From contig JANQMC010000024.1 of NCBI GenBank assembly GCA_028280305.1, positions 1 through 64,000 on the forward strand: a stretch of DNA of 64,000 nt, given 5' to 3'. This DNA is from Pelagibius sp. Lineage in GTDB: Bacteria > Pseudomonadota > Alphaproteobacteria > Kiloniellales > Kiloniellaceae. Below are positions 1 through 64,000 of the stretch, piece by piece. The notes beneath the pieces were generated by a model. That model ran no database searches and was not told the origin of the DNA. It worked only from the letters and a program-made list of their open reading frames with translations. The position numbers and the translations under genes were made by a program. Numbering within the stretch: the stretch's first letter is position 1; every line of letters begins with the position of its first letter.

Positions 1-1
1 C

Positions 2-334
2 CTGGATGAGGACGGCGACGCAACACTGCTGAATTATGACGTCGACGCACAGGTCGGCGGCAAGCTGGCGCAGATCGGGTCTCGTTTGATCAACGGCACT
101 GCCAAAAAAATGGCGGATGACTTCTTTTCCCGCTTTGCCGAGACCGTCGGCGGACCCGCCCCGGAACCGGCAGCCGAACCAGCGGCAGCGGTGGCCGAAC
201 CTGCCGCGGCAGCACAGCCGCCGGCGGCGGAGACCGACGCGGATGCCGATGTGGGTGCCGGCGCGTCTTTGGGGGTCTGGATCACCGGGCTGCTGGTGGT
301 CGTGCTGATTTTGCTTGCGGTTTTTGCGCTCTAG
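2..334 (+). CDS. coxG: CoxG-like SRPBCC protein, C-terminal part (5' end outside window)
   Basis: Only the last ~110 residues are present; the frame is open from base 2 to the stop at 332-334. The first part (motif GGKLAQIGSRLI followed by a KMADDFF stretch) is the end of the CoxG/SRPBCC fold as I know it from CO dehydrogenase subunit G. It is followed by a Pro/Ala-rich linker and a hydrophobic C-terminal helix (GVWITGLLVVVLILLAVFAL), which fits CoxG anchoring the hydroxylase to the cytoplasmic membrane. It lies 186 bp upstream of coxS on the same strand, so it belongs to the cox-type cluster. In the family, CoxG recruits the enzyme to the membrane; that role is inferred here from position and tail anchor. 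Confidence 0.8.
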   Translation: MDEDGDATLLNYDVDAQVGGKLAQIGSRLINGTAKKMADDFFSRFAETVGGPAPEPAAEPAAAVAEPAAAAQPPAAETDADADVGAGASLGVWITGLLVVVLILLAVFAL

Positions 335-520
335 CAAGGCGACAGGCTAGACCAAAGTATCACCTGGGATACCGCCGCAGCCCTTGACCTGAATTGGCTG
401 CGGCAACAGACTTAGAACAGGTTAAGCATACAGGGACCGCGGGCAGCAGGGGCAGCCGCGTGGTCAAGAAAACAAAGATAACCGGACATTCCGTTCGGAG
501 GTCAATGAAGGGAGATCCCC

Positions 521-988
<468 letters not shown>

Positions 989-992
989 GGCA

Positions 993-3359
993 ATGTCAGA
1001 AACAGGAATCGGCGCCAGCGTTCAGCGCAAGGAAGACTTCCGTTTTCTCACCGGCCAGGGCCGCTATACCGACGACATCAACCGTCCGGGACAGTTGCAC
1101 GCCTACTTCGTCCGTTCGCCCCACGCCCACGCCACCATCAACGGCATCAACAAGTCCGCCGCCGAGGCCGCCGAGGGCGTGGTTGCGGTCTTCACCGGGG
1201 CCGACATGGCTGCCGACAACGTCGGCTCCCTGCCCTGCGGCTGGGTCGTCAACGACCGCCACGGCGAGCCGCATAAGGCGCCGCCGCATTTTCCGCTGGC
1301 CCGCGACAAGGCCCGCTATGTGGGCGATCACGTCGCCGTCGTCATCGCTGAGACCTACGACGCCGCGCGCAATGCCGGCGAACTGGTCGAGGTCGACTAC
1401 GGCGAGTTGCCGGCCGTCTCCGGTACCGGAACAGCCCTGGACTCCGGCGCGGCGCTGCTGCACGAGGAGGCGCCGGGCAACCTTTGCTACGACTGGGTTC
1501 TGGGCGACGAGGCAGAGGCCGATGCGGCCTTCGCCAAGGCGCATCACGTGACCAAGGTGGATCTCGTCAACAACCGCCTGATCCCCAATGCCATGGAGCC
1601 CCGCGCAGCGCTCGGCGACTACGACGGAGGCACCGACAGCTTCACGCTCTATTCAACCAGCCAGAACCCGCACCTGCTGAAGCTCATTCTCTGTGCCTTT
1701 GTCTTCGGCCTGAACGAGAACAAGCTTCGGGTCATCGCCCCGGACGTGGGCGGCGGCTTCGGTTCCAAGATCTTCTGTTATGCGGAAGAAACGGTCTGCA
1801 TGTGGGCCTCGAAGAAAGTGAAGGCGCCGGTCAAGTGGACCGCCGACCGCTCCGAGAGCTTCACCTCCGACGCGCATGGACGCGACCACATCACCCATGC
1901 CCAATTGGCCATGGATGAGAACGGCAAGTTCCTGGGCATGAAGGTCGACACCACGGCCAACATGGGCGCCTATCTGTCGAGCTTCTCAACCTCCGTGCCG
2001 ACCTACCTCTATGCGACCTTGCTGGCCGGGCAGTACACGACACCGGTGATCTTCGCCAATGTGAAGGCGGTTTTCAGCAACACCGCGCCGGTGGACGCCT
2101 ACCGCGGCGCCGGACGGCCGGAAGCCACCTATGTTGTCGAGCGCCTGGTCGAAGTCGCGGCCCGGGAAATGGGCATCGATCCAGCGGAAATCCGCCGCCG
2201 CAACTTCATCCAGCCCGACCAGTTCCCCTACCAGACGCCGGTCGCTCTGCAATACGACATCGGCGACTACGACGCTTCGCTGACCAAAGCCCTGGAGATG
2301 ATCGACTACGACGGCTTCGCCGGGCGGAAAGCCGCATCTGAGAGCAATGGAAAGCTTCGAGGCATCGGCTTCTCATCCTACATCGAAGCCTGCGGCATCG
2401 CCCCCTCGGCGGTGGTCGGTTCTCTGGGCGCCGGTGTCGGGCTTTGGGAATCGGCGCAGGTCCGCTTCAACGCCACCGGCTCGGTCTCGGTCTTCACCGG
2501 TTCCCACAGCCACGGTCAGGGGCACGAGACCACCTTCTCGCAACTGGTTGCCGATACCCTCGGCATTCCCATCGAGAACGTGGAGATCGTGCACGGCGAT
2601 ACCGGCTCGATCCCCATGGGCATGGGCACCTACGGCTCGCGGTCTCTGGCGGTCGGCGGTTCGGCGATCTCGCGCGCCTGCGACAAGATCATCGAGAAGT
2701 CGCGCAAGATCGCGGCGCACCTGATGGAGGCCTCGGTCGAGGACGTGGAGTTCGAAAACGGCACCTTCCGGGTGGCCGGCACGGACAAGGAAAAGTCGAT
2801 CGCCGAGGTCGCCTTCACCGCCTATGTGCCGCACAACTATCCGGAAGACGTAGAGCCCGGCCTCGATGAGACGGCCTTCTACGATCCGCTGAACTTCACC
2901 TATCCCGCCGGTGTGCACATCTGCGAGGTGGAGATCGATCCCAGCACGGGCGTTACCGAGATCGTGGATTGGGTTGCCGTCGACGACTTCGGCAAGGTGA
3001 TCAACCCGATGGTGGTCGAAGGTCAGGTCCACGGCGGTATCGCACAAGGCGTCGGCCAGGCCCTGCTCGAAAACTGCGTCTACGATGCCGACAGCGGCCA
3101 GCTTCTGACCGGGTCCTACATGGACTACTGCATGCCCCGGGCCGACGATCTGCCGTCCTTCCGCGTCGGCCTGACCGAGACGGCCTGTACCCACAATCCC
3201 TTGGGCGTCAAAGGTTGCGGTGAAGCGGGCGCTATTGCCGCACCGGCTGCCACCATCAACGCCATCACCAATGCACTCGGCATTCTGTCCATGGACATGC
3301 CCGCCAGCCCCGAGAAGGTCTGGCGGTTGGCCAACGAACAGAAGATGGCCGCGGAATAA
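993..3359 (+). CDS. coxL: Molybdopterin-binding large subunit, form II CO dehydrogenase-like (CoxL)
   Basis: 788-residue catalytic subunit of the xanthine oxidase family. Visible motifs are GGGFGSK at 253-259 (molybdopterin binding), AYRGAGR at 369-375 and GCGEAG with the catalytic base Glu744. AYRGAGR is the form II signature; true aerobic CO dehydrogenases (form I) carry AYXCSFR, whose Cys binds the copper of the Mo-S-Cu site. That Cys is absent here, so CO need not be the substrate; an aldehyde, purine-like or other small compound is equally possible. It sits between the [2Fe-2S] and FAD subunits, and the accessory genes for cofactor sulphuration and cytosine-dinucleotide addition lie a few kb downstream. 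Family assignment is firm, substrate unknown. Confidence 0.92.
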
Positions 3360-3374
3360 GGGGAGACGCAAAAC

Positions 3375-4169
3375 ATGTACGACTTCAATCATCATCGGCC
3401 GGGTTCGATCGATGCCGCCGCCTCCGCTCTTTCCGGCGCTGACGACGGCAAAATCCTGGCCGGCGGCATGACCCTGATCCCGACCCTCAAACAGCGGCTG
3501 GCCAGTCCCAGCGACCTTGTCGATCTCGGCGCCATCGGCGAGTTGAAAGGCATCTGCGAAGAGGGCGGGGCCGTCGTGGTCGGGGCCATGACGACCCACG
3601 CCGCGGTCGCCAAGGACGCCACGGTGAAGGCCAAGATTCCGGCCCTCGCCCACTTGGCGGAAGGGATCGGTGACGCCCAGGTGCGCAACTGCGGCACCAT
3701 CGGCGGCTCCATCGCCAACAACGACCCGGCGGCGGATTACCCTGCCGCCCTGGTCGGCCTGGGAGCGACGGTCCGCACCAACAAGCGTGAGATCGCCGCC
3801 GACGATTTCTTCACCGGCATGTTCGAAACGGCGCTGGACGACGGCGAAATCATCACCGCCGTTGCCTTTCCCGTTCCTGAGAAGGCTGGCTACGCAAAGT
3901 TCGCCAACCCAGCCTCGCGCTATGCCATCGTCGGTGTGATGGTCGCAACGGGACCGGCGGGAACCCGCGTGGCGGTCACCGGCGCAGGCCCCTGTGTGTT
4001 CCGCCTCAGCGATGCGGAATCGGCATTGGGCAGCGGAATCTCCGCCGACGCCGTGGCCAACGTCAGCGTTGCCGCAGACGGCCTCAACAGCGACCTGCAT
4101 GCGTCTTCTGAGTACCGCGCTAATCTGGTGAACGTCATGCTGCGCCGGGCTGCCGCCGCAGCCGGCTAA
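3375..4169 (+). CDS. coxM: Molybdenum hydroxylase FAD subunit (CoxM-like)
   Basis: 264-residue medium subunit that carries FAD and hands electrons to quinone or another acceptor. The two FAD loops of the family are visible: AGGMTLIP at 29-36 and TIGGSIANN at 108-116. Length and domain order (FAD-binding N-terminal, CO_deh_flav_C C-terminal) are normal. It starts 15 bp after coxL with a GGGGAG ribosome site and is followed by a strong terminator, so coxG-S-L-M is probably one transcript. No break or missing motif seen. Confidence 0.92.
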   Translation: MYDFNHHRPGSIDAAASALSGADDGKILAGGMTLIPTLKQRLASPSDLVDLGAIGELKGICEEGGAVVVGAMTTHAAVAKDATVKAKIPALAHLAEGIGDAQVRNCGTIGGSIANNDPAADYPAALVGLGATVRTNKREIAADDFFTGMFETALDDGEIITAVAFPVPEKAGYAKFANPASRYAIVGVMVATGPAGTRVAVTGAGPCVFRLSDAESALGSGISADAVANVSVAADGLNSDLHASSEYRANLVNVMLRRAAAAAG

Positions 4170-4191
4170 CCGCAGGTCCTCCGGGTTTGTC

Positions 4192-4225
4192 AGGGCCGGT
4201 CCTTATGGGGCCGGCCCTTTCTTTT
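4192..4225 (+). terminator. Rho-independent terminator after coxM
   Basis: Stem AGGGCCGG(T)CC / GG(G)CCGGCCCT around a short TTAT-type loop, directly followed by TTTCTTTT. It lies 23 bp after the coxM stop and separates the cox genes from the ydbH-like gene. Confidence 0.8.
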
Positions 4226-4259
4226 CCGTTTCCTCAGACTACCCTCTCTGGGCTAGCTT

Positions 4260-7200
4260 GTGCCCATGAATGGCCCCCAAACCGCCCCTGAAACCCGCCC
4301 CAAACGGCGTTTTTGGCGGTGGCTTGGCTATGCGGCGGGCATCCTGCTCTTGTTGTTTGTCTGCATTCTGATCTTTCGTCAGGAGATCGCCGCCGCCGCA
4401 GCCCGCTTCTATCTGAAAGACCAGGGGATCGCTGTCGAATCCCTGGCCGTCAGCAGGCTGGACACCAGAAGTCTGGTCTTCGAGAGAGTACAACTCGGCA
4501 CCGCGAACGAACTCTTCGCAAGCCGCATCGAGGTTGCCTTCAACGCCGGGGCTCTTTCCGTTAATCCGGAGCGGATCACGATTGCCGGCCTCCGGCTTCG
4601 GTTGGACCTGACCGGCGAAGGCCCCATGCTTGGCAGCCTGCAGCCAATCGTCGATGCACAGGAAACAGCGGCCTCAGGCGACACCCCCGGCACAACGGCG
4701 ATGGATGGGTCACTGGATAGCCTGCCGGCTCTGCACCTGAGCGATGCCCAGGTGATCGCCGAGACCGGAGCCGGCCCTATGGCGGTCGACGTTGACGGAA
4801 CGCTTGAGCCACACACCGGCGGCGATCTCGTCGGACAGCTCTCCGCCCGCGCCGCGGCCGAACAGGGCCGTCTCTCCGCTACCGCCGAGACCCGGCTCTC
4901 CGCCGACGGGTCCCTGGTGGTAAGAGCGCAGATCGACCAAGGTCAAATCGACTGGCAGAGCATCGCCGTCGGTGCTCTCACCGGCTCAATCGACCTGACC
5001 GCCGACGCAGAAGGCGCTCCGGATATCGCCGTCGATCTGAAGCTGCGGGATCTGAACTACCGGCCTGCCGATGCGGCTGCCCTCAACCTGACCGACGGCC
5101 GGGTGTTGGTCAGCGGCGAGCTTTCCGGTTTTACCCTTGAGGCCAGTCTCACGGGGCCGGGGGAGAGTCTGCTTCTCGACACCAAAGGGGCCGTTCGTTC
5201 GGAGGCCGGCGAGATGGGCCTCACCCTGGCGACCGCGGCGGAGCTGCAGACCAGCGGCGGCCTCGCCGCCTACCTGCCGCTTGCGGAAGAAGCACTCGCT
5301 GAGGGAAAGGCCATGCTTGTGGCGGAGCTGTCCGCCAGCCTGCCGCCGGGAAGCCCGCGCCCCGAGCGATGGCAAGACCTCAAAGCCCTGCCGCAGATTG
5401 CAGCCGCTGACGTGGTCGGCGAGGTAATCCTCGCCGAGGTCGCGCTGAAGGAGGGAAGCAGCGGCATATCCGCCCACCTGCCGGTAACGGCAAAGCTGCA
5501 GGAGAATGCGCTGGAGATCACACTGAGCGACGACAGCGCACTGCAGATCGGCACGCCCTCCGAACGCAATCTGAGGGACCTCGGCATCCCCAACGATGTC
5601 CTGCCTCTGTTGACATCGGGCCTTTCGGTTTCCGTTGCCGCGCAGGGCAGCCAGCCGTTTCGCTTGAACCTGCAACCGGCCTGGCCGCCTCGAAAAGCGG
5701 AAATAACCGCCACAACCGGCTTCACCAGTGAACAAGGCGTTTCCGCTTCCCTGGCGCTCGAAGGATCGGCGCTCATGGATCAGAACGGCGCCCTTGCCGA
5801 AATGGACGGCAGCCTGGCGGTCGAGGCGACACTGGAACGCTTTCGCTTGGGGGACCGTGAAGCGCGCGGGGTTTCAGCCAATCTTCCCCTGACCGTGGCA
5901 CTGGATGCAAAGGGCATCTCCCTGGCGCTTGCGGAACCGGGGAGCCTTCGTCTTCGCCAACTGAGCGGCGACCTTCCCCTGCGCCTGAACGAACCGGTTC
6001 GTCTGGCAATCGACCGGGCCACCCTGGCGCCGGAGGAAGGGACCGCCCGCTACCGCTACCGTCTGGGCAGTCGGACGGCATCGGTAAAGGCCCGGGTGGA
6101 ACCGGCGGCAGGCGAAGCGCTCGACGTCGAGCTCGGCCGCACCGCCGTCACCTTCGGCGGTACCTTCGACCCGGTGGAAGGCCACGCCGCAGAGATAGCG
6201 GCAGAGATTTCGGACACTGCGATCCCGGCTTATGGGTTCGGTATCGAGAGACTTACCGCCAACACCTGGCTGGACCGGGATCTCAGACCGGTGGAGAGTC
6301 GTTTTGCGGCTCAACCGGTCACACTCGATGCCAAGCCCGCCCGTCTTGCCCCCCTGACTATCGAAGGAAAGCTGCGCCGCCGCGGGGGCGGCTACGATAT
6401 CGATGCCGCCGCCCGCCTGATCGACGGTGACCTGAAGGTCGCCGAAGTCGATCTGCGCTATAACGACGCGGGAACCGCAAAGGCAAAGCTTCGCGTCGAT
6501 CCGGTGCAGTTTGCGCCGGGCGGTCTGCAACCGGCCGATATCGCGCCCGCCCTGGCAGTCCTGGCCGATGTCGCGGGCGATGTCACGGCCGAGGCGGCTC
6601 TTTCCTGGCCGCGCAATGCGGCGGCCGAGAGCGGGACCCTTGGCCTGCGCAACCTTTCCTTCGGCATCGAGGGTGTCAGGTTCCAGAACCTCTCCCTGGA
6701 TCTTGCCCTGACGAGTCTTCTGCCGCTCAGCAGCGCCAAGAATCAGCGGCTGACCATCGGGCGGATCGATGCCGGCGCCCCGGTCGAGGACATCGACCTG
6801 CGCTTTAACCTGGATCAGGAACCCCAACCGCATCTGGAGATGATCGGGGGCGGATTTGACCTGGGCGGCGCCGACTGGCAAGTGGAACCGACGACGCTGG
6901 ACCCGGCGGCGGCACGAAACAGCGTCGCCTTGGCAACCAATAACCTGGATCTTGCGACCTTCTTCAGGCTGATCGAGATCGAAGGGCTTTCCGGCAGCGG
7001 CGTGCTTGCCGGACGCATCCCGGTCGCCTTCGAAGACCAAAGTATCGTCATCGAAGACGGTGTTCTTGCCGCTCAAGGTCCGGGGGTTCTCTCCATTCGC
7101 TCACAGGCGTTGGCCTCCGCCCTGGCCGGCGGCGGTAAAACAGTCGAGCTGGCCATCAAGGCACTGGAGGATTTCCGTTACGAAAGTCTTTCGGTGAAGC

Positions 7201-7394
7201 TCAACAAGACAGCGGGCAACGAGGCACAGGTACTGCTGTCGATCCTGGGCAGCAATCCCACGGTGCTGGACGGGCAACCCTTCCAGTTCAACATCAACCT
7301 TGAGAGTAACCTGACCAGCGTGCTGGAGGCGCTGCGCCAGGGATACTCCCTGTCGGATGAGACGCTGCGCCGGGCCTGGCGCTTGAGTGACTGA
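4260..7394 (+). CDS. ydbH: YdbH-like AsmA-family intermembrane lipid transport protein
   Basis: 1044 residues with one N-terminal membrane anchor (about residues 21-39, preceded by the basic KRRFWRW) and a long periplasmic body of beta-rich repeats ending in a C-terminal region with QGPGVLSIRS, the YdbH/dicarboxylate-transport (PF11739-type) signature as I recognise it. E. coli YdbH, with TamB and YhdP, is an AsmA-like bridge that moves phospholipids from the inner to the outer membrane. Identification is strengthened by the two following genes, which match YnbE and YdbL, exactly the E. coli order. It is longer than E. coli YdbH (about 880 residues). The start could also be the ATG two codons later. 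Role by homology and synteny. Confidence 0.85.
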   Translation: MPMNGPQTAPETRPKRRFWRWLGYAAGILLLLFVCILIFRQEIAAAAARFYLKDQGIAVESLAVSRLDTRSLVFERVQLGTANELFASRIEVAFNAGALSVNPERITIAGLRLRLDLTGEGPMLGSLQPIVDAQETAASGDTPGTTAMDGSLDSLPALHLSDAQVIAETGAGPMAVDVDGTLEPHTGGDLVGQLSARAAAEQGRLSATAETRLSADGSLVVRAQIDQGQIDWQSIAVGALTGSIDLTADAEGAPDIAVDLKLRDLNYRPADAAALNLTDGRVLVSGELSGFTLEASLTGPGESLLLDTKGAVRSEAGEMGLTLATAAELQTSGGLAAYLPLAEEALAEGKAMLVAELSASLPPGSPRPERWQDLKALPQIAAADVVGEVILAEVALKEGSSGISAHLPVTAKLQENALEITLSDDSALQIGTPSERNLRDLGIPNDVLPLLTSGLSVSVAAQGSQPFRLNLQPAWPPRKAEITATTGFTSEQGVSASLALEGSALMDQNGALAEMDGSLAVEATLERFRLGDREARGVSANLPLTVALDAKGISLALAEPGSLRLRQLSGDLPLRLNEPVRLAIDRATLAPEEGTARYRYRLGSRTASVKARVEPAAGEALDVELGRTAVTFGGTFDPVEGHAAEIAAEISDTAIPAYGFGIERLTANTWLDRDLRPVESRFAAQPVTLDAKPARLAPLTIEGKLRRRGGGYDIDAAARLIDGDLKVAEVDLRYNDAGTAKAKLRVDPVQFAPGGLQPADIAPALAVLADVAGDVTAEAALSWPRNAAAESGTLGLRNLSFGIEGVRFQNLSLDLALTSLLPLSSAKNQRLTIGRIDAGAPVEDIDLRFNLDQEPQPHLEMIGGGFDLGGADWQVEPTTLDPAAARNSVALATNNLDLATFFRLIEIEGLSGSGVLAGRIPVAFEDQSIVIEDGVLAAQGPGVLSIRSQALASALAGGGKTVELAIKALEDFRYESLSVKLNKTAGNEAQVLLSILGSNPTVLDGQPFQFNINLESNLTSVLEALRQGYSLSDETLRRAWRLSD

Positions 7395-7544
7395 CCGTTG
7401 CTTTCCGCCGCCGGCCGCTACCGCCGGGGATGCTTTCATCTGATCCCGCGTAGTATCAAGGGCCAATGGATAGGCCCGCTGGAGGCTGATATATTGTGTT
7501 GTCGCTTTCCGTCCGAGAGCGATTTTTTGAGGGGAGATACGGAT

Positions 7545-7748
7545 TTGTACGTCGTTCCCGGCCGTGAAGCGGTCCTTGTCGGAACTTTGATTTGCCTCGC
7601 ACTTTCGGCCTGTACGCCGACCGTGCAGGTGGAAGCGCCGAAAGAACCCATCACGATAAACCTGAATGTGAAATTAGATGCCGAAGTCCGCGTAAAACTT
7701 GAAGAACAAGCCGATAAGGATATCGAAAGCAACCCGGATATCTTTTAG
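7545..7748 (+). CDS. ynbE: YnbE-like lipoprotein
   Basis: 67-residue outer-membrane lipoprotein. I chose a TTG start at 7545 because a GGGGAG ribosome site lies 7 bp upstream, whereas the upstream in-frame ATG lacks one and would give an unlikely N-terminus. This gives a short signal peptide with lipobox LSAC, then CTPTVQVEAPKEPITINLNV, very close to E. coli YnbE (CTPRIEVAAPKEPITINMNV as I recall it). YnbE is the outer-membrane partner of YdbH. It lies between ydbH and ydbL. Confidence 0.85.
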   Translation: MYVVPGREAVLVGTLICLALSACTPTVQVEAPKEPITINLNVKLDAEVRVKLEEQADKDIESNPDIF

Positions 7749-7821
7749 CAGAAGCAGGGCGGGCACCCGCCCGCCGGCTTGCGGCAAAATGGAGACGGAT
7801 ATTATTCCAAAGGAAGATGGT

Positions 7822-8160
7822 ATGACGCGGTTCTGGTCCTCACTGACACCCATTCTGGCGGCGGCCCTGGTCGCCCTGGCGATGCTGGCAACCCCGGCCG
7901 CAGCGCAGTCGCTGGACGATCTGCGCGCCAGCGGACAGGTGGGTGAGAAATTCAACGGCCTGGCGGTCGCCCGCGACTCCGGCGTCGCTGACTTCGTTGA
8001 GAAGGTCAACGAGAAGCGGTTGGCGATCTATGTCGAGCAGGCTAACAAGCAGGGCGTCCCAACCACCCAGGTGGGGATGGTTTATGCTCAGGAAATTCTG
8101 GAACAGGTACCCGCCGGGACCTGGTTTCTGACCAAGGACGGCGAGTGGCTGCAGAAATAG
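7822..8160 (+). CDS. ydbL: YdbL family (DUF1318) periplasmic protein
   Basis: 112 residues with a cleavable signal peptide (hydrophobic segment ending in ATPAAAQS) and a DUF1318 body with SLDDLRASGQVGEKFNG, the YdbL signature, and the usual C-terminal W-x-K-D-G-x-W. The ATG at 7822 is preferred over an upstream in-frame ATG at 7699, which lies inside ynbE and would put 41 residues before the signal peptide; AAGGAAG lies just before 7822. In E. coli YdbL assists the YdbH-YnbE bridge, reportedly by keeping YnbE from multimerising. Last gene of the set. Confidence 0.85.
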   Translation: MTRFWSSLTPILAAALVALAMLATPAAAQSLDDLRASGQVGEKFNGLAVARDSGVADFVEKVNEKRLAIYVEQANKQGVPTTQVGMVYAQEILEQVPAGTWFLTKDGEWLQK

Positions 8161-8222
8161 CGGCATTGGGCATCTTCTCCCGCACCCGACAACACCAACA
8201 TGACAAAGTGAGAGCCTGACCG

Positions 8223-9161
8223 ATGGGCGACAAAAGCCCCCTACCCGCCTCCGTGGACGAAACCCTGGCCCTGTTGTCAGGCGGCAACTACGTGGGCGAG
8301 CGTAGCCTGGCCACCGTTCTGTTCCTCGCCTTGAAGCTTGGGCGCCCGCTGTTCCTGGAGGGCGAAGCCGGGGTCGGCAAAACCGAGATCGCCAAGGTGC
8401 TGGCCGAGACCCTGGGCCGCCGTCTCGTGCGGCTGCAATGCTACGAAGGGCTTGATGTTGCCGCCGCCGTCTACGAATGGAATTATCCGCGCCAGATGGT
8501 CGAGATCCGTGTCGCAGAGGCCGCCGGTGCCGCCACGGCCAGTGACCGGGCCAGCCTGACCAACGACATTTTCGACGAGCGGTTCCTCATCGAACGCCCC
8601 CTGCTTCAGGCCCTTCGGCCGGATGACCGGGGCGCACCGGTCCTGCTGATCGACGAACTCGACCGCACCGACGAGCCCTTCGAGGCCTTCCTGCTGGAGG
8701 TCCTTTCGGACTATCAGATCACCATTCCCGAACTGGGCAGCATCGCCGCCGCCGCGCCGCCGATCGTTATCGTCACCTCCAACCGCACGCGGGAGATCCA
8801 CGACGCCCTGAAGCGGCGCTGCCTCTATCACTGGATCGACTATCCGACCGCCGAGCGTGAGTTGGAGATCCTGACCGTAAAAGCCCCGGCGGCACCGGCA
8901 AAGCTGTCGCAGGAGATCGTCTCCTTCGTTCAGGCTCTGCGCAAGGAGGACCTCTTCAAGCTGCCCGGCATCGCCGAGACACTGGACTGGGCCGAAGCCC
9001 TGACCCAGCTCGACAAGGTCGCCCTCGACCCCCAAGCCATCGACGACACCCTGGGCGTGCTGCTGAAGTATCAGGACGACATCGCCAAGATCCAGGGCAG
9101 CGAGGCGGCACGTCTGCTGAGCGATGTGAAGTCGGAGCTGACAGGCGTGGCCATCGCCTGA
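8223..9161 (+). CDS. coxD: MoxR-family AAA+ ATPase, CoxD-like
   Basis: 312 residues. Walker A GEAGVGKT at 47-54, Walker B VLLIDELD at 140-147, and the sensor segment IVTSNRTREI follow the MoxR/CoxD pattern. In O. carboxidovorans CoxD is a membrane-associated chaperone needed to mature the Mo-S-Cu site together with the VWA protein CoxE. A CoxE-like gene is present at 13.7 kb, but four unrelated genes separate the two. The start follows a GTGAGAG-type ribosome site. Role inferred by family and by the cox genes nearby; MoxR proteins also serve other targets. Confidence 0.85.
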   Translation: MGDKSPLPASVDETLALLSGGNYVGERSLATVLFLALKLGRPLFLEGEAGVGKTEIAKVLAETLGRRLVRLQCYEGLDVAAAVYEWNYPRQMVEIRVAEAAGAATASDRASLTNDIFDERFLIERPLLQALRPDDRGAPVLLIDELDRTDEPFEAFLLEVLSDYQITIPELGSIAAAAPPIVIVTSNRTREIHDALKRRCLYHWIDYPTAERELEILTVKAPAAPAKLSQEIVSFVQALRKEDLFKLPGIAETLDWAEALTQLDKVALDPQAIDDTLGVLLKYQDDIAKIQGSEAARLLSDVKSELTGVAIA

Positions 9162-9295
9162 CTTCGGATCGGCCAGGCGGGCGGGTTTTCGCGGATTCCG
9201 TCACGATCGGCCCTCAAGTCACCGGAATCACACAGCCCATTAGGCATTTTCTCCCCATATCCTGGCGGTCCTGAACAGCTTTCAGATGATCGACC

Positions 9296-10888
9296 ATGAC
9301 TCTATCCCGTCGCCAGTCCCTGGCCACGCTGGGCGCCCTTCTGACAACGCCCGCCTGGGCTTCCACCTTGGTCCCCAATGCGGCCTATGCCCAGACTCCC
9401 GCGCTGCGCCTGGGCCCCGCCAGGCGTTTCGACTGGGCCTGGCTGATCGAGTACGCCCAGGCCCTTGCCGCCCAGCCCTATCAGGAGCCGCCGAGACCAG
9501 CACCGGAACTGGTCGAGCAGATCGACTACGATGCCCATGGCAAGCTGCGCCTGAAGCCCGAATATGCGCTCTGGGGCCGTGAGGGCAGCGTCTATCCCAT
9601 CACCTTCGTGCATCTCGGCCGCTACTTCCCCAAGTCGATCCGCATGCACAAGGTAGAAGACGGTCAGGCCCAGGAGGTTCTCTACGAAACGGACTATTTC
9701 ACGGTGCCGGAGGGCCATCCGGCGGCGGGCCTTCCTTCCGGCGCCTCGGCCTTTGCCGGCTTCTGGGTTCAGGAATCCCGCCGCTCCGGCGACTGGCGTC
9801 AGCGGGAACCCTGGGTGACCTTTGTCGGCGCCTCCTATTTTCGCAGCGTCGGCGCTCTCGGCCAGGTCGGCCTTTCAGCCCGCGGTATCGCCCTCAATGT
9901 CGGCGACCCGGGGCCCGAAGAGTTTCCCGACTTCACACAGTTCTGGTTCACCCCGACCCAGCGCGAGGGCGATCCCCAGGTCGTCTATGCCCTGCTGGAA
10001 GGCCCGAGCCTGACCGGCGCCTATCGCTTCGTCATGTCGCGCCAGCGCGGCGTGGTTATGGAGGTTGAGAAACGGCTCTTCATCCGGCGTGATATCGCCC
10101 GGCTGGGCATCGCGCCGCTGACCTCCATGTTCTGGTACGGCGAGTACGGCGACCAGCGGCTGATGGACTGGCGCCCCGAAGTGCATGACTCCGATGGCCT
10201 GGCGCTCTGGACCGGTGCAGGGGAGCGCATCTGGCGTCCCCTCAACAATCCCGACCGCCCGATCACCTCCAGCTTCCAGGACCGCAATCCCCTTGGCTTT
10301 GGGCTCTCGCAGAGAGACCGCAACTACGACCATTATCTGGACGGTGTGAACTACCACCACCGCCCCAGTTGCTGGGTTGAACCCCTGGGGTCCTGGGGCA
10401 GCGGGGCGGTGCAGCTTATCGAACTGCCGACCGACGATGAAATTCACGACAACATCGTCGCCTATTGGCTGCCGAGCGAAACGGCGCGGGCGGGCAGCAG
10501 CCTCACCTACCGCTACCGCCTGCATTGGGAGGAGTTCGAGCCCTTCTATCCGGCGGTGGAGCTGGCGCGCTGTGTCGCGACCCGCACCGGCCGCGGCGGC
10601 GAGGCCGGCAAACCGCGGCCGCCCGGCGTGGTCAAGTTCGCGGTCGAATTCGACGGCGCCAGCCTGGCCGACATCCCCTGGGGCGCCCGTCCGGATGTGG
10701 TGGCGACGGCCTCGCGCGGAGAGATCAGCCTGAGGCGCTCAGACCCGGTTTGGTACACGCCGCGCTGGCTTGCCTCCTTCGACCTTACAGTCGATGGCCC
10801 GGAGCCGGTAGAACTGCGTTGCCACATGGAACTCGACGGCAAGGTACTGACCGAGAGCTGGCTCTACCAATACCATCCGCCCCGCTGA
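9296..10888 (+). CDS. Periplasmic glucan biosynthesis protein (OpgG/OpgD family)
   Basis: 530 residues. The N-terminus has a twin-arginine-like SRRQSLATLGALL followed by an Ala-rich cleavage region, suggesting Tat export as in OpgD. The mature part (from about residue 40) shows the MdoG/OpgG fold features: FDWAWLIEYAQALA, then VYPITFVHLGRYFPKSI and a central RDIARLGIAPLTSMFWYGE block. Family members make or trim the linear backbone of osmoregulated periplasmic glucans. No opgH partner is visible in the window. A 7-bp inverted repeat (ACCGGCC/GGCCGGT, 10892-10924) follows the stop but lacks a T tract. Confidence 0.88.
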   Translation: MTLSRRQSLATLGALLTTPAWASTLVPNAAYAQTPALRLGPARRFDWAWLIEYAQALAAQPYQEPPRPAPELVEQIDYDAHGKLRLKPEYALWGREGSVYPITFVHLGRYFPKSIRMHKVEDGQAQEVLYETDYFTVPEGHPAAGLPSGASAFAGFWVQESRRSGDWRQREPWVTFVGASYFRSVGALGQVGLSARGIALNVGDPGPEEFPDFTQFWFTPTQREGDPQVVYALLEGPSLTGAYRFVMSRQRGVVMEVEKRLFIRRDIARLGIAPLTSMFWYGEYGDQRLMDWRPEVHDSDGLALWTGAGERIWRPLNNPDRPITSSFQDRNPLGFGLSQRDRNYDHYLDGVNYHHRPSCWVEPLGSWGSGAVQLIELPTDDEIHDNIVAYWLPSETARAGSSLTYRYRLHWEEFEPFYPAVELARCVATRTGRGGEAGKPRPPGVVKFAVEFDGASLADIPWGARPDVVATASRGEISLRRSDPVWYTPRWLASFDLTVDGPEPVELRCHMELDGKVLTESWLYQYHPPR

Positions 10889-11126
10889 CGAACCGGCCGC
10901 TGCACGGCAGAATATGGGGCCGGTCGCGCGGGTGAGCCATCGCGGGATAACGCCTCGAAGACTAATTACGCACCCCTTCATTGACGTAAAAATTGTATTT
11001 CCCTGACCCATCTAACCCTAGCGTTCATTAGATTTTCGTGCAAACGTAAAAAGAAAAAAATCATAACCGATGAACAGCGGCGGCTGCCCGTTCCAGGGCG
11101 GAAGCCGGAGCAGAGGTGGGGGACAT

Positions 11127-11561
11127 ATGACAGATACATTGCTCGTCGGCATCGACGGTAGCGAGGGGGGCACGCGTGCCGCGCAGTTTGCGGCCAAACG
11201 CGCCAAGGAGAGTCAGGGTAACCTGATTGTGGCCTACGTAATCGAGTGGTCGCCCTACAGCTTCAATACACCGCAGGAAAACGAAGTCCGCCACAAGCGG
11301 CGGGAGGAAGAGATCTCCCGCGCCGAAAGCGACGTTATCGGTCCGGTTCTGGAAACCCTCAAAGGCGAGGGCGTGGAAGCAAAGGGGATCGTCCGTCACG
11401 GGCACGCGGCGGAGGTGCTGAGCAAACTCGCCAGCGAGGAAAAGGCCGGCCAGATCTTCATCGGACGGCGCGGCCTGACCAAAATGCAGGCGCTGTTGTT
11501 CGGCAGTACAGCCGGCAGTCTGGTGCAGATTTCACCGGTTCCGGTGACGGTTATTCCCTAG
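11127..11561 (+). CDS. Universal stress protein (UspA family)
   Basis: 144 residues. Start at the ATG preceded by GGTGGGGG. The UspA fold is clear: [11 protein letters not shown] at the N-terminus, [11 protein letters not shown] in the middle and the ATP-binding-type signature [23 protein letters not shown] near the C-terminus (G-2x-G-9x-G-(S/T)). Soluble cytoplasmic protein. It precedes the AGCS transporter by 100 bp and may be co-transcribed with it. Specific stress not deducible. Confidence 0.9.
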
Positions 11562-11661
11562 ACGGAACCGACGGGGCAAAGCCCCAAGTCAAAGAATCCG
11601 TTCCGGCAAAAGGAACGGCAGACCGCGGGGGGATCGCGGCGAGAAACAAAGCGAGGCTTCC

Positions 11662-13212
11662 ATGAAAAAGTTGCTAGCGGCCTTCCTGACCGCATTGCTC
11701 TGGGCACCGGCAAGCTGGGCCCAGGATGCCGCGGGTGCGGTCGAATTGAGCTTGGATGAACGGATCAACCAGACGATTTCACCGGTCACCAACGCGATCG
11801 CCGGGGTCATCTTCTACTCGGTTCCGGTGAGCGATGAGATTGCCATTCCTGTCATCGTCGTGTGGTTGGTGGTCGCCGCCCTCTTCGCGACGCTGTACTT
11901 CAATTTCATCTCGGTGCGGGCCTTCGGCCATGCCGTCGAGTTGGTGCGGGGCGATTATTCAGACCCGAAGGACGCCGGCGAGGTTTCTCACTTCCAGGCG
12001 CTTGCGACCGCGCTCTCCGGCACCGTCGGTCTCGGCAATATCGCCGGCGTCGCCATCGCCGTTTCCATCGGTGGTCCGGGCGCGACTTTCTGGATGATCG
12101 TCGCCGGCTTCCTCGGCATGTCGCTGAAGTTCGCCGAATGCACCCTGGGTGTGAAGTACCGCAACGAATATCCGGACGGTACGGTTTCGGGCGGCCCGAT
12201 GTACTACCTGAGCAAAGGCCTCGGCGAGAAAGGCCTGGGCGGGCTCGGCAAGTTCCTGGCGGTGTTCTTCGCCATCTGCTGCATCGCCGGCTCGCTCGGC
12301 GGCGGCAACATGTTCCAGGCCAACCAGTCGTTCCAGCAGTTCGTCAATGTGACCGGCGGCGCCGACAGCTTCATGGCCGACAAGGGTTGGCTCTTCGGCC
12401 TGATCGTTGCCGGCCTGGTGGGTGTGGTCATCATCGGCGGCATTCAGTCGATCGCCAAGGTGACCGAGAAGGTCGTACCCTTCATGGCGGTCATCTACTG
12501 CGCAGCCGCGGTGATCATCATCGTCATGAACATCGACCAGGTGCCGGCAGCCTTCGGCGCCATCATCGGCGGTGCCTTCCACGCAGAAGGGGTTGCGGGT
12601 GGTGCCATCGGCGCACTGATCCAGGGCTTCCGGCGGGCAGCCTTCTCCAACGAAGCCGGCATCGGTTCGGCCTCCATCGCCCATTCGGCGGTGCGCACGA
12701 AGGAGCCGATCACCGAGGGGCTGGTGGCGCTCCATGAGCCGTTCATCGACACGGTCGTGATCTGCACCATGACAGCGCTGGTGATCGTCATCACCGGCAC
12801 CTACACCGCCGGCGGCGGCATGAGCGGCGTGGAACTCACCTCCCTCGCCTTCGAGAGCGCCTTCTCCTGGTTCCCCTACATCCTGGCGGTGGCGGTGATC
12901 CTCTTCGCCTTCTCCACCATGCTGTCGTGGTCCTACTACGGGGCGAAGTGCTGGACCTATCTGTTCGGCGAAAGCCGTTCGATGGGCCTGCTGTTCAAGT
13001 TGGTCTTCTGCATCTTCGTGGTGATCGGCGCTTCGATGAACCTGGGTCCGGTGATCGACTTCTCGGACTCCGCGATCTTCGCCATGTCGATCGCCAACAT
13101 CATCGGGCTCTACATCCTCTTCCCGGTGGTGAAGGAGGAACTGACGTCCTACTGGTCACGCCTGAAGAGCGGCGAGATCAAAAAGTACGCAGGCAGCGAA
13201 AGCAGCGCCTGA
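11662..13212 (+). CDS. Alanine/glycine:cation symporter (AGCS family)
   Basis: 516 residues with about 10-11 transmembrane segments after a signal-like hydrophobic N-terminus ([17 protein letters not shown]). AGCS hallmarks include [37 protein letters not shown] and the Pro/Gly-rich segments of the LeuT-like fold. Members take up alanine or glycine with sodium or protons. The lumenal extra domain before TM1 is longer than in the E. coli members but common in marine bacteria. A perfect terminator follows. Substrate inferred from family only. Confidence 0.9.
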
Positions 13213-13249
13213 CCTGTTAAGTCTCGGGCCAAATCCGGGGCAAACGAAG

Positions 13250-13277
13250 ACCGGCGGCTCTCGAGCCGCCGGTTTTT
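13250..13277 (+). terminator. Rho-independent terminator after AGCS gene
   Basis: Perfect 10-bp stem ACCGGCGGCT/AGCCGCCGGT with loop CTCG followed by TTTT. It lies 37 bp after the transporter stop and 28 bp beyond the end of the convergent small gene. Confidence 0.88.
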
Positions 13278-13304
13278 CGTTTCACTCTCTCTCTGCGCTT
13301 GGGC

Positions 13305-13541
13305 TCAGCGCGCGTAGCCGGTCCACTTGCCGCGGCCGTCGAAGGTTTGCTCGGCCGCCACTGCCGGCGAAGCCTCGATACCCTCCTTTGAAACGTCGTC
13401 CGGGGCGGTGATGCCCTGGAAGACCAGAAAGCCGACGGCCAGGACGGCAAGGGCCACGAGGCCCCGGCGCAGCCTGCGCACGAGCACCTCTTCGGCACCG
13501 CCGAAAGGCTGCTGGTGGATTGAGGTATGAATACTCGACAT
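13305..13541 (-). CDS. Small single-pass membrane protein of unknown function
   Basis: 78 residues, family not recognised. The ATG at 13541 is preceded by GAGGAGAAG at good spacing, which decides against the upstream start. A cytoplasmic N-terminus with VRRLRRG leads into one transmembrane helix (LVALAVLAVGFLVFQGI, about residues 28-45) and a short hydrophilic C-terminal tail ending GRGKWTGYAR, so N-in topology by the positive-inside rule. It is divergent from the coxE-like gene and convergent with the AGCS gene. Possibly an accessory or assembly protein, but no evidence for a role. Confidence 0.6.
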   Translation of the reverse strand: MSSIHTSIHQQPFGGAEEVLVRRLRRGLVALAVLAVGFLVFQGITAPDDVSKEGIEASPAVAAEQTFDGRGKWTGYAR

Positions 13542-13745
13542 CTTCGCTTCTCCTCGCTTGGAATCCGCGCCGGCCGGCACTTCTGCCAAAAGCCCTACGA
13601 TCCGGCGCGATACCATCTCCGCTGGGTTTAGATGTGCGCGCTTAAGTCCCTAGGGACAAACGACTTCTTCTCATCTCTCGAATTAGGGAAACTAATGCCC
13701 CTGCGGCCTGGGCGTAGGCTCTCGCCTTGGTATATGCTGGCCGCC

Positions 13746-14975
13746 ATGACCTCCTCGGCACAGAACTCAGAACCACAGGACGGCCGCCTGGCGGAGAACA
13801 TTCTCTACTTTGCCAGGACCCTTAGGGCAGCAGGCCTGCCGGTCGGCCCCGGCAAGGTGCTGGACGCGCTGAAGGCGACCGAGACGGTCGGGCTGGCGCG
13901 GCGCGATGACTTTTACTGGACGCTTCATTCTGTCTTCGTGAACCGCCGCGACCAGCAGGAGCTCTTCGATCAGGCCTTTCACATGTTCTGGCGCAACCCC
14001 AAGATCCTGGAACGGGTCATGAGCCTGCTGCTGCCGGACATCACACCCTTGGCCGGCCAACAGCCGGAAAATGCCGAAGAACTGAGCCGCCGATTGACCG
14101 ATGTCTTCCGTCCCAAGAACGGCGATGACGACACCCTCCGGGAGGAGGAAGAGCAGACCGAGATCGACGCGGTCATGACCTTCTCCAGCAAGGAGGTTTT
14201 GCAGGAAGTCGACTTCGAAAAAATGTCCGCCGCCGAGCTGGCCGAGGCAAAGCGTGCCATCCAGGCCATGCGCCTGCCGATCATAGAGGTGCCGACCCGG
14301 CGCTTTCGCCCGGCACAACAGGGCCAAAGGGCGGATCTGCGGGCGACCATGCGGGCCGGGCTGCGCAGCGGCGGCGATACCATTCCGTTGCGCTGGAAAC
14401 GCCAGCGGCGACGCCACCCGCCCCTGGTGATGCTTTGCGATATCTCAGGGTCAATGAGCCGCTATTCGCGCATGCTGCTGCACTTCATGCACACCATCAC
14501 CAACGACCGCGACCGGGTGCACAGCTTCGTCTTCGGCACCAGGCTGACCAACATCACCCGCCACCTGCGTCACAAGGATGTCGATGTGGCGGTGGAGAAA
14601 GTCTCCGATTCCGTTGTCGACTGGTCGGGCGGTACCCGCATCGGCGCCTGTCTGCGCGACTTCAACATGACCTGGGCGCGGCGGGTGCTGGGCCAGGGTG
14701 CGGTCCTGCTGCTGATCTCAGACGGGCTGGACCGCGACAACGCAGAGGGCTTGTCGGGCGAGATCGAACGGCTGCACAAATCCTGCCGCCGGCTGATCTG
14801 GCTCAACCCCCTCTTGCGTTATGATGCCTACGAACCAAAATCCATGGGAGCAAAGGCGATGATCGGCCATGTGGACGATTTTCGCACGATCCACAACCTG
14901 CAGAGCCTGAGCGAACTCTCCAAGGTTCTCAGCCGCACAGCGGCTCGGCGTGAAGAAGGACGGACATCATGGTGA
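13746..14975 (+). CDS. coxE: VWA domain protein, CoxE-like
   Basis: About 409 residues. The C-terminal half is a von Willebrand A domain with MIDAS motif DISGSMS at 232-238 and a second conserved piece SGGTRIGACL; the N-terminal part is the CoxE helical region. In carbon monoxide dehydrogenase clusters CoxE works with the MoxR ATPase CoxD in maturing the Mo site. Several in-frame starts exist (13632, 13695, 13734, 13746); I chose 13746 because homology-like sequence begins shortly after it, but no clear ribosome site decides. It overlaps the next gene by 7 bp, starting a translationally coupled run of four genes. Confidence 0.85.
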   Translation: MTSSAQNSEPQDGRLAENILYFARTLRAAGLPVGPGKVLDALKATETVGLARRDDFYWTLHSVFVNRRDQQELFDQAFHMFWRNPKILERVMSLLLPDITPLAGQQPENAEELSRRLTDVFRPKNGDDDTLREEEEQTEIDAVMTFSSKEVLQEVDFEKMSAAELAEAKRAIQAMRLPIIEVPTRRFRPAQQGQRADLRATMRAGLRSGGDTIPLRWKRQRRRHPPLVMLCDISGSMSRYSRMLLHFMHTITNDRDRVHSFVFGTRLTNITRHLRHKDVDVAVEKVSDSVVDWSGGTRIGACLRDFNMTWARRVLGQGAVLLLISDGLDRDNAEGLSGEIERLHKSCRRLIWLNPLLRYDAYEPKSMGAKAMIGHVDDFRTIHNLQSLSELSKVLSRTAARREEGRTSW

Positions 14976-15310
14976 AGCAAGAGAACATGACAGGCGGCGG
15001 CGAAGACCTGCTTGCCGAGGCGCTGCGCTGGCGCGACGAAGGGCATGCGGTCGCTGTCGCCACTGTGGTCAGCACCTGGGGCTCCTCCCCCCGGCCGGTC
15101 GGCAGCCAGTTGATCGTCGATGACGGGCTGCGGCTCCAAGGCTCGGTCTCCGGCGGCTGCATCGAAGGCGCGGTGGTTCACGAAGCCCAGGCCATCATGG
15201 GGGGTGCTCCGGCGAAGCTGCTGGAGTTCGGCGTCTCCGACGAGCAGGCCTGGGAGGTCGGTCTGGCCTGCGGCGGCACCATTCAGGTTTTTGTCGAGGC
15301 CGTGGAATGA
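14969..15310 (+). CDS. XdhC-family protein, N-terminal (XdhC_CoxI) half
   Basis: 113 residues covering only the XdhC_CoxI domain: the signature VSTWGSSPRPVGSQL followed by GSVSGGCIEGAVVHEA and GLACGGTIQVFVE. XdhC binds Mo cofactor, protects its sulphurated form and hands it to the hydroxylase. In many proteins this domain is fused to a Rossmann domain; here the Rossmann half is the next, 4-bp overlapping gene, so the family is split into two polypeptides as in the CoxF/CoxI-type arrangement. Both conserved Cys (GGC and LACGG) are present. Confidence 0.88.
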   Translation: MVKQENMTGGGEDLLAEALRWRDEGHAVAVATVVSTWGSSPRPVGSQLIVDDGLRLQGSVSGGCIEGAVVHEAQAIMGGAPAKLLEFGVSDEQAWEVGLACGGTIQVFVEAVE

Positions 15311-16047
15311 AACGCGCGCTGCTCGATCGTCTGCAAGCCGCCCGGGCGGAGAAACGTCCGGCAGCAGTAGTCACCAACCTCAAGGATGGCCGCCAAACCC
15401 TGATCGTCGACGGCGAAGGAGACGACGGGCTGCCGCTCACCGCGGATCAACGGACGGCCGTTGCGGCGGCGATCCAAAGCGACCGCAGCGGTGTCCTCAA
15501 GCAAGACAGCGATCTCTTTGTTCACGTCCACAACCCGCCGCTACGCCTGATCGTCGTGGGCGCCGTGCACATCAGTCAGGCGTTGGTCCCAATGGCGCGA
15601 TTGGCAGGCTACGATGTGTACCTGGTCGATCCGCGCAAGGCCTGGGCGAACAGTGACAGGTTTCCCGCCGTCAACATGGTTGAGGGCTGGCCCGATGAAG
15701 CCCTGCACAGTCTGGCGCCCGATCACCGCAGTGCGGTGGTGGTGCTGACCCACGACCCGAAGCTGGACGACCCGGCCCTCGGCGTCGCGCTGCGGTCCTC
15801 GGCTTTCTACATTGGTGCCTTGGGCAGCCGGAAAACCCACGCCGGACGGCTCGCCCGCTTGCGTGACTCCGGCCTGGAAGAGGAAAGTTTTGGACGCATT
15901 CACGGGCCCATCGGCCTCGCCATCGGCGCCAAGAGCCCGGCGGAAATCGCCATCGCCATCCTAGCCCAGATGACCCAGGCCCTGCACGGCGCGCCGCCCT
16001 TGGTGAAGGCAGATCCCCTCAACCCCGGCGCGGCTGCAGCGGAATGA
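15307..16047 (+). CDS. XdhC-family protein with Rossmann domain
   Basis: 246 residues. The C-terminal XdhC Rossmann domain is seen as LRLIVVGAVHISQALVPMA with downstream VDPRKAWANSDRFP and AVVVLTHDPKLD, then ALGSRKTHAGRLARL and the end signature GPIGLAIGAKSPAEIAIAIL. The N-terminal 80 residues are a divergent, shortened XdhC-like region lacking the WGSSPRP signature, which is supplied by the preceding gene. Start ATGA overlaps the stop of that gene. Role: chaperone for Mo cofactor insertion, by family and context. Confidence 0.87.
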   Translation: MKRALLDRLQAARAEKRPAAVVTNLKDGRQTLIVDGEGDDGLPLTADQRTAVAAAIQSDRSGVLKQDSDLFVHVHNPPLRLIVVGAVHISQALVPMARLAGYDVYLVDPRKAWANSDRFPAVNMVEGWPDEALHSLAPDHRSAVVVLTHDPKLDDPALGVALRSSAFYIGALGSRKTHAGRLARLRDSGLEEESFGRIHGPIGLAIGAKSPAEIAIAILAQMTQALHGAPPLVKADPLNPGAAAAE

Positions 16048-17666
16048 TTTTCGGTGCGGTCCCGGTCAGCGAGGCAGCGGACACCATCCTCGCCCATTCC
16101 CTGAAGGCCTCCGGCATCGCTTTCAAGAAAGGGCGACGGCTTTCCGAAGCCGATGTGGAGACCCTGCGCGAGGCCGGAATCGAGGAGCTGACCGTCGCGC
16201 GCCTTGAAGCCGATGAGGTTCACGAAGACGCGGCAGCCACAGCGCTCGCCGATGCCATCACCGGCGCCGGCTTGACGGCCTCCGCCAGTTTTACCGGGCG
16301 CTGCAACCTGATGGTCGCAAAACGCGGCGTGCTGGTGACGGAGAGAGAGCGCATCGATGCCCTCAATCTCGTCGATGAGGCGGTCACCCTCGCCACCCTG
16401 ACGCCCTATGACCTGGTCGAACCGCGGCAGATGGCGGCGACCATCAAGATCATCCCCTTCGCCATCACCCGCCACGTGCTGGACGCCTGCCTGGCGGTCG
16501 CTGGCCGCGGCGACCCTCTGTTGCAGGTTGCGGCCCTGGCACCGCGCAAGGTAGGGCTGTTGCAAACCCATCTGCCGGGTACCAAGGAGAGTCTGCTCGA
16601 CAAGACGCGGAACACCGCCAATCAGCGCCTGGCTCTGCTGGATTGCAAGGCTGTGGTGGAACACCGCTGCCGCCACGAGGAAGGGGCGGTTGCCGAGGCG
16701 CTGCGCAGGCTCTCTGCAGACGGTTGCGACATCATCCTGATGTCCGGCGCTTCAGCGATCATCGACCGGCGCGATGTATTGCCCAGCGGCCTCGAAGCCG
16801 CTGGCGGAAACATCGATCACTTCGGTATGCCGGTCGATCCGGGAAACCTGATGCTGCTGGGCCGCTTCAAGGAGCGGCCGGTGGTCGGCCTGCCCGGCTG
16901 CGCGCGCTCACCCAAATTGAATGGTTTCGACTGGGTCCTGCAACGGCTTGTCGCCGGGCTGGAGGTCTCCCCGAAAGCGGTTATGCGCATGGGTGCCGGC
17001 GGCCTGTTGAAGGAGATTGCCAGCCGCCCCCTGCCCCGCGCCGAAGCCGTCGAGACCTCGGACAGCGCACCACGTGCCCCGCGGATCGCCGCGGTGATCC
17101 TCGCGGCCGGGCAGTCCCGGCGCATGGGCCGGGACAACAAATTGCTGCTGCCGGTCGACGGCAAGCCCATGGTCGCCCATGCCGCCGAGAGCCTGCTGGC
17201 CTCCCAGGCCGGTCCGCTCGCCGTCGTGACCGGACACGACTATGCGGCAGTCGAGGCCGCCTTGCCCGAGGGCCGTTTTGCGCTGACCCACAACCCGGAC
17301 TTCGCCAGCGGCCTTTCCTCCTCTCTGCGGCGGGGTCTGGCCGCCCTGCCTGAGGAGATCGACGGCGTACTGGTTTGCCTTGGCGATATGCCCAGAGTCT
17401 CGCCGCAGGCCATCGACCGGCTGATCGCAGCCTTCAATCCGCTGGAGGGCCGCGCCATCTGCGTGCCGACCTGGCAGGGCAAGCGCGGTAATCCCGTGCT
17501 CTTCGCCCGCCGCTTCTTCGCGGAGATGCAGGAAGTGGCCGGCGATGTCGGTGCCCGCGCGCTGATCGGCGACCATGCCGAACTGGTCTGCGAAGTGCCG
17601 ATGGACGATGACGCGGTCCTGGTCGACGTCGATACCCCGGAAGCCCTGGCCGCCCTCGACGCTTAG
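16044..17666 (+). CDS. Fusion of MoeA-like molybdopterin-binding domain and MocA-like nucleotidyltransferase
   Basis: 540 residues, two domains. Residues 1-330 are a MoCF_biosynth/MoeA-like part (DIILMSGASAIIDRRD, GMPVDPGNLMLLG, VGLPGCARSPKLNGFDW). Residues 350-540 are a NTP-transferase of the MobA/MocA type with VILAAGQSRRMG, NKLLLPVDG and LGDMPRVSP. MocA makes molybdopterin cytosine dinucleotide, the cofactor form used by CoxL-type enzymes, so it fits the cluster. Overlaps the XdhC gene by 4 bp. It ends one base before the convergent hydrolase gene with no room for a separate terminator. Confidence 0.88.
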   Translation: MIFGAVPVSEAADTILAHSLKASGIAFKKGRRLSEADVETLREAGIEELTVARLEADEVHEDAAATALADAITGAGLTASASFTGRCNLMVAKRGVLVTERERIDALNLVDEAVTLATLTPYDLVEPRQMAATIKIIPFAITRHVLDACLAVAGRGDPLLQVAALAPRKVGLLQTHLPGTKESLLDKTRNTANQRLALLDCKAVVEHRCRHEEGAVAEALRRLSADGCDIILMSGASAIIDRRDVLPSGLEAAGGNIDHFGMPVDPGNLMLLGRFKERPVVGLPGCARSPKLNGFDWVLQRLVAGLEVSPKAVMRMGAGGLLKEIASRPLPRAEAVETSDSAPRAPRIAAVILAAGQSRRMGRDNKLLLPVDGKPMVAHAAESLLASQAGPLAVVTGHDYAAVEAALPEGRFALTHNPDFASGLSSSLRRGLAALPEEIDGVLVCLGDMPRVSPQAIDRLIAAFNPLEGRAICVPTWQGKRGNPVLFARRFFAEMQEVAGDVGARALIGDHAELVCEVPMDDDAVLVDVDTPEALAALDA

Positions 17667-17667
17667 G

Positions 17668-18495
17668 CTAACCCGCGTTGGCACGAATGAAGGCCACCAC
17701 CTTCTCGACGACATCGCGGTAGTCCAGCAAATCGGTGTGCCGCGCGGAAGGATGAAACAGCGCCTGCTTGGGCTCATTCGCCGCTGCAAAGAGTTTGCGC
17801 CCAAAGCGCACCGGAACGACGTGATCCCGCTCGCCATGAAGCAAAAAGAGCGGCACATCGATCGAGCCGATGCGACCAATCGAATCCCAGGGATCGCGGA
17901 TCAAGAGTCTTACGGGCAGGTACCAGTAATGGGCCGCTGCCACATCCGCAATCGAACTCGGCGGCGCCTCAAGCACCAGGGCTGCCGGCGGCCGTTCACT
18001 GGCCAGGGCAACCGAAACCGCCGTCCCCAGAGACTCGCCGAAAATGACGATCCGATCGGCCGCGAAACCTTCAGCCAGCAGCCAGTCGTGAACGGAGCGG
18101 GCGTCGGCACGCAAGCCATCCTCGCTCGGCTTGCCCGGGTTGCCGCTGTAGCCGCGATAGCCGGTCAGCAGCAGGCCGAAGCCGGCGTCGATGAGCGGGC
18201 GCATCTTGGCGACCCGGTCCCCAAGATGTCCGGCGTTGCCGTGGAAATAGAGGATCACCGGCTGCTCCGGCGACGTCGGCGGATGGAACCAGTGGGTGAG
18301 CCTGAGACCGGGCTCCGGCTCCGTCTCTATGGCCCGCAACTCCGGCAGGCTGTGGTCCAACAGATTGGGCGCGTCGATTGCCGCGGGATAAAGCAGATTG
18401 CGCTGGGCCAGGAACATGACCACCAGCACGACGCAATAGGCGCCCAGCAATCCCCAAAACCAAAACATGAAGAAGCCCTTCACTCCCGCGCCCAT
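17668..18495 (-). CDS. Alpha/beta hydrolase, membrane-anchored (ABHD13/Bem46-like)
   Basis: 275 residues. An N-terminal hydrophobic helix (about residues 8-30, FFMFWFWGLLGAYCVVLVVM) anchors it in the membrane. The hydrolase core shows HGNAGHLGDR (oxyanion region), nucleophile elbow GESLG, LLHGERDHVVP (acid) and the final SARHTDLLDY with the catalytic His. This pattern is that of the Bem46/ABHD13-type serine hydrolases. Substrate unknown. It is 73 bp downstream of the VOC gene on the same strand and could be in one unit with it. Confidence 0.82.
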   Translation of the reverse strand: MGAGVKGFFMFWFWGLLGAYCVVLVVMFLAQRNLLYPAAIDAPNLLDHSLPELRAIETEPEPGLRLTHWFHPPTSPEQPVILYFHGNAGHLGDRVAKMRPLIDAGFGLLLTGYRGYSGNPGKPSEDGLRADARSVHDWLLAEGFAADRIVIFGESLGTAVSVALASERPPAALVLEAPPSSIADVAAAHYWYLPVRLLIRDPWDSIGRIGSIDVPLFLLHGERDHVVPVRFGRKLFAAANEPKQALFHPSARHTDLLDYRDVVEKVVAFIRANAG

Positions 18496-18568
18496 CGGCT
18501 CTGATCCCTAATACCGGCAATAGCGCATCATAGAGTTCAAGTATTTACAAAAGCTGTGATTCTATCCG

Positions 18569-18949
18569 TTATGGCCAAGTCTTGGCCTGGGCATCGAAGT
18601 TGTCGCGCTGCGGGCGCACGACACAGAAACGGTGGCCGCTGGGGGCCTCCATCACCCACCAGGTTCTGACCTGTGCAACGCGCTTGGCGCCGAGCCCTTC
18701 CAGCCGTTTGACCTCCGCTTCGATGTCATCGGTTTCGATATCCAGGTGGGCCCGTGGGGGATGATCGACCTGCTGAAGCAGCAGTTTTGGAAAGTCGGCC
18801 GGCGTGTTGAGATCGCGATAGCGCGGGTCCTGGCCGTCACGCAGCGGCTGAGCGGGCCAGCCAAGCGCCTCGCCCCAGAACGCGGCGTCGCGCTCGAAGT
18901 CATCGCCCGGGCAATCAAGCACGACGGCGGCAAGACGGCTTTTGTGCAT
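18569..18949 (-). CDS. VOC-superfamily (glyoxalase-like) protein
   Basis: 126 residues. Start at the ATG 18949, since GAAAGGA lies 7 bp upstream (a GTG codon directly before it is also in frame). The sequence has two beta-alpha-beta-beta-beta units typical of VOC proteins: FWGEALGWPAQP with an aspartate-rich RYRDLN strand, then HLDIETDDIEAEVKRLEGLGA and a C-terminal GHRFCVVRP. Closest to the glyoxalase_6 group. Possible dioxygenase or metal-binding resistance activity cannot be told apart. Confidence 0.8.
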   Translation of the reverse strand: MHKSRLAAVVLDCPGDDFERDAAFWGEALGWPAQPLRDGQDPRYRDLNTPADFPKLLLQQVDHPPRAHLDIETDDIEAEVKRLEGLGAKRVAQVRTWWVMEAPSGHRFCVVRPQRDNFDAQAKTWP

Positions 18950-18975
18950 CACGTATTCCTTTCAGGCGGACTGGG

Positions 18976-19704
18976 TCAGTTTGCGTAGCTGGCGTCCTCG
19001 GCATCGAGCAATCGCTTGAGCGCGGAGAAATGCGCCTCGGCATATTCAAGGGCCACCTCCGGTTTGGTGAAAGTCGTCGCCGCGATGTTGTCGGTCACCC
19101 GCTTCAGCGGGCGACCGGTCGAATGCGCCAGCACCTGTACCTGACAGGCACGCTCCAGGTAGTAGAGATCTTCGAAAGCTTTGGCGATGCTGTTCTCAAC
19201 GACGATGATGCCGTGGTTGGCGAGAAAGAGAACACGCTTGTCACCCATCGCCTCGGCCATGCGGTCGCCCTCCTCCACCTCGCCGGCAATGCCGTTGTAG
19301 TTCGGATCGTAGGCAACATCGTTGTAGTAGCGCAGCGCGTTCTGGCTGATCGGCTCCAGCGGCGTATCTTCCAAAGTCGTAAGGGTAGTTGCATAGGGCA
19401 TATGCGTGTGCAGCACGCAGGCCGCCTTGGGGTGACGCATGTGGATGCGCGAGTGGATGCAGAAGGCCGTCGTCTCCAACTCACCGGTCCCTTCCAGCAC
19501 GGTGCCGGCATTGTCGACCAGCAGCAGGTCGCTGGCGGTAATCTGCGACCAGTGAATCCCGAAGGGGTTGACGAGAAAGCGATCCGTCGTTTCCGGCGGC
19601 GCGTAGCTGAAGTGGTTACAGATCCCTTCGTTCAGGTTGAAACGCGCCGCCAGCCGCAAAGCCGCCGCGAGATCGATCCTTGCCTGGATCAGGGGGTCTT
19701 CCAT
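18976..19704 (-). CDS. Class II aldolase/adducin family protein
   Basis: 242 residues from the ATG 19704, which has GAGGAG upstream (an in-frame start 5 codons earlier lacks one). Zn-binding class II aldolase fold: NHFSY after the first helix, GTGELETTAFCIHSRIHMRHP, CVLHTHMPYAT with the metal His pair, and ANHGIIVV with the third His. The overall pattern resembles bacterial adducin-like and L-fuculose-phosphate aldolase relatives, but the substrate cannot be assigned. It is divergent from the formaldehyde dehydrogenase gene across a 211-bp region containing a direct GGTATGGCGG repeat (about 19799-19820). Confidence 0.85.
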   Translation of the reverse strand: MEDPLIQARIDLAAALRLAARFNLNEGICNHFSYAPPETTDRFLVNPFGIHWSQITASDLLLVDNAGTVLEGTGELETTAFCIHSRIHMRHPKAACVLHTHMPYATTLTTLEDTPLEPISQNALRYYNDVAYDPNYNGIAGEVEEGDRMAEAMGDKRVLFLANHGIIVVENSIAKAFEDLYYLERACQVQVLAHSTGRPLKRVTDNIAATTFTKPEVALEYAEAHFSALKRLLDAEDASYAN

Positions 19705-19915
19705 CCGAGAACTCCTCATACAGCGCCAAAGCCTGGGTCGGCTTGGACTTCAGGACCTGCCCGGCCCTTCAAATTGGCCACGGGCCGCCCGTAGTGCGGG
19801 TATGGCGGCAGGTATGGCGGTCAGGCGAACGTCAGCTTAGACTAGATTGACAGGCGGTCGATTCTCAAGACCAAGCCTTTCGCAATACTCAGGCACCCAG
19901 GGGGAAGCTGAAGAG

Positions 19916-21025
<1,110 letters not shown>

Positions 21026-21104
21026 GACCTCCAGCGCGCGGGTTTTAGAGCCCGGCGGCAAAAAGCTGTATGATGGACCGATTCGTCGGGAACTTTCCTG
21101 GCCC

Positions 21105-21241
21105 TAGAGCAGGTCCCTGTCGTATGGAATCGCTTTAGCGATCCATGCGACAGGGTGAATCTGCTCTAACTGTTTGATGGTGATCGGATTCACATGATTT
21201 GACGGAACAACAAATTGGTTCCGTCAAATCATGATCCGATC
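21105..21241 (+). repeat. Double-hairpin intergenic repeat, copy 1
   Basis: 137 bp between frmA and the S-formylglutathione hydrolase gene. First hairpin: arms TAGAGCAG/CTGCTCTA, then CCCTGTCG..ATGG paired with CCATGCGACAGGG and an apical ATCGC/GCGAT. A 13-base spacer containing TTTGATG leads to the second hairpin: outer GATCGGAT/ATCCGATC and inner CATGATTTGACGGAAC paired perfectly with its complement. A second copy in the opposite orientation is at 63262-63397. It encodes no protein and lacks terminator T tracts, but could affect the mRNA between the two genes. It resembles in style the mosaic palindromic repeats of Rhizobiales, though I cannot name the family. Confidence 0.9.
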
Positions 21242-21262
21242 TAGAGAGTATTCGGGGCGAGC

Positions 21263-22105
21263 ATGGACCTTACTATTGTCAGTCAGCAGCGCTGCTTTGA
21301 AGGCACGCAGGGATTCTACAGTCACGAGTCAGCGGTTTGCGGCGGCGTGATGAACTTCTCCGTCTTTCAGCCGCCGCAGGCGAAGGACGGGGCAAAGGTG
21401 CCTCTGGTGACCTTTCTCTCAGGCCTTACCTGCACGGAAGAGAACTTCACCACCAAAGCCGGCGCGCAACGCGTGGCAGCGGAACTGGGGATCATACTGC
21501 TGGTGCCGGATACCTCGCCGCGCGGTGCCGGCTATCCGGGCGAAGACAACGACTATGACTTCGGCAGCGGCGCCGGCTTCTACCTGGATGCCACAGAGGC
21601 CCCCTGGTCGGAACGCTATAAGATGTACAGCTACGTGACCCAGGAGTTACCCACCCTTATGGGTGAGCATTTCCCCGTCGACATGGAACGTCAGGGCATC
21701 TTCGGCCACTCCATGGGCGGGCATGGCGCCATCACCATCCATTTGAAGAACCCCGGCGTCTATCGCTCGGTCTCGGCCTTTGCGCCGATCTGCGCGCCCA
21801 GCCTTTGCCCCTGGGGGCGCAAGGCCTTTGCCGGCTATCTGGGCGACGACGAAGCGACCTGGGAAGACTACGACAGCTGCACCCTGATTCGCCGTCAGCC
21901 GTCCGACGCGCAGATCTTCATCGACCAGGGTGCGGAAGATCCCTTTCTCAGCGAGCAGCTTAAGCCCGACCTGCTGGTAGCCGCCTGTAAAGAGGCCGGC
22001 CAGCGCTTTGAGTTCCGCATGCAACCGGACTACGATCACAGCTATTACTTCATCCAGACCTTTGTCGAAGACCATCTGCGGCATCACGCGAAGGCCTTGG
22101 GTTAG
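21263..22105 (+). CDS. fghA: S-formylglutathione hydrolase
   Basis: 280 residues, second step of glutathione-dependent formaldehyde oxidation, giving formate and glutathione. Esterase-D family: nucleophile Ser150 in GHSMGGHGA, oxyanion region FLSGLTCTEENF, acid in QGAEDPFL and His in YDHSYYFIQ. Length and motifs are standard. It is downstream of frmA on the same strand, with the repeat element between them, so the two could be transcribed together or separately. Confidence 0.94.
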   Translation: MDLTIVSQQRCFEGTQGFYSHESAVCGGVMNFSVFQPPQAKDGAKVPLVTFLSGLTCTEENFTTKAGAQRVAAELGIILLVPDTSPRGAGYPGEDNDYDFGSGAGFYLDATEAPWSERYKMYSYVTQELPTLMGEHFPVDMERQGIFGHSMGGHGAITIHLKNPGVYRSVSAFAPICAPSLCPWGRKAFAGYLGDDEATWEDYDSCTLIRRQPSDAQIFIDQGAEDPFLSEQLKPDLLVAACKEAGQRFEFRMQPDYDHSYYFIQTFVEDHLRHHAKALG

Positions 22106-22119
22106 AGCATGTCCGAGTT

Positions 22120-23055
22120 ATGGAAGAAGAGGTCTACCGCAACCCGACGATAGACAAGCAGGCCCTCAAAGCGCTGTCGGAACGCAGCGATGCAAAGGGC
22201 TTGATGCAGCTCTGCGGACACCTTGCACTCCTGACTTTTACGACTGCCGCGGTTCTGCTCGCCGCGCATCCCTTGCTCTACGGCCCCGCCCTGCTGGCCC
22301 AGGGTGTCGCAATCATCTTTCTCTTCGCACCGCTGCATGAGTGCATTCACCGCACCGCTTTCCAGAACCGCCGGCTGAATGACCTTGTCGCGCGGGTCTG
22401 CGGATTTCTGCTGCTGCTGCCGGCCGACTACTTCCGCGCCTTTCATTTTCAGCATCACCGGCATACCCAGAACCCGGCGCAGGACCCCGAACTGGCGGGG
22501 CCGCCCATCACATCTTTGGCCGCCTATCTGACGCATCTTTCCGGACTGCCCTACTGGCGGGAGAGAACTTCTGCAATAGTCCGCCACGCCCTTGGCGGCA
22601 TCGATGAGGACTTCATCCCCGCGCGGCAAAAAGCCCGGATCATCGGTGAGGCGCGCTGGCACCTCGCCGCCTACTGCGTCCTGCTGGCCGGCAGTCTCGC
22701 CGCCGGATCAACGCTGCTGCTCAGCCTCTGGCTGCTGCCGGTGCTGCTGGGCCAGCCCTTCCTGCGCGCCTTCCTGCTGGCGGAGCACAGCGGCTGCCCG
22801 CAAACCGACGACATGCTGGTGAACTCGCGAACCACGCAGACCAACGCCGCGCTGCGCTGGCTCTGCTGGAACATGAACCGGCACAGCGCCCATCATGCTT
22901 TCCCGGCGCTTCCATTTCACGCTCTGCCCGAGGCCGATGCGATGCTGGGCGGAAAGGTGGTAACCCGCAGCAGAGGATATCTGACGGTGCAGCGCGACAT
23001 CCTGGCCGCGTTACGAAACCGGAGAGGCGATCAGGCCGGCAAGACTCTGTCTTAG
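22120..23055 (+). CDS. Fatty acid desaturase family membrane protein
   Basis: 311 residues with hydrophobic segments around 30-70, 95-105 and 185-215. The three histidine boxes of a di-iron membrane desaturase/hydroxylase are visible: HECIH 73-77, HFQHHRH 109-115 and HSAHH 255-259, with an additional EHSGC at 222-226. Substrate may be a fatty acid or other lipid; beta-carotene hydroxylases and alkane hydroxylases share the boxes but differ in the surrounding sequence. It starts 14 bp after fghA, so it may share its transcript; no functional link to formaldehyde is evident. Confidence 0.84.
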   Translation: MEEEVYRNPTIDKQALKALSERSDAKGLMQLCGHLALLTFTTAAVLLAAHPLLYGPALLAQGVAIIFLFAPLHECIHRTAFQNRRLNDLVARVCGFLLLLPADYFRAFHFQHHRHTQNPAQDPELAGPPITSLAAYLTHLSGLPYWRERTSAIVRHALGGIDEDFIPARQKARIIGEARWHLAAYCVLLAGSLAAGSTLLLSLWLLPVLLGQPFLRAFLLAEHSGCPQTDDMLVNSRTTQTNAALRWLCWNMNRHSAHHAFPALPFHALPEADAMLGGKVVTRSRGYLTVQRDILAALRNRRGDQAGKTLS

Positions 23056-23083
23056 GCCAAGCCTTCCTTAGGCCACGTTTCCC

Positions 23084-23557
23084 TTAGGCCACGTCTTCGC
23101 CGGCGACCAAGGCGGGGCCGACACCGATATCGCCGCGGATCTGGCCACCGGTCTTGATCATGATTTCCGCGTAGCGGATGGTACCGCTGACCCGGCCTGA
23201 CGCTTCGATCGTCAGCAGTCCGCGAACCGTGAGATCGCCGTCGAAATCCCCGGTGATGTTTGCCGTCTCGACGACAGCCCGACCGCGAAACACGCCGCCC
23301 GAACGGACCTTCAGATGGTCGGCGGTGAGCGAGGCCTCCACCCGACCCTCGACAACCAGTGTCTGGCAGGACTCGATCTCGCCTTTCACGAAAATACCGT
23401 TGCCGACGATCAAGGTGCCCTCGGGCCGCGCATCGGGTGACAAGGTCCGTTTCGTCAGATCAGGTTGCGCGAACCCAAGCGCAGTTTCCCCCGGCCCCGA
23501 TCCAAATGCGGTATCGCCCGCCGCAACCATGCGGCGCGGTTGAAATCTCTTCGCCAT
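23084..23557 (-). CDS. Bactofilin family cytoskeletal protein
   Basis: 157 residues from the ATG at 23557, which has GGAGAA upstream; an in-frame ATG at 23596 adds 13 residues. The central part (about residues 45-145) is the right-handed beta-helix of bactofilins, with repeated short strands such as GTLIVGNGIFVKGEIESCQ, LVVEGRVEASL and GDFDGDLTVRGLLTIEASG. N- and C-terminal tails are disordered, as usual. Bactofilins polymerise without nucleotide and localise cell-wall or stalk factors. It is convergent with the desaturase gene. Confidence 0.88.
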   Translation of the reverse strand: MAKRFQPRRMVAAGDTAFGSGPGETALGFAQPDLTKRTLSPDARPEGTLIVGNGIFVKGEIESCQTLVVEGRVEASLTADHLKVRSGGVFRGRAVVETANITGDFDGDLTVRGLLTIEASGRVSGTIRYAEIMIKTGGQIRGDIGVGPALVAGEDVA

Positions 23558-23718
23558 CGCTGCCCAATTCTCCCTATTGGCGGCTTTGCCGCTCATTTGT
23601 CACCCGTCTAGGCAAACACAGCCTGCGACCGGAGACAAGCAGGCTATCCACTGAAGGCAAAGATTCTCGATCTTTTTCGCGTCATTGGGGAGATCCGGGG
23701 GGGCACCCGGACGAGACC

Positions 23719-24243
23719 TTAAGGAGCGCCTGCCTGGTGCCCCTGAGCTTCGTCGGGCTGATCACCAACCCGGCTTCCATGCATAAAGACGGCGCCGCCC
23801 ATCAGCACATCGATCGACCGGCCGTCACTGGCAAGCGGCAGCAACAGGCGGTGGATTTCCCAGTGTTCGCGCCCGGCAACATGCATCTTGCCCTCGCGGT
23901 AACGCGGACCGCCGCCCCGCGCCACCTCGATATGGTGCTCCATCGGGATCCGAATACCGGCCCGTCTTTGGATATCGGCTATGGATTTGCCGCGCAGCGG
24001 CATGGAGAACGCATCTTCGACCTGACTGCCGGCAAGACGAAAGTGAAAATCCTCCGCATCGCCCACAACGTCGAGCAGGAAGACGTTGGGCAATAGGTCG
24101 GGAATCTCCACCGGATCGATGTCTTGCCGCGAGGGCAGAAGATCGCCCTCACAAAGCGCCCGCCAATAGGCGAAAAGCTTCTGCAGCTTGTTGTCCGGCA
24201 GGTCCGCCGGATCAAAAGCCTTCCCCACTGCAACGCCCCTCAT
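23719..24243 (-). CDS. PAS domain protein (PAS_5, PF07310-type)
   Basis: 174 residues. The fold begins FDPADLPDNKLQKLFAYWRA, then PVEIPDLLPNVFLLDVV and FRLAGSQVEDAF, the signature of the PAS_5 proteins common in alphaproteobacteria, followed by a C-terminal strand pair WEIHRLLLPLASDG. No output domain is attached, so it is a stand-alone small-molecule or signal-sensing module. It lies 139 bp downstream of the histidine kinase on the same strand, but a functional link is speculative. Confidence 0.82.
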   Translation of the reverse strand: MRGVAVGKAFDPADLPDNKLQKLFAYWRALCEGDLLPSRQDIDPVEIPDLLPNVFLLDVVGDAEDFHFRLAGSQVEDAFSMPLRGKSIADIQRRAGIRIPMEHHIEVARGGGPRYREGKMHVAGREHWEIHRLLLPLASDGRSIDVLMGGAVFMHGSRVGDQPDEAQGHQAGAP

Positions 24244-24382
24244 CTACCCCCAATGAGTGAGACTATATACTACATGTAGTGGGTTTGGCGAAAAACTTCT
24301 TGCGTCCAAGATGATTAGCACAGCCTACTATAAGCTGATTACGCAAGCTGCTGGCAACTGCCGTTGATGGCGGCCGGGGCCT

Positions 24383-26605
24383 CTAGGCGGACTTGCCGAT
24401 CACCTGCGGCGGGTCGAAGGAAGTCTCCAGCGGCGAGACGCGCTCCTTGGGAAAATCAATGCTGACGCAGGTTCCCTTATCCGCCTCGCTGGTCAACGAC
24501 AGGCTGCCGCCGTGCAGATCGATCAGCCGGCGGGTCAGCGGCAGACCAAGGCCCGTGCCCTCGTACTTCCGGCTCAACGAGGAATCGACCTGGCCGAAGG
24601 GTGCCATCGCCTTGGCAATATCTTCCTCGGCGATGCCGATCCCCGTGTCTTCCACCTGCACCCGCAGACCGCCGGTGCCGAGCAGGCGCGCACGGACAGA
24701 GACACGTCCGCCCGCATCGGTGAACTTCACCGCGTTGGACAGGAGATTGAGCATGATCTGCTTGACCGCGCGCGGATCGGCCTGCAGCCGGGGCAAGCCG
24801 GCGGGCATGTCGAGCACCAGATTGACACCGGCCTCCTCGGCCCGGTCCCGCATGATCCGGAAAGAAGCCTTGGTGGCGGCCTGCAGATCGATGGCCTCCT
24901 CGTGCAGTTCGAACTTGCCGGCCTCGACCTTTGAAAGATCGAGGATATCGTTGATCAGACTCAGCAAATGCGTGCCGCTGTCGTGGATGTCGATCGCATA
25001 CTCGCGATAACGCTGGTTGCCCATGGGGCCGAAGAGCTGATCCTTGATGATCTCCGAGAAACCGATGATGGCATTCAGCGGGGTCCGCAGTTCATGGCTG
25101 ACGTTGGCCAGGAAGTCGGACTTGGCGCGGCTGGCGAGTTCTGCTTCTTCCTTGGCGCTGCGTAGCTGGCGCCCGGCGCTGTAGCTGCCGGTCACGTCGT
25201 CGTAGGTCGCCAGCGAGCCGCCGCCCGGCATCGGGCGATGCAGAACATTGATCACCCGCCCGTTGGAGAGGAAGTCCTGCAGCTTGGCTTCCTTTGCACT
25301 TGCCGCGGCCGACATGCGGCGCTGGCGCATGGTGGCGGCCTGATCCCTGGTCAGCCCTTCCAGCTTGGCGGTGTAGTCCAGAATCTCCACGAGATCCGTT
25401 CCCGGCTGGCCCATCCCGGCCGGCAGGTTGTAGAGGTCGAGGAAACGCTGGTTGCAGATGATCAGGCGCTGATTGACGTCGTACATGGCCAGGCCCTGAA
25501 CCATGTTGTCCAGGGCGGCGTCCAAGAGGACGTTCTTGTGGCGCAGTTCCTCACCGATGCTGCGCAGTTCCGATTCCCGGCGCCGCAGTTCGGTGATGTT
25601 GGTGCTGATCACCACGAAGCCGCCGTCGGCGGTGCGCCGTTCGGCAACCCTGAACCACGCCCCGTCCCGCAGCTCGATCTCAAACGGCGGTCCGGGGTTG
25701 CGGAAGTGCTGAAGATGCTCCTCGACCCAGAGATGCCAGTTCTCCCCGGCCTGCGGGAAGTTCCCGGCTCCGGCCGCAGCGGTGACGATTTCCTCAAAGC
25801 GCATGCCCGGCACCAGAAGGTCTCGTGCTCCGGCATAAAGATCCCCATAGCGCCGGTTGCAGAGAACCAGCCGCTCGCCAGCATCGAAGAGGGCAAATCC
25901 GCCGGCAAGGGATTCAATGGACTCGCGCAGGCGCTGCTGCGCCGCCGCCGCCGCCAGTTCCGAGCGGCGCTCGCGGAAAATAAAGGCAACAAGAACCACG
26001 GTCAGTGAGGCCACGACGATCACGACCAAAATCAGGGCGCCCCGGAAGCGCTCCAGGTTGGCTGCTTCGGTCTGCAGGATCGCCAGCGCGGCACTGTTCG
26101 CCTCGCCGAACAGCTTGGCGATCTCCTGGCGTGCGGCACCGACCCGCTCCTGCGCCAGGTCGAGAACGACCTCGGAGTCCGGCGCCAAGCCCTGAACACC
26201 ATCGGTAAGCCAGAGTTTGAGGTCGCTCGCCACAGGTTTCAGGGTCGCATACATCGAGGCGATGCCGATCTGGCTGCTGAACTCGTAGGAGTCGTTGAGA
26301 TCCTCGATCCGCCGCTCGATCAGTTCGATCCGATCGACCACGGCCTGTCGATTATCCGCCGTCGGAGCGGTTCTCGCCTCGCGGATTGCATCTTGCAGAT
26401 AGACAAGGTCATCGATGATGAAGACAACGTCACGCTCCTGACGCAGCACCTCGACCGGCAACACCTGCTTCAGTTGCGAAATGCTGGCCTCGACATAGAG
26501 CACCAGGGCCGTCGTCCCGATCAACACCGCGGCAATAAATGCCGCGGGCCAACGCGAAAGCAACGGTCGCTTGGTTGTCTCTGTCCGGTTCATCTCATTC
26601 CGCAT
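24383..26605 (-). CDS. PAS-containing sensor histidine kinase
   Basis: About 740 residues. Two transmembrane helices (about 19-39 and 182-205) flank a 140-residue periplasmic sensor region; then two PAS domains (around 235-350 and 360-480), a HisKA domain with phospho-acceptor His504 in SHELRTPLN, and a HATPase domain with N (LLSNAVKFTDAGG), G1 (VEDTGIGI) and G2 (YEGTGLGL) boxes. No receiver domain and no response regulator nearby, so it is an orphan kinase of the PleC/DivJ-like architecture. The ATG 26605 or 26593 (the latter with GGAATGAG upstream) are the best starts; an upstream TTG at 26710 is unlikely. Confidence 0.9.
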   Translation of the reverse strand: MRNEMNRTETTKRPLLSRWPAAFIAAVLIGTTALVLYVEASISQLKQVLPVEVLRQERDVVFIIDDLVYLQDAIREARTAPTADNRQAVVDRIELIERRIEDLNDSYEFSSQIGIASMYATLKPVASDLKLWLTDGVQGLAPDSEVVLDLAQERVGAARQEIAKLFGEANSAALAILQTEAANLERFRGALILVVIVVASLTVVLVAFIFRERRSELAAAAAQQRLRESIESLAGGFALFDAGERLVLCNRRYGDLYAGARDLLVPGMRFEEIVTAAAGAGNFPQAGENWHLWVEEHLQHFRNPGPPFEIELRDGAWFRVAERRTADGGFVVISTNITELRRRESELRSIGEELRHKNVLLDAALDNMVQGLAMYDVNQRLIICNQRFLDLYNLPAGMGQPGTDLVEILDYTAKLEGLTRDQAATMRQRRMSAAASAKEAKLQDFLSNGRVINVLHRPMPGGGSLATYDDVTGSYSAGRQLRSAKEEAELASRAKSDFLANVSHELRTPLNAIIGFSEIIKDQLFGPMGNQRYREYAIDIHDSGTHLLSLINDILDLSKVEAGKFELHEEAIDLQAATKASFRIMRDRAEEAGVNLVLDMPAGLPRLQADPRAVKQIMLNLLSNAVKFTDAGGRVSVRARLLGTGGLRVQVEDTGIGIAEEDIAKAMAPFGQVDSSLSRKYEGTGLGLPLTRRLIDLHGGSLSLTSEADKGTCVSIDFPKERVSPLETSFDPPQVIGKSA

Positions 26606-26967
26606 AACGACGTCACGTTCCTTGGCCGCTCGACCTTCCGGTCGAAGAACCGCTTCGTGCACCTTTCGCGCCTCCCACCCCGACACATTTGGGTCAACAG
26701 GTGCGCGCAACAGTTGTTCGAAGTATCCTTTATCCTACCCACCGTCTCCCCCTTGCCGGGCCGATCTGATGCAGCTTCCCGGCGCATGGATGGATAAAGG
26801 AATCAATTACAAACAAAAACAGTTATTTATCGTTCTTTCTTGCAATCTCATAGAGTCTGATCCTAACAGTTTATTAATAGGAAAATGGCGTTAACAATTG
26901 GTAAAGGTCCTCATCCCTGATCAAGGGCAAAATTGGGGCAAACTTCCTAGAACCTGAGGAGAAAGCG
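26606..26967. other. Divergent intergenic region between sensor kinase and ppa
   Basis: 362 bp without a supported gene. The half nearer ppa (about 26790-26930) is clearly AT-rich against the surroundings (for example TTTATTAATAGGAAAATGGCG), as expected for a promoter region serving the pyrophosphatase gene. I could not fix a -35/-10 pair with confidence and see no strong hairpin or repeat. Confidence 0.5.
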
Positions 26968-27504
26968 TTGGATATCAGCAAGATCCCTGTGGGCACCAAC
27001 CCACCTTGGGACGTTAACGCGATCATCGAGGTGCCTCTGGGCAGCGTTCCGGTGAAGTACGAAATGGATAAACATTCCGGCGCGATCTTCGTCGATCGCT
27101 TTCTCCATACCGCAATGCATTATCCCCTGAACTATGGATTCGTGCCCCACACGCTTTCCAACGACGGCGACCCGGTCGACATCCTGGTGGTAAACTCGGT
27201 GCCTGTCATTCCCGGGGCCGTGGTGCGGGTGCGCCCGATCGGTGTGCTGATCATGGAGGACGAGGCCGGCGAAGATGAAAAGCTCTTGTCGGTGCCGGTC
27301 GACGACCTTCACCCTTTCTACGCCAACGTTTCCTCTTTCCGCGACCTGCCGAAAATCCTGCTCGACCAGATCGCCCATTTTTTCGGGCATTACAAGGATC
27401 TGGAGCCGGACAAGTGGGTCAAGGTGAAACGCTGGGGTGAAGCCGACGAAGCCTGCAAGCTGATTGAGCAGGCGATCATTGAGGCGGAAAAAGAGAACAG
27501 CTGA
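26968..27504 (+). CDS. ppa: Inorganic pyrophosphatase (family I)
   Basis: 178 residues. Hydrolyses pyrophosphate and so drives biosynthetic reactions. Family I motifs: IEVPLGSVPVKYEMDK at the N-terminus, HYPLNYGFVPHTL and the metal-binding DGDPVDILVV. The start codon is TTG, supported by GAGGAG 8 bp upstream and by the position of the homologous N-terminus. Followed one base later by the D-cysteine desulfhydrase-like gene, so translation is probably coupled. Confidence 0.96.
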   Translation: MDISKIPVGTNPPWDVNAIIEVPLGSVPVKYEMDKHSGAIFVDRFLHTAMHYPLNYGFVPHTLSNDGDPVDILVVNSVPVIPGAVVRVRPIGVLIMEDEAGEDEKLLSVPVDDLHPFYANVSSFRDLPKILLDQIAHFFGHYKDLEPDKWVKVKRWGEADEACKLIEQAIIEAEKENS

Positions 27505-27505
27505 G

Positions 27506-28528
27506 ATGGCCGCGACGGACCGTTTGAGGGCCGCGCTCGCGGCCCAGCCCCGCGTCAGTCTTGCCCACCTTCCGACGCCAATCGAGCCCCTGCCCCGCTT
27601 GTCGGCCGCGTTGGGTGGCCCGCGCATTCTGGTGAAACGCGATGATTGCACCGGCCTCGGCCTCGGCGGCAACAAGACGCGGAAGCTCGAGTTTCTGATG
27701 GCGGAAGCACAGCAGCAGGGCGCCGACACGGTCATCACGACCGGGGGTATCCAATCCAACCACGTGCGCCAGACGGCGGCAGCAGCGGCGAAACTGGGCT
27801 TGGCCTGCGAACTGGTTTTGACGCGGGTCGTGCCCTGGGGTGGCGATGATTACGAGCGGAGCGGCAATATCCAGCTGGACCGCCTGTTCGGCGCCACCGT
27901 CCACCTTCACGACGGCGGCACGGACCGAAACACCGCAATGGCGGCGTTGGCTACCGCGCTGAAAGCCGACGGCAAAAGGCCCTTCACGATCCCGACCGGC
28001 GGCTCCAACGTGACCGGTGCCTTGGGCTATGCCGCCGCGGCCCTTGAGATTTTCGAACAGCTCCACACCTTGGGCGTCAAACCCAAAGCGATCCTGCATG
28101 CCTGTTCGAGCGGCGGCACCCAGGGCGGCCTCAGCGCCGGCCTCGCCGCGATCGACCCGGCGCTGCGGGTCGTCGGTGTGGACGTGGATGCCAACCCGGA
28201 ATCCGTCGAGGGTACGGTTCGCCAGCTCGCCGAAGAAGTCTGGGCCCTGCTGAATCTGGATGGAGCACTGCCACCGGACTGTATCACGCTGGAGTCCGGT
28301 TACGCCGGCGAGGCCTATGGGTTGCCGACCACGGCCATGCGTGAGGCGGTAAACCTCTGTGCTGAGCTGGAGGGACTGCTGCTCGACCCGGTTTACAGCG
28401 GCAAGGCCATGGCCGGTCTCATCGGTATGATCCGCGCGAATCGTTTCACGAAGGATGACACGGTCGTCTTCCTTCACACCGGCGGCACCCCGGCGCTCTT
28501 TCCTTACCGTGATGCTTTGGAAAGCTGA
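27506..28528 (+). CDS. dcyD: D-cysteine desulfhydrase / ACC deaminase family PLP enzyme
   Basis: 340 residues, PLP fold type II. The Lys in LGLGGNKTRKLEF is the expected Schiff-base residue; ITTGGIQSNHVRQTAA binds the substrate and SSGGTQGGLSAGL the phosphate. Closest in my reading to D-cysteine desulfhydrase (D-Cys to pyruvate, H2S and ammonia); 1-aminocyclopropane-1-carboxylate deaminase is the main alternative. An upstream in-frame start inside ppa is unlikely. It begins one base after the ppa stop. Confidence 0.85.
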   Translation: MAATDRLRAALAAQPRVSLAHLPTPIEPLPRLSAALGGPRILVKRDDCTGLGLGGNKTRKLEFLMAEAQQQGADTVITTGGIQSNHVRQTAAAAAKLGLACELVLTRVVPWGGDDYERSGNIQLDRLFGATVHLHDGGTDRNTAMAALATALKADGKRPFTIPTGGSNVTGALGYAAAALEIFEQLHTLGVKPKAILHACSSGGTQGGLSAGLAAIDPALRVVGVDVDANPESVEGTVRQLAEEVWALLNLDGALPPDCITLESGYAGEAYGLPTTAMREAVNLCAELEGLLLDPVYSGKAMAGLIGMIRANRFTKDDTVVFLHTGGTPALFPYRDALES

Positions 28529-28644
28529 GTGCCCAACTCGCATCTCGCAAGGTTTCAGTCAGCGATGGCCGATCTGCCCACCATTAAGTCAGGAAACACC
28601 GAGCATCAGCGCCGCCGTCGGAATCAAAGCCTGAAAGTGCCCCA

Positions 28645-29652
28645 GTGTTTCTAGATCCTGTTCTGTTTTGGGACGAGGCCGGCGTCGGCTCCGCACGGGC
28701 GACCTTGGCAACCCTTCTGCTGGCCATGGTAATCGACCTCTTGCTGGGCGACCCGAAGTGGCTCTACCGCCTTGTGCCGCACCCGGTGGTGATCATCGGC
28801 GGCGCCATCGCCGCCCTGGAGAGGTTGCTGAATCGCCAGGCCGAAACACGACATCGGCGGATAGTCCTAGGAGCCTGCTGCACCTTGTCGATCCTGCTGG
28901 CCTGTGCCGCTGCAGGCCTGGCCCTGCATCTGCTGTTGCGCGGGCTGCCTTGGGGATGGATTGTCGAAGCCATCCTCGCCAGCAGCCTGCTGGCTTTCCG
29001 CAGCCTCTATGATGCCGTCCGTGCGGTCGCCAAAGGGCTGGAAGAGAATCTGGATGCCGGCCGCGCGGCCGTGCGCCATATCGTGGGACGCGACCCGGAA
29101 AGCCTGGATGAGGCCGGAATAACCCGGGCAGCCGCCGAATCGGCCGCCGAAAACTTCTCGGACGGCTTCGTCGCGCCGGTCTTCTGGTACCTGATCTTCG
29201 GCCTTCCCGGCCTCCTCGCCTACAAGGCAATCAACACCCTGGACAGCATGATCGGTCACCGCAATGCCCGTTACGAAGCCTTCGGCAAGGCTTCGGCGCG
29301 GCTCGACGATCTCGCCAACTTCCTGCCCGCGCGCCTCGCCGGCCTGTTCATCGTCCTGGGGGCCCTGCTGGTGCCCGGCGCCAGCATGAAAAAGGCCTGG
29401 TCGACCATGCTGCGGGACGCCCCGAAGCACCGCTCCCCCAATGCCGGCTGGCAGGAAGCCGCCCTTGCCGGCGCCCTGGGACTGGCGCTGGCGGGGCCGC
29501 GGCACTACGGCGGGCAGGTGGTCGATGACGGCTGGATGGGGGACGGGCGCTCCACCTTGCGCGCAGGCGATCTGGCCAAAGTGCTTGATCTCTATCTCGC
29601 CGCCGGGGGCGTTGCCTTTGCTGTGGTCGGCGCAGGCTTGCTGAGCCTCTGA
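28645..29652 (+). CDS. cobD: Adenosylcobinamide-phosphate synthase (CbiB/CobD)
   Basis: 335 residues, integral membrane. Attaches the aminopropanol linker to adenosylcobyric acid. Typical features: LLGDPKWLYRLVPHPVVIIG near the N-terminus, ESAAENFSDGFVAPVFWYL, AYKAINTLDSMIGH, and a C-terminal PRHYGGQVVDDGWMG. The start is a GTG at 28645 with no strong ribosome site; homologous sequence begins within 25 residues of it. Convergent with cobU/cobP, so cobalamin genes meet tail to tail. I saw no cobalamin riboswitch upstream. Confidence 0.9.
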   Translation: MFLDPVLFWDEAGVGSARATLATLLLAMVIDLLLGDPKWLYRLVPHPVVIIGGAIAALERLLNRQAETRHRRIVLGACCTLSILLACAAAGLALHLLLRGLPWGWIVEAILASSLLAFRSLYDAVRAVAKGLEENLDAGRAAVRHIVGRDPESLDEAGITRAAAESAAENFSDGFVAPVFWYLIFGLPGLLAYKAINTLDSMIGHRNARYEAFGKASARLDDLANFLPARLAGLFIVLGALLVPGASMKKAWSTMLRDAPKHRSPNAGWQEAALAGALGLALAGPRHYGGQVVDDGWMGDGRSTLRAGDLAKVLDLYLAAGGVAFAVVGAGLLSL

Positions 29653-29657
29653 TTCGG

Positions 29658-30194
29658 TTAGGGGGCGGCCGGCTTCAGACGCAGGGGCAGGCCGGCAGCG
29701 ACAAAGACGACCGAATCAGCAACCGCCGCCAGGGCCTGATTCAGGCGGCCGGCATCATCGCGGAAGCGCCGCGACAGGGCATCGCCCGGAACGATACCCA
29801 GACCGACCTCATTGGAGACGAAGACCACCGGGCCGCGCAGGCCCGGCAGGCATCCAAGCAGGCGATCAACCTCACTATCAACATTCAATTCACTGAACAA
29901 AATATTGGAAAGCCACAATGTTAGACAATCGACGAGGATAACCGTATCGGCCTTTGCCTGTGCTTGAAGAGCCGTGGAGAGAGCCAGCGGCTCCTCGTGG
30001 GTGCGCCACCCCTCACCGCGCCGTTCGCGATGCAGGCGGATTCGCTCCGTCATCTCGCCATCGCCCGCCGTCGCCGTCGCCAGATAAACCCAGTCGCCCG
30101 GCTGCGATTCGACCAGCTTCTCGGCATAGCCGGACTTTCCGGACCGGGCGCCGCCCAGCACCAGGGTCACTGGCGGAATGGAAAAAGAGGTCAT
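29658..30194 (-). CDS. cobU: Adenosylcobinamide kinase / guanylyltransferase (CobU/CobP)
   Basis: 178 residues from the ATG 30194; the longer in-frame extension to 30347 is low-complexity and lies outside the family. P-loop GGARSGKS at 14-21 and the guanylylation region LVDCLTLWLSN, then VSNEVGLGIVP, the classic CobU features. It phosphorylates adenosylcobinamide and adds GMP, the step after CbiB. Stop codons of the two genes are only 6 bp apart. The transcript is separate from cobD. Confidence 0.9.
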   Translation of the reverse strand: MTSFSIPPVTLVLGGARSGKSGYAEKLVESQPGDWVYLATATAGDGEMTERIRLHRERRGEGWRTHEEPLALSTALQAQAKADTVILVDCLTLWLSNILFSELNVDSEVDRLLGCLPGLRGPVVFVSNEVGLGIVPGDALSRRFRDDAGRLNQALAAVADSVVFVAAGLPLRLKPAAP

Positions 30195-30427
30195 AGTCTC
30201 ACTGAAGCAGCTGGGTCCCGGGAACGTAGCTGGGTCTTGCGGCTGTGGCTGGGATTCGCGAAAGTGCGAGCCTGCCTCAGTGTGATGCGCCTGAGGGAGG
30301 CTGTCCATATCCGTGGCTCCCGTCGGGCCCGGCAAGGCCGAATACAATCGGGCCGCGGACGGATCGGACCACGGATGGAACCATTTTACCGGCGCGCCGG
30401 CGTGCCGCCGCTGTTGGGGGTGTTTGA

Positions 30428-31933
30428 ATGAGCGTTACCGTCGTTGAACAAACAAGAAAAAGAAACTGGAAAAAGGTTCTGCGGGGCAGCTGCCTGGCTG
30501 CGGCCACCGCCACCCTGGTGGCACCGCTTGCCGCCCAGGGACAGGACAACGCCGGGGCATCAGCCAGCGCAACTTTCTTCACCGGACCGGGTTTCGCCGG
30601 CCAATCGAAGACTCTGACTCTGGCCGCTGATCAGCCCTATCAGGCCATTCCTTTCGTCGGCGACGAGTTGAACGAAAAGATCGGTTCCCTGCGGGTCGAC
30701 CCCGGGCTTGGCGTCATTCTGTTCCAACGCCCCTACTTCGCCAACCGCGACGATGCCTGTGGCTTGAACCTGGGCACGCGGGAAAACCGCAAGGCTTGGT
30801 GGCTGGGCCTGACAGCGGATTTCGAACCGCCAACGGCCCTTGCTGCCGAGCAGCCTTACGAGACCGCCGAGATGCAGGATGACGATTACTCCTCGGTGAT
30901 CGCCTATCGCCGCGACCTCGGACCACCGCCGGGATTTCTGCTGATGGAACGCCGGAGCTATTACAATCGCGCTTGCGAGAATTCCGACGAGCAGAGCTAC
31001 TTCAACCGGCTCTTCGTTCCCGTGCCGAACCCGCCCAGCCGCGAGGCCTGTGTCGATCTCTCCGTCGTCGCCAACAGCTACGGCGCGGGCGCGGATGCGC
31101 CGAAGTTCTCCCGGCTCAGTGAGGCAGTAGCCCTGCAACCGGAAAGTTTCAGCCCCCGCTATCAAGGCGCGGACCACCGCTTCACGCTTTCCGTCTTTGC
31201 CGGTGCCGGATGCAGCGGCCCCTCGATCACGCTGACCAGCAGCGAAGGTGGACGCCCGGCGCGCCACAAGCTGAAGGACTTTGATTTCGACCGCCGCGCC
31301 CAATCGGTCCTGATCCGCTATCAGCGGGGACCTCTCGACCCTTATCTTGAGGCCGCTTCGGTTGCCGCCGCGACGCCGGCCCCAAGTGCACCGGCTGCAC
31401 CCGCACCTGCCACAACCGCACCGGCACAAACGGCACCGGCTGCCAGCACCTTCACCTCGCAGAGCCAGGCAGGCCAACCAGCCGTCCCGGCCGCGCAAAA
31501 CAATCAGGGCCTGCAGCCGCAGCCCCCGGCGCCGGCCAGCCCTGCACCGCAAGCAAGCGGCGGTGGCCTGCAACCGGCGCCGCCCAGCGCCCCCGTCCAG
31601 CAGCAGCAGGCCCTGCAGCCGAGCCCGGTGCCAGCCGCGCCTGTCCAGCCGGCCGTTACCGCACCCCCGCGGGCACCCAGCGGCCCGCAGGAGGAGACCT
31701 TCCGTTTTCCGGTACATCAGGTCTATCGCCTGAATTTCTGTGTCGAGGGAGATGTCGGCTGTGGCGATCCGGCGGCCAATACCTGGTGTGAGAGCCAGGG
31801 CTTCAGCCGGGCTGCCCGATGGGCCAGGGAAGAGAATATCGGCGCGCTCTATCCCACGGTCTTCATCGGCAGTGGAACCATTTGCGACAAGTTTCTCTGC
31901 GATGGCTTTGAGGAGATCACCTGTACGCGCTGA
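30428..31933 (+). CDS. Secreted protein with beta/gamma-crystallin-like repeats, Pro/Ala linker and Cys-rich C-terminus
   Basis: 501 residues, no known function. A basic N-terminus and signal peptide (cleavage about residue 37-40) lead to two Greek-key-like repeats: ATFFTGPGFAGQ...LNEKIGSLRV (47-90) and VILFQRPYFANRD (96-108), the pattern of crystallin motifs, with a third related segment near 195-310 (FTLSVFAGAGCSGPSITL). Residues 322-428 are a low-complexity Pro/Ala/Gln linker. The last 70 residues form a six-Cys domain (CGDPAANTWCESQGF ... ICDKFLCDGFEEITCTR) that I remember from other alphaproteobacterial secreted proteins but cannot name. Probably periplasmic or extracellular; Ca-binding is a guess from the crystallin fold. 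Confidence 0.75.
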   Translation: MSVTVVEQTRKRNWKKVLRGSCLAAATATLVAPLAAQGQDNAGASASATFFTGPGFAGQSKTLTLAADQPYQAIPFVGDELNEKIGSLRVDPGLGVILFQRPYFANRDDACGLNLGTRENRKAWWLGLTADFEPPTALAAEQPYETAEMQDDDYSSVIAYRRDLGPPPGFLLMERRSYYNRACENSDEQSYFNRLFVPVPNPPSREACVDLSVVANSYGAGADAPKFSRLSEAVALQPESFSPRYQGADHRFTLSVFAGAGCSGPSITLTSSEGGRPARHKLKDFDFDRRAQSVLIRYQRGPLDPYLEAASVAAATPAPSAPAAPAPATTAPAQTAPAASTFTSQSQAGQPAVPAAQNNQGLQPQPPAPASPAPQASGGGLQPAPPSAPVQQQQALQPSPVPAAPVQPAVTAPPRAPSGPQEETFRFPVHQVYRLNFCVEGDVGCGDPAANTWCESQGFSRAARWAREENIGALYPTVFIGSGTICDKFLCDGFEEITCTR

Positions 31934-31956
31934 GCGCTCACAACCGCCGCAAAGAA

Positions 31957-31993
31957 AAGGCCCCGTCTGCGGAAGCGGACGGGGCCTTTGTCT
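31957..31993. terminator. Bidirectional terminator between convergent genes
   Basis: Stem AAGGCCCCGTC / GACGGGGCCTT with GGAA at the tip, flanked by A-rich sequence on the left and TTGTCTTTG on the right. It lies between the crystallin-like gene and the convergent TPR lipoprotein gene and can end both transcripts. Confidence 0.85.
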
Positions 31994-32010
31994 TTGAGGG
32001 ATGCAGTCGT

Positions 32011-33294
32011 CTAAACGTTAAAACCGGCATCCCCAACCATCAGCATGGACAAATAGTAGGGATCGGGTTGCTGCGGCTGCTTGGCGACCGAGAGGTAATA
32101 GGGATCGGGCCGCTTCGGGCGATCCACGCCGGCAAGATTGTCACCACCCGGCGCCATCTCCAGCGAGGCCGGATCAGAGGCCCCATCGATCACTTCGTCC
32201 GATACCGGTTCCTGCACAGCAGGTTCGACCTTCTTCGGCGCGATCACCAAGGGTTCCTCAGGCGGCAGCACGGCGAGCAACTCGCCCGGTTCGAAATCCG
32301 CCCAGGCGGGCGGTTCCAAGAGGCGTGCCACGGCGGTGGCAATTACCGACAGCGGGCCCTCTCCATCACCCGCATCCTGCCGCAGGCCCTGGCCGTCCGG
32401 CTGCAGGGAGCTGGTCTGCTCCCCCTCGCCCGCCGTGTTCGGCATCATCAGCGGGATCGGACCGTCCCCGGTCTGCGGCGGACTATCAGGATCACCGTCT
32501 GCATTTGCGGACGGCGCACCCTGCCCCTCCAGTGGCCTGATCAAGACAGGCGCGGAAGCACCACTGTCCGGTGCCGGCGCAAGGGGGACATTGGGCAAGG
32601 CCGCGGTGTAAGCCGCTTCAAGATTGTGGAGCACGGTTTCATCCGCACCGGGCTCGACGGCAACCTCCGCCAGCACCGCGATCGCTTCGTCTCGGTTACC
32701 GTCCAAAGCGAGCGACAAGCCGAGATTGTTTCGCGCCGAGAGATAGTAGGGATCCCGCTCCAACGCCGAGCGATAGAGCGCTTGCGCGGCCTGATGTTCC
32801 CCCGCCTGATCACGAATGATACCCAACGCATTATAAGGGCGCGGGTCTGCGGGGTTGCGCGTCATCGCATGATTGAACTGGGTCGCCGCCAGAGTGGTGC
32901 GCCCTGATTCCATGTAGACCTTGCCGAGACCGTAGAGCGCTTCGGCATGGCCCGGGTGCTGGGCCAGCAGTGCCGAATAAGTCTGCGCCGCGGCATCGTC
33001 ACGGTCCATGGTCTTCAAAAGACCGGCGATACGCATCAAAACGTCGGGATCGTCCGGGCTCAACTCATGCGCCCGCGCACAGAGGCCGAGGGCGGTAATG
33101 TATTTGCCCTCTCCCGCCAAGCGGTCGCAATAGCGCACCAGACGTTCGGCCCGGCTAGCGTCATCCTTGCCGAAATCCGCCGGCGCAAAGCTGGCCGGTC
33201 CGTGCGAAGTGCCCGCACAGCCGACTACCAAGCCTGCCAGGGCCAGGACGCCTGCGATCCGCCGAAGGGGGCGGCCGATAGCTCCATATGTCAT
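32011..33294 (-). CDS. TPR-repeat lipoprotein
   Basis: 427 residues. Signal peptide with lipobox GLVVGC (Cys26) and then about five TPR units (residues 50-230), for example KYITALGLCARAHELSPDDP, AEALYGLGKVYMESGRTTLA and PYNALGIIRDQAGEHQA. The TadD-like arrangement (lipoprotein with TPRs) is typical of pilus/secretion scaffolds, but no tad genes are visible here. Residues 240-390 are acidic and Pro-rich, predicted disordered. The motif DPYYLS occurs three times: inside a TPR at 182-187 and twice at the C-terminus at 397-402 and 411-416, which is unusual. Confidence 0.8.
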   Translation of the reverse strand: MTYGAIGRPLRRIAGVLALAGLVVGCAGTSHGPASFAPADFGKDDASRAERLVRYCDRLAGEGKYITALGLCARAHELSPDDPDVLMRIAGLLKTMDRDDAAAQTYSALLAQHPGHAEALYGLGKVYMESGRTTLAATQFNHAMTRNPADPRPYNALGIIRDQAGEHQAAQALYRSALERDPYYLSARNNLGLSLALDGNRDEAIAVLAEVAVEPGADETVLHNLEAAYTAALPNVPLAPAPDSGASAPVLIRPLEGQGAPSANADGDPDSPPQTGDGPIPLMMPNTAGEGEQTSSLQPDGQGLRQDAGDGEGPLSVIATAVARLLEPPAWADFEPGELLAVLPPEEPLVIAPKKVEPAVQEPVSDEVIDGASDPASLEMAPGGDNLAGVDRPKRPDPYYLSVAKQPQQPDPYYLSMLMVGDAGFNV

Positions 33295-33571
33295 TCCTGG
33301 TTCTCCGCATCACAGGGAAACGGCCGCCGGGACCCTGTCAGGGCCGATCATCAGGGCGGTCCTCTCCCGCATTAACGAAACAAGACTGAGGCCAAGTCTA
33401 GGCGCTGGGTGCTTAAGGGAAGGCTAAGGTATTCAAAACATTTGAGAGATTTGCCAAATGGCCATCGCTGCGGAGACCGGCGAATTAGTCACAAGTTGTG
33501 GCAAAACCCATTCTTAATGATCTTCTGTAATCCTAGTCTGATTGACATGTAGTCATCCAGGAAACAGCAAG

Positions 33572-33652
33572 ATGCTCATACGTATTATCCTCTTCTCCTA
33601 TTTCGCCCTCTGGGGCCTGAGCAGCCTGATCGAGGTATCGGGCCCTTCCTGA
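33572..33652 (+). CDS. Candidate 26-residue membrane micro-protein
   Basis: Sequence starts MLIRIILFSYFALWGLSS and ends in VSGPS; almost all of it is one hydrophobic helix with a single Arg near the N-terminus. AGGAAA lies 8 bp before the ATG. The frame is short and could occur by chance; the hydrophobic character together with the ribosome site is the only support. It would be an inner-membrane single-pass peptide if translated. Confidence 0.35.
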   Translation: MLIRIILFSYFALWGLSSLIEVSGPS

Positions 33653-33832
33653 CGCGCCGCTGCGGCAGGAACGACCGCTCATGTGAAGACCGTCGACACC
33701 TGCCAGCCTGTTTCAGGAAGCCTCAGAACCGGCTTGCGCCAAATCAGGCGCGGAAAAGCAGCCACCATCGGGCTGGCTCCGACTGATTTATCTAAAATTT
33801 GAATTATTGTTGGCGTCAACTTCCAGACAGCT

Positions 33833-33851
33833 GTGACAACACTGTGTTCAC
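33833..33851. promoter_or_regulatory. Operator-like palindrome
   Basis: GTGACAACACTGTGTTCAC, pairing at 7 of 9 positions per half-site around a central C. It lies 112-130 bp upstream of the small gene at 33963. No regulator is identified; chance origin is possible. Confidence 0.3.
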
Positions 33852-33962
33852 GGGGATTTTGTCTGTGTGGCTTCATGTTCGTTTACCCTCGATTAACTTT
33901 CATTACTTACTCTGGGGGAGGCTTAAGGGAGTGGTTCCCAAAGGTTTGAGTGGGAGAAGGTC

Positions 33963-34217
33963 ATGAGGACCCAGACAGCAACAAGAGGTCGCCCGGCAGG
34001 CGAGGCAACCCAGGGCGCCGCCCACAAGAGCGCGGCGCGTACAACTCTGTCGAAGCAGAAATCCGGCCGGCTTTACTCGTGGAAGATCACCCTCTTCCAG
34101 AGCCTCGGCCGAGAACTGCATGCGCTTCACCGCCAGCAGCAGGAACGCGCCTTCATGGCCACGTCGCATGGCCTGAACTACTGTGAGCGCAAGGTACAGA
34201 TCGGCCACCTTCACTAG
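33963..34217 (+). CDS. Small basic protein of unknown function
   Basis: 84 residues, strongly basic (many R/K, 6 His), without hydrophobic helix, not recognised. GGGAGAAGG precedes the ATG closely. Third codon positions are GC-rich as in neighbouring real genes, which supports coding. C-terminal half contains LFQSLGRELHALHRQQQERAF, likely helical. The opposite strand also has an open frame (33903-34214) with Cys-rich sequence, which I consider a shadow. Function unknown; nucleic-acid binding is conceivable from charge only. Confidence 0.5.
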   Translation: MRTQTATRGRPAGEATQGAAHKSAARTTLSKQKSGRLYSWKITLFQSLGRELHALHRQQQERAFMATSHGLNYCERKVQIGHLH

Positions 34218-34378
34218 CAGCCTTCAGGGGCGCCGATCTATCAAGGGTTCAGACAAAGCAGTCGAAAACCGAAAGCAGCCTGCAACGCCGATGTCAGCGC
34301 GGGTTGGTCCAGGGGCGCCGGCGAGAGTAGCCCCCGCAGGCTCTATTGATCATCGATGGAAACAAGAACCCAGCGCGG

Positions 34379-34795
34379 TCAGCCGCAGCCGTAGGCGCTC
34401 CACATGGTGTACTTCAGCTCACCGGTGACGCAGGCCCAATAGACCTCGGAATCCGGATCCGCGCTCCGGTACGCACAGGCCGACTCGACAATCTGCAGAA
34501 TACGCCCGCAGACGCGATGCTGATGCCAGGGCTTTGATTCCAGCCCCTGGGCGCCACCGTCACCAGGCTGGCCGGATACATCACGGGATACCAGAAGAAA
34601 GCCCTGATCCTTCAACCAGTGGCTCAAGGACCAGCCGTTCCCGCCGCCCGTGGCGGTGCCGTTCCCCGTAACAAGAACGGCGCCAACAGCAAGGCCGGCA
34701 ACGACGAGCCCGGTCGCGAGCATAAAGCGCCAGTTGTTCAGGCGGACCCAGGATCCGATCGCAACATCTTGCAGTCTGTCGTCGGCGCTGACCAT
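34379..34795 (-). CDS. Membrane-anchored hypothetical protein with Cys-rich outer part
   Basis: 138 residues, not recognised. One transmembrane helix about residues 24-44 (FMLATGLVVAGLAVGAVLV) follows a short charged N-terminus. The remainder, probably periplasmic, carries four cysteines (VCGRI, ACAYR, WACVTG, YGCG) and the end TMWSAYGCG. GGAGCCGA just before the ATG serves as ribosome site. Cys spacing suggests two disulphides. On the same strand 34921-35370 encodes another exported protein upstream, but the 125-bp gap leaves co-transcription open. Confidence 0.6.
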   Translation of the reverse strand: MVSADDRLQDVAIGSWVRLNNWRFMLATGLVVAGLAVGAVLVTGNGTATGGGNGWSLSHWLKDQGFLLVSRDVSGQPGDGGAQGLESKPWHQHRVCGRILQIVESACAYRSADPDSEVYWACVTGELKYTMWSAYGCG

Positions 34796-34920
34796 TCGGC
34801 TCCACAGCCCTTGGAGGATGGAAAAACGGGATTGGGTAGCTGCCGAAATTGTACGGCCCGCCTGCTTAGGAAGCCGTTAATCGGGGTCTTTTTGTTCGGT
34901 TCCAGCGCAGGGCGATTCCT

Positions 34921-35370
34921 TCAAGGTGCCGGCTCCAGATGCCTGATGACATAGACTTCGCAGCGCGCGGTATCCTGGTCCTTAACGGCATAGATCAGGT
35001 TCGGGACCGCCAGACCCTCGGGGTCATAAAGGCTCCAATGTCCGCCGACAACGGCGCCATGAACAAAGCCGCCGAGCCGGATCGACAGAAAGCGCTCGCG
35101 CTTTTGTCGGAAGCGTCCGCTACGGCAGAGATCGGTGAGGCCGCGATCGCGGTCAAAATCCCGCAGCGGACGATCATCCTCATAAATCATGTGCGCGTTC
35201 TTGCGCGGATTGACCGGCCGCCGGGGCGGTACCGGGGCCTCCACCGGCCCACGCAAAGCGGGCAAGGCAGGCGCCAGCGGCAGGTGGTTGCGGTCGGCCA
35301 GAACAGACCCGGAGGGCAGCAAGACCGCCAGGAGACCAGCCAGAGCGAGGGCTCTTTGAAATCGGTACAT
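34921..35370 (-). CDS. Exported protein of unknown function
   Basis: 149 residues. Signal peptide with cleavage after VLA (residue 25), then a Pro-rich segment LPLAPALPALRGPVEAPVPPRRPVNPRKN and a C-terminal half with two Cys (LCRSG and RCEVYVIRH). No known domain. The gene has normal composition. The downstream-facing terminator at 35432-35467 isolates it from the liv operon. Confidence 0.6.
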   Translation of the reverse strand: MYRFQRALALAGLLAVLLPSGSVLADRNHLPLAPALPALRGPVEAPVPPRRPVNPRKNAHMIYEDDRPLRDFDRDRGLTDLCRSGRFRQKRERFLSIRLGGFVHGAVVGGHWSLYDPEGLAVPNLIYAVKDQDTARCEVYVIRHLEPAP

Positions 35371-35431
35371 GGCCGCAGGCTAGAGCCAAAGCCTTACCGG
35401 ATCGTCAAACGCCCCTTCACCCGCCAAAAAG

Positions 35432-35467
35432 AAAAGGCGGCCCGCTTTGCAGCGGACCGCCCTTTTT
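35432..35467 (-). terminator. Terminator at the end of the liv operon
   Basis: Stem GGCGG(C/T)CCGCT with TTG loop and one mismatch, flanked by A-rich sequence on the left that reads as a T tract on the minus strand (TTTTCTTTTTGG). It ends 18 bp beyond the livK stop. Confidence 0.8.
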
Positions 35468-35484
35468 CAAGGTCATGTCAGAGC

Positions 35485-36588
35485 CTACTGAAGATAGTCG
35501 TAGGCGCCGTCCTTCCACTCGTAGAAGACATAACCCGGCGCGGTGACATCGCCCTTCTCATCGAAGCCGATGTTGCCCAGAACGGTGTCGAACTGGTTGG
35601 CCTGGAGAGAGGCAATCACCGGATCGATATCGGTGCTGCCGGCTTTCTCCACCGCCTGTGCCCAGGCCTGGATGGCACCATAGGTGTAGAGCACATAGCC
35701 TTCCGGCTCGACGCCCTTGTCACGGAACACCTTCACGACCGGTGCCGCTACGGGGTTCTTCCGGGGATCGGGGCTGAAGGTCATCAGCGTGCCTTCACCG
35801 GCATCACCGGTGATGGACCAGTACTCATCCGTGACCAGCGCATCGCCGGAGATCAGAAGCGTGTCCATACCCTGGTCGCGCATCTGGCGGACCATCAGGC
35901 CGGCTTCGGTGTGATAACCGCCGACATAAAGCACATCGATAGAGTTCTGCTTCAACTTCGAAACCAGCGCGGTGTAGTCCTTCTCACCAGCCGTATAGGC
36001 TTCGTAGAGCGATTCCGTCACACCGGCCGAGTTCAGGTTCTTGCGGGTCTCGTCCGCTAGGCCCTTACCGTAGGCCGTCTTGTCGTGAACGATAGCGATG
36101 TTCTTGGCACCGAACCTATCGGCCAGGAATGCACCAGCCACCTCGCCCTGCTGATCGTCACGCCCGCAGACGCGGAAGACGTTGTCGCCGCCCTCTTCCG
36201 TCAAGGCCGGATTGGTCGACGCGGGAGAGATCTGGATGATGCCTTCCTCCTCATAGACCTGAGAGGCCGGAATGGAGGAACCGGAACAGAAGTGCCCGGC
36301 CATGAAGACCACGCCCTTGTTGACCATCTGGTTGGCAACGGCCACCGCCTGCTTCGGATCGCAAGCGTCATCGCCCACTTCCAGAACAAGCTGCTGGCCG
36401 AGCACACCGCCGGCGGCATTGATGTCGGCCACCGCCTGCTCGGCACCGGCTTTCATCTGCTGACCGAAGCTGGCGTACTGACCGGTCATCGGCCCGGCCG
36501 TCGCGATCACGATGTCCGCCTTGGCAGCCGTGACCGACAAAGTCGTCACCGCCGCTGCGGCCATAAGTACCGAAGTAAGTTTACGCAT
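35485..36588 (-). CDS. livK: Branched-chain amino acid ABC transporter substrate-binding protein
   Basis: 367 residues with a Sec signal peptide (cleavage near AKA-DI at residue 24). Periplasmic-binding type I fold: IVIATAGPMTGQYASFGQQMKAG near the mature N-terminus, GDDACDPKQAVAVANQMV, FRVCGRDDQQGEVAG and VYVGGYHTEAG. ATG preceded by GGAGG. Last gene of the livH-M-G-F-DUF6867-livK order. Substrate presumably Leu/Ile/Val; some family members bind other amides. Confidence 0.93.
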   Translation of the reverse strand: MRKLTSVLMAAAAVTTLSVTAAKADIVIATAGPMTGQYASFGQQMKAGAEQAVADINAAGGVLGQQLVLEVGDDACDPKQAVAVANQMVNKGVVFMAGHFCSGSSIPASQVYEEEGIIQISPASTNPALTEEGGDNVFRVCGRDDQQGEVAGAFLADRFGAKNIAIVHDKTAYGKGLADETRKNLNSAGVTESLYEAYTAGEKDYTALVSKLKQNSIDVLYVGGYHTEAGLMVRQMRDQGMDTLLISGDALVTDEYWSITGDAGEGTLMTFSPDPRKNPVAAPVVKVFRDKGVEPEGYVLYTYGAIQAWAQAVEKAGSTDIDPVIASLQANQFDTVLGNIGFDEKGDVTAPGYVFYEWKDGAYDYLQ

Positions 36589-36744
36589 AGGGGTTTACCT
36601 CCCGTCTTGCTTGAAATCCCTGTCTCTCACTTATACCCGGCGTGGCGCCTGAGGGCCCCTCCACACCTTGGTCATACCGTTTCGGCAGACAGCTTAGGCA
36701 GGCCTGCGAAGGCCCGCAATCCCTTTTATTCCAAAGACTTCACC

Positions 36745-37092
36745 CTAGCCCGCAGAGCGCTCGCGCCACCCGAAAGGTCCGGCGCGTTCATACAGCCAGG
36801 GATACTGCGCCACCATGGAGCGTGCGCGGGTCAGCCGATAGGACAGCAGCGCAATGGCCATAATGATCGCGGTATCGATAACATATCCGCTGAGGAGCAG
36901 CAGTTCGCCGCCGAACAGGCTGAATATAATGAAACGGTCGGCCAGCCCCAGAAGGCAGGAGTAGCCCACCGCCTGCCAGGCCGGCCGCCAATTGGCGCTC
37001 AGCGCATGTCCGGTCATAAAGGCAGCACCGCCGGTGAGAACCACCGTCACCGCGATGAAAACCGGCAGAGAAGTCCCCAACAGGTCGATCAT
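36745..37092 (-). CDS. DUF6867-like small membrane protein in the liv operon
   Basis: 115 residues with three to four hydrophobic segments (residues 7-25, 38-60, 66-82). The family is known to me only as DUF6867, encoded in alphaproteobacterial branched-chain amino acid transporter clusters. ATG preceded by AAAGGA. It sits between livF and livK on the same strand. Role unknown; its fixed position suggests an accessory of the transporter. Confidence 0.75.
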   Translation of the reverse strand: MIDLLGTSLPVFIAVTVVLTGGAAFMTGHALSANWRPAWQAVGYSCLLGLADRFIIFSLFGGELLLLSGYVIDTAIIMAIALLSYRLTRARSMVAQYPWLYERAGPFGWRERSAG

Positions 37093-37133
37093 GCCATTCC
37101 TTTCGCCGAGTATCCCAGGCCCTGCGTCATCGT

Positions 37134-37850
37134 CTAGTGCCCGCCCTCAAGATAGGCGGCCCGCACTTCCGGCATCGCCAGCAGTTCTTCCCCCGCACCG
37201 CTCAGCGTAATGCGACCGTTCACCATCACATAGCCGCGGTCGGCGAGCTTCAGCGCGTGAAAGGCATTCTGCTCCACCAGGAAAATAGTCATCCCTTCGC
37301 GCTGGTTGATGTCCTTCAGGACCGCAAAGATCTGTTTCACGATCAGCGGCGCCAGACCGAGAGACGGCTCATCCAGCAACAGCAGGCGTGGCCGGCTCAT
37401 CAAAGCCCTGCCGATGGCCAGCATCTGTTGCTCGCCGCCCGAAAGGGTCCCGCCGCGCTGCTGCTGGCGGGACTTCAGGATCGGAAACAGGGTGAACACC
37501 CGGTCCAGGTCTTCATCGAAGTGTTCCGGCGGCGCCACAGTGGCGCCCATCTGCAGATTCTCCATGACCGTCATGCGGGGAAAGATCCGCCGGCCCTCAG
37601 GCGACTGGGCGACCCCCAGCCGCACGATGTCGTGGGCCAGCATGGAGGTGATGTTCTGACCATCGAAGTGAACACTGCCCACCGCAGCACGCGGATTGCC
37701 GAAGACCGTCATCAACAGCGTCGACTTGCCGGCGCCGTTGGCGCCGATCAGGGTGACGATTTCGCCCTGCTCCACATCCAGGTCGACGCCGCGCAGGGCT
37801 TCGATATTGCCATAGAAGGAGTGGACGCCAGCGATCGAAAGCATGGCCAT
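37134..37850 (-). CDS. livF: Branched-chain amino acid ABC transporter ATP-binding protein LivF
   Basis: 238 residues from the ATG at 37850, which has GGAGGGG upstream; the longer frame to 37940 runs into livG. Walker A GANGAGKST 36-44, the signature LSGGEQQML and Walker B LLLLDEPS(LG) and the final LVEQN H-loop region are intact. LivF ends with YLEGGH, typical. The preceding livG stop (TGA) is one base from this ATG (TGACATG). Confidence 0.95.
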   Translation of the reverse strand: MAMLSIAGVHSFYGNIEALRGVDLDVEQGEIVTLIGANGAGKSTLLMTVFGNPRAAVGSVHFDGQNITSMLAHDIVRLGVAQSPEGRRIFPRMTVMENLQMGATVAPPEHFDEDLDRVFTLFPILKSRQQQRGGTLSGGEQQMLAIGRALMSRPRLLLLDEPSLGLAPLIVKQIFAVLKDINQREGMTIFLVEQNAFHALKLADRGYVMVNGRITLSGAGEELLAMPEVRAAYLEGGH

Positions 37851-37851
37851 G

Positions 37852-38777
37852 TCAGCGCCCCTCCCCATCGTTGCCGGAATCCGCTTCGGCCGCGAGATCG
37901 GCCGCGACTTCCGGCGGGATCTCGTCGTCCTCTTCCTCACCCAGATAGGCCCGGATCACCGTCGGGTCACCGCGGACGAAAGACGGCGTCCCGTCGGAAA
38001 TCTTGCGGCCGTAGTCCAGAACGACGATGTGGTCGGAGATTTCCATCACCACGCTCATGTCGTGTTCGATCAGCAGCAAACCGATCTGATGCTTTTCCTT
38101 GATGTAAAGCAGCAGCGCATTCAGCTCGGCCGATTCCCGCGGGTTGAGCCCGGCCGCCGGCTCGTCGAGACAGAGCAGCACCGGGCGGCTGCACATGGCT
38201 CTGGCGATCTCCAGGCGGCGCTGCGCACCGTATGGCAGGTCGCCGGCATTGTCGTCGGCGCGGTCGATCAGGTTCACCTGCTCCAGCCAATAGCGCGCGT
38301 AGTCGACAGCCTCGTGTTCCGCCTTTCGATAACCACCGATACCCAGCAGGCCGAAAACCGAGTAGCCGGAGGCGACCATCAGGGCATTGTGCTGCGCCAC
38401 CATGAGGTTCTCGAGCACGGACATGGCCGGGAAAAGCCGAATGTTCTGAAAAGTGCGACCGACATGGGCCTTCTGGGCGATACGAAAATCGTCCATCCGT
38501 TCGAGAAAATGCTGGCGCCCTGAACTGTCCAGGGTAAGGCGTCCGACCGTCGGCTTGTAGAAACCCGTAAGGCAGTTGAAGAGCGTTGTCTTGCCGGCGC
38601 CGTTGGGGCCGATAATGGCAGTGATCTCCGCATCGCCGGCGGCAAAGGATACATCATTGACCGCCACCAGACCGCCGAACCGCATGGTCAGGTGCTCCAC
38701 CGTCAGCAGCGGCCGCGCGCCGCTCGGCACTGTCGTGTCGTGGGGATCGTGACTCGGTGAATCCGCCTCGGCCAGGG

Positions 38778-38781
<4 letters not shown>
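37852..38781 (-). CDS. livG: Branched-chain amino acid ABC transporter ATP-binding protein LivG
   Basis: 309 residues. Walker [10 protein letters not shown] 58-66, then [20 protein letters not shown] (typical LivG), signature [15 protein letters not shown] and Walker [14 protein letters not shown]. The C-terminal tail, [18 protein letters not shown], is acidic and longer than in E. coli LivG. Overlaps livM by 4 bp (ATGA). Confidence 0.95.
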
Positions 38782-40094
<1,313 letters not shown>

Positions 40095-40097
40095 GGC

Positions 40098-41012
<915 letters not shown>

Positions 41013-41385
41013 GTACCCCGTCTGCCGGGGTGCTGTTCGCCCCGGCCCCTGCTTCATTGATTTACGCGGGTCCTTGATCGTTTGGGAAAGCCGCCCGCCA
41101 GCCTTTTCATCCCCCTGTAACGCTTCCAGCCGCGAACCTTACGCCAAATCGCGCAAGCGTCAAACGCTATCACTCCCCGCTGGCTCAAGAGCCGTCTCAG
41201 ACCCGGCCAAGGCTGTCTGACCGGGCTTTAGGCAAGCGTTATGCGTCCTTCGCATGCCTATGATGCAGCGCAACATTTTTGTTGCAACAGACTGAAATAT
41301 ACATACATTTTTAACCGTGCACTGCAATAATAAGTGCGGTTTAGGGAGGTGCTCAAAAGAAACACCAAAGCAAGGACGTTTCCAG
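41013..41385. other. Divergent region between liv operon and small gene
   Basis: 373 bp without a supported gene. Two short inverted repeats stand out: ATGCG(TCCTT)CGCAT at 41241-41255 and GCAACA(TTTT)TGTTGC at 41270-41285, followed by an AT-rich stretch to about 41340. They could be promoter or operator elements for either side; no regulator can be named. Confidence 0.45.
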
Positions 41386-41646
41386 ATGAAGCACCAAAGC
41401 AACGAAGTTATCGAGGCCGAAGCAGCCACCGCCGAGAGCGCCATCAACCGCGCGCCGGAGGGAATCGAGTTCACGCTGGATCGGGATCAGATCGAGCGCT
41501 ACATCGCCGAGGGCCGGCGCATGCAGGCCGAAGCCATCGCGACGTTTTTCAAGCGCCTCTTCGCCCGCATCGCCAGCGCGCAGCCAAAATCCGATGAGAC
41601 GAAGGGGACCGGCCAGACCGCCGGCAATCCCGCTCTCCAGGCGTAA
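41386..41646 (+). CDS. Small protein of unknown function
   Basis: 86 residues, family not recognised. The ATG at 41386 is supported by AAGGA upstream; an earlier in-frame ATG at 41317 would add a Cys-rich tail without homology support. Acidic N-terminus (NEVIEAEAATAESAIN) followed by an amphipathic helix with RYIAEGRRMQAEAIATFFKRLF, and a low-complexity tail. The predicted helix resembles small RSP_7527-type alphaproteobacterial proteins, but I cannot confirm that. Monocistronic appearance. Confidence 0.55.
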   Translation: MKHQSNEVIEAEAATAESAINRAPEGIEFTLDRDQIERYIAEGRRMQAEAIATFFKRLFARIASAQPKSDETKGTGQTAGNPALQA

Positions 41647-41751
41647 CCAGGCAGTCGTCAGCGACCGCCGTTTCACCTGTCTGTTGCGCCCGGCGGCGAT
41701 CCGCAGGGACGATCAACACAGGCCGGGCGGCGGTCGGGAATCGGAGTAACG

Positions 41752-42318
41752 ATGTTTGCTGTTCGCAAGCTGTCGGCCTGTGATGCCGACCAGCTCAAGG
41801 GGCACCTGCGACGCCTCTCTGCCGATGATGTCCGATTGCGTTTCGGGCACGCTGTCAAAGATGCCGGCATGGATAGCTATGCCGAGGCCATCGACTGGTC
41901 GCAGACCTGGGCGGTGGGTGTCTTTGACAAGGATCGTCTGCACGGGGTCGTCGAACTGCGGAGGATCGGTTCCTGCTGGTCCAGGAATGCCGAATTGTCC
42001 GTCTCGGTAGAAGGCCCCTATCAGAAGCAGGGCCTGGGCACCCGCCTGGTCGCCGAAGCGCTGCTGGTCGCGCGGAACCGCGGCCTTCGCACGGTCTTTC
42101 TGCTTTGCCTTCCGGAAAATCAGCCGATCAAAAAAATCGTGCGAAAGTTCTCCGGGGAACTGACCGCAGTCGAAGGCGATATCGAGGCCCGCATCCGTAC
42201 CATGCAACCGACCCCGCTGTCGGTTATGACCGAAGTCTTCGGGGACGGCTGTGCGCTGTTGCTCAGCCTGCTCGGTCAAAGCACCGACGTCCCAATGGGC
42301 GGCCGCGGCCGGGCCTGA
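41752..42318 (+). CDS. GNAT-family N-acetyltransferase
   Basis: 188 residues. GNAT motif A, the CoA-binding segment, is EGPYQKQGLGTRLVAEAL (about residues 88-105). Upstream strand AELSVSV and downstream FLLCLPENQPIKKIVRKF (motif B) fit. The acceptor is unknown. It stands alone between a small protein gene and the convergent protease gene, 13 bp from the latter's stop. Confidence 0.82.
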   Translation: MFAVRKLSACDADQLKGHLRRLSADDVRLRFGHAVKDAGMDSYAEAIDWSQTWAVGVFDKDRLHGVVELRRIGSCWSRNAELSVSVEGPYQKQGLGTRLVAEALLVARNRGLRTVFLLCLPENQPIKKIVRKFSGELTAVEGDIEARIRTMQPTPLSVMTEVFGDGCALLLSLLGQSTDVPMGGRGRA

Positions 42319-42331
42319 AACCGGAAGCCCG

Positions 42332-43477
42332 CTACCACAGCATCAAGACGCCCTCACCCTGCTGCATGGCGTAGTAGAGGCGCAGACGCAGAATGTAGCG
42401 CCGACCGCGGCGCAGCCGCACGGTGATCTTGGCATTGAAGTCACTGCCGCTGTCGTCGTCGCCGTCCATGTAGAACGGCTGTCCGTCAACCTCCTCGAAC
42501 AACACCATCACCGTATCCATGCCGCCGAAGGTCTGCATGCTGCACAGGCGGCTACGCTCCGGCTCGATCGCAAAGTTCAACTGTTCGCCCGGAAGGATGC
42601 TGATGCGCTGGGACTCATAAGGCCGCAGCCTGGGCTCGCGATTGATCATCGGGTAAAACGCCACCGCCCGGTCGATATCGATGGGCGAGAGGCCCGGCGC
42701 CGGAATCAAGGACGGAGTCTTGTAAATCGCGGGCAGCGTGATCAGCCCGGGCCCGAAGCGATAGTGCATGATCGAATCCGGGTCCCACTCCGAACCTTCG
42801 ACCAGGGAGGGGTCGATCTTGCGGAGGATGTTGTGGCGGATCTGATCCTCCGGCCAGTTGTTGGGCGGGCCGGAGAAGTTGGCAATCACCGCCGCCTCGT
42901 CCCAGACGATCCCGGCGTTGGGATTCTGATGCTCATGGGGAAAGCCCAGAGCGTGACCGATTTCGTGCAATGCGGTGTCGCGGCCATAGGGGGTGGTCAG
43001 GTCCCAGCCGAAGTTCATGGTGCGCTTGCGAGGATCGCTCGCATGGTCGATGGCATCACGCCCGACGTACGACCAGGAGCCGTCGCGGTGATCAAATCCG
43101 ATGCGGATCTCCGCCTCTTCCGGCGCGTCGACCTCATTGAAGACGAGGCCCAGTCCCAGATCCTTCCATTCCTGGAAGGCATCGCGCACCGCCTGTTCCT
43201 GATTGTCGGCGCCGCGCCATGCCGCCGGTTTGCGGAAAAAGTAGTAACTGAGCGCCGTGCCGTTCACCCACTTCTTGTCCATGAAGCGGATCAGCGAGGC
43301 GCGGAAGGGATCCATGGTCGGCGCAAGGTCGCGCTCGGGCGACGGCGGCAAAGCGCAGATCTTCACCTCCGCGCTCTCGCCAGTCTTTCTGGGAGCGGTC
43401 TTTTTGGAAGCAGTCTTCCTAGGGCTGGCTTTACGAGAGGTTTTGGCTTTTTTCTTACGCGGCTTTTTGCTGGCCAT
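42332..43477 (-). CDS. Astacin-like M12 metallopeptidase with Lys/Ala/Arg-rich N-terminal tail
   Basis: 381 residues from ATG 43477, which has AAGGGGAA upstream. The first 35 residues (KKPRKKKAKTSRKASPRKTA...) are strongly basic and resemble histone H1-like tails; there is no signal peptide. The metzincin zinc site HEIGHALGFPHEH is at 171-183 (Glu172 catalytic) and the Met-turn SIMHY at 235-239. Residues 270-381 form a C-terminal beta region (RPYESQRISILPGEQL...) that is not identified. Astacins are normally secreted, so a cytosolic or non-classically exported enzyme is odd. It is probably monocistronic. Confidence 0.82.
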   Translation of the reverse strand: MASKKPRKKKAKTSRKASPRKTASKKTAPRKTGESAEVKICALPPSPERDLAPTMDPFRASLIRFMDKKWVNGTALSYYFFRKPAAWRGADNQEQAVRDAFQEWKDLGLGLVFNEVDAPEEAEIRIGFDHRDGSWSYVGRDAIDHASDPRKRTMNFGWDLTTPYGRDTALHEIGHALGFPHEHQNPNAGIVWDEAAVIANFSGPPNNWPEDQIRHNILRKIDPSLVEGSEWDPDSIMHYRFGPGLITLPAIYKTPSLIPAPGLSPIDIDRAVAFYPMINREPRLRPYESQRISILPGEQLNFAIEPERSRLCSMQTFGGMDTVMVLFEEVDGQPFYMDGDDDSGSDFNAKITVRLRRGRRYILRLRLYYAMQQGEGVLMLW

Positions 43478-43689
43478 GGCGCATTCCCCTTGCTGGCAGG
43501 CGGAGGTCACCGCGGCCGCCAAGCCCACCCACAACCGCGGGCAGGCGAACGGCAGCCCGGATCAACCGGAGAAGGCTAGCACAAATGATTAGATGTCCCG
43601 CCGCGCAGAACATCTAGCGGGCAACGCAAAGGAACAGCCGCCCTTACCCCCGAGGGGTTAGCGGTCGGCGGCCGGCCCGGATTACTCCC

Positions 43690-44001
43690 TCACTTCATAT
43701 GCTGAACGACATCGAAACCTTCGAAGTGAGGTCCTTCGAGATACATGTGGCGGTTTCCACCGGCGGAACGATGCGCTTCACGAAAGGCTTCCGACTTCGT
43801 CCAGGCTTCGAAATCAGCACGCGATGCCCAAAGGGTATGGGACGAATAGAGCCTGTAGTCCTCGTGTTGCGGTCCTTTGAGCAGGTGAAACTCCACAAAG
43901 CCTGGAACACCCTTCAGCCGGCTGTCGCGGCCTTTCCAGACTTCCTCGAACTCGGCTTCGTGACCGTGACGCACTTGAAAACGGTTCATAGCGATGTACA
44001 T
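43690..44001 (-). CDS. IsdG-like haem-degrading monooxygenase
   Basis: 103 residues, ATG 44001 preceded by GGAGGATC. Dimeric ferredoxin-like fold of the ABM/IsdG family. The three residues known to be needed for haem breakdown in IsdG (Asn7, Trp66/67, His76/77) line up here as Asn6, Trp67 and His77. It lies downstream of hmuV on the same strand with a 58-bp gap, so it is likely the haem oxygenase of this operon, comparable to the HmuQ-type enzymes of rhizobia. A plain ABM domain protein is the alternative. Confidence 0.75.
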   Translation of the reverse strand: MYIAMNRFQVRHGHEAEFEEVWKGRDSRLKGVPGFVEFHLLKGPQHEDYRLYSSHTLWASRADFEAWTKSEAFREAHRSAGGNRHMYLEGPHFEGFDVVQHMK

Positions 44002-44059
44002 GCGATCCTCCATAGTCCTGATAGGTGGTTCTCTTACCTGCACATATGAAGTGCGCCGC

Positions 44060-44866
44060 TCACCCCGGCACCATGACGGCTCGTCCGTTTCCAGGGTGGC
44101 GCATAACTGTTACGCGCAGACCGAAAGCGGCCTCGAGGTTGCGCTCAGTGATAACGGTATCCGGTGTTCCTTCGGCCATAATCTCGCCGTCCTTCAGGAT
44201 GCAGACGCGGTCAGCGTAGAATGCGGCCAGATTCGGATCATGCAGGACCGCCAGCACCCCATGACCATGGTCGGTCAGGCGACGTGCGGATGCGAGAGTC
44301 GTTTGCTGATGGGCGATGTCGAGATTGTTTGTCGGCTCGTCAAGCAGCAGATAGAGGCTTTCGTGCTTGCCGGAACCTTCGCCGGCCGTATCACAAGCAG
44401 CCGGCCAGACCTGGGTCAGCACCCGGGCAAGCTGCACGCGCTGTCGCTCGCCGCCTGAAAGCGTGGGATAGATCCGCTCGGCAAGATGAACCGCATCCGC
44501 TTCGTGGAGCGCCGCGGCAGCGATCCGCAGATCCTCCTGCCGCGCCGCCTGTCCGGCGAAAGGGCTGCGGCCTAACAAAACGACATCAAGCACACGGAAT
44601 GGAAAGTTCAGGAGCGGCGTCTGAGGCAGCACGGCGCGTCGCTTTGCCAGGTCCACGGGTCTCCACTGACGTAACGGCCTGCCATCGAGACTCACCTCAC
44701 CGCTCTGCGGCTTTATCGTCCCGGATAGCAGGTGAAGAAGAGTCGATTTGCCGGCCCCGTTCGGACCGATGACGGCAAGTACCTCTCCGGGCCTTATGAG
44801 AAGGGAAACATCGGAGAGGATCAGCTTGGCTCCGTAGTGGTATCGCAGATTCAAAGCGGCAAGCAT
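44060..44866 (-). CDS. hmuV: Haem ABC transporter ATP-binding protein HmuV
   Basis: 268 residues. Walker A GPNGAGKST 34-42, signature LSGGERQRVQ 137-146 and Walker B LLLDEPTNNLD. The TAATG overlap with the upstream permease stop decides the ATG at 44866. The HmuV family is separable from the closely related vitamin B12/siderophore ATPases mainly by context (haem oxygenase-like neighbour); alternative substrates such as ferric siderophore cannot be excluded. Confidence 0.88.
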   Translation of the reverse strand: MLAALNLRYHYGAKLILSDVSLLIRPGEVLAVIGPNGAGKSTLLHLLSGTIKPQSGEVSLDGRPLRQWRPVDLAKRRAVLPQTPLLNFPFRVLDVVLLGRSPFAGQAARQEDLRIAAAALHEADAVHLAERIYPTLSGGERQRVQLARVLTQVWPAACDTAGEGSGKHESLYLLLDEPTNNLDIAHQQTTLASARRLTDHGHGVLAVLHDPNLAAFYADRVCILKDGEIMAEGTPDTVITERNLEAAFGLRVTVMRHPGNGRAVMVPG

Positions 44867-45951
44867 TACCACATCCCCAGGCTGCGGCGGCGGATCAAGA
44901 GCCAAAGAAAGAACGGTCCGCCGATACAACTCGTCAGGATGCCGACAGGCAGTTCCGCCGGCAGCACGATGGTTCGCGCGGCGAGATCGGCCAATAGCAG
45001 CAAAGCCGCGCCCAACAGGATCGAAGCCGGCAACAGGGTACGATGGTCCGGCCCGATCATCAGCCGCACCAGATGCGGGACCACCAGGCCGATGAAGCCG
45101 ATAACACCGGTCAGGGCAACCGACGCGCCGACGGTCAGGGCCGCCAGAATGACGATCGTACCTTTCGTCCTCTCCACATCGAAGCCCAGATGGGTGGCTT
45201 CCGCCTCTCCCAAAAGCAGCGCATTGAGTTGGCGGGAGAAAAACAGGAGAAGAAGGATTGGTGTCAGGATCAGGGGCGCTGCCGAGAAGAGGCTCGGCCA
45301 GGTCACGCCGCCAAGACCGCCGAGCAGCCAGAACTGCAGGTCGCGGAGCTGTTGATCGTCGCTCACAAAGACCAGCAGGCCGATCCCCGCTCCCGCAAGG
45401 GCATTCAGCGCTATGCCGGCCAATAGCATTGTCGCGACCTCAGTGCGTCCATCACGGCTGGCGATGCGGTAAACCAGAAGGGTCGTTGCCAAGCCGCCGA
45501 CGAAAGCGGCAAAGGGCAACAGGGCGTTGCTGACCCAGCCGGGGAGAACACCCAGCAGAGTACCGCCGAAGACGATGGCGGCACCGGCCGCGAGGGCAGA
45601 ACCTGTGGACACCCCAATCAGTCCCGGGTCGGCAAGAGGATTGCGAAAGAGCCCTTGCAGAGCGGCGCCGGCAACAGCAAGGGCCGCGCCGGCCAGAAGC
45701 CCCAATAAAACCCGCGGCAAACGGATAACCAGCAGCACCACCTTCTGCACCTCCTCATAGCCATCGAGGATGTTCAGGCCAAGTTGGTCCAGCAGGATCG
45801 CCAGGGTCTGAAGCGGCGCTATCGCAACGGCGCCATAGCCAATCGCAAGGAAAAATGCCGCCAGCAACAACACCGTAAGTGCGAGAAGCGCAAACCTAGC
45901 CCGCCTCGCCTGTCTCTCCACCGCCTGGGCGATGTCGACAGCCATTTCCAT
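44866..45951 (-). CDS. hmuU: Haem ABC transporter permease HmuU (FecCD family)
   Basis: 361 residues with about ten transmembrane helices and the FecCD signatures LPRVLLGLLAGAALAVAGAALQGLFRNPLADPGLIGVSTG and GVIGFIGLVVPHLVRLMIGPDHR split across the protein. The start ATG is 45951 (or 45945). Twelve bases after the hmuT stop on the same strand, so the order is hmuT-hmuU-hmuV plus the IsdG-like gene. Confidence 0.9.
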   Translation of the reverse strand: MEMAVDIAQAVERQARRARFALLALTVLLLAAFFLAIGYGAVAIAPLQTLAILLDQLGLNILDGYEEVQKVVLLVIRLPRVLLGLLAGAALAVAGAALQGLFRNPLADPGLIGVSTGSALAAGAAIVFGGTLLGVLPGWVSNALLPFAAFVGGLATTLLVYRIASRDGRTEVATMLLAGIALNALAGAGIGLLVFVSDDQQLRDLQFWLLGGLGGVTWPSLFSAAPLILTPILLLLFFSRQLNALLLGEAEATHLGFDVERTKGTIVILAALTVGASVALTGVIGFIGLVVPHLVRLMIGPDHRTLLPASILLGAALLLLADLAARTIVLPAELPVGILTSCIGGPFFLWLLIRRRSLGMW

Positions 45952-45963
45952 CGTAGCGCTGCG

Positions 45964-46947
45964 CTAATCGGAAACGGAGGAAGCCGGCCAATCCGGATGA
46001 AGGCCAGCGGCAAGGTCTCGGATCGCCTGCGGCATGCGCGGACCGAAACCGAGAAGGAGTAGACCGTCCATGGTTATCACACGGCGCTCACGGCCCGCCG
46101 GCATCGCGGCGATTTCGGGCCGCGTAAGCAACGCCTGCTCTCCGCCAAGCAGGTCTCGAGTGCGTTCCGTCACCAAAATATAGTCCGGCTCAGTGCCGAC
46201 CATTGCCTCGGGAGTCAGGGGTTTGTAACCATCAAAGGCGTCAATCGCGTTGCGGCCGCCGGCAAGCCCGATGATACTCGCCGCCGAGGTATCACGCCCT
46301 GCCGCCAGCGGAGCCCCCCGGCCCACGGAAAGCAGAAAAAGCACCGAGGGCTTCCCACCGACTTTGCTCAGATCATCGCCGAGCAGCGCGAGTTCCTCTC
46401 GGAGCCTGTCCGAAACCATCCGCCCTTCGGCCTCCAGGTCGAGGGCTTTTGCGACGACATCCACCTTCTGCAACACACCTTCATTCGAGGGCACGTCAGG
46501 CACGATAACCAACCTCATTCCGGCGGCGCGAAGCTGGTCGAGCACGCTTGCAGGCCCTGCGTCTTCGACGGCCAGCAATAACGTCGGCTTCAATGCCAGG
46601 ATCGACTCTGCGGAAAGCCGTCGCATGTAGCCGACATCCGGATGATCACGCGCTTCAGGCGGGTGCAGGCTGGTGCTGTCAACGGCGATCAAGCGATCCC
46701 CCGCACCGAGCGCATAGACAACCTCGGTGACCGAGCCACCAATGGAGACGACGCGGCTGCTGTCCTCTGCGCTTGCGTTCTCAGGACTCAGCTGAAGAAA
46801 AAGAGTCACAAGGCCAACAACAAGACAGCAACTTGCCTGCCGCCAAACCCGCCGTCCTACAACGGGCCGTATCCTGAACATGCGAAGAAAAAACCGAGCG
46901 ACAACCGGCGTTTTCCCTTTTCGCGCCAGGGTATCCAGTGAACTCAA
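45964..46947 (-). CDS. hmuT: Haem ABC transporter periplasmic binding protein HmuT
   Basis: 327 residues. A TTG start at 46947 has GGGAG upstream; an ATG at 46881 is the alternative. Signal peptide around residues 35-60 (hydrophobic VVGLVTLFLQLSP then ASA). Cluster-C type SBP with the RVVSIGGSVTEVVYALGAGDRLIAVDS start and PTLLLAVEDAGPASVLDQLR. First gene of the operon; a Fur-like box precedes it by 19 bp. A TonB receptor, needed for outer membrane haem uptake, is not in the window. Confidence 0.88.
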   Translation of the reverse strand: MSSLDTLARKGKTPVVARFFLRMFRIRPVVGRRVWRQASCCLVVGLVTLFLQLSPENASAEDSSRVVSIGGSVTEVVYALGAGDRLIAVDSTSLHPPEARDHPDVGYMRRLSAESILALKPTLLLAVEDAGPASVLDQLRAAGMRLVIVPDVPSNEGVLQKVDVVAKALDLEAEGRMVSDRLREELALLGDDLSKVGGKPSVLFLLSVGRGAPLAAGRDTSAASIIGLAGGRNAIDAFDGYKPLTPEAMVGTEPDYILVTERTRDLLGGEQALLTRPEIAAMPAGRERRVITMDGLLLLGFGPRMPQAIRDLAAGLHPDWPASSVSD

Positions 46948-47269
46948 GGAGCAGCTCCCATAATGTGCGAATAATAGTCATTCGCATAATGGGTTAAAGG
47001 CTATGCCGCGCCATCTTTATGGGCAAGATAATTCGGCTGATTTCGGGGCAATGTCACAGTCTCGCCCAGTCAGGCCCCCCCCCGCCCCCCCGCGCCCGCT
47101 AAGACTGATCCTCTTCCAAGCTCGCGCGCTGGCTCTGCAGACCTTGCGGTCCATATCCGACGAGCGCGAGGCCCGCCGCGTGGGTGCGCCTAACGCAAAC
47201 ACCGGTCACAAAACTTCAGTCCCGAGAATCTCAAGGACCTTCTGACCGGTGGCAGCTTTAAGGAAAGAT
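46948..47269. other. Region between hmuT and tRNA-Glu, with C-rich tract
   Basis: 322 bp without a supported gene. Besides the Fur-like box it contains a run of nine C, one G and seven C (47075-47091). A small open frame at 47003-47245 runs through this tract but has no ribosome site and no recognisable protein. Promoter of the tRNA must lie on the other side (minus-strand tRNA), so this part probably holds the hmuT promoter only. Confidence 0.45.
46966..46986 (-). promoter_or_regulatory. Fur-like operator of the hmu operon
   Basis: TGCGAATAATAGTCATTCGCA, a 7-bp-arm inverted repeat whose 19-bp core agrees with the E. coli Fur consensus at 13 of 19 positions by my count. On the minus strand it covers TATTAT, a good -10, with TTAACC 15 bp upstream. 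Binding there would block hmuT transcription when iron is sufficient. The regulator could be Fur/Mur or Irr-type; only the box is seen. Confidence 0.6.
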
Positions 47270-47345
47270 TGGCGACCCCAACGGGATTCGAACCCGTGTT
47301 GCCGGCGTGAAAGGCCGGTGTCCTAGGCCTCTAGACGATGGGGTC
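47270..47345 (-). tRNA. tRNA-Glu (anticodon TTC)
   Basis: 76 nt on the minus strand, ending with an encoded CCA. Acceptor GACCCCA/TGGGGTC; anticodon arm CCGGCCTTTCACGCCGG with anticodon TTC; T arm ACGGGTTCGAATCCCGT. D loop contains AGAGG-type bases. All arms pair as read, so the gene is intact. Confidence 0.96.
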
Positions 47346-47438
47346 CCAGAGCGCAGAGGATGTAGCCGCTTCGTACTGGGAATGCAACCCTCTGCGGCGC
47401 CCGGAACGGCAGAAATTGAGACCTTTCGACAGGAAATA

Positions 47439-48371
47439 CTAATAACCCGGGAGGTCGCCGGGCTCCCGGGAAGCATCGCGGTCCGTGGCCGGGCCCGGCA
47501 GCGTGCCGGTTCTCTCGGCCAATTGGGTACCGCCAGGCGTCGCTGGCGCGCCCTCAGGGCCGCCCGTGTCTGAAGGGCCGTCGGAGGGGCCGTGGGCGAC
47601 CGGAACCGCGCCGATCTCCTTGATCAGCTTCTCCAGCATGGCTGCCGCAAAGTCCTCGTAGTTGTTCGCGGTCATCACGAAGGCGCCGGTGCCACCGATC
47701 ACCGAACTGCGGTAGTAGGCATCGACCGAGGAATCCTCGTTCAGGATCGCCAGGCCGTTGATGGTTATCCCTTGCAGAACCGCCAGATCGCGGAGCTTCG
47801 CCGGCTGGGCCCCCTGGTTCGCCCGGCCGTCGCCGGAAATGTCGATCACCTTGCGCACGCCCTCAAAGGCGTTGCGTTCGATCAGGCGCACCCCGAATTC
47901 GATGGCGCCGCCGATGGCCGTACCACCCCCGTCCAGAAAGCGGGGCGTGGTGTCGATGAGATCCGCATAGCGTTCCGCCGACTCCGCCGTCGTCAGGTGT
48001 TGCCAATCGATCGCAACGTGCTGGCGGCGATTGTCGGACCACTGGATCATCGCAATGGCCACGCCCAGCTCCCCGGTCGCCCGGATCGCCGCGGCCACCG
48101 CCGGATCGCGGAAAGCATCGGCAAAGCCGCGCATCTGCAGGTCGAATTCCTCGGCAGAGACGGAAGATGAAGCATCGACGGCCAGAACCAGCTCCAGATC
48201 GACAACCTGCCTCTGTGCAGAAAGCTGCGCCAGCTCGGCGGCGAAGTCCCGGCTCCGCTCATGGTGTTGGTCGTTCGCCCGGACCTCGCCGGCAAAGCCA
48301 GCCGGCAGCCCGCCGAACAGCAGCATTCCACCCAGGACCGTTCTTGCAAGAGATCTGCGCATCAAATCCAT
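47439..48371 (-). CDS. DUF1194 VWA-like exported protein
   Basis: 310 residues. Signal peptide (about 1-27, ending PAGFAG). The core is a von Willebrand A fold with MIDAS DASSSVSAEEF, then the DUF1194 pattern AIMIQWS-type (IAMIQWSDNR), TPRFLDGGGTAIGGAIEFG and VIDISGDGRANQG. The C-terminal 60 residues are Gly/Pro-rich and low complexity. DUF1194 proteins are common in alphaproteobacteria; function unknown. Start at 48371 or 48362. Confidence 0.82.
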   Translation of the reverse strand: MDLMRRSLARTVLGGMLLFGGLPAGFAGEVRANDQHHERSRDFAAELAQLSAQRQVVDLELVLAVDASSSVSAEEFDLQMRGFADAFRDPAVAAAIRATGELGVAIAMIQWSDNRRQHVAIDWQHLTTAESAERYADLIDTTPRFLDGGGTAIGGAIEFGVRLIERNAFEGVRKVIDISGDGRANQGAQPAKLRDLAVLQGITINGLAILNEDSSVDAYYRSSVIGGTGAFVMTANNYEDFAAAMLEKLIKEIGAVPVAHGPSDGPSDTGGPEGAPATPGGTQLAERTGTLPGPATDRDASREPGDLPGY

Positions 48372-48489
48372 GCGTAAAGCTTACCTGCCGAAGCAGCCTC
48401 CTGTCCCGGAGAATAGCGCTGCTGACCGGAATTTGAAGGCGATGGCCTGAAAGGCGGAGTTCCGCGGAAAACGGCCTCTCCGAAGGCTG

Positions 48490-50295
48490 TCAGGCGCCCA
48501 GCGGCGCCGCATCTTCGATGATGAACTGCACCGATTCCTTGCCTCCCCAGCGGTCGATCTGCAGCCGCCCCGCAACATTCAAAGGCATTCCGGCGGTTTG
48601 CAGCAAGGCGGGGCCAAGGTCGCTGTCCAGGGCCCGAAAGGCGATGCCCTTCAGGCGGCCGCCCTGGGCACCGGAAAGAAAGCAGCGCACATGGTTCTCA
48701 CCAACCACCGAGGCCTGGGCCACCTTGACCGCCGGCAGGGCAAAACGCGGCTGGGCATTGCCGACCCCGAAGGGAGCGCAGCGCTCCAGAGCTGCAAGCA
48801 GTTCCAGAGTGGCGCTCTTGGGCTGCAAGGCACCGTCAATCCCCAGGGCCGGGCGGTAGGCAATCTCGGCCAGGCGGCGGCCCAGGCGCTCGTCCAGAAA
48901 TGCCGTCAGTGCGCCCAGGCGGCTACTTTCCAGGGTGATGCCCGCCGCCATGGGGTGTCCGCCCCCGTTCACCAGCAGGCCTTCCTGCCGGGCCGCGATC
49001 ACCACCGCCCCGAGATCCACCCCCGGTACCGATCGGCCGGAGCCCTTGCCGAGCGGACCGTCCAGGGCAATGACCAGCGCCGGGCGGTTGTAGCGTTCCT
49101 TCAGACGGCTGGCGACGATGCCGATGACCCCGGCGTGCCAGCCCTCGGAAGCGGCGACGACGAGCCCCTTCCCCGGCCCCTGTTCCTCCACCTGGCGAAT
49201 GGCCTGGTCGAGAACCTGGGCCTCGATCTCCCGCCGTTCCGCGTTGTAATCGTCGAGCCGGGCGGCGATCGCCGCCGCCTCGCTCCCGTCGTTGCTGCAC
49301 AACAGCTTTGCGCCCAGGGGCGCCTCGCCGACCCGCCCGCCGGCGTTGACCCTTGGGCCCAGCAGAAACCCGGCATGGTAGGTGCCCGGCGGCTCGTCGA
49401 TACGCGCCACATCGCTCAGCGCCGCGAGCCCGGCATTGGCGCGGCGCGCCATAACCTTGAGGCCCTGGGAAACCAGGGCGCGGTTGACGCCGGTCAGCGG
49501 CACCACGTCGCAGATCGTGCCCAGGGCGACGAGGTCCAGCCACTGGCGCAGGTCCGGTTCCTTTCGTCCTCCGGCAGCGTACCAGCCGCTGTCCCGCAGA
49601 GTGCGGTTGAGGGCGACGACCAGCATGAAGGCGACACCGACAGCGGCCATCTGGCCCTGTCCGCTGCCGTCGTCCAGACGGTTCGGGTTCACCACCGCCG
49701 CCGCCGTTGGCAGGCGCGGTTCGGCGGCATGGTGATCGACGACGATGACCTCAAGATCCGCTTCGGCGGCCTCGGCCAGAGCGTCAAAGGCGGTGATACC
49801 GCAATCCACCGTGATTGCCAGGCTGACACCGCCAGCGCGCAGCCGTTTCAGGGCCGGGGCATTGGGGCCGTAACCCTCGGCCATACGGTCGGGAATGTAG
49901 ATTTCCAGATCGACGCCCAGCTCGGCGAAGAAGCGCCACAGCAAGGCAGAAGACGTGGCCCCGTCGACATCGTAATCCCCGAAGACGGCAATCTTCTCTC
50001 CCGCGCCGATCGCCTTAGCCAACCGCTCTGCTGCCTTATCCATGTCGGCAAAGGCAGAAGGGTCCGGCAAGTAATCGCGCAGGGTCGGATTCAGGAACCC
50101 TTCGGCCTCCTCCACCCCAACGCCGCGAGCGGCGAGCACGCGGCCGATGATTTCCGGCAAACCCAATTGTTGCGACAAGGCAAGACCGAGCCGGGCCTCA
50201 TCCAGGCGCTCCTCCCAACGCTTGCCTGTCAGCGAACGTTCGACCCCGAGGACACAGCCGCGCTCCGCGTTGGATGCAGGCGAGGTCGCGGCCAT
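48490..50295 (-). CDS. recJ: Single-stranded-DNA-specific exonuclease RecJ
   Basis: 601 residues. 5'-3' ssDNA exonuclease in recombination and mismatch repair. DHH motif I GDYDVDG at 106-112, DHH at 186-188, and the DHHA1 region with GGGHPMAAG near residue 450. C-terminal OB-like part is complete. It begins 5 bp after glpX on the same strand, so translation is near-coupled in the glpX-recJ run. Confidence 0.95.
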   Translation of the reverse strand: MAATSPASNAERGCVLGVERSLTGKRWEERLDEARLGLALSQQLGLPEIIGRVLAARGVGVEEAEGFLNPTLRDYLPDPSAFADMDKAAERLAKAIGAGEKIAVFGDYDVDGATSSALLWRFFAELGVDLEIYIPDRMAEGYGPNAPALKRLRAGGVSLAITVDCGITAFDALAEAAEADLEVIVVDHHAAEPRLPTAAAVVNPNRLDDGSGQGQMAAVGVAFMLVVALNRTLRDSGWYAAGGRKEPDLRQWLDLVALGTICDVVPLTGVNRALVSQGLKVMARRANAGLAALSDVARIDEPPGTYHAGFLLGPRVNAGGRVGEAPLGAKLLCSNDGSEAAAIAARLDDYNAERREIEAQVLDQAIRQVEEQGPGKGLVVAASEGWHAGVIGIVASRLKERYNRPALVIALDGPLGKGSGRSVPGVDLGAVVIAARQEGLLVNGGGHPMAAGITLESSRLGALTAFLDERLGRRLAEIAYRPALGIDGALQPKSATLELLAALERCAPFGVGNAQPRFALPAVKVAQASVVGENHVRCFLSGAQGGRLKGIAFRALDSDLGPALLQTAGMPLNVAGRLQIDRWGGKESVQFIIEDAAPLGA

Positions 50296-50300
50296 CGCGT

Positions 50301-51290
50301 CTAGACGCCCAGCCCGTCGTACCAGGTCTTGCGCTGGAAATTGTGGTGGGCTTCGACATAGCGCACGGTGCCGGATTTCGACCGCATCACCACGGAATGG
50401 GTGGTGGCGCCGCCGTGGAAGCGGCGCACGCCCTTCAGCATCGAACCGTCGGTCACACCGGTGGCGGCGAACATCACGTCACCGCTGGCCAGTTCCTCCA
50501 GCTTGTACTTGCGGTCATAGTCGGTAATGCCCCAACGGTCGGCGCGGCGCCGTTCGTCGTCGTTGCGGAACACAAGACGTCCCTGAAACTGCCCGCCGAT
50601 GCAACGCAGCGCCGCCGCGGCCAAAACGCCTTCCGGCGCACCACCGACCCCCATATAGATATCGACACCGCTGTCGGGGCTGCTCGTCGCCATGGCGCCG
50701 GAGACATCGCCGTCGCCGATCAAAACGATCCGCGCGCCGGCTTCGCGCACCTTGGCAATCACCTCGCCATGACGCGGCCGGTCGAGAATGCAGGCCACCA
50801 GATCCGAAACCTCGACCTTCTTGGCCTTGGCCAGGTTGGCCAGATTCTTGGCCGGCTCTTCGTCGAGGTCCACCAGGTCCTCCGGTAATCCGCCGCCGAT
50901 GGCAATCTTGCTCATATAGGTGTCAGGGGCGTTCAGGAAGTTACCCGCCTCAGCCATTGCGATCACCGCCAGCGCATTCTGGCCGCCCTTCGCGGTGATG
51001 GTGGTTCCTTCAAGTGGGTCGAGGGCAATATCGATGGCCGGGCCGCCGCCGCCGACCTTTTCGCCGATGTAGAGCATCGGCGCTTCATCGCGCTCGCCCT
51101 CGCCGATCACCACGGTGCCGTCGATTCCCAGGCCGTTCAAAGACTGTCGCATGGCGTTGACCGCCGCCTGATCCGCAGCCTTCTCGTCGCCACGGCCCAT
51201 CAGCCGCGACGCCGCAAGGGCGGCCGCTTCGGTCACGCGAACCGTCTCCAAAGCCAAGTTCCGGTCCATCGCAGTGCTGCTTTTGGGCAT
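50301..51290 (-). CDS. glpX: Class II fructose-1,6-bisphosphatase (GlpX)
   Basis: 329 residues. Gluconeogenic phosphatase. Family features: DRNLALETVRVTEAAALAASRL near the N-terminus, VVIGEGERDEAPMLYIGE (metal binding), DIALDPLEGTT and VGGAPEGVLAAAALRCIGG. Complete and of usual length. 23 bp downstream of hom on the same strand. Confidence 0.95.
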   Translation of the reverse strand: MPKSSTAMDRNLALETVRVTEAAALAASRLMGRGDEKAADQAAVNAMRQSLNGLGIDGTVVIGEGERDEAPMLYIGEKVGGGGPAIDIALDPLEGTTITAKGGQNALAVIAMAEAGNFLNAPDTYMSKIAIGGGLPEDLVDLDEEPAKNLANLAKAKKVEVSDLVACILDRPRHGEVIAKVREAGARIVLIGDGDVSGAMATSSPDSGVDIYMGVGGAPEGVLAAAALRCIGGQFQGRLVFRNDDERRRADRWGITDYDRKYKLEELASGDVMFAATGVTDGSMLKGVRRFHGGATTHSVVMRSKSGTVRYVEAHHNFQRKTWYDGLGV

Positions 51291-51313
51291 TGTCCCTCTT
51301 CTTTCCTGTCGCT

Positions 51314-52639
51314 TCAGAAGTCGACGATACGAATAAGCTGCGGCGGCTCCAGTGTCGCCTCCAGCCCGGCAATCCGGTCCAAGGCGGCCCGCATGGCTGC
51401 CTCGCTGGTCTCGTGGGTCATGATGATGACCGGCACGGCCTCGCCCTCACCTTGGGCACGGCCGCGCTGAAGCATCGACTCCATCGAGATATCCGCATCG
51501 CGCAGTACCGCAGAGACTTCGGCGATTACGCCCGGCTTGTCCAGTACCAAGAGGCGCAGATAGTAGGCACAGCTGTGTCTTTCCATGGGCAGGGTCGGCA
51601 GACGGCTGAGCCGGTCGGCGGCAATACCGAACACAGGCAGCACCTTCCCGCGGGCAATATCGATAAGATCCGCTACCACGGCAGAGGCCGTCGGACCGGC
51701 GCCGGCGCCACGGCCCTCGTACATCGTCGTATCGACGAAGTCACCGTCGGCCACCACTGCGTTAAAGACACCATCCACCGAGGCAATCGGCTGCCCGATC
51801 CGCACCATGCAGGGGTGCACCCGTTGCTCCACCGCACCGTTCACCTGTTGCGCGACGCCGAGCAGCTTGATGCAGTAACCCAGTTCCTCGGCATAGGAGA
51901 CATCGAGCGCGGAAACGTTGCGAATGCCTTCGACAAAAACAGCGTCGAAATCCACCTCGCAGCCAAAGGCCAGCGCCGTAAGGATAGCCAGTTTGTGCGC
52001 CGTATCGACGCCGTCGACATCGAAGCTGGGATCGGCCTCTGCATAGCCCAGACGCTGCGCCTCGCTCAGCACGGCCTCAAAGCTCTGGCGCTCCACCGGA
52101 TTGCCGGGCGTGCCGCCACCGGCGGACATCTGGGTCAGGATATAGTTGCAAGTGCCGTTCAGAATGCCGTAGACGCGGCTGACGCGATTGCCGGCCAGGC
52201 CTTCCCGCAGTCCCTTGATGATCGGAATGCCACCGGCAACGGCGGCCTCGTAGCCGATGGTGCAGCCAGCGGTCTCCGCCTGCCTTGCCAAAGCGGTTCC
52301 GTGATGGGCCAGCAGCGCCTTGTTGGCAGTGACCACCGAACGTCCGGCGGCAAGGGCCGCTTCGACCATCTGCTTGGCCGCACCTTCGGAACCGCCGATC
52401 AGTTCGACAACCACGTCGGCTTCGGCCTCGGCGGCCATGGCCACCGGGTCGTCGAACCACTGACAGCCCGACAGGTCGACACCGCGGTCGCGGGAGCGGT
52501 CACGGGCGCAGACAGCTGTGACCTGCAGGGCGCGGCCTGCGCGTGCTGCAATCACCTCGGCGTTTTCGTTCAAAAGGCGCAGGGTGCCGGCGCCTACCGT
52601 GCCAAGACCGGCCACGGCTATTCGAAGGGCTGTACTCAA
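51314..52639 (-). CDS. hom: Homoserine dehydrogenase
   Basis: 441 residues. NAD(P)-dependent reduction of aspartate semialdehyde on the way to threonine and methionine. Rossmann loop AGLGTVGAG 10-18, catalytic region AGGIPIIKGLREGLAGN and GILNGTCNYI, and a C-terminal ACT domain (LLVLDKPGVIAEVSAVLRD) for feedback control. The start codon is TTG, overlapping the upstream aminotransferase stop (TTGA), a coupled start. Confidence 0.95.
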   Translation of the reverse strand: MSTALRIAVAGLGTVGAGTLRLLNENAEVIAARAGRALQVTAVCARDRSRDRGVDLSGCQWFDDPVAMAAEAEADVVVELIGGSEGAAKQMVEAALAAGRSVVTANKALLAHHGTALARQAETAGCTIGYEAAVAGGIPIIKGLREGLAGNRVSRVYGILNGTCNYILTQMSAGGGTPGNPVERQSFEAVLSEAQRLGYAEADPSFDVDGVDTAHKLAILTALAFGCEVDFDAVFVEGIRNVSALDVSYAEELGYCIKLLGVAQQVNGAVEQRVHPCMVRIGQPIASVDGVFNAVVADGDFVDTTMYEGRGAGAGPTASAVVADLIDIARGKVLPVFGIAADRLSRLPTLPMERHSCAYYLRLLVLDKPGVIAEVSAVLRDADISMESMLQRGRAQGEGEAVPVIIMTHETSEAAMRAALDRIAGLEATLEPPQLIRIVDF

Positions 52640-53856
52640 GAAGCGATGTTCCGAACCTTGGCGTCGTCGGGGCCGATCCCCGAAGAACGCAGAAACTGTT
52701 TGATGTTGCGCACGGCCTGGCGCGTGCGCTGTTCATTCTCTACGAGACCCAGGCGGACAAAGCCCTCGCCGTATTCGCCAAACCCGACGCCCGGTGCAAC
52801 CGCCACCTGTGCTTCACGCAAAAGCAGTTTCGAGAATTCCAGGGACCCCAGTTCCCGCAAAGCCTCAGGCAGCGGCGCCCAGCAGAACATGGTGGCGGGC
52901 GGACTCGGTATCGGCCAGCCGGCGGCCTCCAGGCCGGATACCAGAACATCCCGGCGCGAGCGATAGCGCAGCCGCATTTCCTCAACGCAATCCTGAGGGC
53001 CGTTCAGGGCCGCTGTCGCGGCCACCTGGATCGGCGTAAAGGCGCCATAATCGAGATAGGACTTTACCCGCCCCAGGGCGGCCACCAAGTCCGCGTTGCC
53101 GACGCAGAAGCCAATGCGCCAGCCCGGCATCGAGTAGGTCTTGCTGAGGGAGGTGAACTCCACCGCGATGTCACGCGCACCGGGCACCTGAAGAATCGAG
53201 GGCGGCGGCTTGCCGTCGAAGTAAACCTCGGCATAGGCAAGGTCGGAGATCACATAGATTCCGTTGTCGCGGCAGAACTCGACAATGGCCCCGTAGAAAT
53301 CGAGGTCGACGACCTCGGCCGTCGGGTTCGAAGGATAGTTCAACACCAGGGCCGAGGGCTTGGGCACGGAGTGACGGACCGCCCGTTCCAGCTGCTCCAA
53401 AAGGTCGAACTCCGGGCCCATGGGCAGGCTGCGGATCGCCGCGCCGGCAATGATGAAGCCGAAGGCATGGATCGGATAGCTGGGGTTCGGCGCCAGGATG
53501 ATGTCGCCCGGACTGGTGATTGCCTGGGCAAGGTTGGCAAGGCCTTCCTTTGAGCCAAGGGTCACGATGACCTCGCGCTCCGGATCCAGATCGACGCCGA
53601 AGCGCTCGCCGTAGTAGCGGCTAAGCGCGCGCCGCAGGCCCGGGATGCCGCGCGAGGTCGAATAGCGGTGCACCCTTGGATCTGACAGCGTCTCCACCAG
53701 CTTATCGACCACATGCTTGGGCGGCGGCTGATCGGGATTGCCCATGCCGAAGTCGATGATGTCCTGGCCCTCCGCCCGGGCAGCAGACTTTAGCGCATTC
53801 ACTTCCGCAAAGACGTAGGGCGGCAGGCGCTTGATACGGTGGAAGTCTTGAGACAT
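52636..53856 (-). CDS. Class I PLP aminotransferase (AlaC / LL-DAP aminotransferase-like)
   Basis: 406 residues from ATG 53856; a start 11 codons upstream is not supported by homology. PLP lysine is Lys239 in SLSKTYSMPGW; Asp205 binds the ring nitrogen. In the AlaC/LL-diaminopimelate aminotransferase-like group; NPDQPPPKHVVDKL, NYPSNPTAEVVDLDFY and RIGFCVGN are typical. In alphaproteobacteria this enzyme is regularly just upstream of hom, as here. Which amino acid it uses is not certain. Confidence 0.9.
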   Translation of the reverse strand: MSQDFHRIKRLPPYVFAEVNALKSAARAEGQDIIDFGMGNPDQPPPKHVVDKLVETLSDPRVHRYSTSRGIPGLRRALSRYYGERFGVDLDPEREVIVTLGSKEGLANLAQAITSPGDIILAPNPSYPIHAFGFIIAGAAIRSLPMGPEFDLLEQLERAVRHSVPKPSALVLNYPSNPTAEVVDLDFYGAIVEFCRDNGIYVISDLAYAEVYFDGKPPPSILQVPGARDIAVEFTSLSKTYSMPGWRIGFCVGNADLVAALGRVKSYLDYGAFTPIQVAATAALNGPQDCVEEMRLRYRSRRDVLVSGLEAAGWPIPSPPATMFCWAPLPEALRELGSLEFSKLLLREAQVAVAPGVGFGEYGEGFVRLGLVENEQRTRQAVRNIKQFLRSSGIGPDDAKVRNIAS

Positions 53857-54012
53857 GGCCTGGCAAAGAACCAATCTGAGAGCGGGCACGGCCGCTGACG
53901 GCTGCCGTTAACCCCGTAAACCTAAGAAGCGTCAAAACCGATCTGGGCAACAACCTGCCCGGGCGTCCTTCAGCACGCTTCCTATCGGGTGCTTCTTGTA
54001 CCCAGGAGGCCG

Positions 54013-54819
54013 TTATTTTTCCAGGAAGATTTCGACCCGGCGGTTCCCGGCCTCCCCCGAAGGCATGAACTCGTGATAGACCGGCTCAGCATCGGACTTG
54101 GCTTCCGTAGAAACGGAATCCGGAGAGACCCCAAGGCGCAGCAGTTCCGAAGAGACCGCATTGGCCCGCGCCAGCGACATCTCGAAATTCGCCACCTGAT
54201 GCTGATCCGGGGTGGTGTTACGGGTCCGGCTGCTGGCATGGCCGATAACCCGCAGACTGCCGCCCTGCTGGTTGTGCAGGGTAACAAGGTCCTGCAGCAC
54301 GCTGCGGTCGTTCCCGTCCAGTTCAACGGAGCCATGACTGAAGAAGATGATAGCGGCGAGCTGGCCCGGCCCGGCGGATGGCGGTGCCGAAAGGTTCGCA
54401 AGCTGCGCGCCGGTGGTCACGGAATCGGCCGAGATGATGGTGCTGCCGGCAAAGGGGTCGAGCTTGGGCGGCGCTGCCGTGATCAAGGGCGTGGGATCGG
54501 TGAAATCCGCCTTTTCCCGGTCATCCGTTAGTTCTTCGACCATTTCCTGCCGTGCCTCCGGCGAGGAATACGGTCGCGGCGCATCGGGAACCTCCGATAG
54601 AGTAGGAAATTCTTCCTTTGCGCCTTCCGTTGTTACGCGCTGCGGCTCCAGGGCCGCGCGTTCCTCAGGCGACATGGTGAGATCGTCCACCGCCGTACAA
54701 CCGGCAAGCGCAAGTCCAACCGCTGCAGCCAGCGCCGCACCGGCGCGGCGCCCTTGACCCTTTGCCGCCAGATCAGCGTCTTTTGCGACCTGATCTGTCG
54801 CTTCCTGAGCTTCCGTCAT
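54013..54819 (-). CDS. OmpA-domain lipoprotein
   Basis: 268 residues. Lipobox LALAGC with Cys41, after an unusually long 23-residue N-terminal stretch before the hydrophobic part. The middle (50-150) is acidic and Pro-rich, then OmpA-type peptidoglycan binding: VELDGNDRSVLQDLV, GHASSRTR and ARANAVSSELLRLGV, ending NRRVEIFLEK. It likely links outer membrane and peptidoglycan. Divergent from phaC. Confidence 0.85.
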   Translation of the reverse strand: MTEAQEATDQVAKDADLAAKGQGRRAGAALAAAVGLALAGCTAVDDLTMSPEERAALEPQRVTTEGAKEEFPTLSEVPDAPRPYSSPEARQEMVEELTDDREKADFTDPTPLITAAPPKLDPFAGSTIISADSVTTGAQLANLSAPPSAGPGQLAAIIFFSHGSVELDGNDRSVLQDLVTLHNQQGGSLRVIGHASSRTRNTTPDQHQVANFEMSLARANAVSSELLRLGVSPDSVSTEAKSDAEPVYHEFMPSGEAGNRRVEIFLEK

Positions 54820-55022
54820 CTCGTTTCATCCCTGCTTGGCCGACAATCCCGGTCTTCCACCTCAATCGCCCGGCCTGCGCCACTTTCGGCTGCGCTGTCT
54901 CCGCTATTGTACAGACCGCACCCCCCTATTACCTTGCGGGGCAATTCAGCGATCCTGCGTCCGAGCCCTGATTCTTTTTCCAGGGCGGCGCGCACGTTTC
55001 TAGGCAGGATAAGGAAGCCGCC

Positions 55023-56828
55023 ATGGCGGAGCAACAGCCCCCCGACATCAAAATGCCCGATCCCGTGGAAATCTCCAAATCGATGGCGGGAATCGCAGAG
55101 CGCAGCCAGAAACTGGTCAGCGAATTCCTCGAGCGTCAACAGCAGGAAGGCAACGGTGGCGGCGCAGCCATGGACCCGATGAACATCGGCGCCGCTTTTA
55201 TGGAAATGACCCATCGGATGATGGCCGACCCGGCCAAGCTGGTGCAGGCCCAGATGACCCTCTGGCAGGACTACATGCGTCTCTGGCAATCCACCGCCCA
55301 GCGCATGATGGGCCAGGAAGCCGATCCGGTGGCCGAACCGGAACGCGGCGACCGGCGCTTCAAGCATCCGGAATGGGATGAGAATGAGCTCTTTGACTAT
55401 GTGAAGCAGTCCTACCTGCTGACGGCGCGCTGGATGCAGTCGACGGTAAAGGATGTCGAAGGCCTGGACGATAAGACGTCCCAGAAGGTCGACTTCTATA
55501 CCCGCCAGTTCGTCGATGCCATGGCCCCTTCGAACTTCCTGATGACCAATCCCGAAGTGCTCAAGGAGACCTTGGAATCCGGCGGCGAAAATCTGGTGAA
55601 GGGCCTGGAAAACCTGCTGGAGGATCTGGAGCGCGGCAAGGGCCGGCTGAAGATCCGAATGACCGATACCGAGGCTTTCGAGCTGGGCGAGAACATCGCG
55701 GTGACACCGGGCAAGGTGGTTTACCAGAATGACCTGATGCAGCTGCTGCAGTACGAGCCGACCACGGAAAAAGTCCACAAACGGCCGCTGCTGATCATCC
55801 CGCCCTGGATCAACAAGTTCTACATCCTGGATCTGCGGCCCAAGAATTCCTTCATCCGCTGGGCGGTCGAACAGGGCCACACGGTCTTCGTGATTTCCTG
55901 GGTCAATCCGGACGAGAAGCTGGCGGCCAAGAGTTTCGAAGACTACATGGTGGAGGGTCCGCTGGCCGCGCTGGACGCCTTGGAACAGGCGACCGGCGAA
56001 AAGGATGCCAACGTCATCGGTTACTGCCTGGGCGGGACCCTGCTGGCCTGCACCCTCTCCTACATGGCCGCCAAGAAAGACAACCGCGTCAAGTCCGCAA
56101 CCTTCTTCACCACCATGATGGATTTCGAGGATTCAGGCGAACTGGGAGTTTTCATCGACGAGGTACAGCTGGCCGCGCTCGAAGAAAAGATGAACCAGAA
56201 GGGCTATCTGGAAGGCGGCGAGATGGCGACCACCTTCAACATGCTGCGGGCCAACGACCTGATCTGGTCTTTCGTCGTCAACAACTACCTGATGGGCAAA
56301 GACCCCTTCCCCTTCGACCTGCTCTATTGGAATTCAGATTCCACGCGCATGCCGGCGGCGATGCACAGTTTTTATCTGCGCAACATGTACCAGGAGAATC
56401 GTCTGCTGAAAGCCGGCGGCATCCGCCTGAAAGGGGTCGACATCGATCTCTCGAAAATCAAGGTACCGGCCAGTCTGATCTCGACCCGCGAGGACCACAT
56501 CGCCCCCTGGAAAGCGACCTATGCGGCCACCCAGCTTCTGGGCGGCCCGGTCAAATTCATCCTTGCCGGGTCCGGCCATATCGCCGGGGTCGTGAACCCG
56601 CCGGAAGCCAACAAGTACGGCTATTGGACCAACGCCAAGAACCCGAAGTCGCCGGACGGTTGGATGAACTCGGCGAAAGAACATGCCGGCTCCTGGTGGC
56701 CCGAATGGGACAAATGGGTGGGCCAGTACGGAAACGGCGAAGTAGCGGCGCGCAAACCCGGCGACGGAAAGCTGAAGGTTGTCGAAGACGGCCCGGGCAG
56801 CTACGTCAAAGTGAAGGCGCACGATTAG
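55023..56828 (+). CDS. phaC: Class I polyhydroxyalkanoate synthase
   Basis: 601 residues. Polymerises hydroxyacyl-CoA into PHA granules. The lipase-box GYCLGG holds the catalytic Cys335; FVISWVNPD and GSGHIAGVVNPP (catalytic His) follow. N-terminal 190 residues are the class I regulatory domain. AAGGAAG precedes the ATG. No phaA/phaB or phasin is in the window. Confidence 0.95.
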   Translation: MAEQQPPDIKMPDPVEISKSMAGIAERSQKLVSEFLERQQQEGNGGGAAMDPMNIGAAFMEMTHRMMADPAKLVQAQMTLWQDYMRLWQSTAQRMMGQEADPVAEPERGDRRFKHPEWDENELFDYVKQSYLLTARWMQSTVKDVEGLDDKTSQKVDFYTRQFVDAMAPSNFLMTNPEVLKETLESGGENLVKGLENLLEDLERGKGRLKIRMTDTEAFELGENIAVTPGKVVYQNDLMQLLQYEPTTEKVHKRPLLIIPPWINKFYILDLRPKNSFIRWAVEQGHTVFVISWVNPDEKLAAKSFEDYMVEGPLAALDALEQATGEKDANVIGYCLGGTLLACTLSYMAAKKDNRVKSATFFTTMMDFEDSGELGVFIDEVQLAALEEKMNQKGYLEGGEMATTFNMLRANDLIWSFVVNNYLMGKDPFPFDLLYWNSDSTRMPAAMHSFYLRNMYQENRLLKAGGIRLKGVDIDLSKIKVPASLISTREDHIAPWKATYAATQLLGGPVKFILAGSGHIAGVVNPPEANKYGYWTNAKNPKSPDGWMNSAKEHAGSWWPEWDKWVGQYGNGEVAARKPGDGKLKVVEDGPGSYVKVKAHD

Positions 56829-56839
56829 GCACCTCGGCT

Positions 56840-56865
56840 ACGGCGCGGTGTTTCATCTGCGCCGT
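56840..56865. terminator. Possible bidirectional terminator between phaC and gamma-carbonic anhydrase gene
   Basis: Perfect 7-bp inverted repeat ACGGCGC/GCGCCGT with a 12-base loop that contains the stop codon of the minus-strand gene. No long T tract on either side, so termination is uncertain. Confidence 0.35.
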
Positions 56866-57410
56866 TCTGCCAGGTAGCTTGCCGCCGTTTCCTGATAGTG
56901 CTCAGCCAGGTAGGGAAGATCGGCCAGCTCCTGTTCTGATAGCGCGCGCATCAGCTTGGCGGGACGCCCTCCCCAAAGCTCTCTCTTGGCCACCTTCTTG
57001 CCCGGCGTCACCAGCGCGCCGGCCGCCACCATCGCCTGACCCTCTACGACGGCACCGTCCATGACGACGGCGGCCATGCCGATGAAGGCGTCGCTCTCTA
57101 TGGTGCAGGCATGGATGAGGACCTGGTGCCCGACGGTGACGTTGTCGCCGATCAGGGTCGGCATGCCGCCGCCGGTCTGCCGGTAGTCGCCGTTCCGGTC
57201 GTGATTCACGTGAACGATGGTGCCGTCCTGCAGGTTGGTCCCCGCCCCCACCCGGATCTTGTTCACATCGCCGCGCAGCACACAGCCGTACCAGATTGAG
57301 GCCCGTGGCCCGATCTCCACATCACCGATGATGGTCGCCGTCTCCGCGACAAAAGCATCGGGATGGATCCGCGGGGTGACACCGCGATAAGGAAGAATCA
57401 GGCTGGGCAT
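56853..57410 (-). CDS. Gamma-carbonic anhydrase family protein
   Basis: 185 residues from ATG 57410 (with AGAGG upstream); the longer open frame has no matching start context. Left-handed beta-helix with IWYGCVLRGDVNKIRVGAGTNLQ split over the hexapeptide repeats; zinc ligands His67/His70 and His95/His100 are in place. Related to YrdA/PaaY. Activity as a carbonic anhydrase is not guaranteed for this subgroup. Confidence 0.9.
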   Translation of the reverse strand: MPSLILPYRGVTPRIHPDAFVAETATIIGDVEIGPRASIWYGCVLRGDVNKIRVGAGTNLQDGTIVHVNHDRNGDYRQTGGGMPTLIGDNVTVGHQVLIHACTIESDAFIGMAAVVMDGAVVEGQAMVAAGALVTPGKKVAKRELWGGRPAKLMRALSEQELADLPYLAEHYQETAASYLAERRR

Positions 57411-57841
57411 GGAGATAACCTCTGCTTGAAGGTGGCGGGGCAAGCCGCTGTTGGGACGCCAGATTATCTCAGCGACTATCCGGCCGGAAATCCTCTTCCA
57501 ACGGCGCTTCCCCAGACACCGATTTTGCTTCGCAAACAAATGGCAGGGCAAATGGGCCGCAGGCGCCACAGTCCGTCTTCCCAGCCGCGCGCGTAGACTT
57601 ACCGCCTTCCTGACTCGCACCTCTACAAAATCCTGATATTTATGCGTTATCTCTGACGGAAACTCATTTTGAGACTTTGCGATGCCCTTCTCTCGGGATC
57701 GCGGGCAAGAAACTGATTGCATCATAACGTGATGTTATTACATTACATTTCATCCCGAAGGAAAGGCCTTCGGGTTCATTCTGCGCGGCTGCGCATCCTG
57801 CAGATTCTGACAACTGGTCACCAATGACCAAGGACAAGACC
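57411..57841. other. Divergent region holding the Zur-like site
   Basis: 431 bp between gamma-carbonic anhydrase (minus) and the CobW gene (plus). Besides the Zur-like palindrome at 57729-57746 it has no supported gene; other open frames are antisense shadows with no ribosome site. An AT-rich patch at 57710-57760 marks the promoter area. Confidence 0.5.
57729..57746 (+). promoter_or_regulatory. Zur-like operator upstream of CobW-family gene
   Basis: GTGATGTTATTACATTAC, matching its own reverse complement at 14 of 18 positions, in keeping with the ATGTTATAACAT-type palindromes of alphaproteobacterial Zur. It lies between a possible -35 (TTGCAT at 57717) and -10 (TACATT at 57739), about 95 bp upstream of the chosen ATG. 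Zinc-dependent repression is the inference; regulator not seen. Confidence 0.55.
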
Positions 57842-59059
57842 ATGATTGCCGAAGCCTCCCGCCTTCCCGTCACCGTACTCTCCGGCTTTCTTGGGGCCGG
57901 CAAGACGACACTTCTCAACCGCGTGCTGAACAATCGCGATGGCCGGCGTGTCGCCGTCATTGTCAACGATATGTCCGAAGTGAACATCGACGCCGATCTG
58001 GTACGTGCGGACACCGAACTGAGCCGCACCGATGAAACACTGGTCGAGATGTCGAACGGCTGCATTTGCTGCACCTTGCGTGATGATCTCCTCGCAGAAG
58101 TGCGGCGCCTCGCCGAAGAGGGGCGTTTCGACTATCTGCTGATCGAGTCAACCGGCATTTCTGAGCCTTTGCCTGTGGCGGCGACCTTCGACTTCCGAGA
58201 CGAAGAGGGCGTGAGTCTGTCGGATGTTGCCCGCCTTGATACCATGGTGACCGTCGTCGACGCCGTAAATCTACTCCATGACTACTCCAGTCACGACTTC
58301 TTGCGGGACCGTGGCGAAACTCTGGGAGAAGAAGATGATCGAACGCTTGTACACCTTCTCACCGACCAGATCGAATTCGCTGATGTGGTCATTCTCAACA
58401 AGGTGGCCGATGCGGAGCCGCAGCAGGTGGACGCCGCGCGCAAGATCATCCGCAGCCTGAATGCGGATGCAAAGATCATCGAGACCAACCATTCCAAAGT
58501 CGGCACGGATGAAATCCTCGATACAGGGTTGTTCGACTACGAGAAAGCGCATGAACATCCGATGTGGGCCAAGGAACTCTACGGCTTCGCCGATCACGTG
58601 CCGGAAACCGAAGAATACGGGGTCGCAAGCTTTGTCTACCGCGCCCGTCGTCCGTTCGTGCCGGAACGCATCCACGCCCTATTGAACGGAGCCCTTCCCG
58701 GCGTGATCCGCGCCAAAGGCCATTTCTGGATCGCCACGCGGCCTGATTGGGTCGTGGAGTTCTCGCTCGCAGGCGCTTTGTCGTCGATCAGTCCACTTGG
58801 CACCTGGTGGGCGGCGGTACCGAAAGAGCGTTGGGTGGAACATGAAAGCGCGCGTGCTTACATGCGTGATCACTGGCAGGAGCCCTGGGGCGACCGTCGG
58901 CAGGAGATCGTCTTCATCGGCAGCGGCATAGACTGGCAGGCGCTAAAGGCGCGGCTGGATGCCTGTCTCCTTCCTGATCAGCATTCGCAGGGCCCTGACG
59001 ATCTCCCGGAGTTGCCAGACCCCTTCCCGGCCTGGCGGCGCGTGGCGGCCACGGGCTGA
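57842..59059 (+). CDS. CobW/COG0523 GTP-binding metallochaperone, ZigA-like
   Basis: 405 residues from ATG 57842, which has AAGGAC 7 bp upstream; the ATG at 57824 has none. P-loop GFLGAGKT 15-22, metal-binding CxCC at 74-77 (GCICCTL), then [11 protein letters not shown] and a CobW_C domain near 270-385. Such GTPases deliver zinc (or other metal) to client enzymes under zinc shortage. The Zur-like box supports a zinc role rather than cobalamin. Ends in a stop inside a GACACTCA/TGAGTGTC hairpin. Confidence 0.88.
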
Positions 59060-59081
59060 CACTCACCCAAGAATGAGTGTC
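59058..59081. terminator. Inverted repeat at the CobW stop codon
   Basis: Perfect 8-bp arms GACACTCA / TGAGTGTC with loop CCCAAGAA, overlapping the TGA stop of the CobW gene. No T tract follows, so it may be a weak or Rho-assisted terminator or a processing site. Confidence 0.4.
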
Positions 59082-59269
59082 CCCTGCTCAAGCGCAGAGT
59101 CGGCGTCTCCGGGGCTTGCTGGTTCCGCTGAGGCGAACAGGCCGACAGACAGCGTTTGGACCACCGAACGCGGGACGGCTTCGCTGGCCTTGGCGCTGCC
59201 GTGCTCGTCGATACCGTGTTGAAAGCACCCGAGACCTAAGTCGTCAGAATATGCGAAAGGCCCCCATTT

Positions 59270-60760
59270 TTACGTGACTGTAAACTGCCCCATCATGCCG
59301 CGGTCTTCGTGTTCCAGGATATGGCAATGATACATATAGGGGAACTGGTCTGTGGCAACGTGGTCAAAGCGCACGACAATCTCAGACCAATCGTCGTCGT
59401 CCAGGACAACGGTATCCTTCCATCCCCGCTGGTCTTCCGGCGCAGTTGCACCTTCCATTTGATCAATGAGAAAAGAGCAACCATGCGCATGAAAGGGATG
59501 AGCGCCCATATCGGAGCGGATACGCCATCGCTCCCATTCGCCCAGATTGACCCTTTCGTTGATCACGTTCATGTCCATTGATGCACCGTTGATGGCCATA
59601 TCCATTGCAGCGTGGCCGTGATGACCTGAGGCCCCACCACCGTGCTCCATGGTTAGTTCAAACTCACGGACACGTACGACATCGCTCGCCTTGGGGCGGA
59701 TAATGTTGACGAGCTTTTCAGGCAGCGGGACAAGGTTTGGGACAAGCGAGGTATCGACTTCCAAGGTCAACGACGGCATCTCAGCCGCAACCTCTGACGA
59801 GCCCAGCACCCCCAACATGCCGCTGACAATACCCTCTTCAGCCTCGTCAACGTCATCTTCGAACAGTGTGAACAGATCCGCGGATTTGCCATCTGAAAGA
59901 TCAACAATGATCTCGCAACGTTCCCCAGGGGACATTTCCATTGTTGTCATGAGAACAGGCGCTTCGAGCAAACCACCATCTGTTGCGATTTTGTGGAACA
60001 CCCGATTATCTGCAAAAGCGACGATGTAAAATCGGGCATTGGCGCCATTGAGTAGACGTAGACGCACCCTACCAGCAGGGACTTTGGCAACCGGAGCAAT
60101 GGCGCCATTTATCACCACGGTATCGCCATACCAACCGTCTTCATCTGCGTCCATCAAGGAATAGACGAGACGGCCTTGCTCATCGAAAGTCCGATCTTGA
60201 ATGACAATGGGTATATCATCGATGCCATATCGCCGAGGAAGATCCATTGCATCGGTTTCGTCATCATCGATCAGGATCATTCCTGCAAGGCCACGATAGG
60301 TTTGCTCGCCTGATTTGCCGTGCGTATGAGAGTGATACCAGCAGGTAGCAGAGGGCTGAACGATCGATAGCTTGGGGGACCAGCGATCACCCGGCGCAAT
60401 TTCCAGCTGCGGTCCTCCATCAACTTCACCCGGTACATGGAACCCATGTCCATGTACAGCCACCCCCTCATTCAGGGTGTTGTGATAGTTCAGATTGAGT
60501 TCCCTGTTCTTTCGCGCCCGGATCGTCGGTCCAAGATAGTCTTGGTTGATCCCGAGGGTAGGCGTCATGATACCGGGCTTGAACGACCAGAGCCCCTCGC
60601 GCAGTTGCAGATGAACAGGTGCCTCATTGGTACCATCAATCAAGGTGGGGATTGGCAACTCGGGCCGGCGGGAATTCGACCAAGCATTGCCAGCGAATGC
60701 CGTACCAACGAAGGCAGCACTACCTGTAAGAAAGCGTCGACGCGATAGGATCACGGGCAC
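59270..60760 (-). CDS. Multicopper oxidase (CueO-like), Tat-exported
   Basis: 496 residues. Tat motif SRRRFL at 6-11. All four copper-binding motifs are present: HGHGFHV, HSHTHG, HPFHAHG and HCHILEHEDRGMM (type 1 copper with axial Met). A His/Met-rich segment (HHGHAAMDMAINGASMDMN) lies near residue 375-395, as in CueO. Start is a GTG at 60760 with GAGAGG upstream. Composition is less GC-rich than the surroundings, suggesting acquisition. Copper detoxification or oxidation of an organic or metal substrate is the inferred role. Confidence 0.9.
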   Translation of the reverse strand: MPVILSRRRFLTGSAAFVGTAFAGNAWSNSRRPELPIPTLIDGTNEAPVHLQLREGLWSFKPGIMTPTLGINQDYLGPTIRARKNRELNLNYHNTLNEGVAVHGHGFHVPGEVDGGPQLEIAPGDRWSPKLSIVQPSATCWYHSHTHGKSGEQTYRGLAGMILIDDDETDAMDLPRRYGIDDIPIVIQDRTFDEQGRLVYSLMDADEDGWYGDTVVINGAIAPVAKVPAGRVRLRLLNGANARFYIVAFADNRVFHKIATDGGLLEAPVLMTTMEMSPGERCEIIVDLSDGKSADLFTLFEDDVDEAEEGIVSGMLGVLGSSEVAAEMPSLTLEVDTSLVPNLVPLPEKLVNIIRPKASDVVRVREFELTMEHGGGASGHHGHAAMDMAINGASMDMNVINERVNLGEWERWRIRSDMGAHPFHAHGCSFLIDQMEGATAPEDQRGWKDTVVLDDDDWSEIVVRFDHVATDQFPYMYHCHILEHEDRGMMGQFTVT

Positions 60761-60916
60761 TAAACCTCTCGTTTCGCAATAGTTTGAAAGCAGGCTGACT
60801 CCCTGCTCGCTTCCCAGTTCAGTAAGGCAAGTTCGGCCATTCCGCTATCGGACAAATGCCCGATTGCGCAGGAGGTTTCATAGTGCTTATGTCCGATTTC
60901 AACGCGTTGGGGGACC

Positions 60917-61495
60917 GTGAGGAGACAAGAGTTGGGAAGAAGTGACGTGTTCGATGAATTTGGGCAGCTTTCGATCGGCCAAAAATCACTGGTTGTTTTT
61001 GTCCTGATCGTTTTCGCCACAAGCGCCATCGAAATAGTCTCGGAGTTCTTCGCTGGCGGCTCGCTTATCTCAATGTGGGATGACGTCCTCTGGTTCGCCT
61101 TGAGCGCAGCTCTTGTGTTGTTCTATTTGCATCAGCGCAGACTGAGTTTGCGGGAGATTCATCAGCTTCGCGCAGCACTGGAAAATGCGCGCGGAAAACT
61201 GGTGAAACTCGATAGCAGCTCGAGCGAAATCACAAACCAATACCGAGCCGTCATGCAAAAGCAATTTGATCACTGGAAGCTCTCTGCCAGCGAGCAAGAC
61301 GTCGTGATCGGGATACTCAAGGGGCTCTCATTTAGGGAAATTGCTGGACTACGGGAAACGCGTGAAAAAACTGTCCGGCAACAGGCCTCATCGGTTTATC
61401 GCAAAGCGGGTGTTTCAAGTCGAAACGAACTCACTGCGTGGTTCTTTGAGGACCTACTTGTCCCCCCGTCGACCAAGACAGAAACCATCGAGTGA
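60917..61495 (+). CDS. Membrane-anchored LuxR-type regulator
   Basis: 192 residues. Two transmembrane helices in the N-terminal half (about 22-43 VVFVLIVFATSAIEIVSEFF and 54-72) are followed by a coiled stretch and a LuxR HTH at about 120-185 (LSASEQDVVIGILKGLSFREIAGLRETREKTVRQQ, V-x-x-x-x-V-S-R-N-E-L). It has no receiver or ligand domain. Start is a GTG at 60917; TTG 60932 or GTG 60947 with better ribosome sites are possible. Divergent from the multicopper oxidase, so likely its regulator. Confidence 0.78.
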   Translation: MRRQELGRSDVFDEFGQLSIGQKSLVVFVLIVFATSAIEIVSEFFAGGSLISMWDDVLWFALSAALVLFYLHQRRLSLREIHQLRAALENARGKLVKLDSSSSEITNQYRAVMQKQFDHWKLSASEQDVVIGILKGLSFREIAGLRETREKTVRQQASSVYRKAGVSSRNELTAWFFEDLLVPPSTKTETIE

Positions 61496-61543
61496 GATGG
61501 AGACAAGGTCCTGGCCTGACCAAGGACTAACCGCGGCTTTGGC

Positions 61544-61579
61544 AAAGAAATACGGCGCCCCCATAACCTGGGGACGCCG
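61544..61579 (-). terminator. Terminator of the rplM-rpsI operon
   Basis: CGGCG(C)CCCC ... GGGG(A)CGCCG with a 7-base loop; the A-rich side (CAAAGAAATA) reads as a T tract (TATTTCTTTG) on the minus strand. It lies 33 bp beyond the rpsI stop. Confidence 0.8.
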
Positions 61580-61612
61580 CATAGATCGCTACCTCTGTTT
61601 TGTAAGTCTCGG

Positions 61613-62104
61613 TTACCGCTTGGAGAACTGGAAGCTCCGGCGGGCCTTGGCGCGGCCGTACTTCTTACGCTCCACAACACGGGAGTCGCGGGTCAGGAAG
61701 CCGCCGCGCTTCAGCACCGGGCGCAGGCCCGGCTCGTAAAGCGTCAGGGCTTTGGAAATGCCATGGCGAACGGCACCGGCCTGACCGGAAAGACCGCCGC
61801 CTCTAACCGTGCAGACCACGTCGAACTGGCTGGTGCGGTCGGCAACCACAAAGGGTTGGTCCAGGATCATACGCAGAACCGGCCGTGCGAAGTATTCGGT
61901 CTGGTCCTTACCGTTTACCGTCACCTTGCCGCTGCCAGGCTTGATCCAGACACGGGCAACCGCATCCTTGCGCTTACCGGTCGCATAGGAACGGCCCTGG
62001 GCGTCGCGCTGGGGCTCCGCCGTCTCAGCGGCCGCTTCCGGGGTCACGCCGGTTGCTTCGGCCAGATCGCCCAGATCACTCAGGGTTTGAGTCTCATCGG
62101 CCAT
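61613..62104 (-). CDS. rpsI: Ribosomal protein S9
   Basis: 163 residues; S9 core from about residue 35 with [27 protein letters not shown] (in two parts) and the universal C-terminal basic tail [11 protein letters not shown]. An N-terminal extension of about 30 residues is common in alphaproteobacteria. Two bases after rplM on the same strand, so co-translated. Confidence 0.97.
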
Positions 62105-62106
62105 GC

Positions 62107-62571
62107 TTACTGGCTCCTCTTGTTCTTCGCATTCATCGCCGCGAGATCGAGCGTCTCGGGCTGCTGAGCCTCATGGGGATGCTCACCGCCGACGTAAACC
62201 TTCAGGTTCCGCATCTGCTGCCGGCCAAGGCTGTTGCGCGTGATCATGCGCTCCACCGCCTTGATCACCACCCGCTCCGGATGGTCGCCATCCAGAACCT
62301 GGCCCGCGGTGCGCTGCTTGATGCCGCCCGGATGGCCGGTGTGCCAGTAGTAGATCTTGTCGGTCGTCTTCTTGCCGGTCAGCTTGACCTTCTCGGCATT
62401 GATGATGATGACGTTGTCGCCGCAGTCCATGTGCGGCGTGAAGCTCGGCTTGTGCTTGCCGCGCAGGATCTTGGCCACCTGCGAGGCCAAACGGCCGAGG
62501 ACGAGCCCATCGGCATCGATCAGAAACCACTTCTTCTCGATATCCGACGGTGTGGCGGAAAAGGTTTTCAT
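62107..62571 (-). CDS. rplM: Ribosomal protein L13
   Basis: 154 residues. ATG 62571 aligns with the standard MKTF start of L13; a GTG 4 codons earlier is the only alternative. Family motifs: [38 protein letters not shown] and [14 protein letters not shown]. First gene of the rplM-rpsI operon; promoter listed separately. Confidence 0.97.
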
Positions 62572-62709
62572 CGTGCCAATCACTGTCCGAATGAATAGGA
62601 GATGGAGCGTCGGCCCGGGCCGGCTCCGAAGGCCGGTTTTTATGAGGCGGGAGGTGTTCTGTCAATCGCAAAAAGCGCCGTTGTGCGAATAGGTTAGATT
62701 TACGGTATT

Positions 62710-62738
62710 ATAATACCTCACTGATAACTCATTCACAA
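62710..62738 (-). promoter_or_regulatory. Sigma-70-type promoter for rplM-rpsI
   Basis: On the minus strand TTGTGA (62738-62733), 17 bp spacer, TATTAT (62715-62710), then a leader of about 130 bases to the rplM ATG. The -10 lies inside the perfect palindrome GGTATTATAATACC (62704-62717). Typical ribosomal-protein promoter position, but no experimental start is known here. Confidence 0.6.
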
Positions 62739-62787
62739 AGAAAGAGAATTCTTAACCACCCCGCGCACCCCTGCAAAGCCCCAGGAA

Positions 62788-63225
62788 TCAGCCCTTTGGC
62801 GGGATCGAATAGGTCGCGGTAACGTGGGAAATCGGTGCTTCCTGGCCTCCGGAGGTCAGAAAGACCTCCCCGACCGCCAGACGTTTGCCCAGCTTGATGA
62901 GCCGGCAGTCGGCCTGGATATCGCCGGGCAGCGGCTTGTGCAGAAAATTGATCGAAAGACTGGTGGTCACCGCCAGGGGTACGTTACCGATGGCCCCGAG
63001 GACGGCGGCATAGACCGCGAAATCGCCCAGCGCCATCTGCGCGGGCCCGGAGACGGTACCGCCGGGGCGCACATGGTCCGCACTGGCGGGCAGCCGCGCC
63101 CTTGCCGTGCCGTAGCCGATTTCCTCGGTGACGAAGCCGTATATCTTCTGAAAAGGGGCCGACTCGTCGAGGAGCCGATTGAACTCCTCCAGGGTGATGC
63201 GGGGGGCCTGGCTTGAGTAGTCCAT
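62788..63225 (-). CDS. PaaI-type hotdog thioesterase
   Basis: 145 residues from ATG 63225; the open frame extends upstream into the repeat element and is not used. Single hotdog fold with GYGTARARLPASADHVRPGGTVSGP (in parts), DFAVYAAVLGAIG and TTSLSINFLHKPLPGD, the 4HBT/PaaI pattern; the catalytic-like Asn/Asp in DH-x-RPGGT is present. Substrate is a CoA ester. Divergent from the enoyl-CoA hydratase gene across the second repeat copy. Confidence 0.84.
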   Translation of the reverse strand: MDYSSQAPRITLEEFNRLLDESAPFQKIYGFVTEEIGYGTARARLPASADHVRPGGTVSGPAQMALGDFAVYAAVLGAIGNVPLAVTTSLSINFLHKPLPGDIQADCRLIKLGKRLAVGEVFLTSGGQEAPISHVTATYSIPPKG

Positions 63226-63261
63226 CTGGATGACGTCTTCCTTCTTGGATATCCTGTCCTG

Positions 63262-63397
63262 GATCGGATCATGTTTTGACGGAACCACTTCGTGGTTGCG
63301 TCAAAACATGTGAATCCGATCGGCATCAAATAGTTAGAGCAGATTCACCGGGTTGGATGAATCGCTCACGCGATTCATCCAACCCGGATCTGCTCTA
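63262..63397 (-). repeat. Double-hairpin intergenic repeat, copy 2 (inverted)
   Basis: 136 bp, reverse orientation of copy 1 at 21105-21241. Read on the minus strand it begins TAGAGCAG, has an 18-bp perfect stem CCGGGTTGGATGAATCGC with loop GTGA, then CTGCTCTA, spacer with ATTTGATG, and the second hairpin GATCGGATTCACATGTTTTGACG ... CGTCAAAACATGATCCGATC. Flanks and tips match copy 1, while central stem bases differ but pair again. Confidence 0.9.
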
Positions 63398-63478
63398 AGA
63401 GAACTCTAATACCGCTTGATAACACACCTGCGAAAGCGCCAAAGTCTCCCCGCTTTCCAGAACCCGCGAGAGGTCCCC

Positions 63479-64000
63479 ATGCCAGCCGAAGCCGCACCAG
63501 CGAGCGAGCCCCCTCTTCTCCTTCGTTCCGACAGTGGCGGGATCGCCCGCCTGACCATGAACCGACCCCGGCAGTACAATGCTCTGTCCATGGCCTTGAT
63601 GACCGAACTGCAGGCCACTCTCGACGAGATCGCCGAAGACTCCTCCGTTCGCGCGGTGATCATCGAAGGTGCCGGCAAAGGCTTCTGCGCGGGCCATGAC
63701 CTGAAGGAGCTGCGCGCGCAAAGCGGCGACCGGGCCTTCTATCAATCCGTCTTCAAACAGTGCAGCAAGCTCATGATCAGGCTGACCAACCTGCCGCAGC
63801 CGGTCATCGCCAAGGTGCATGGCATCGCCACGGCTGCGGGCTGCCAGATGGTGGCGACTTGTGATCTGGCGGTTGCCGATGCGGCGTCGCACTTCGGCAC
63901 CCCAGGGGTCAATATCGGCCTGTTCTGCTCAACGCCGATGGTCGCGCTGTCCCGCGCCGTCCCGCGCAAACAGGCCATGGAGATGCTGTTGACCGGCGAG
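63479..64000 (+). CDS. Enoyl-CoA hydratase/isomerase family protein (3' end outside window)
   Basis: First 174 residues only; the frame is open to the window end. Crotonase fold: LTMNRPRQYNALSMALM, oxyanion-hole piece FCAGHDLKEL, and AKVHGIATAAGCQMVATCDLAVAD. The region around GVNIGLFCSTPMVALSRAVPRKQAMEML resembles ECHDC3-type members, whose reaction is not well known. GAGAGG precedes the ATG. No gap or frameshift in the visible part. Confidence 0.88.
   Translation, partial: MPAEAAPASEPPLLLRSDSGGIARLTMNRPRQYNALSMALMTELQATLDEIAEDSSVRAVIIEGAGKGFCAGHDLKELRAQSGDRAFYQSVFKQCSKLMIRLTNLPQPVIAKVHGIATAAGCQMVATCDLAVADAASHFGTPGVNIGLFCSTPMVALSRAVPRKQAMEMLLTGE

What the first reader, a model, noticed from the sequence alone, without database searches (positions are those of the whole stretch)
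21105..63397. Two inverted, covarying double-hairpin repeats 42 kb apart
The 137-bp element after frmA and the 136-bp element upstream of the thioesterase gene are the same two-hairpin unit in opposite orientation. Terminal bases (TAGAGCAG...CTGCTCTA, GATCGGAT...ATCCGATC) and the apical ATCGC/GCGAT are conserved, but the central stem of hairpin 1 (CCCTGTCG.ATGG against CCGGGTTGGATG) and one pair of hairpin 2 (CATGATTTG against CATGTTTTG) change on both arms so that pairing is kept. Paired changes in each stem point to selection for structure or to a mobile palindrome family. Seen in sequence; its nature is inferred.
Basis: seen in the sequence. Interest (0 to 1): 0.72.

Follow-up and report, generated by a model that had tools for sequence, protein, structure and literature searches.

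The report
Double-hairpin IS630 mini-transposon family
The two repeats are copies of a small parasitic DNA element, folded as two hairpins, that an IS630-type transposon enzyme appears to paste into the rare four-letter site CTAG, often the last letters of a gene; both it and its likely parent transposons carry conserved sites for a cell-cycle DNA-methylating enzyme.

Summary
Both repeats are real: 140-141 bp double hairpins in opposite orientation, 86% complementary over 118 nt. They belong to a family with at least 38 places in the own genome, hit in 13 of 23 genomes of its bacterial family; stem pairs covary. It is mobile: neither window copy is at the congeners' orthologous sites I aligned, and 7 of 9 queried insertions of a sister genome have an empty counterpart, 4 showing exactly one CTAG that became CTAG at both ends. 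A RAYT helper is not supported. The ends match an IS630-family insertion sequence of a congener, left end to hairpin 1, right end to hairpin 2. Best reading: a non-autonomous IS630 element (MITE) of CIR-like double-arm design. Unexpectedly, it keeps three GANTC (CcrM methylation) sites, and alphaproteobacterial IS630 relatives pack GANTC into their left 100 nt (27/kb against 0.27/kb elsewhere; two or more in 22 of 23), unlike IS630s from other bacteria (0 of 6). CcrM-gated transposition is a testable inference. No intact helper was found in the own genome.

The parts
21104..21244 (+). Copy A, whole element including terminal CTAG at both ends (H1->H2 orientation), between frmA (name from the finding) and the next plus-strand gene
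21105..21168 (+). Copy A hairpin 1 (family consensus matches IS630 left end)
21182..21241 (+). Copy A hairpin 2 (outer arm matches IS630 right end)
21104..21107 (.). CTAG target copy, left
   Evidence: target rule
21241..21244 (.). CTAG target copy, right
   Evidence: target rule
21127..21131 (.). GANTC (GAATC), hairpin 1 apical stem
   Evidence: sequence; position conserved in 43 of 46 copies
21157..21161 (.). GANTC (GAATC) straddling the hairpin 1 bulge
   Evidence: sequence; position conserved in 41 of 46 copies
21187..21191 (.). GANTC (GATTC) straddling the hairpin 2 bulge
   Evidence: sequence; position conserved in 41 of 46 copies
63259..63398 (-). Copy B, whole element, opposite orientation, ends CTGG and CTAA
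63262..63321 (-). Copy B hairpin 2
63335..63397 (-). Copy B hairpin 1

Best explanation
The element is a non-autonomous, about 140-bp MITE of an alphaproteobacterial IS630 (Tc1/mariner-group) clade related to ISRel6. An IS630-type transposase acting in trans cuts at the ends (CTAG)AGCRGATC and inserts at the TA of a CTAG site, leaving CTAG on both sides; whether the duplication is formally TA or CTAG cannot be told from the sequence. Hairpin 1 is the IS left end followed by an inverted copy of itself; hairpin 2 is the same for the right end. CTAG is rare in the window outside stop codons and intergenic DNA, and CTAG is its own reverse complement, so an insertion rebuilds the stop codon of the neighbouring gene and does little harm. 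Shown: copies, folding, covariation, empty sites with single CTAG, matching ends. Inferred: trans-mobilisation, snap-back origin of the hairpins, and a role for the CcrM (GANTC) sites in timing.
For: At least 38 places in the own genome; 13 of 23 family genomes, own genome included. Window copies absent at the aligned orthologous sites of 5 (copy A) and 6 (copy B) congeners. Seven of 9 queried G018 insertions have an empty counterpart in G020; L181, L183, L187 and L190 show exactly one CTAG, and in all four that CTAG ends a frame open for 460 codons or more in the empty genome. Two G016 copies are identical over 142 nt in different flanks. The G021 IS (1054 bp; NCBIfam IS630, Pfam DDE_3) has ends CTAGAGCGTTTC; its left end aligns with hairpin 1 and its right end with hairpin 2 of two family consensus sequences, 0 of 1000 shuffles each, and beyond the CTAGAGC tag 1 and 0 of 500. 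In 22 of 23 IS630 relatives both ends start [C/T]TAGAGC; the other has CTAGAGT on one side (ends were sought with a TAG[A/G]G pattern or picked from inverted repeats, so part of this is by construction). In 15 of 30 own-genome copies a flanking gene's TAG stop is the element's terminal CTAG, 3 on both sides. IS630 preference for the TA of CTAG is in a title by Tenzen and Ohtsubo 1991, seen in the reference list of PMC2170065.
Against: No match to the G021 transposase in the own genome (86.6% complete), G016, G018, G020 or G022, and no PF13358 match in those four congeners, although G016 copies look recent; the own genome has one PF13358 fragment without such ends. The end match beyond the tag is strong only for a subset: 9 of 23 IS right ends to hairpin 2 and 4 of 23 left ends to hairpin 1 at <=5 of 500 shuffles, with crossed pairings reaching that in 2 and 4 of 23. 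With single window copies the left end scores less clearly: copy A hairpin 1 4 and hairpin 2 2 of 1000, copy B hairpin 1 2 of 1000; the right end keeps 0 of 1000 to hairpin 2 in both. At L180, L186 and L192 the empty site reads CTGA, TTAG or a gap. Stop-codon association: 15 of 30 copies against 7 of 30 window CTAG sites (p 0.06), or 7 of 22 if sites inside genes are set aside (p 0.26).
Confidence: 0.85

Rival explanations
1. REP/BIME-type element moved by a RAYT (HUH tyrosine transposase) as a single-stranded hairpin.
For: Two inverted hairpins with an outer tetranucleotide and a bulge near the foot resemble a REPIN in outline (resemblance recalled).
Against: No PF01797 match in G016, G018 or G021, which have 140, 55 and 61 R1 hits; the own-genome match has LPDRYLLVV where HxH is expected (by eye). 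Units are about 60 nt, not 20-40. The insertion leaves CTAG on both sides. Ends match IS630. Other genomes with copies, such as G022, do have PF01797 matches.
Confidence: 0.04
2. A host-useful structured element (CcrM-site reservoir, transcription terminator or 3'-UTR stabiliser, as proposed for CIR or REP sequences) whose structure is kept by selection after insertion.
For: Covariation; 14 of 30 copies lie between convergent genes; three GANTC sites conserved (mean 97.1% against 85.0% for the other stem columns).
Against: Positions are often not shared even between close genomes: 6 of 18 fetched G018 copies have a counterpart among the 16 fetched G020 stretches, and 7 of 9 queried others have an empty site. 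G019 has no hit and G017 only 8. Collapsed and half-deleted copies persist. Arm-to-arm copying can also make paired changes (recalled).
Confidence: 0.15
3. MITE of another DDE family with YTAR or CTAG-type targets (IS5/IS427 or IS701).
For: A 4-bp CTAG duplication is formally possible; that these families use such targets is recalled, from no call.
Against: IS630 ends match beyond the tag. I did not search for these other families, so their absence is not shown.
Confidence: 0.06
4. A chance duplication of one palindrome within the window.
For: None found.
Against: At least 38 genomic places and hundreds of hits in relatives.
Confidence: 0

Closest known systems
RUP of Streptococcus pneumoniae (MITE proposed to be moved by IS630-Spn1)
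   Same: Short non-coding element, TA at termini, ends shared with an IS630-family IS, many copies (PMC2229807, passages).
   Different: 107 bp; according to that review, repeats other than CIR form one stem-loop from their two ends. Here there are two independent hairpins and CTAG targeting. RUP sequence was not compared.
CIR elements (CcrM-associated intergenic repeats) of Caulobacter and Brucella
   Same: Two long arms joined by a linker, conserved GANTC, intergenic, TA at termini (PMC2229807, section 7 and table passage).
   Different: About 110 bp, GANTC at a terminal loop of one arm, mobility unresolved. Here three GANTC sites, two at bulges, and a named likely transposase family. Sequence relation not tested; Chen and Shapiro 2003 is not held.
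ISRel6-like IS630 insertion sequences
   Same: TAGAGC ends, CTAG or TTAG flanks; ISRel6 of Rhizobium etli begins TTAGAGCGGATCATTTC, close to the element's outer arm.
   Different: Autonomous, about 1050 bp with a transposase; the ends of the G021 relative do not fold better than shuffles (z -1.4 and -0.9).
Br-REP1 of Bradyrhizobium
   Same: Palindromic repeat in overlapping 3'-UTRs of convergent genes, three stem-loops (PMC5082802, passages).
   Different: Core palindrome CCGGAATCTCGAGATTCCGG; no IS630 link in the passages seen.

Membership tests
IS630-derived MITE | Ends similar to those of an IS630-family IS | tested here: met
   G021 IS left end to hairpin 1, right end to hairpin 2; strong for a subset of the 23 IS only
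IS630-derived MITE | Target TA duplicated on insertion | tested here: met
   one CTAG empty, CTAG on both sides when filled, exact in 4 of 7 empty sites; TA versus CTAG duplication not separable
IS630-derived MITE | Dispersed copies with lineage-specific positions | tested here: met
IS630-derived MITE | Mobilised in trans by the transposase | not testable with these tools
   Needs an experiment; no intact helper found in the own genome
CIR element | Two long hairpin arms joined by a linker | tested here: met
CIR element | Conserved GANTC site | tested here: met
   three fixed positions in 43, 41 and 41 of 46 copies
CIR element | GANTC at or in a terminal loop of one arm | tested here: inconclusive
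   One GANTC is in the apical stem near the loop; the other two straddle the bulges
CIR element | Sequence homology to CIR1-CIR4 | not tested
   Sequences not at hand; the paper is not held
REP/BIME with RAYT | 20-40 bp palindrome with GTAG or CGTC tag | tested here: not met
   About 60-nt hairpins with CTAG; definition from title and abstract start of PMC3733652 in the listing
REP/BIME with RAYT | RAYT (Y1 HUH transposase) in genomes rich in copies | tested here: not met
   no PF01797 match in G016, G018, G021; some other genomes with copies do have one

The most novel reading that the evidence does not exclude
Transposition of a widespread alphaproteobacterial IS630 clade and its double-hairpin MITEs is gated by the cell cycle through CcrM. 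Up to three GANTC sites sit in the IS left end up to the transposase start and are nearly excluded from the rest of the element; the MITE carries three of its own, two of them at the hairpin bulges. Methylation state after fork passage would switch transposase expression or end binding, the CcrM counterpart of Dam control of IS10 (recalled), and would also explain why CIR-type repeats carry GANTC.
Probability: 0.4. Interest if true: 0.85.

Novelty: new variant of a known kind. Interest (0 to 1): 0.62.

Why it matters
A 2007 review (PMC2229807, section 7) says that CIR elements only partly resemble MITEs and that more information is needed on how they move. An element of the same design here has a likely transposase family, a target site seen in empty and filled form, and a reason why it sits at gene ends: CTAG is rare, often a stop codon or intergenic, and the insertion rebuilds it. 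The same data show that an IS630 clade found on many rhizobial plasmids concentrates CcrM sites in its left end and nearly avoids them elsewhere. That makes cell-cycle control of transposition in Alphaproteobacteria directly testable with laboratory strains.

Tried and rejected
RAYT helper: searched and not supported. Rfam at gathering thresholds: only a tRNA in the window. Same element on plasmids: no blastn match to one copy at E <= 0.001. Hairpins bounded by TAGAGC in 50-kb stretches of three rhizobial or methylobacterial plasmids: none, so generality of the MITE outside the family was not shown. The solitary TAGAKCRGATC tags of G019 that I fetched (11 of the 17 listed) show no hairpin partner by eye; those in G000 are partly real remnants and partly chance. 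A first empty-site comparison with diverged congeners showed absence but could not give the target. IS630 presence does not track copy number among today's genomes. Rows dropped: 3 of 12 unshared G018 insertions were left out of the query (L179, L185, L193), and 2 of the 9 queried found no G020 match (L178, L194); my notebook entry 3 wrongly says 10 queried. Of 20 alphaproteobacterial plasmid IS630 loci, 4 (L429, L434, L442, L443) were left out because the pattern TAG[A/G]G did not find both ends; the ends of the other 16 were found with that pattern. In one search CTAGAGC ends were recognised by eye among the inverted repeats of 8 of 30 loci (7 distinct elements, one of them the G021 IS). Alignment A3 is a chosen set of 46 that leaves out copies with loop insertions, near-duplicates and some degenerate copies. 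Gene calls come from my own codon-score script.
Full report
Observation. The repeat finder reports one dominant inverted pair, 118 nt at 86% complementarity, 42 kb apart. Copy A (21104-21244) lies between frmA and the next plus-strand gene. Copy B (63259-63398, minus strand) lies between divergent genes, upstream of the thioesterase (gene names from the finding, not searched here). Both fold as two hairpins joined by about 12 nt, with z-scores of -12.0 to -14.5.

Copy number. A DNA search of the own genome (4.99 Mb, 182 contigs, 86.6% complete) returned dozens of places. A covariance model from 25 copies finds 38 distinct places at E <= 5e-10; 150 of 1175 candidates were scored, so this is a lower bound. 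In the same taxonomic family 13 of 23 genomes are hit, the own one included. In the own genus the hit counts (both strands, 140 candidates scored per genome, so several hits per place) are 99, 140, 8, 55, 0, 53, 61 and 78; nine genomes of one sister genus have none. Contig lengths identify several of these: G016 is Pelagibius litoralis DSM 21314 and G004 is Denitrobaculum tricleocarpae R148. The window therefore comes from a Pelagibius-like bacterium, probably Kiloniellaceae by the names of related records.

Structure. On 25 own-genome copies, 18 pair cells change on both sides against 2.4 in shuffles. On 46 chosen copies from 11 genomes it is 140 against 42.9, with 96.1% of cells paired, and 12-20 when partners are slid. 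This is real covariation. It does not by itself prove selection, because replication can copy one hairpin arm from the other (recalled). Some copies have lost the 3-nt bulge in a way that fits this (L023 and L027), while most keep it.

Mobility and target. Orthologous sites in congeners lack the element: five aligned for copy A and six for copy B. The close pair G018/G020 gave the target. Of 18 G018 copies fetched, 6 are shared with the 16 fetched G020 stretches. Nine of the 12 others were queried as joined flanks with one CTAG, and seven have an empty site in G020. Four are exact: X-CTAG-Y empty, X-CTAG-[element]-CTAG-Y filled. The other three read TTAG, CTGA or a gap. In the four exact cases the CTAG ends a reading frame that is open for 460 to 525 codons in the empty genome, so it is very likely a pre-existing stop codon that the insertion rebuilds. 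In the own genome 15 of 30 copies have a flanking gene that stops in the terminal CTAG, three on both sides; no predicted gene spans a copy, though two predicted genes reach into one (L012, L023). CTAG occurs 0.5 times per kb in the window against 3.4 expected from base composition. Outside the two copies, 7 of 30 sites are stops, 8 lie in genes and 15 are intergenic. The excess of stop-codon insertions over these sites is not significant (p 0.06, or 0.26 without the in-gene sites), so rarity of CTAG plus loss of harmful insertions may be enough to explain it. Two P. litoralis copies are identical over 142 nt, which suggests recent movement.

Helper. A RAYT is not supported. A scan for IS630-type transposases (PF13358) over the family's 23 genomes gave its best match in an IS of congener G021. 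It is 1054 bp, has CTAG at both ends, begins CTAGAGCGTTTC on both sides, and starts at the stop codon of an ORF that looks like an endonuclease gene by eye. Its two ORFs match the NCBIfam IS630 model, the second above the cut-off. Its left end aligns with hairpin 1 of the family consensus over 39 nt and its right end with hairpin 2 over 26 nt. Beyond the shared CTAGAGC tag, 1 and 0 of 500 shuffles reach these scores, while the crossed comparisons give 10 and 106. With single window copies the left-end match is weaker and for copy A not specific to hairpin 1. Relatives were found in 18 of 61 genomes of the order and on 781 plasmid records; among the closest annotated ones is ISRel6 of Rhizobium etli. 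Of 23 IS630s with both ends taken, all begin [C/T]TAGAGC on the left; on the right 22 do and one has CTAGAGT. For the 16 plasmid ones the ends were sought with TAG[A/G]G, and 4 further loci without it were dropped, so this uniformity is partly built in. The hairpins thus look like IS ends extended by inverted copies of themselves; a snap-back origin is inference.

CcrM sites. The element holds GANTC at three fixed alignment positions, in 43, 41 and 41 of 46 copies. These columns are 97.1% conserved against 85.0% for the other stem columns. The own genome encodes a CcrM-like methylase (377 aa, RAMA domain, E 3.7e-159 to CcrMI, 6pbd), and all 8 genus genomes have a PF01555 methylase frame of 365-396 aa with E <= 1e-65; RAMA was checked only in the own genome. 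In the 23 alphaproteobacterial IS630s, GANTC occurs 27.4 times per kb in the left 100 nt and 0.27 per kb in the rest; 22 of 23 have two or more, 18 three or more, and the Methylobacterium one has none. Seven permuted control motifs range from 0.4 to 8.7 per kb on the left and from 1.6 to 4.1 in the rest. Six IS630s from hosts outside the Alphaproteobacteria (two gammaproteobacteria, four cyanobacteria) have none in the left 100 nt; one of them, from Azotobacter, shares the CTAGAGC ends (p 1.5e-5, not corrected for shared ancestry). Against this, two of the six have one GANTC within 160 nt upstream of the transposase, and in one (L450) no gene is annotated and I set the position by hand. The 23 share ancestry, the outside sample is small, and lack of CcrM in those hosts is assumed, so this is strong pattern evidence and not proof of function.

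Relation to known kinds. The design is that of CIR elements: two arms, a linker and GANTC (PMC2229807, section 7 read). The review says their mobility is unresolved. The transposition mode is that proposed for RUP with IS630-Spn1 (same paper, passages). IS630 preference for TA in CTAG is in a title by Tenzen and Ohtsubo 1991, seen in the reference list of PMC2170065. My paper searches listed no paper whose title or abstract start reports this repeat in Pelagibius or CcrM control of IS630; the library holds open-licence papers only, and most listed papers were seen as titles and abstract starts.

Weak points. No intact helper was found in the own genome or in P. litoralis. TA and CTAG duplication cannot be told apart. 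CIR homology was not tested. The effect of copies on neighbouring genes is unknown.

Noticed in passing
L242:976-1075 and left ends of L386, L388-L390, L393, L398, L424-L441: IS630 left ends of Alphaproteobacteria hold mostly two or three GANTC sites (GAATC..GATTC..TGATTCA) ahead of or at the transposase start (22 of 23), and the rest of the IS is nearly free of GANTC; six IS630s from other bacteria have none in the left 100 nt.
   Followed up: partly
L123, L143, L125 (G000:C62:31424, C151:28012, C73:37055): Collapsed elements of 20 bp, CTAGAGCAGATCCGATCTAG or near it, as expected from deletion between the GATCC repeats of the two outer arms.
   Followed up: partly
L267:101-242: In this P. litoralis copy hairpin 2 is inverted in place, with the bulge on the outer arm.
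   Followed up: no
L011, L047, L048: Convergent gene pairs in which both predicted genes stop in the element's terminal CTAGs; before insertion the two stop codons may have overlapped in one CTAG.
   Followed up: no
L158, L160 (G022): Single-hairpin derivatives: hairpin 1 joined directly to the right-hand end ATCCGATCTAG.
   Followed up: no
L031 (G000:C108): Lone Y1_Tnp-like gene with an apparently degenerate HUH motif and a C-terminal helix-turn-helix-like stretch (by eye).
   Followed up: no
L242:1400-1520: The G021 IS630 transposase is split in two frames at a run of eight A, possibly programmed frameshifting.
   Followed up: no
window 47273-47345: tRNA gene on the minus strand, the only Rfam match in the window at gathering thresholds.
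   Followed up: no
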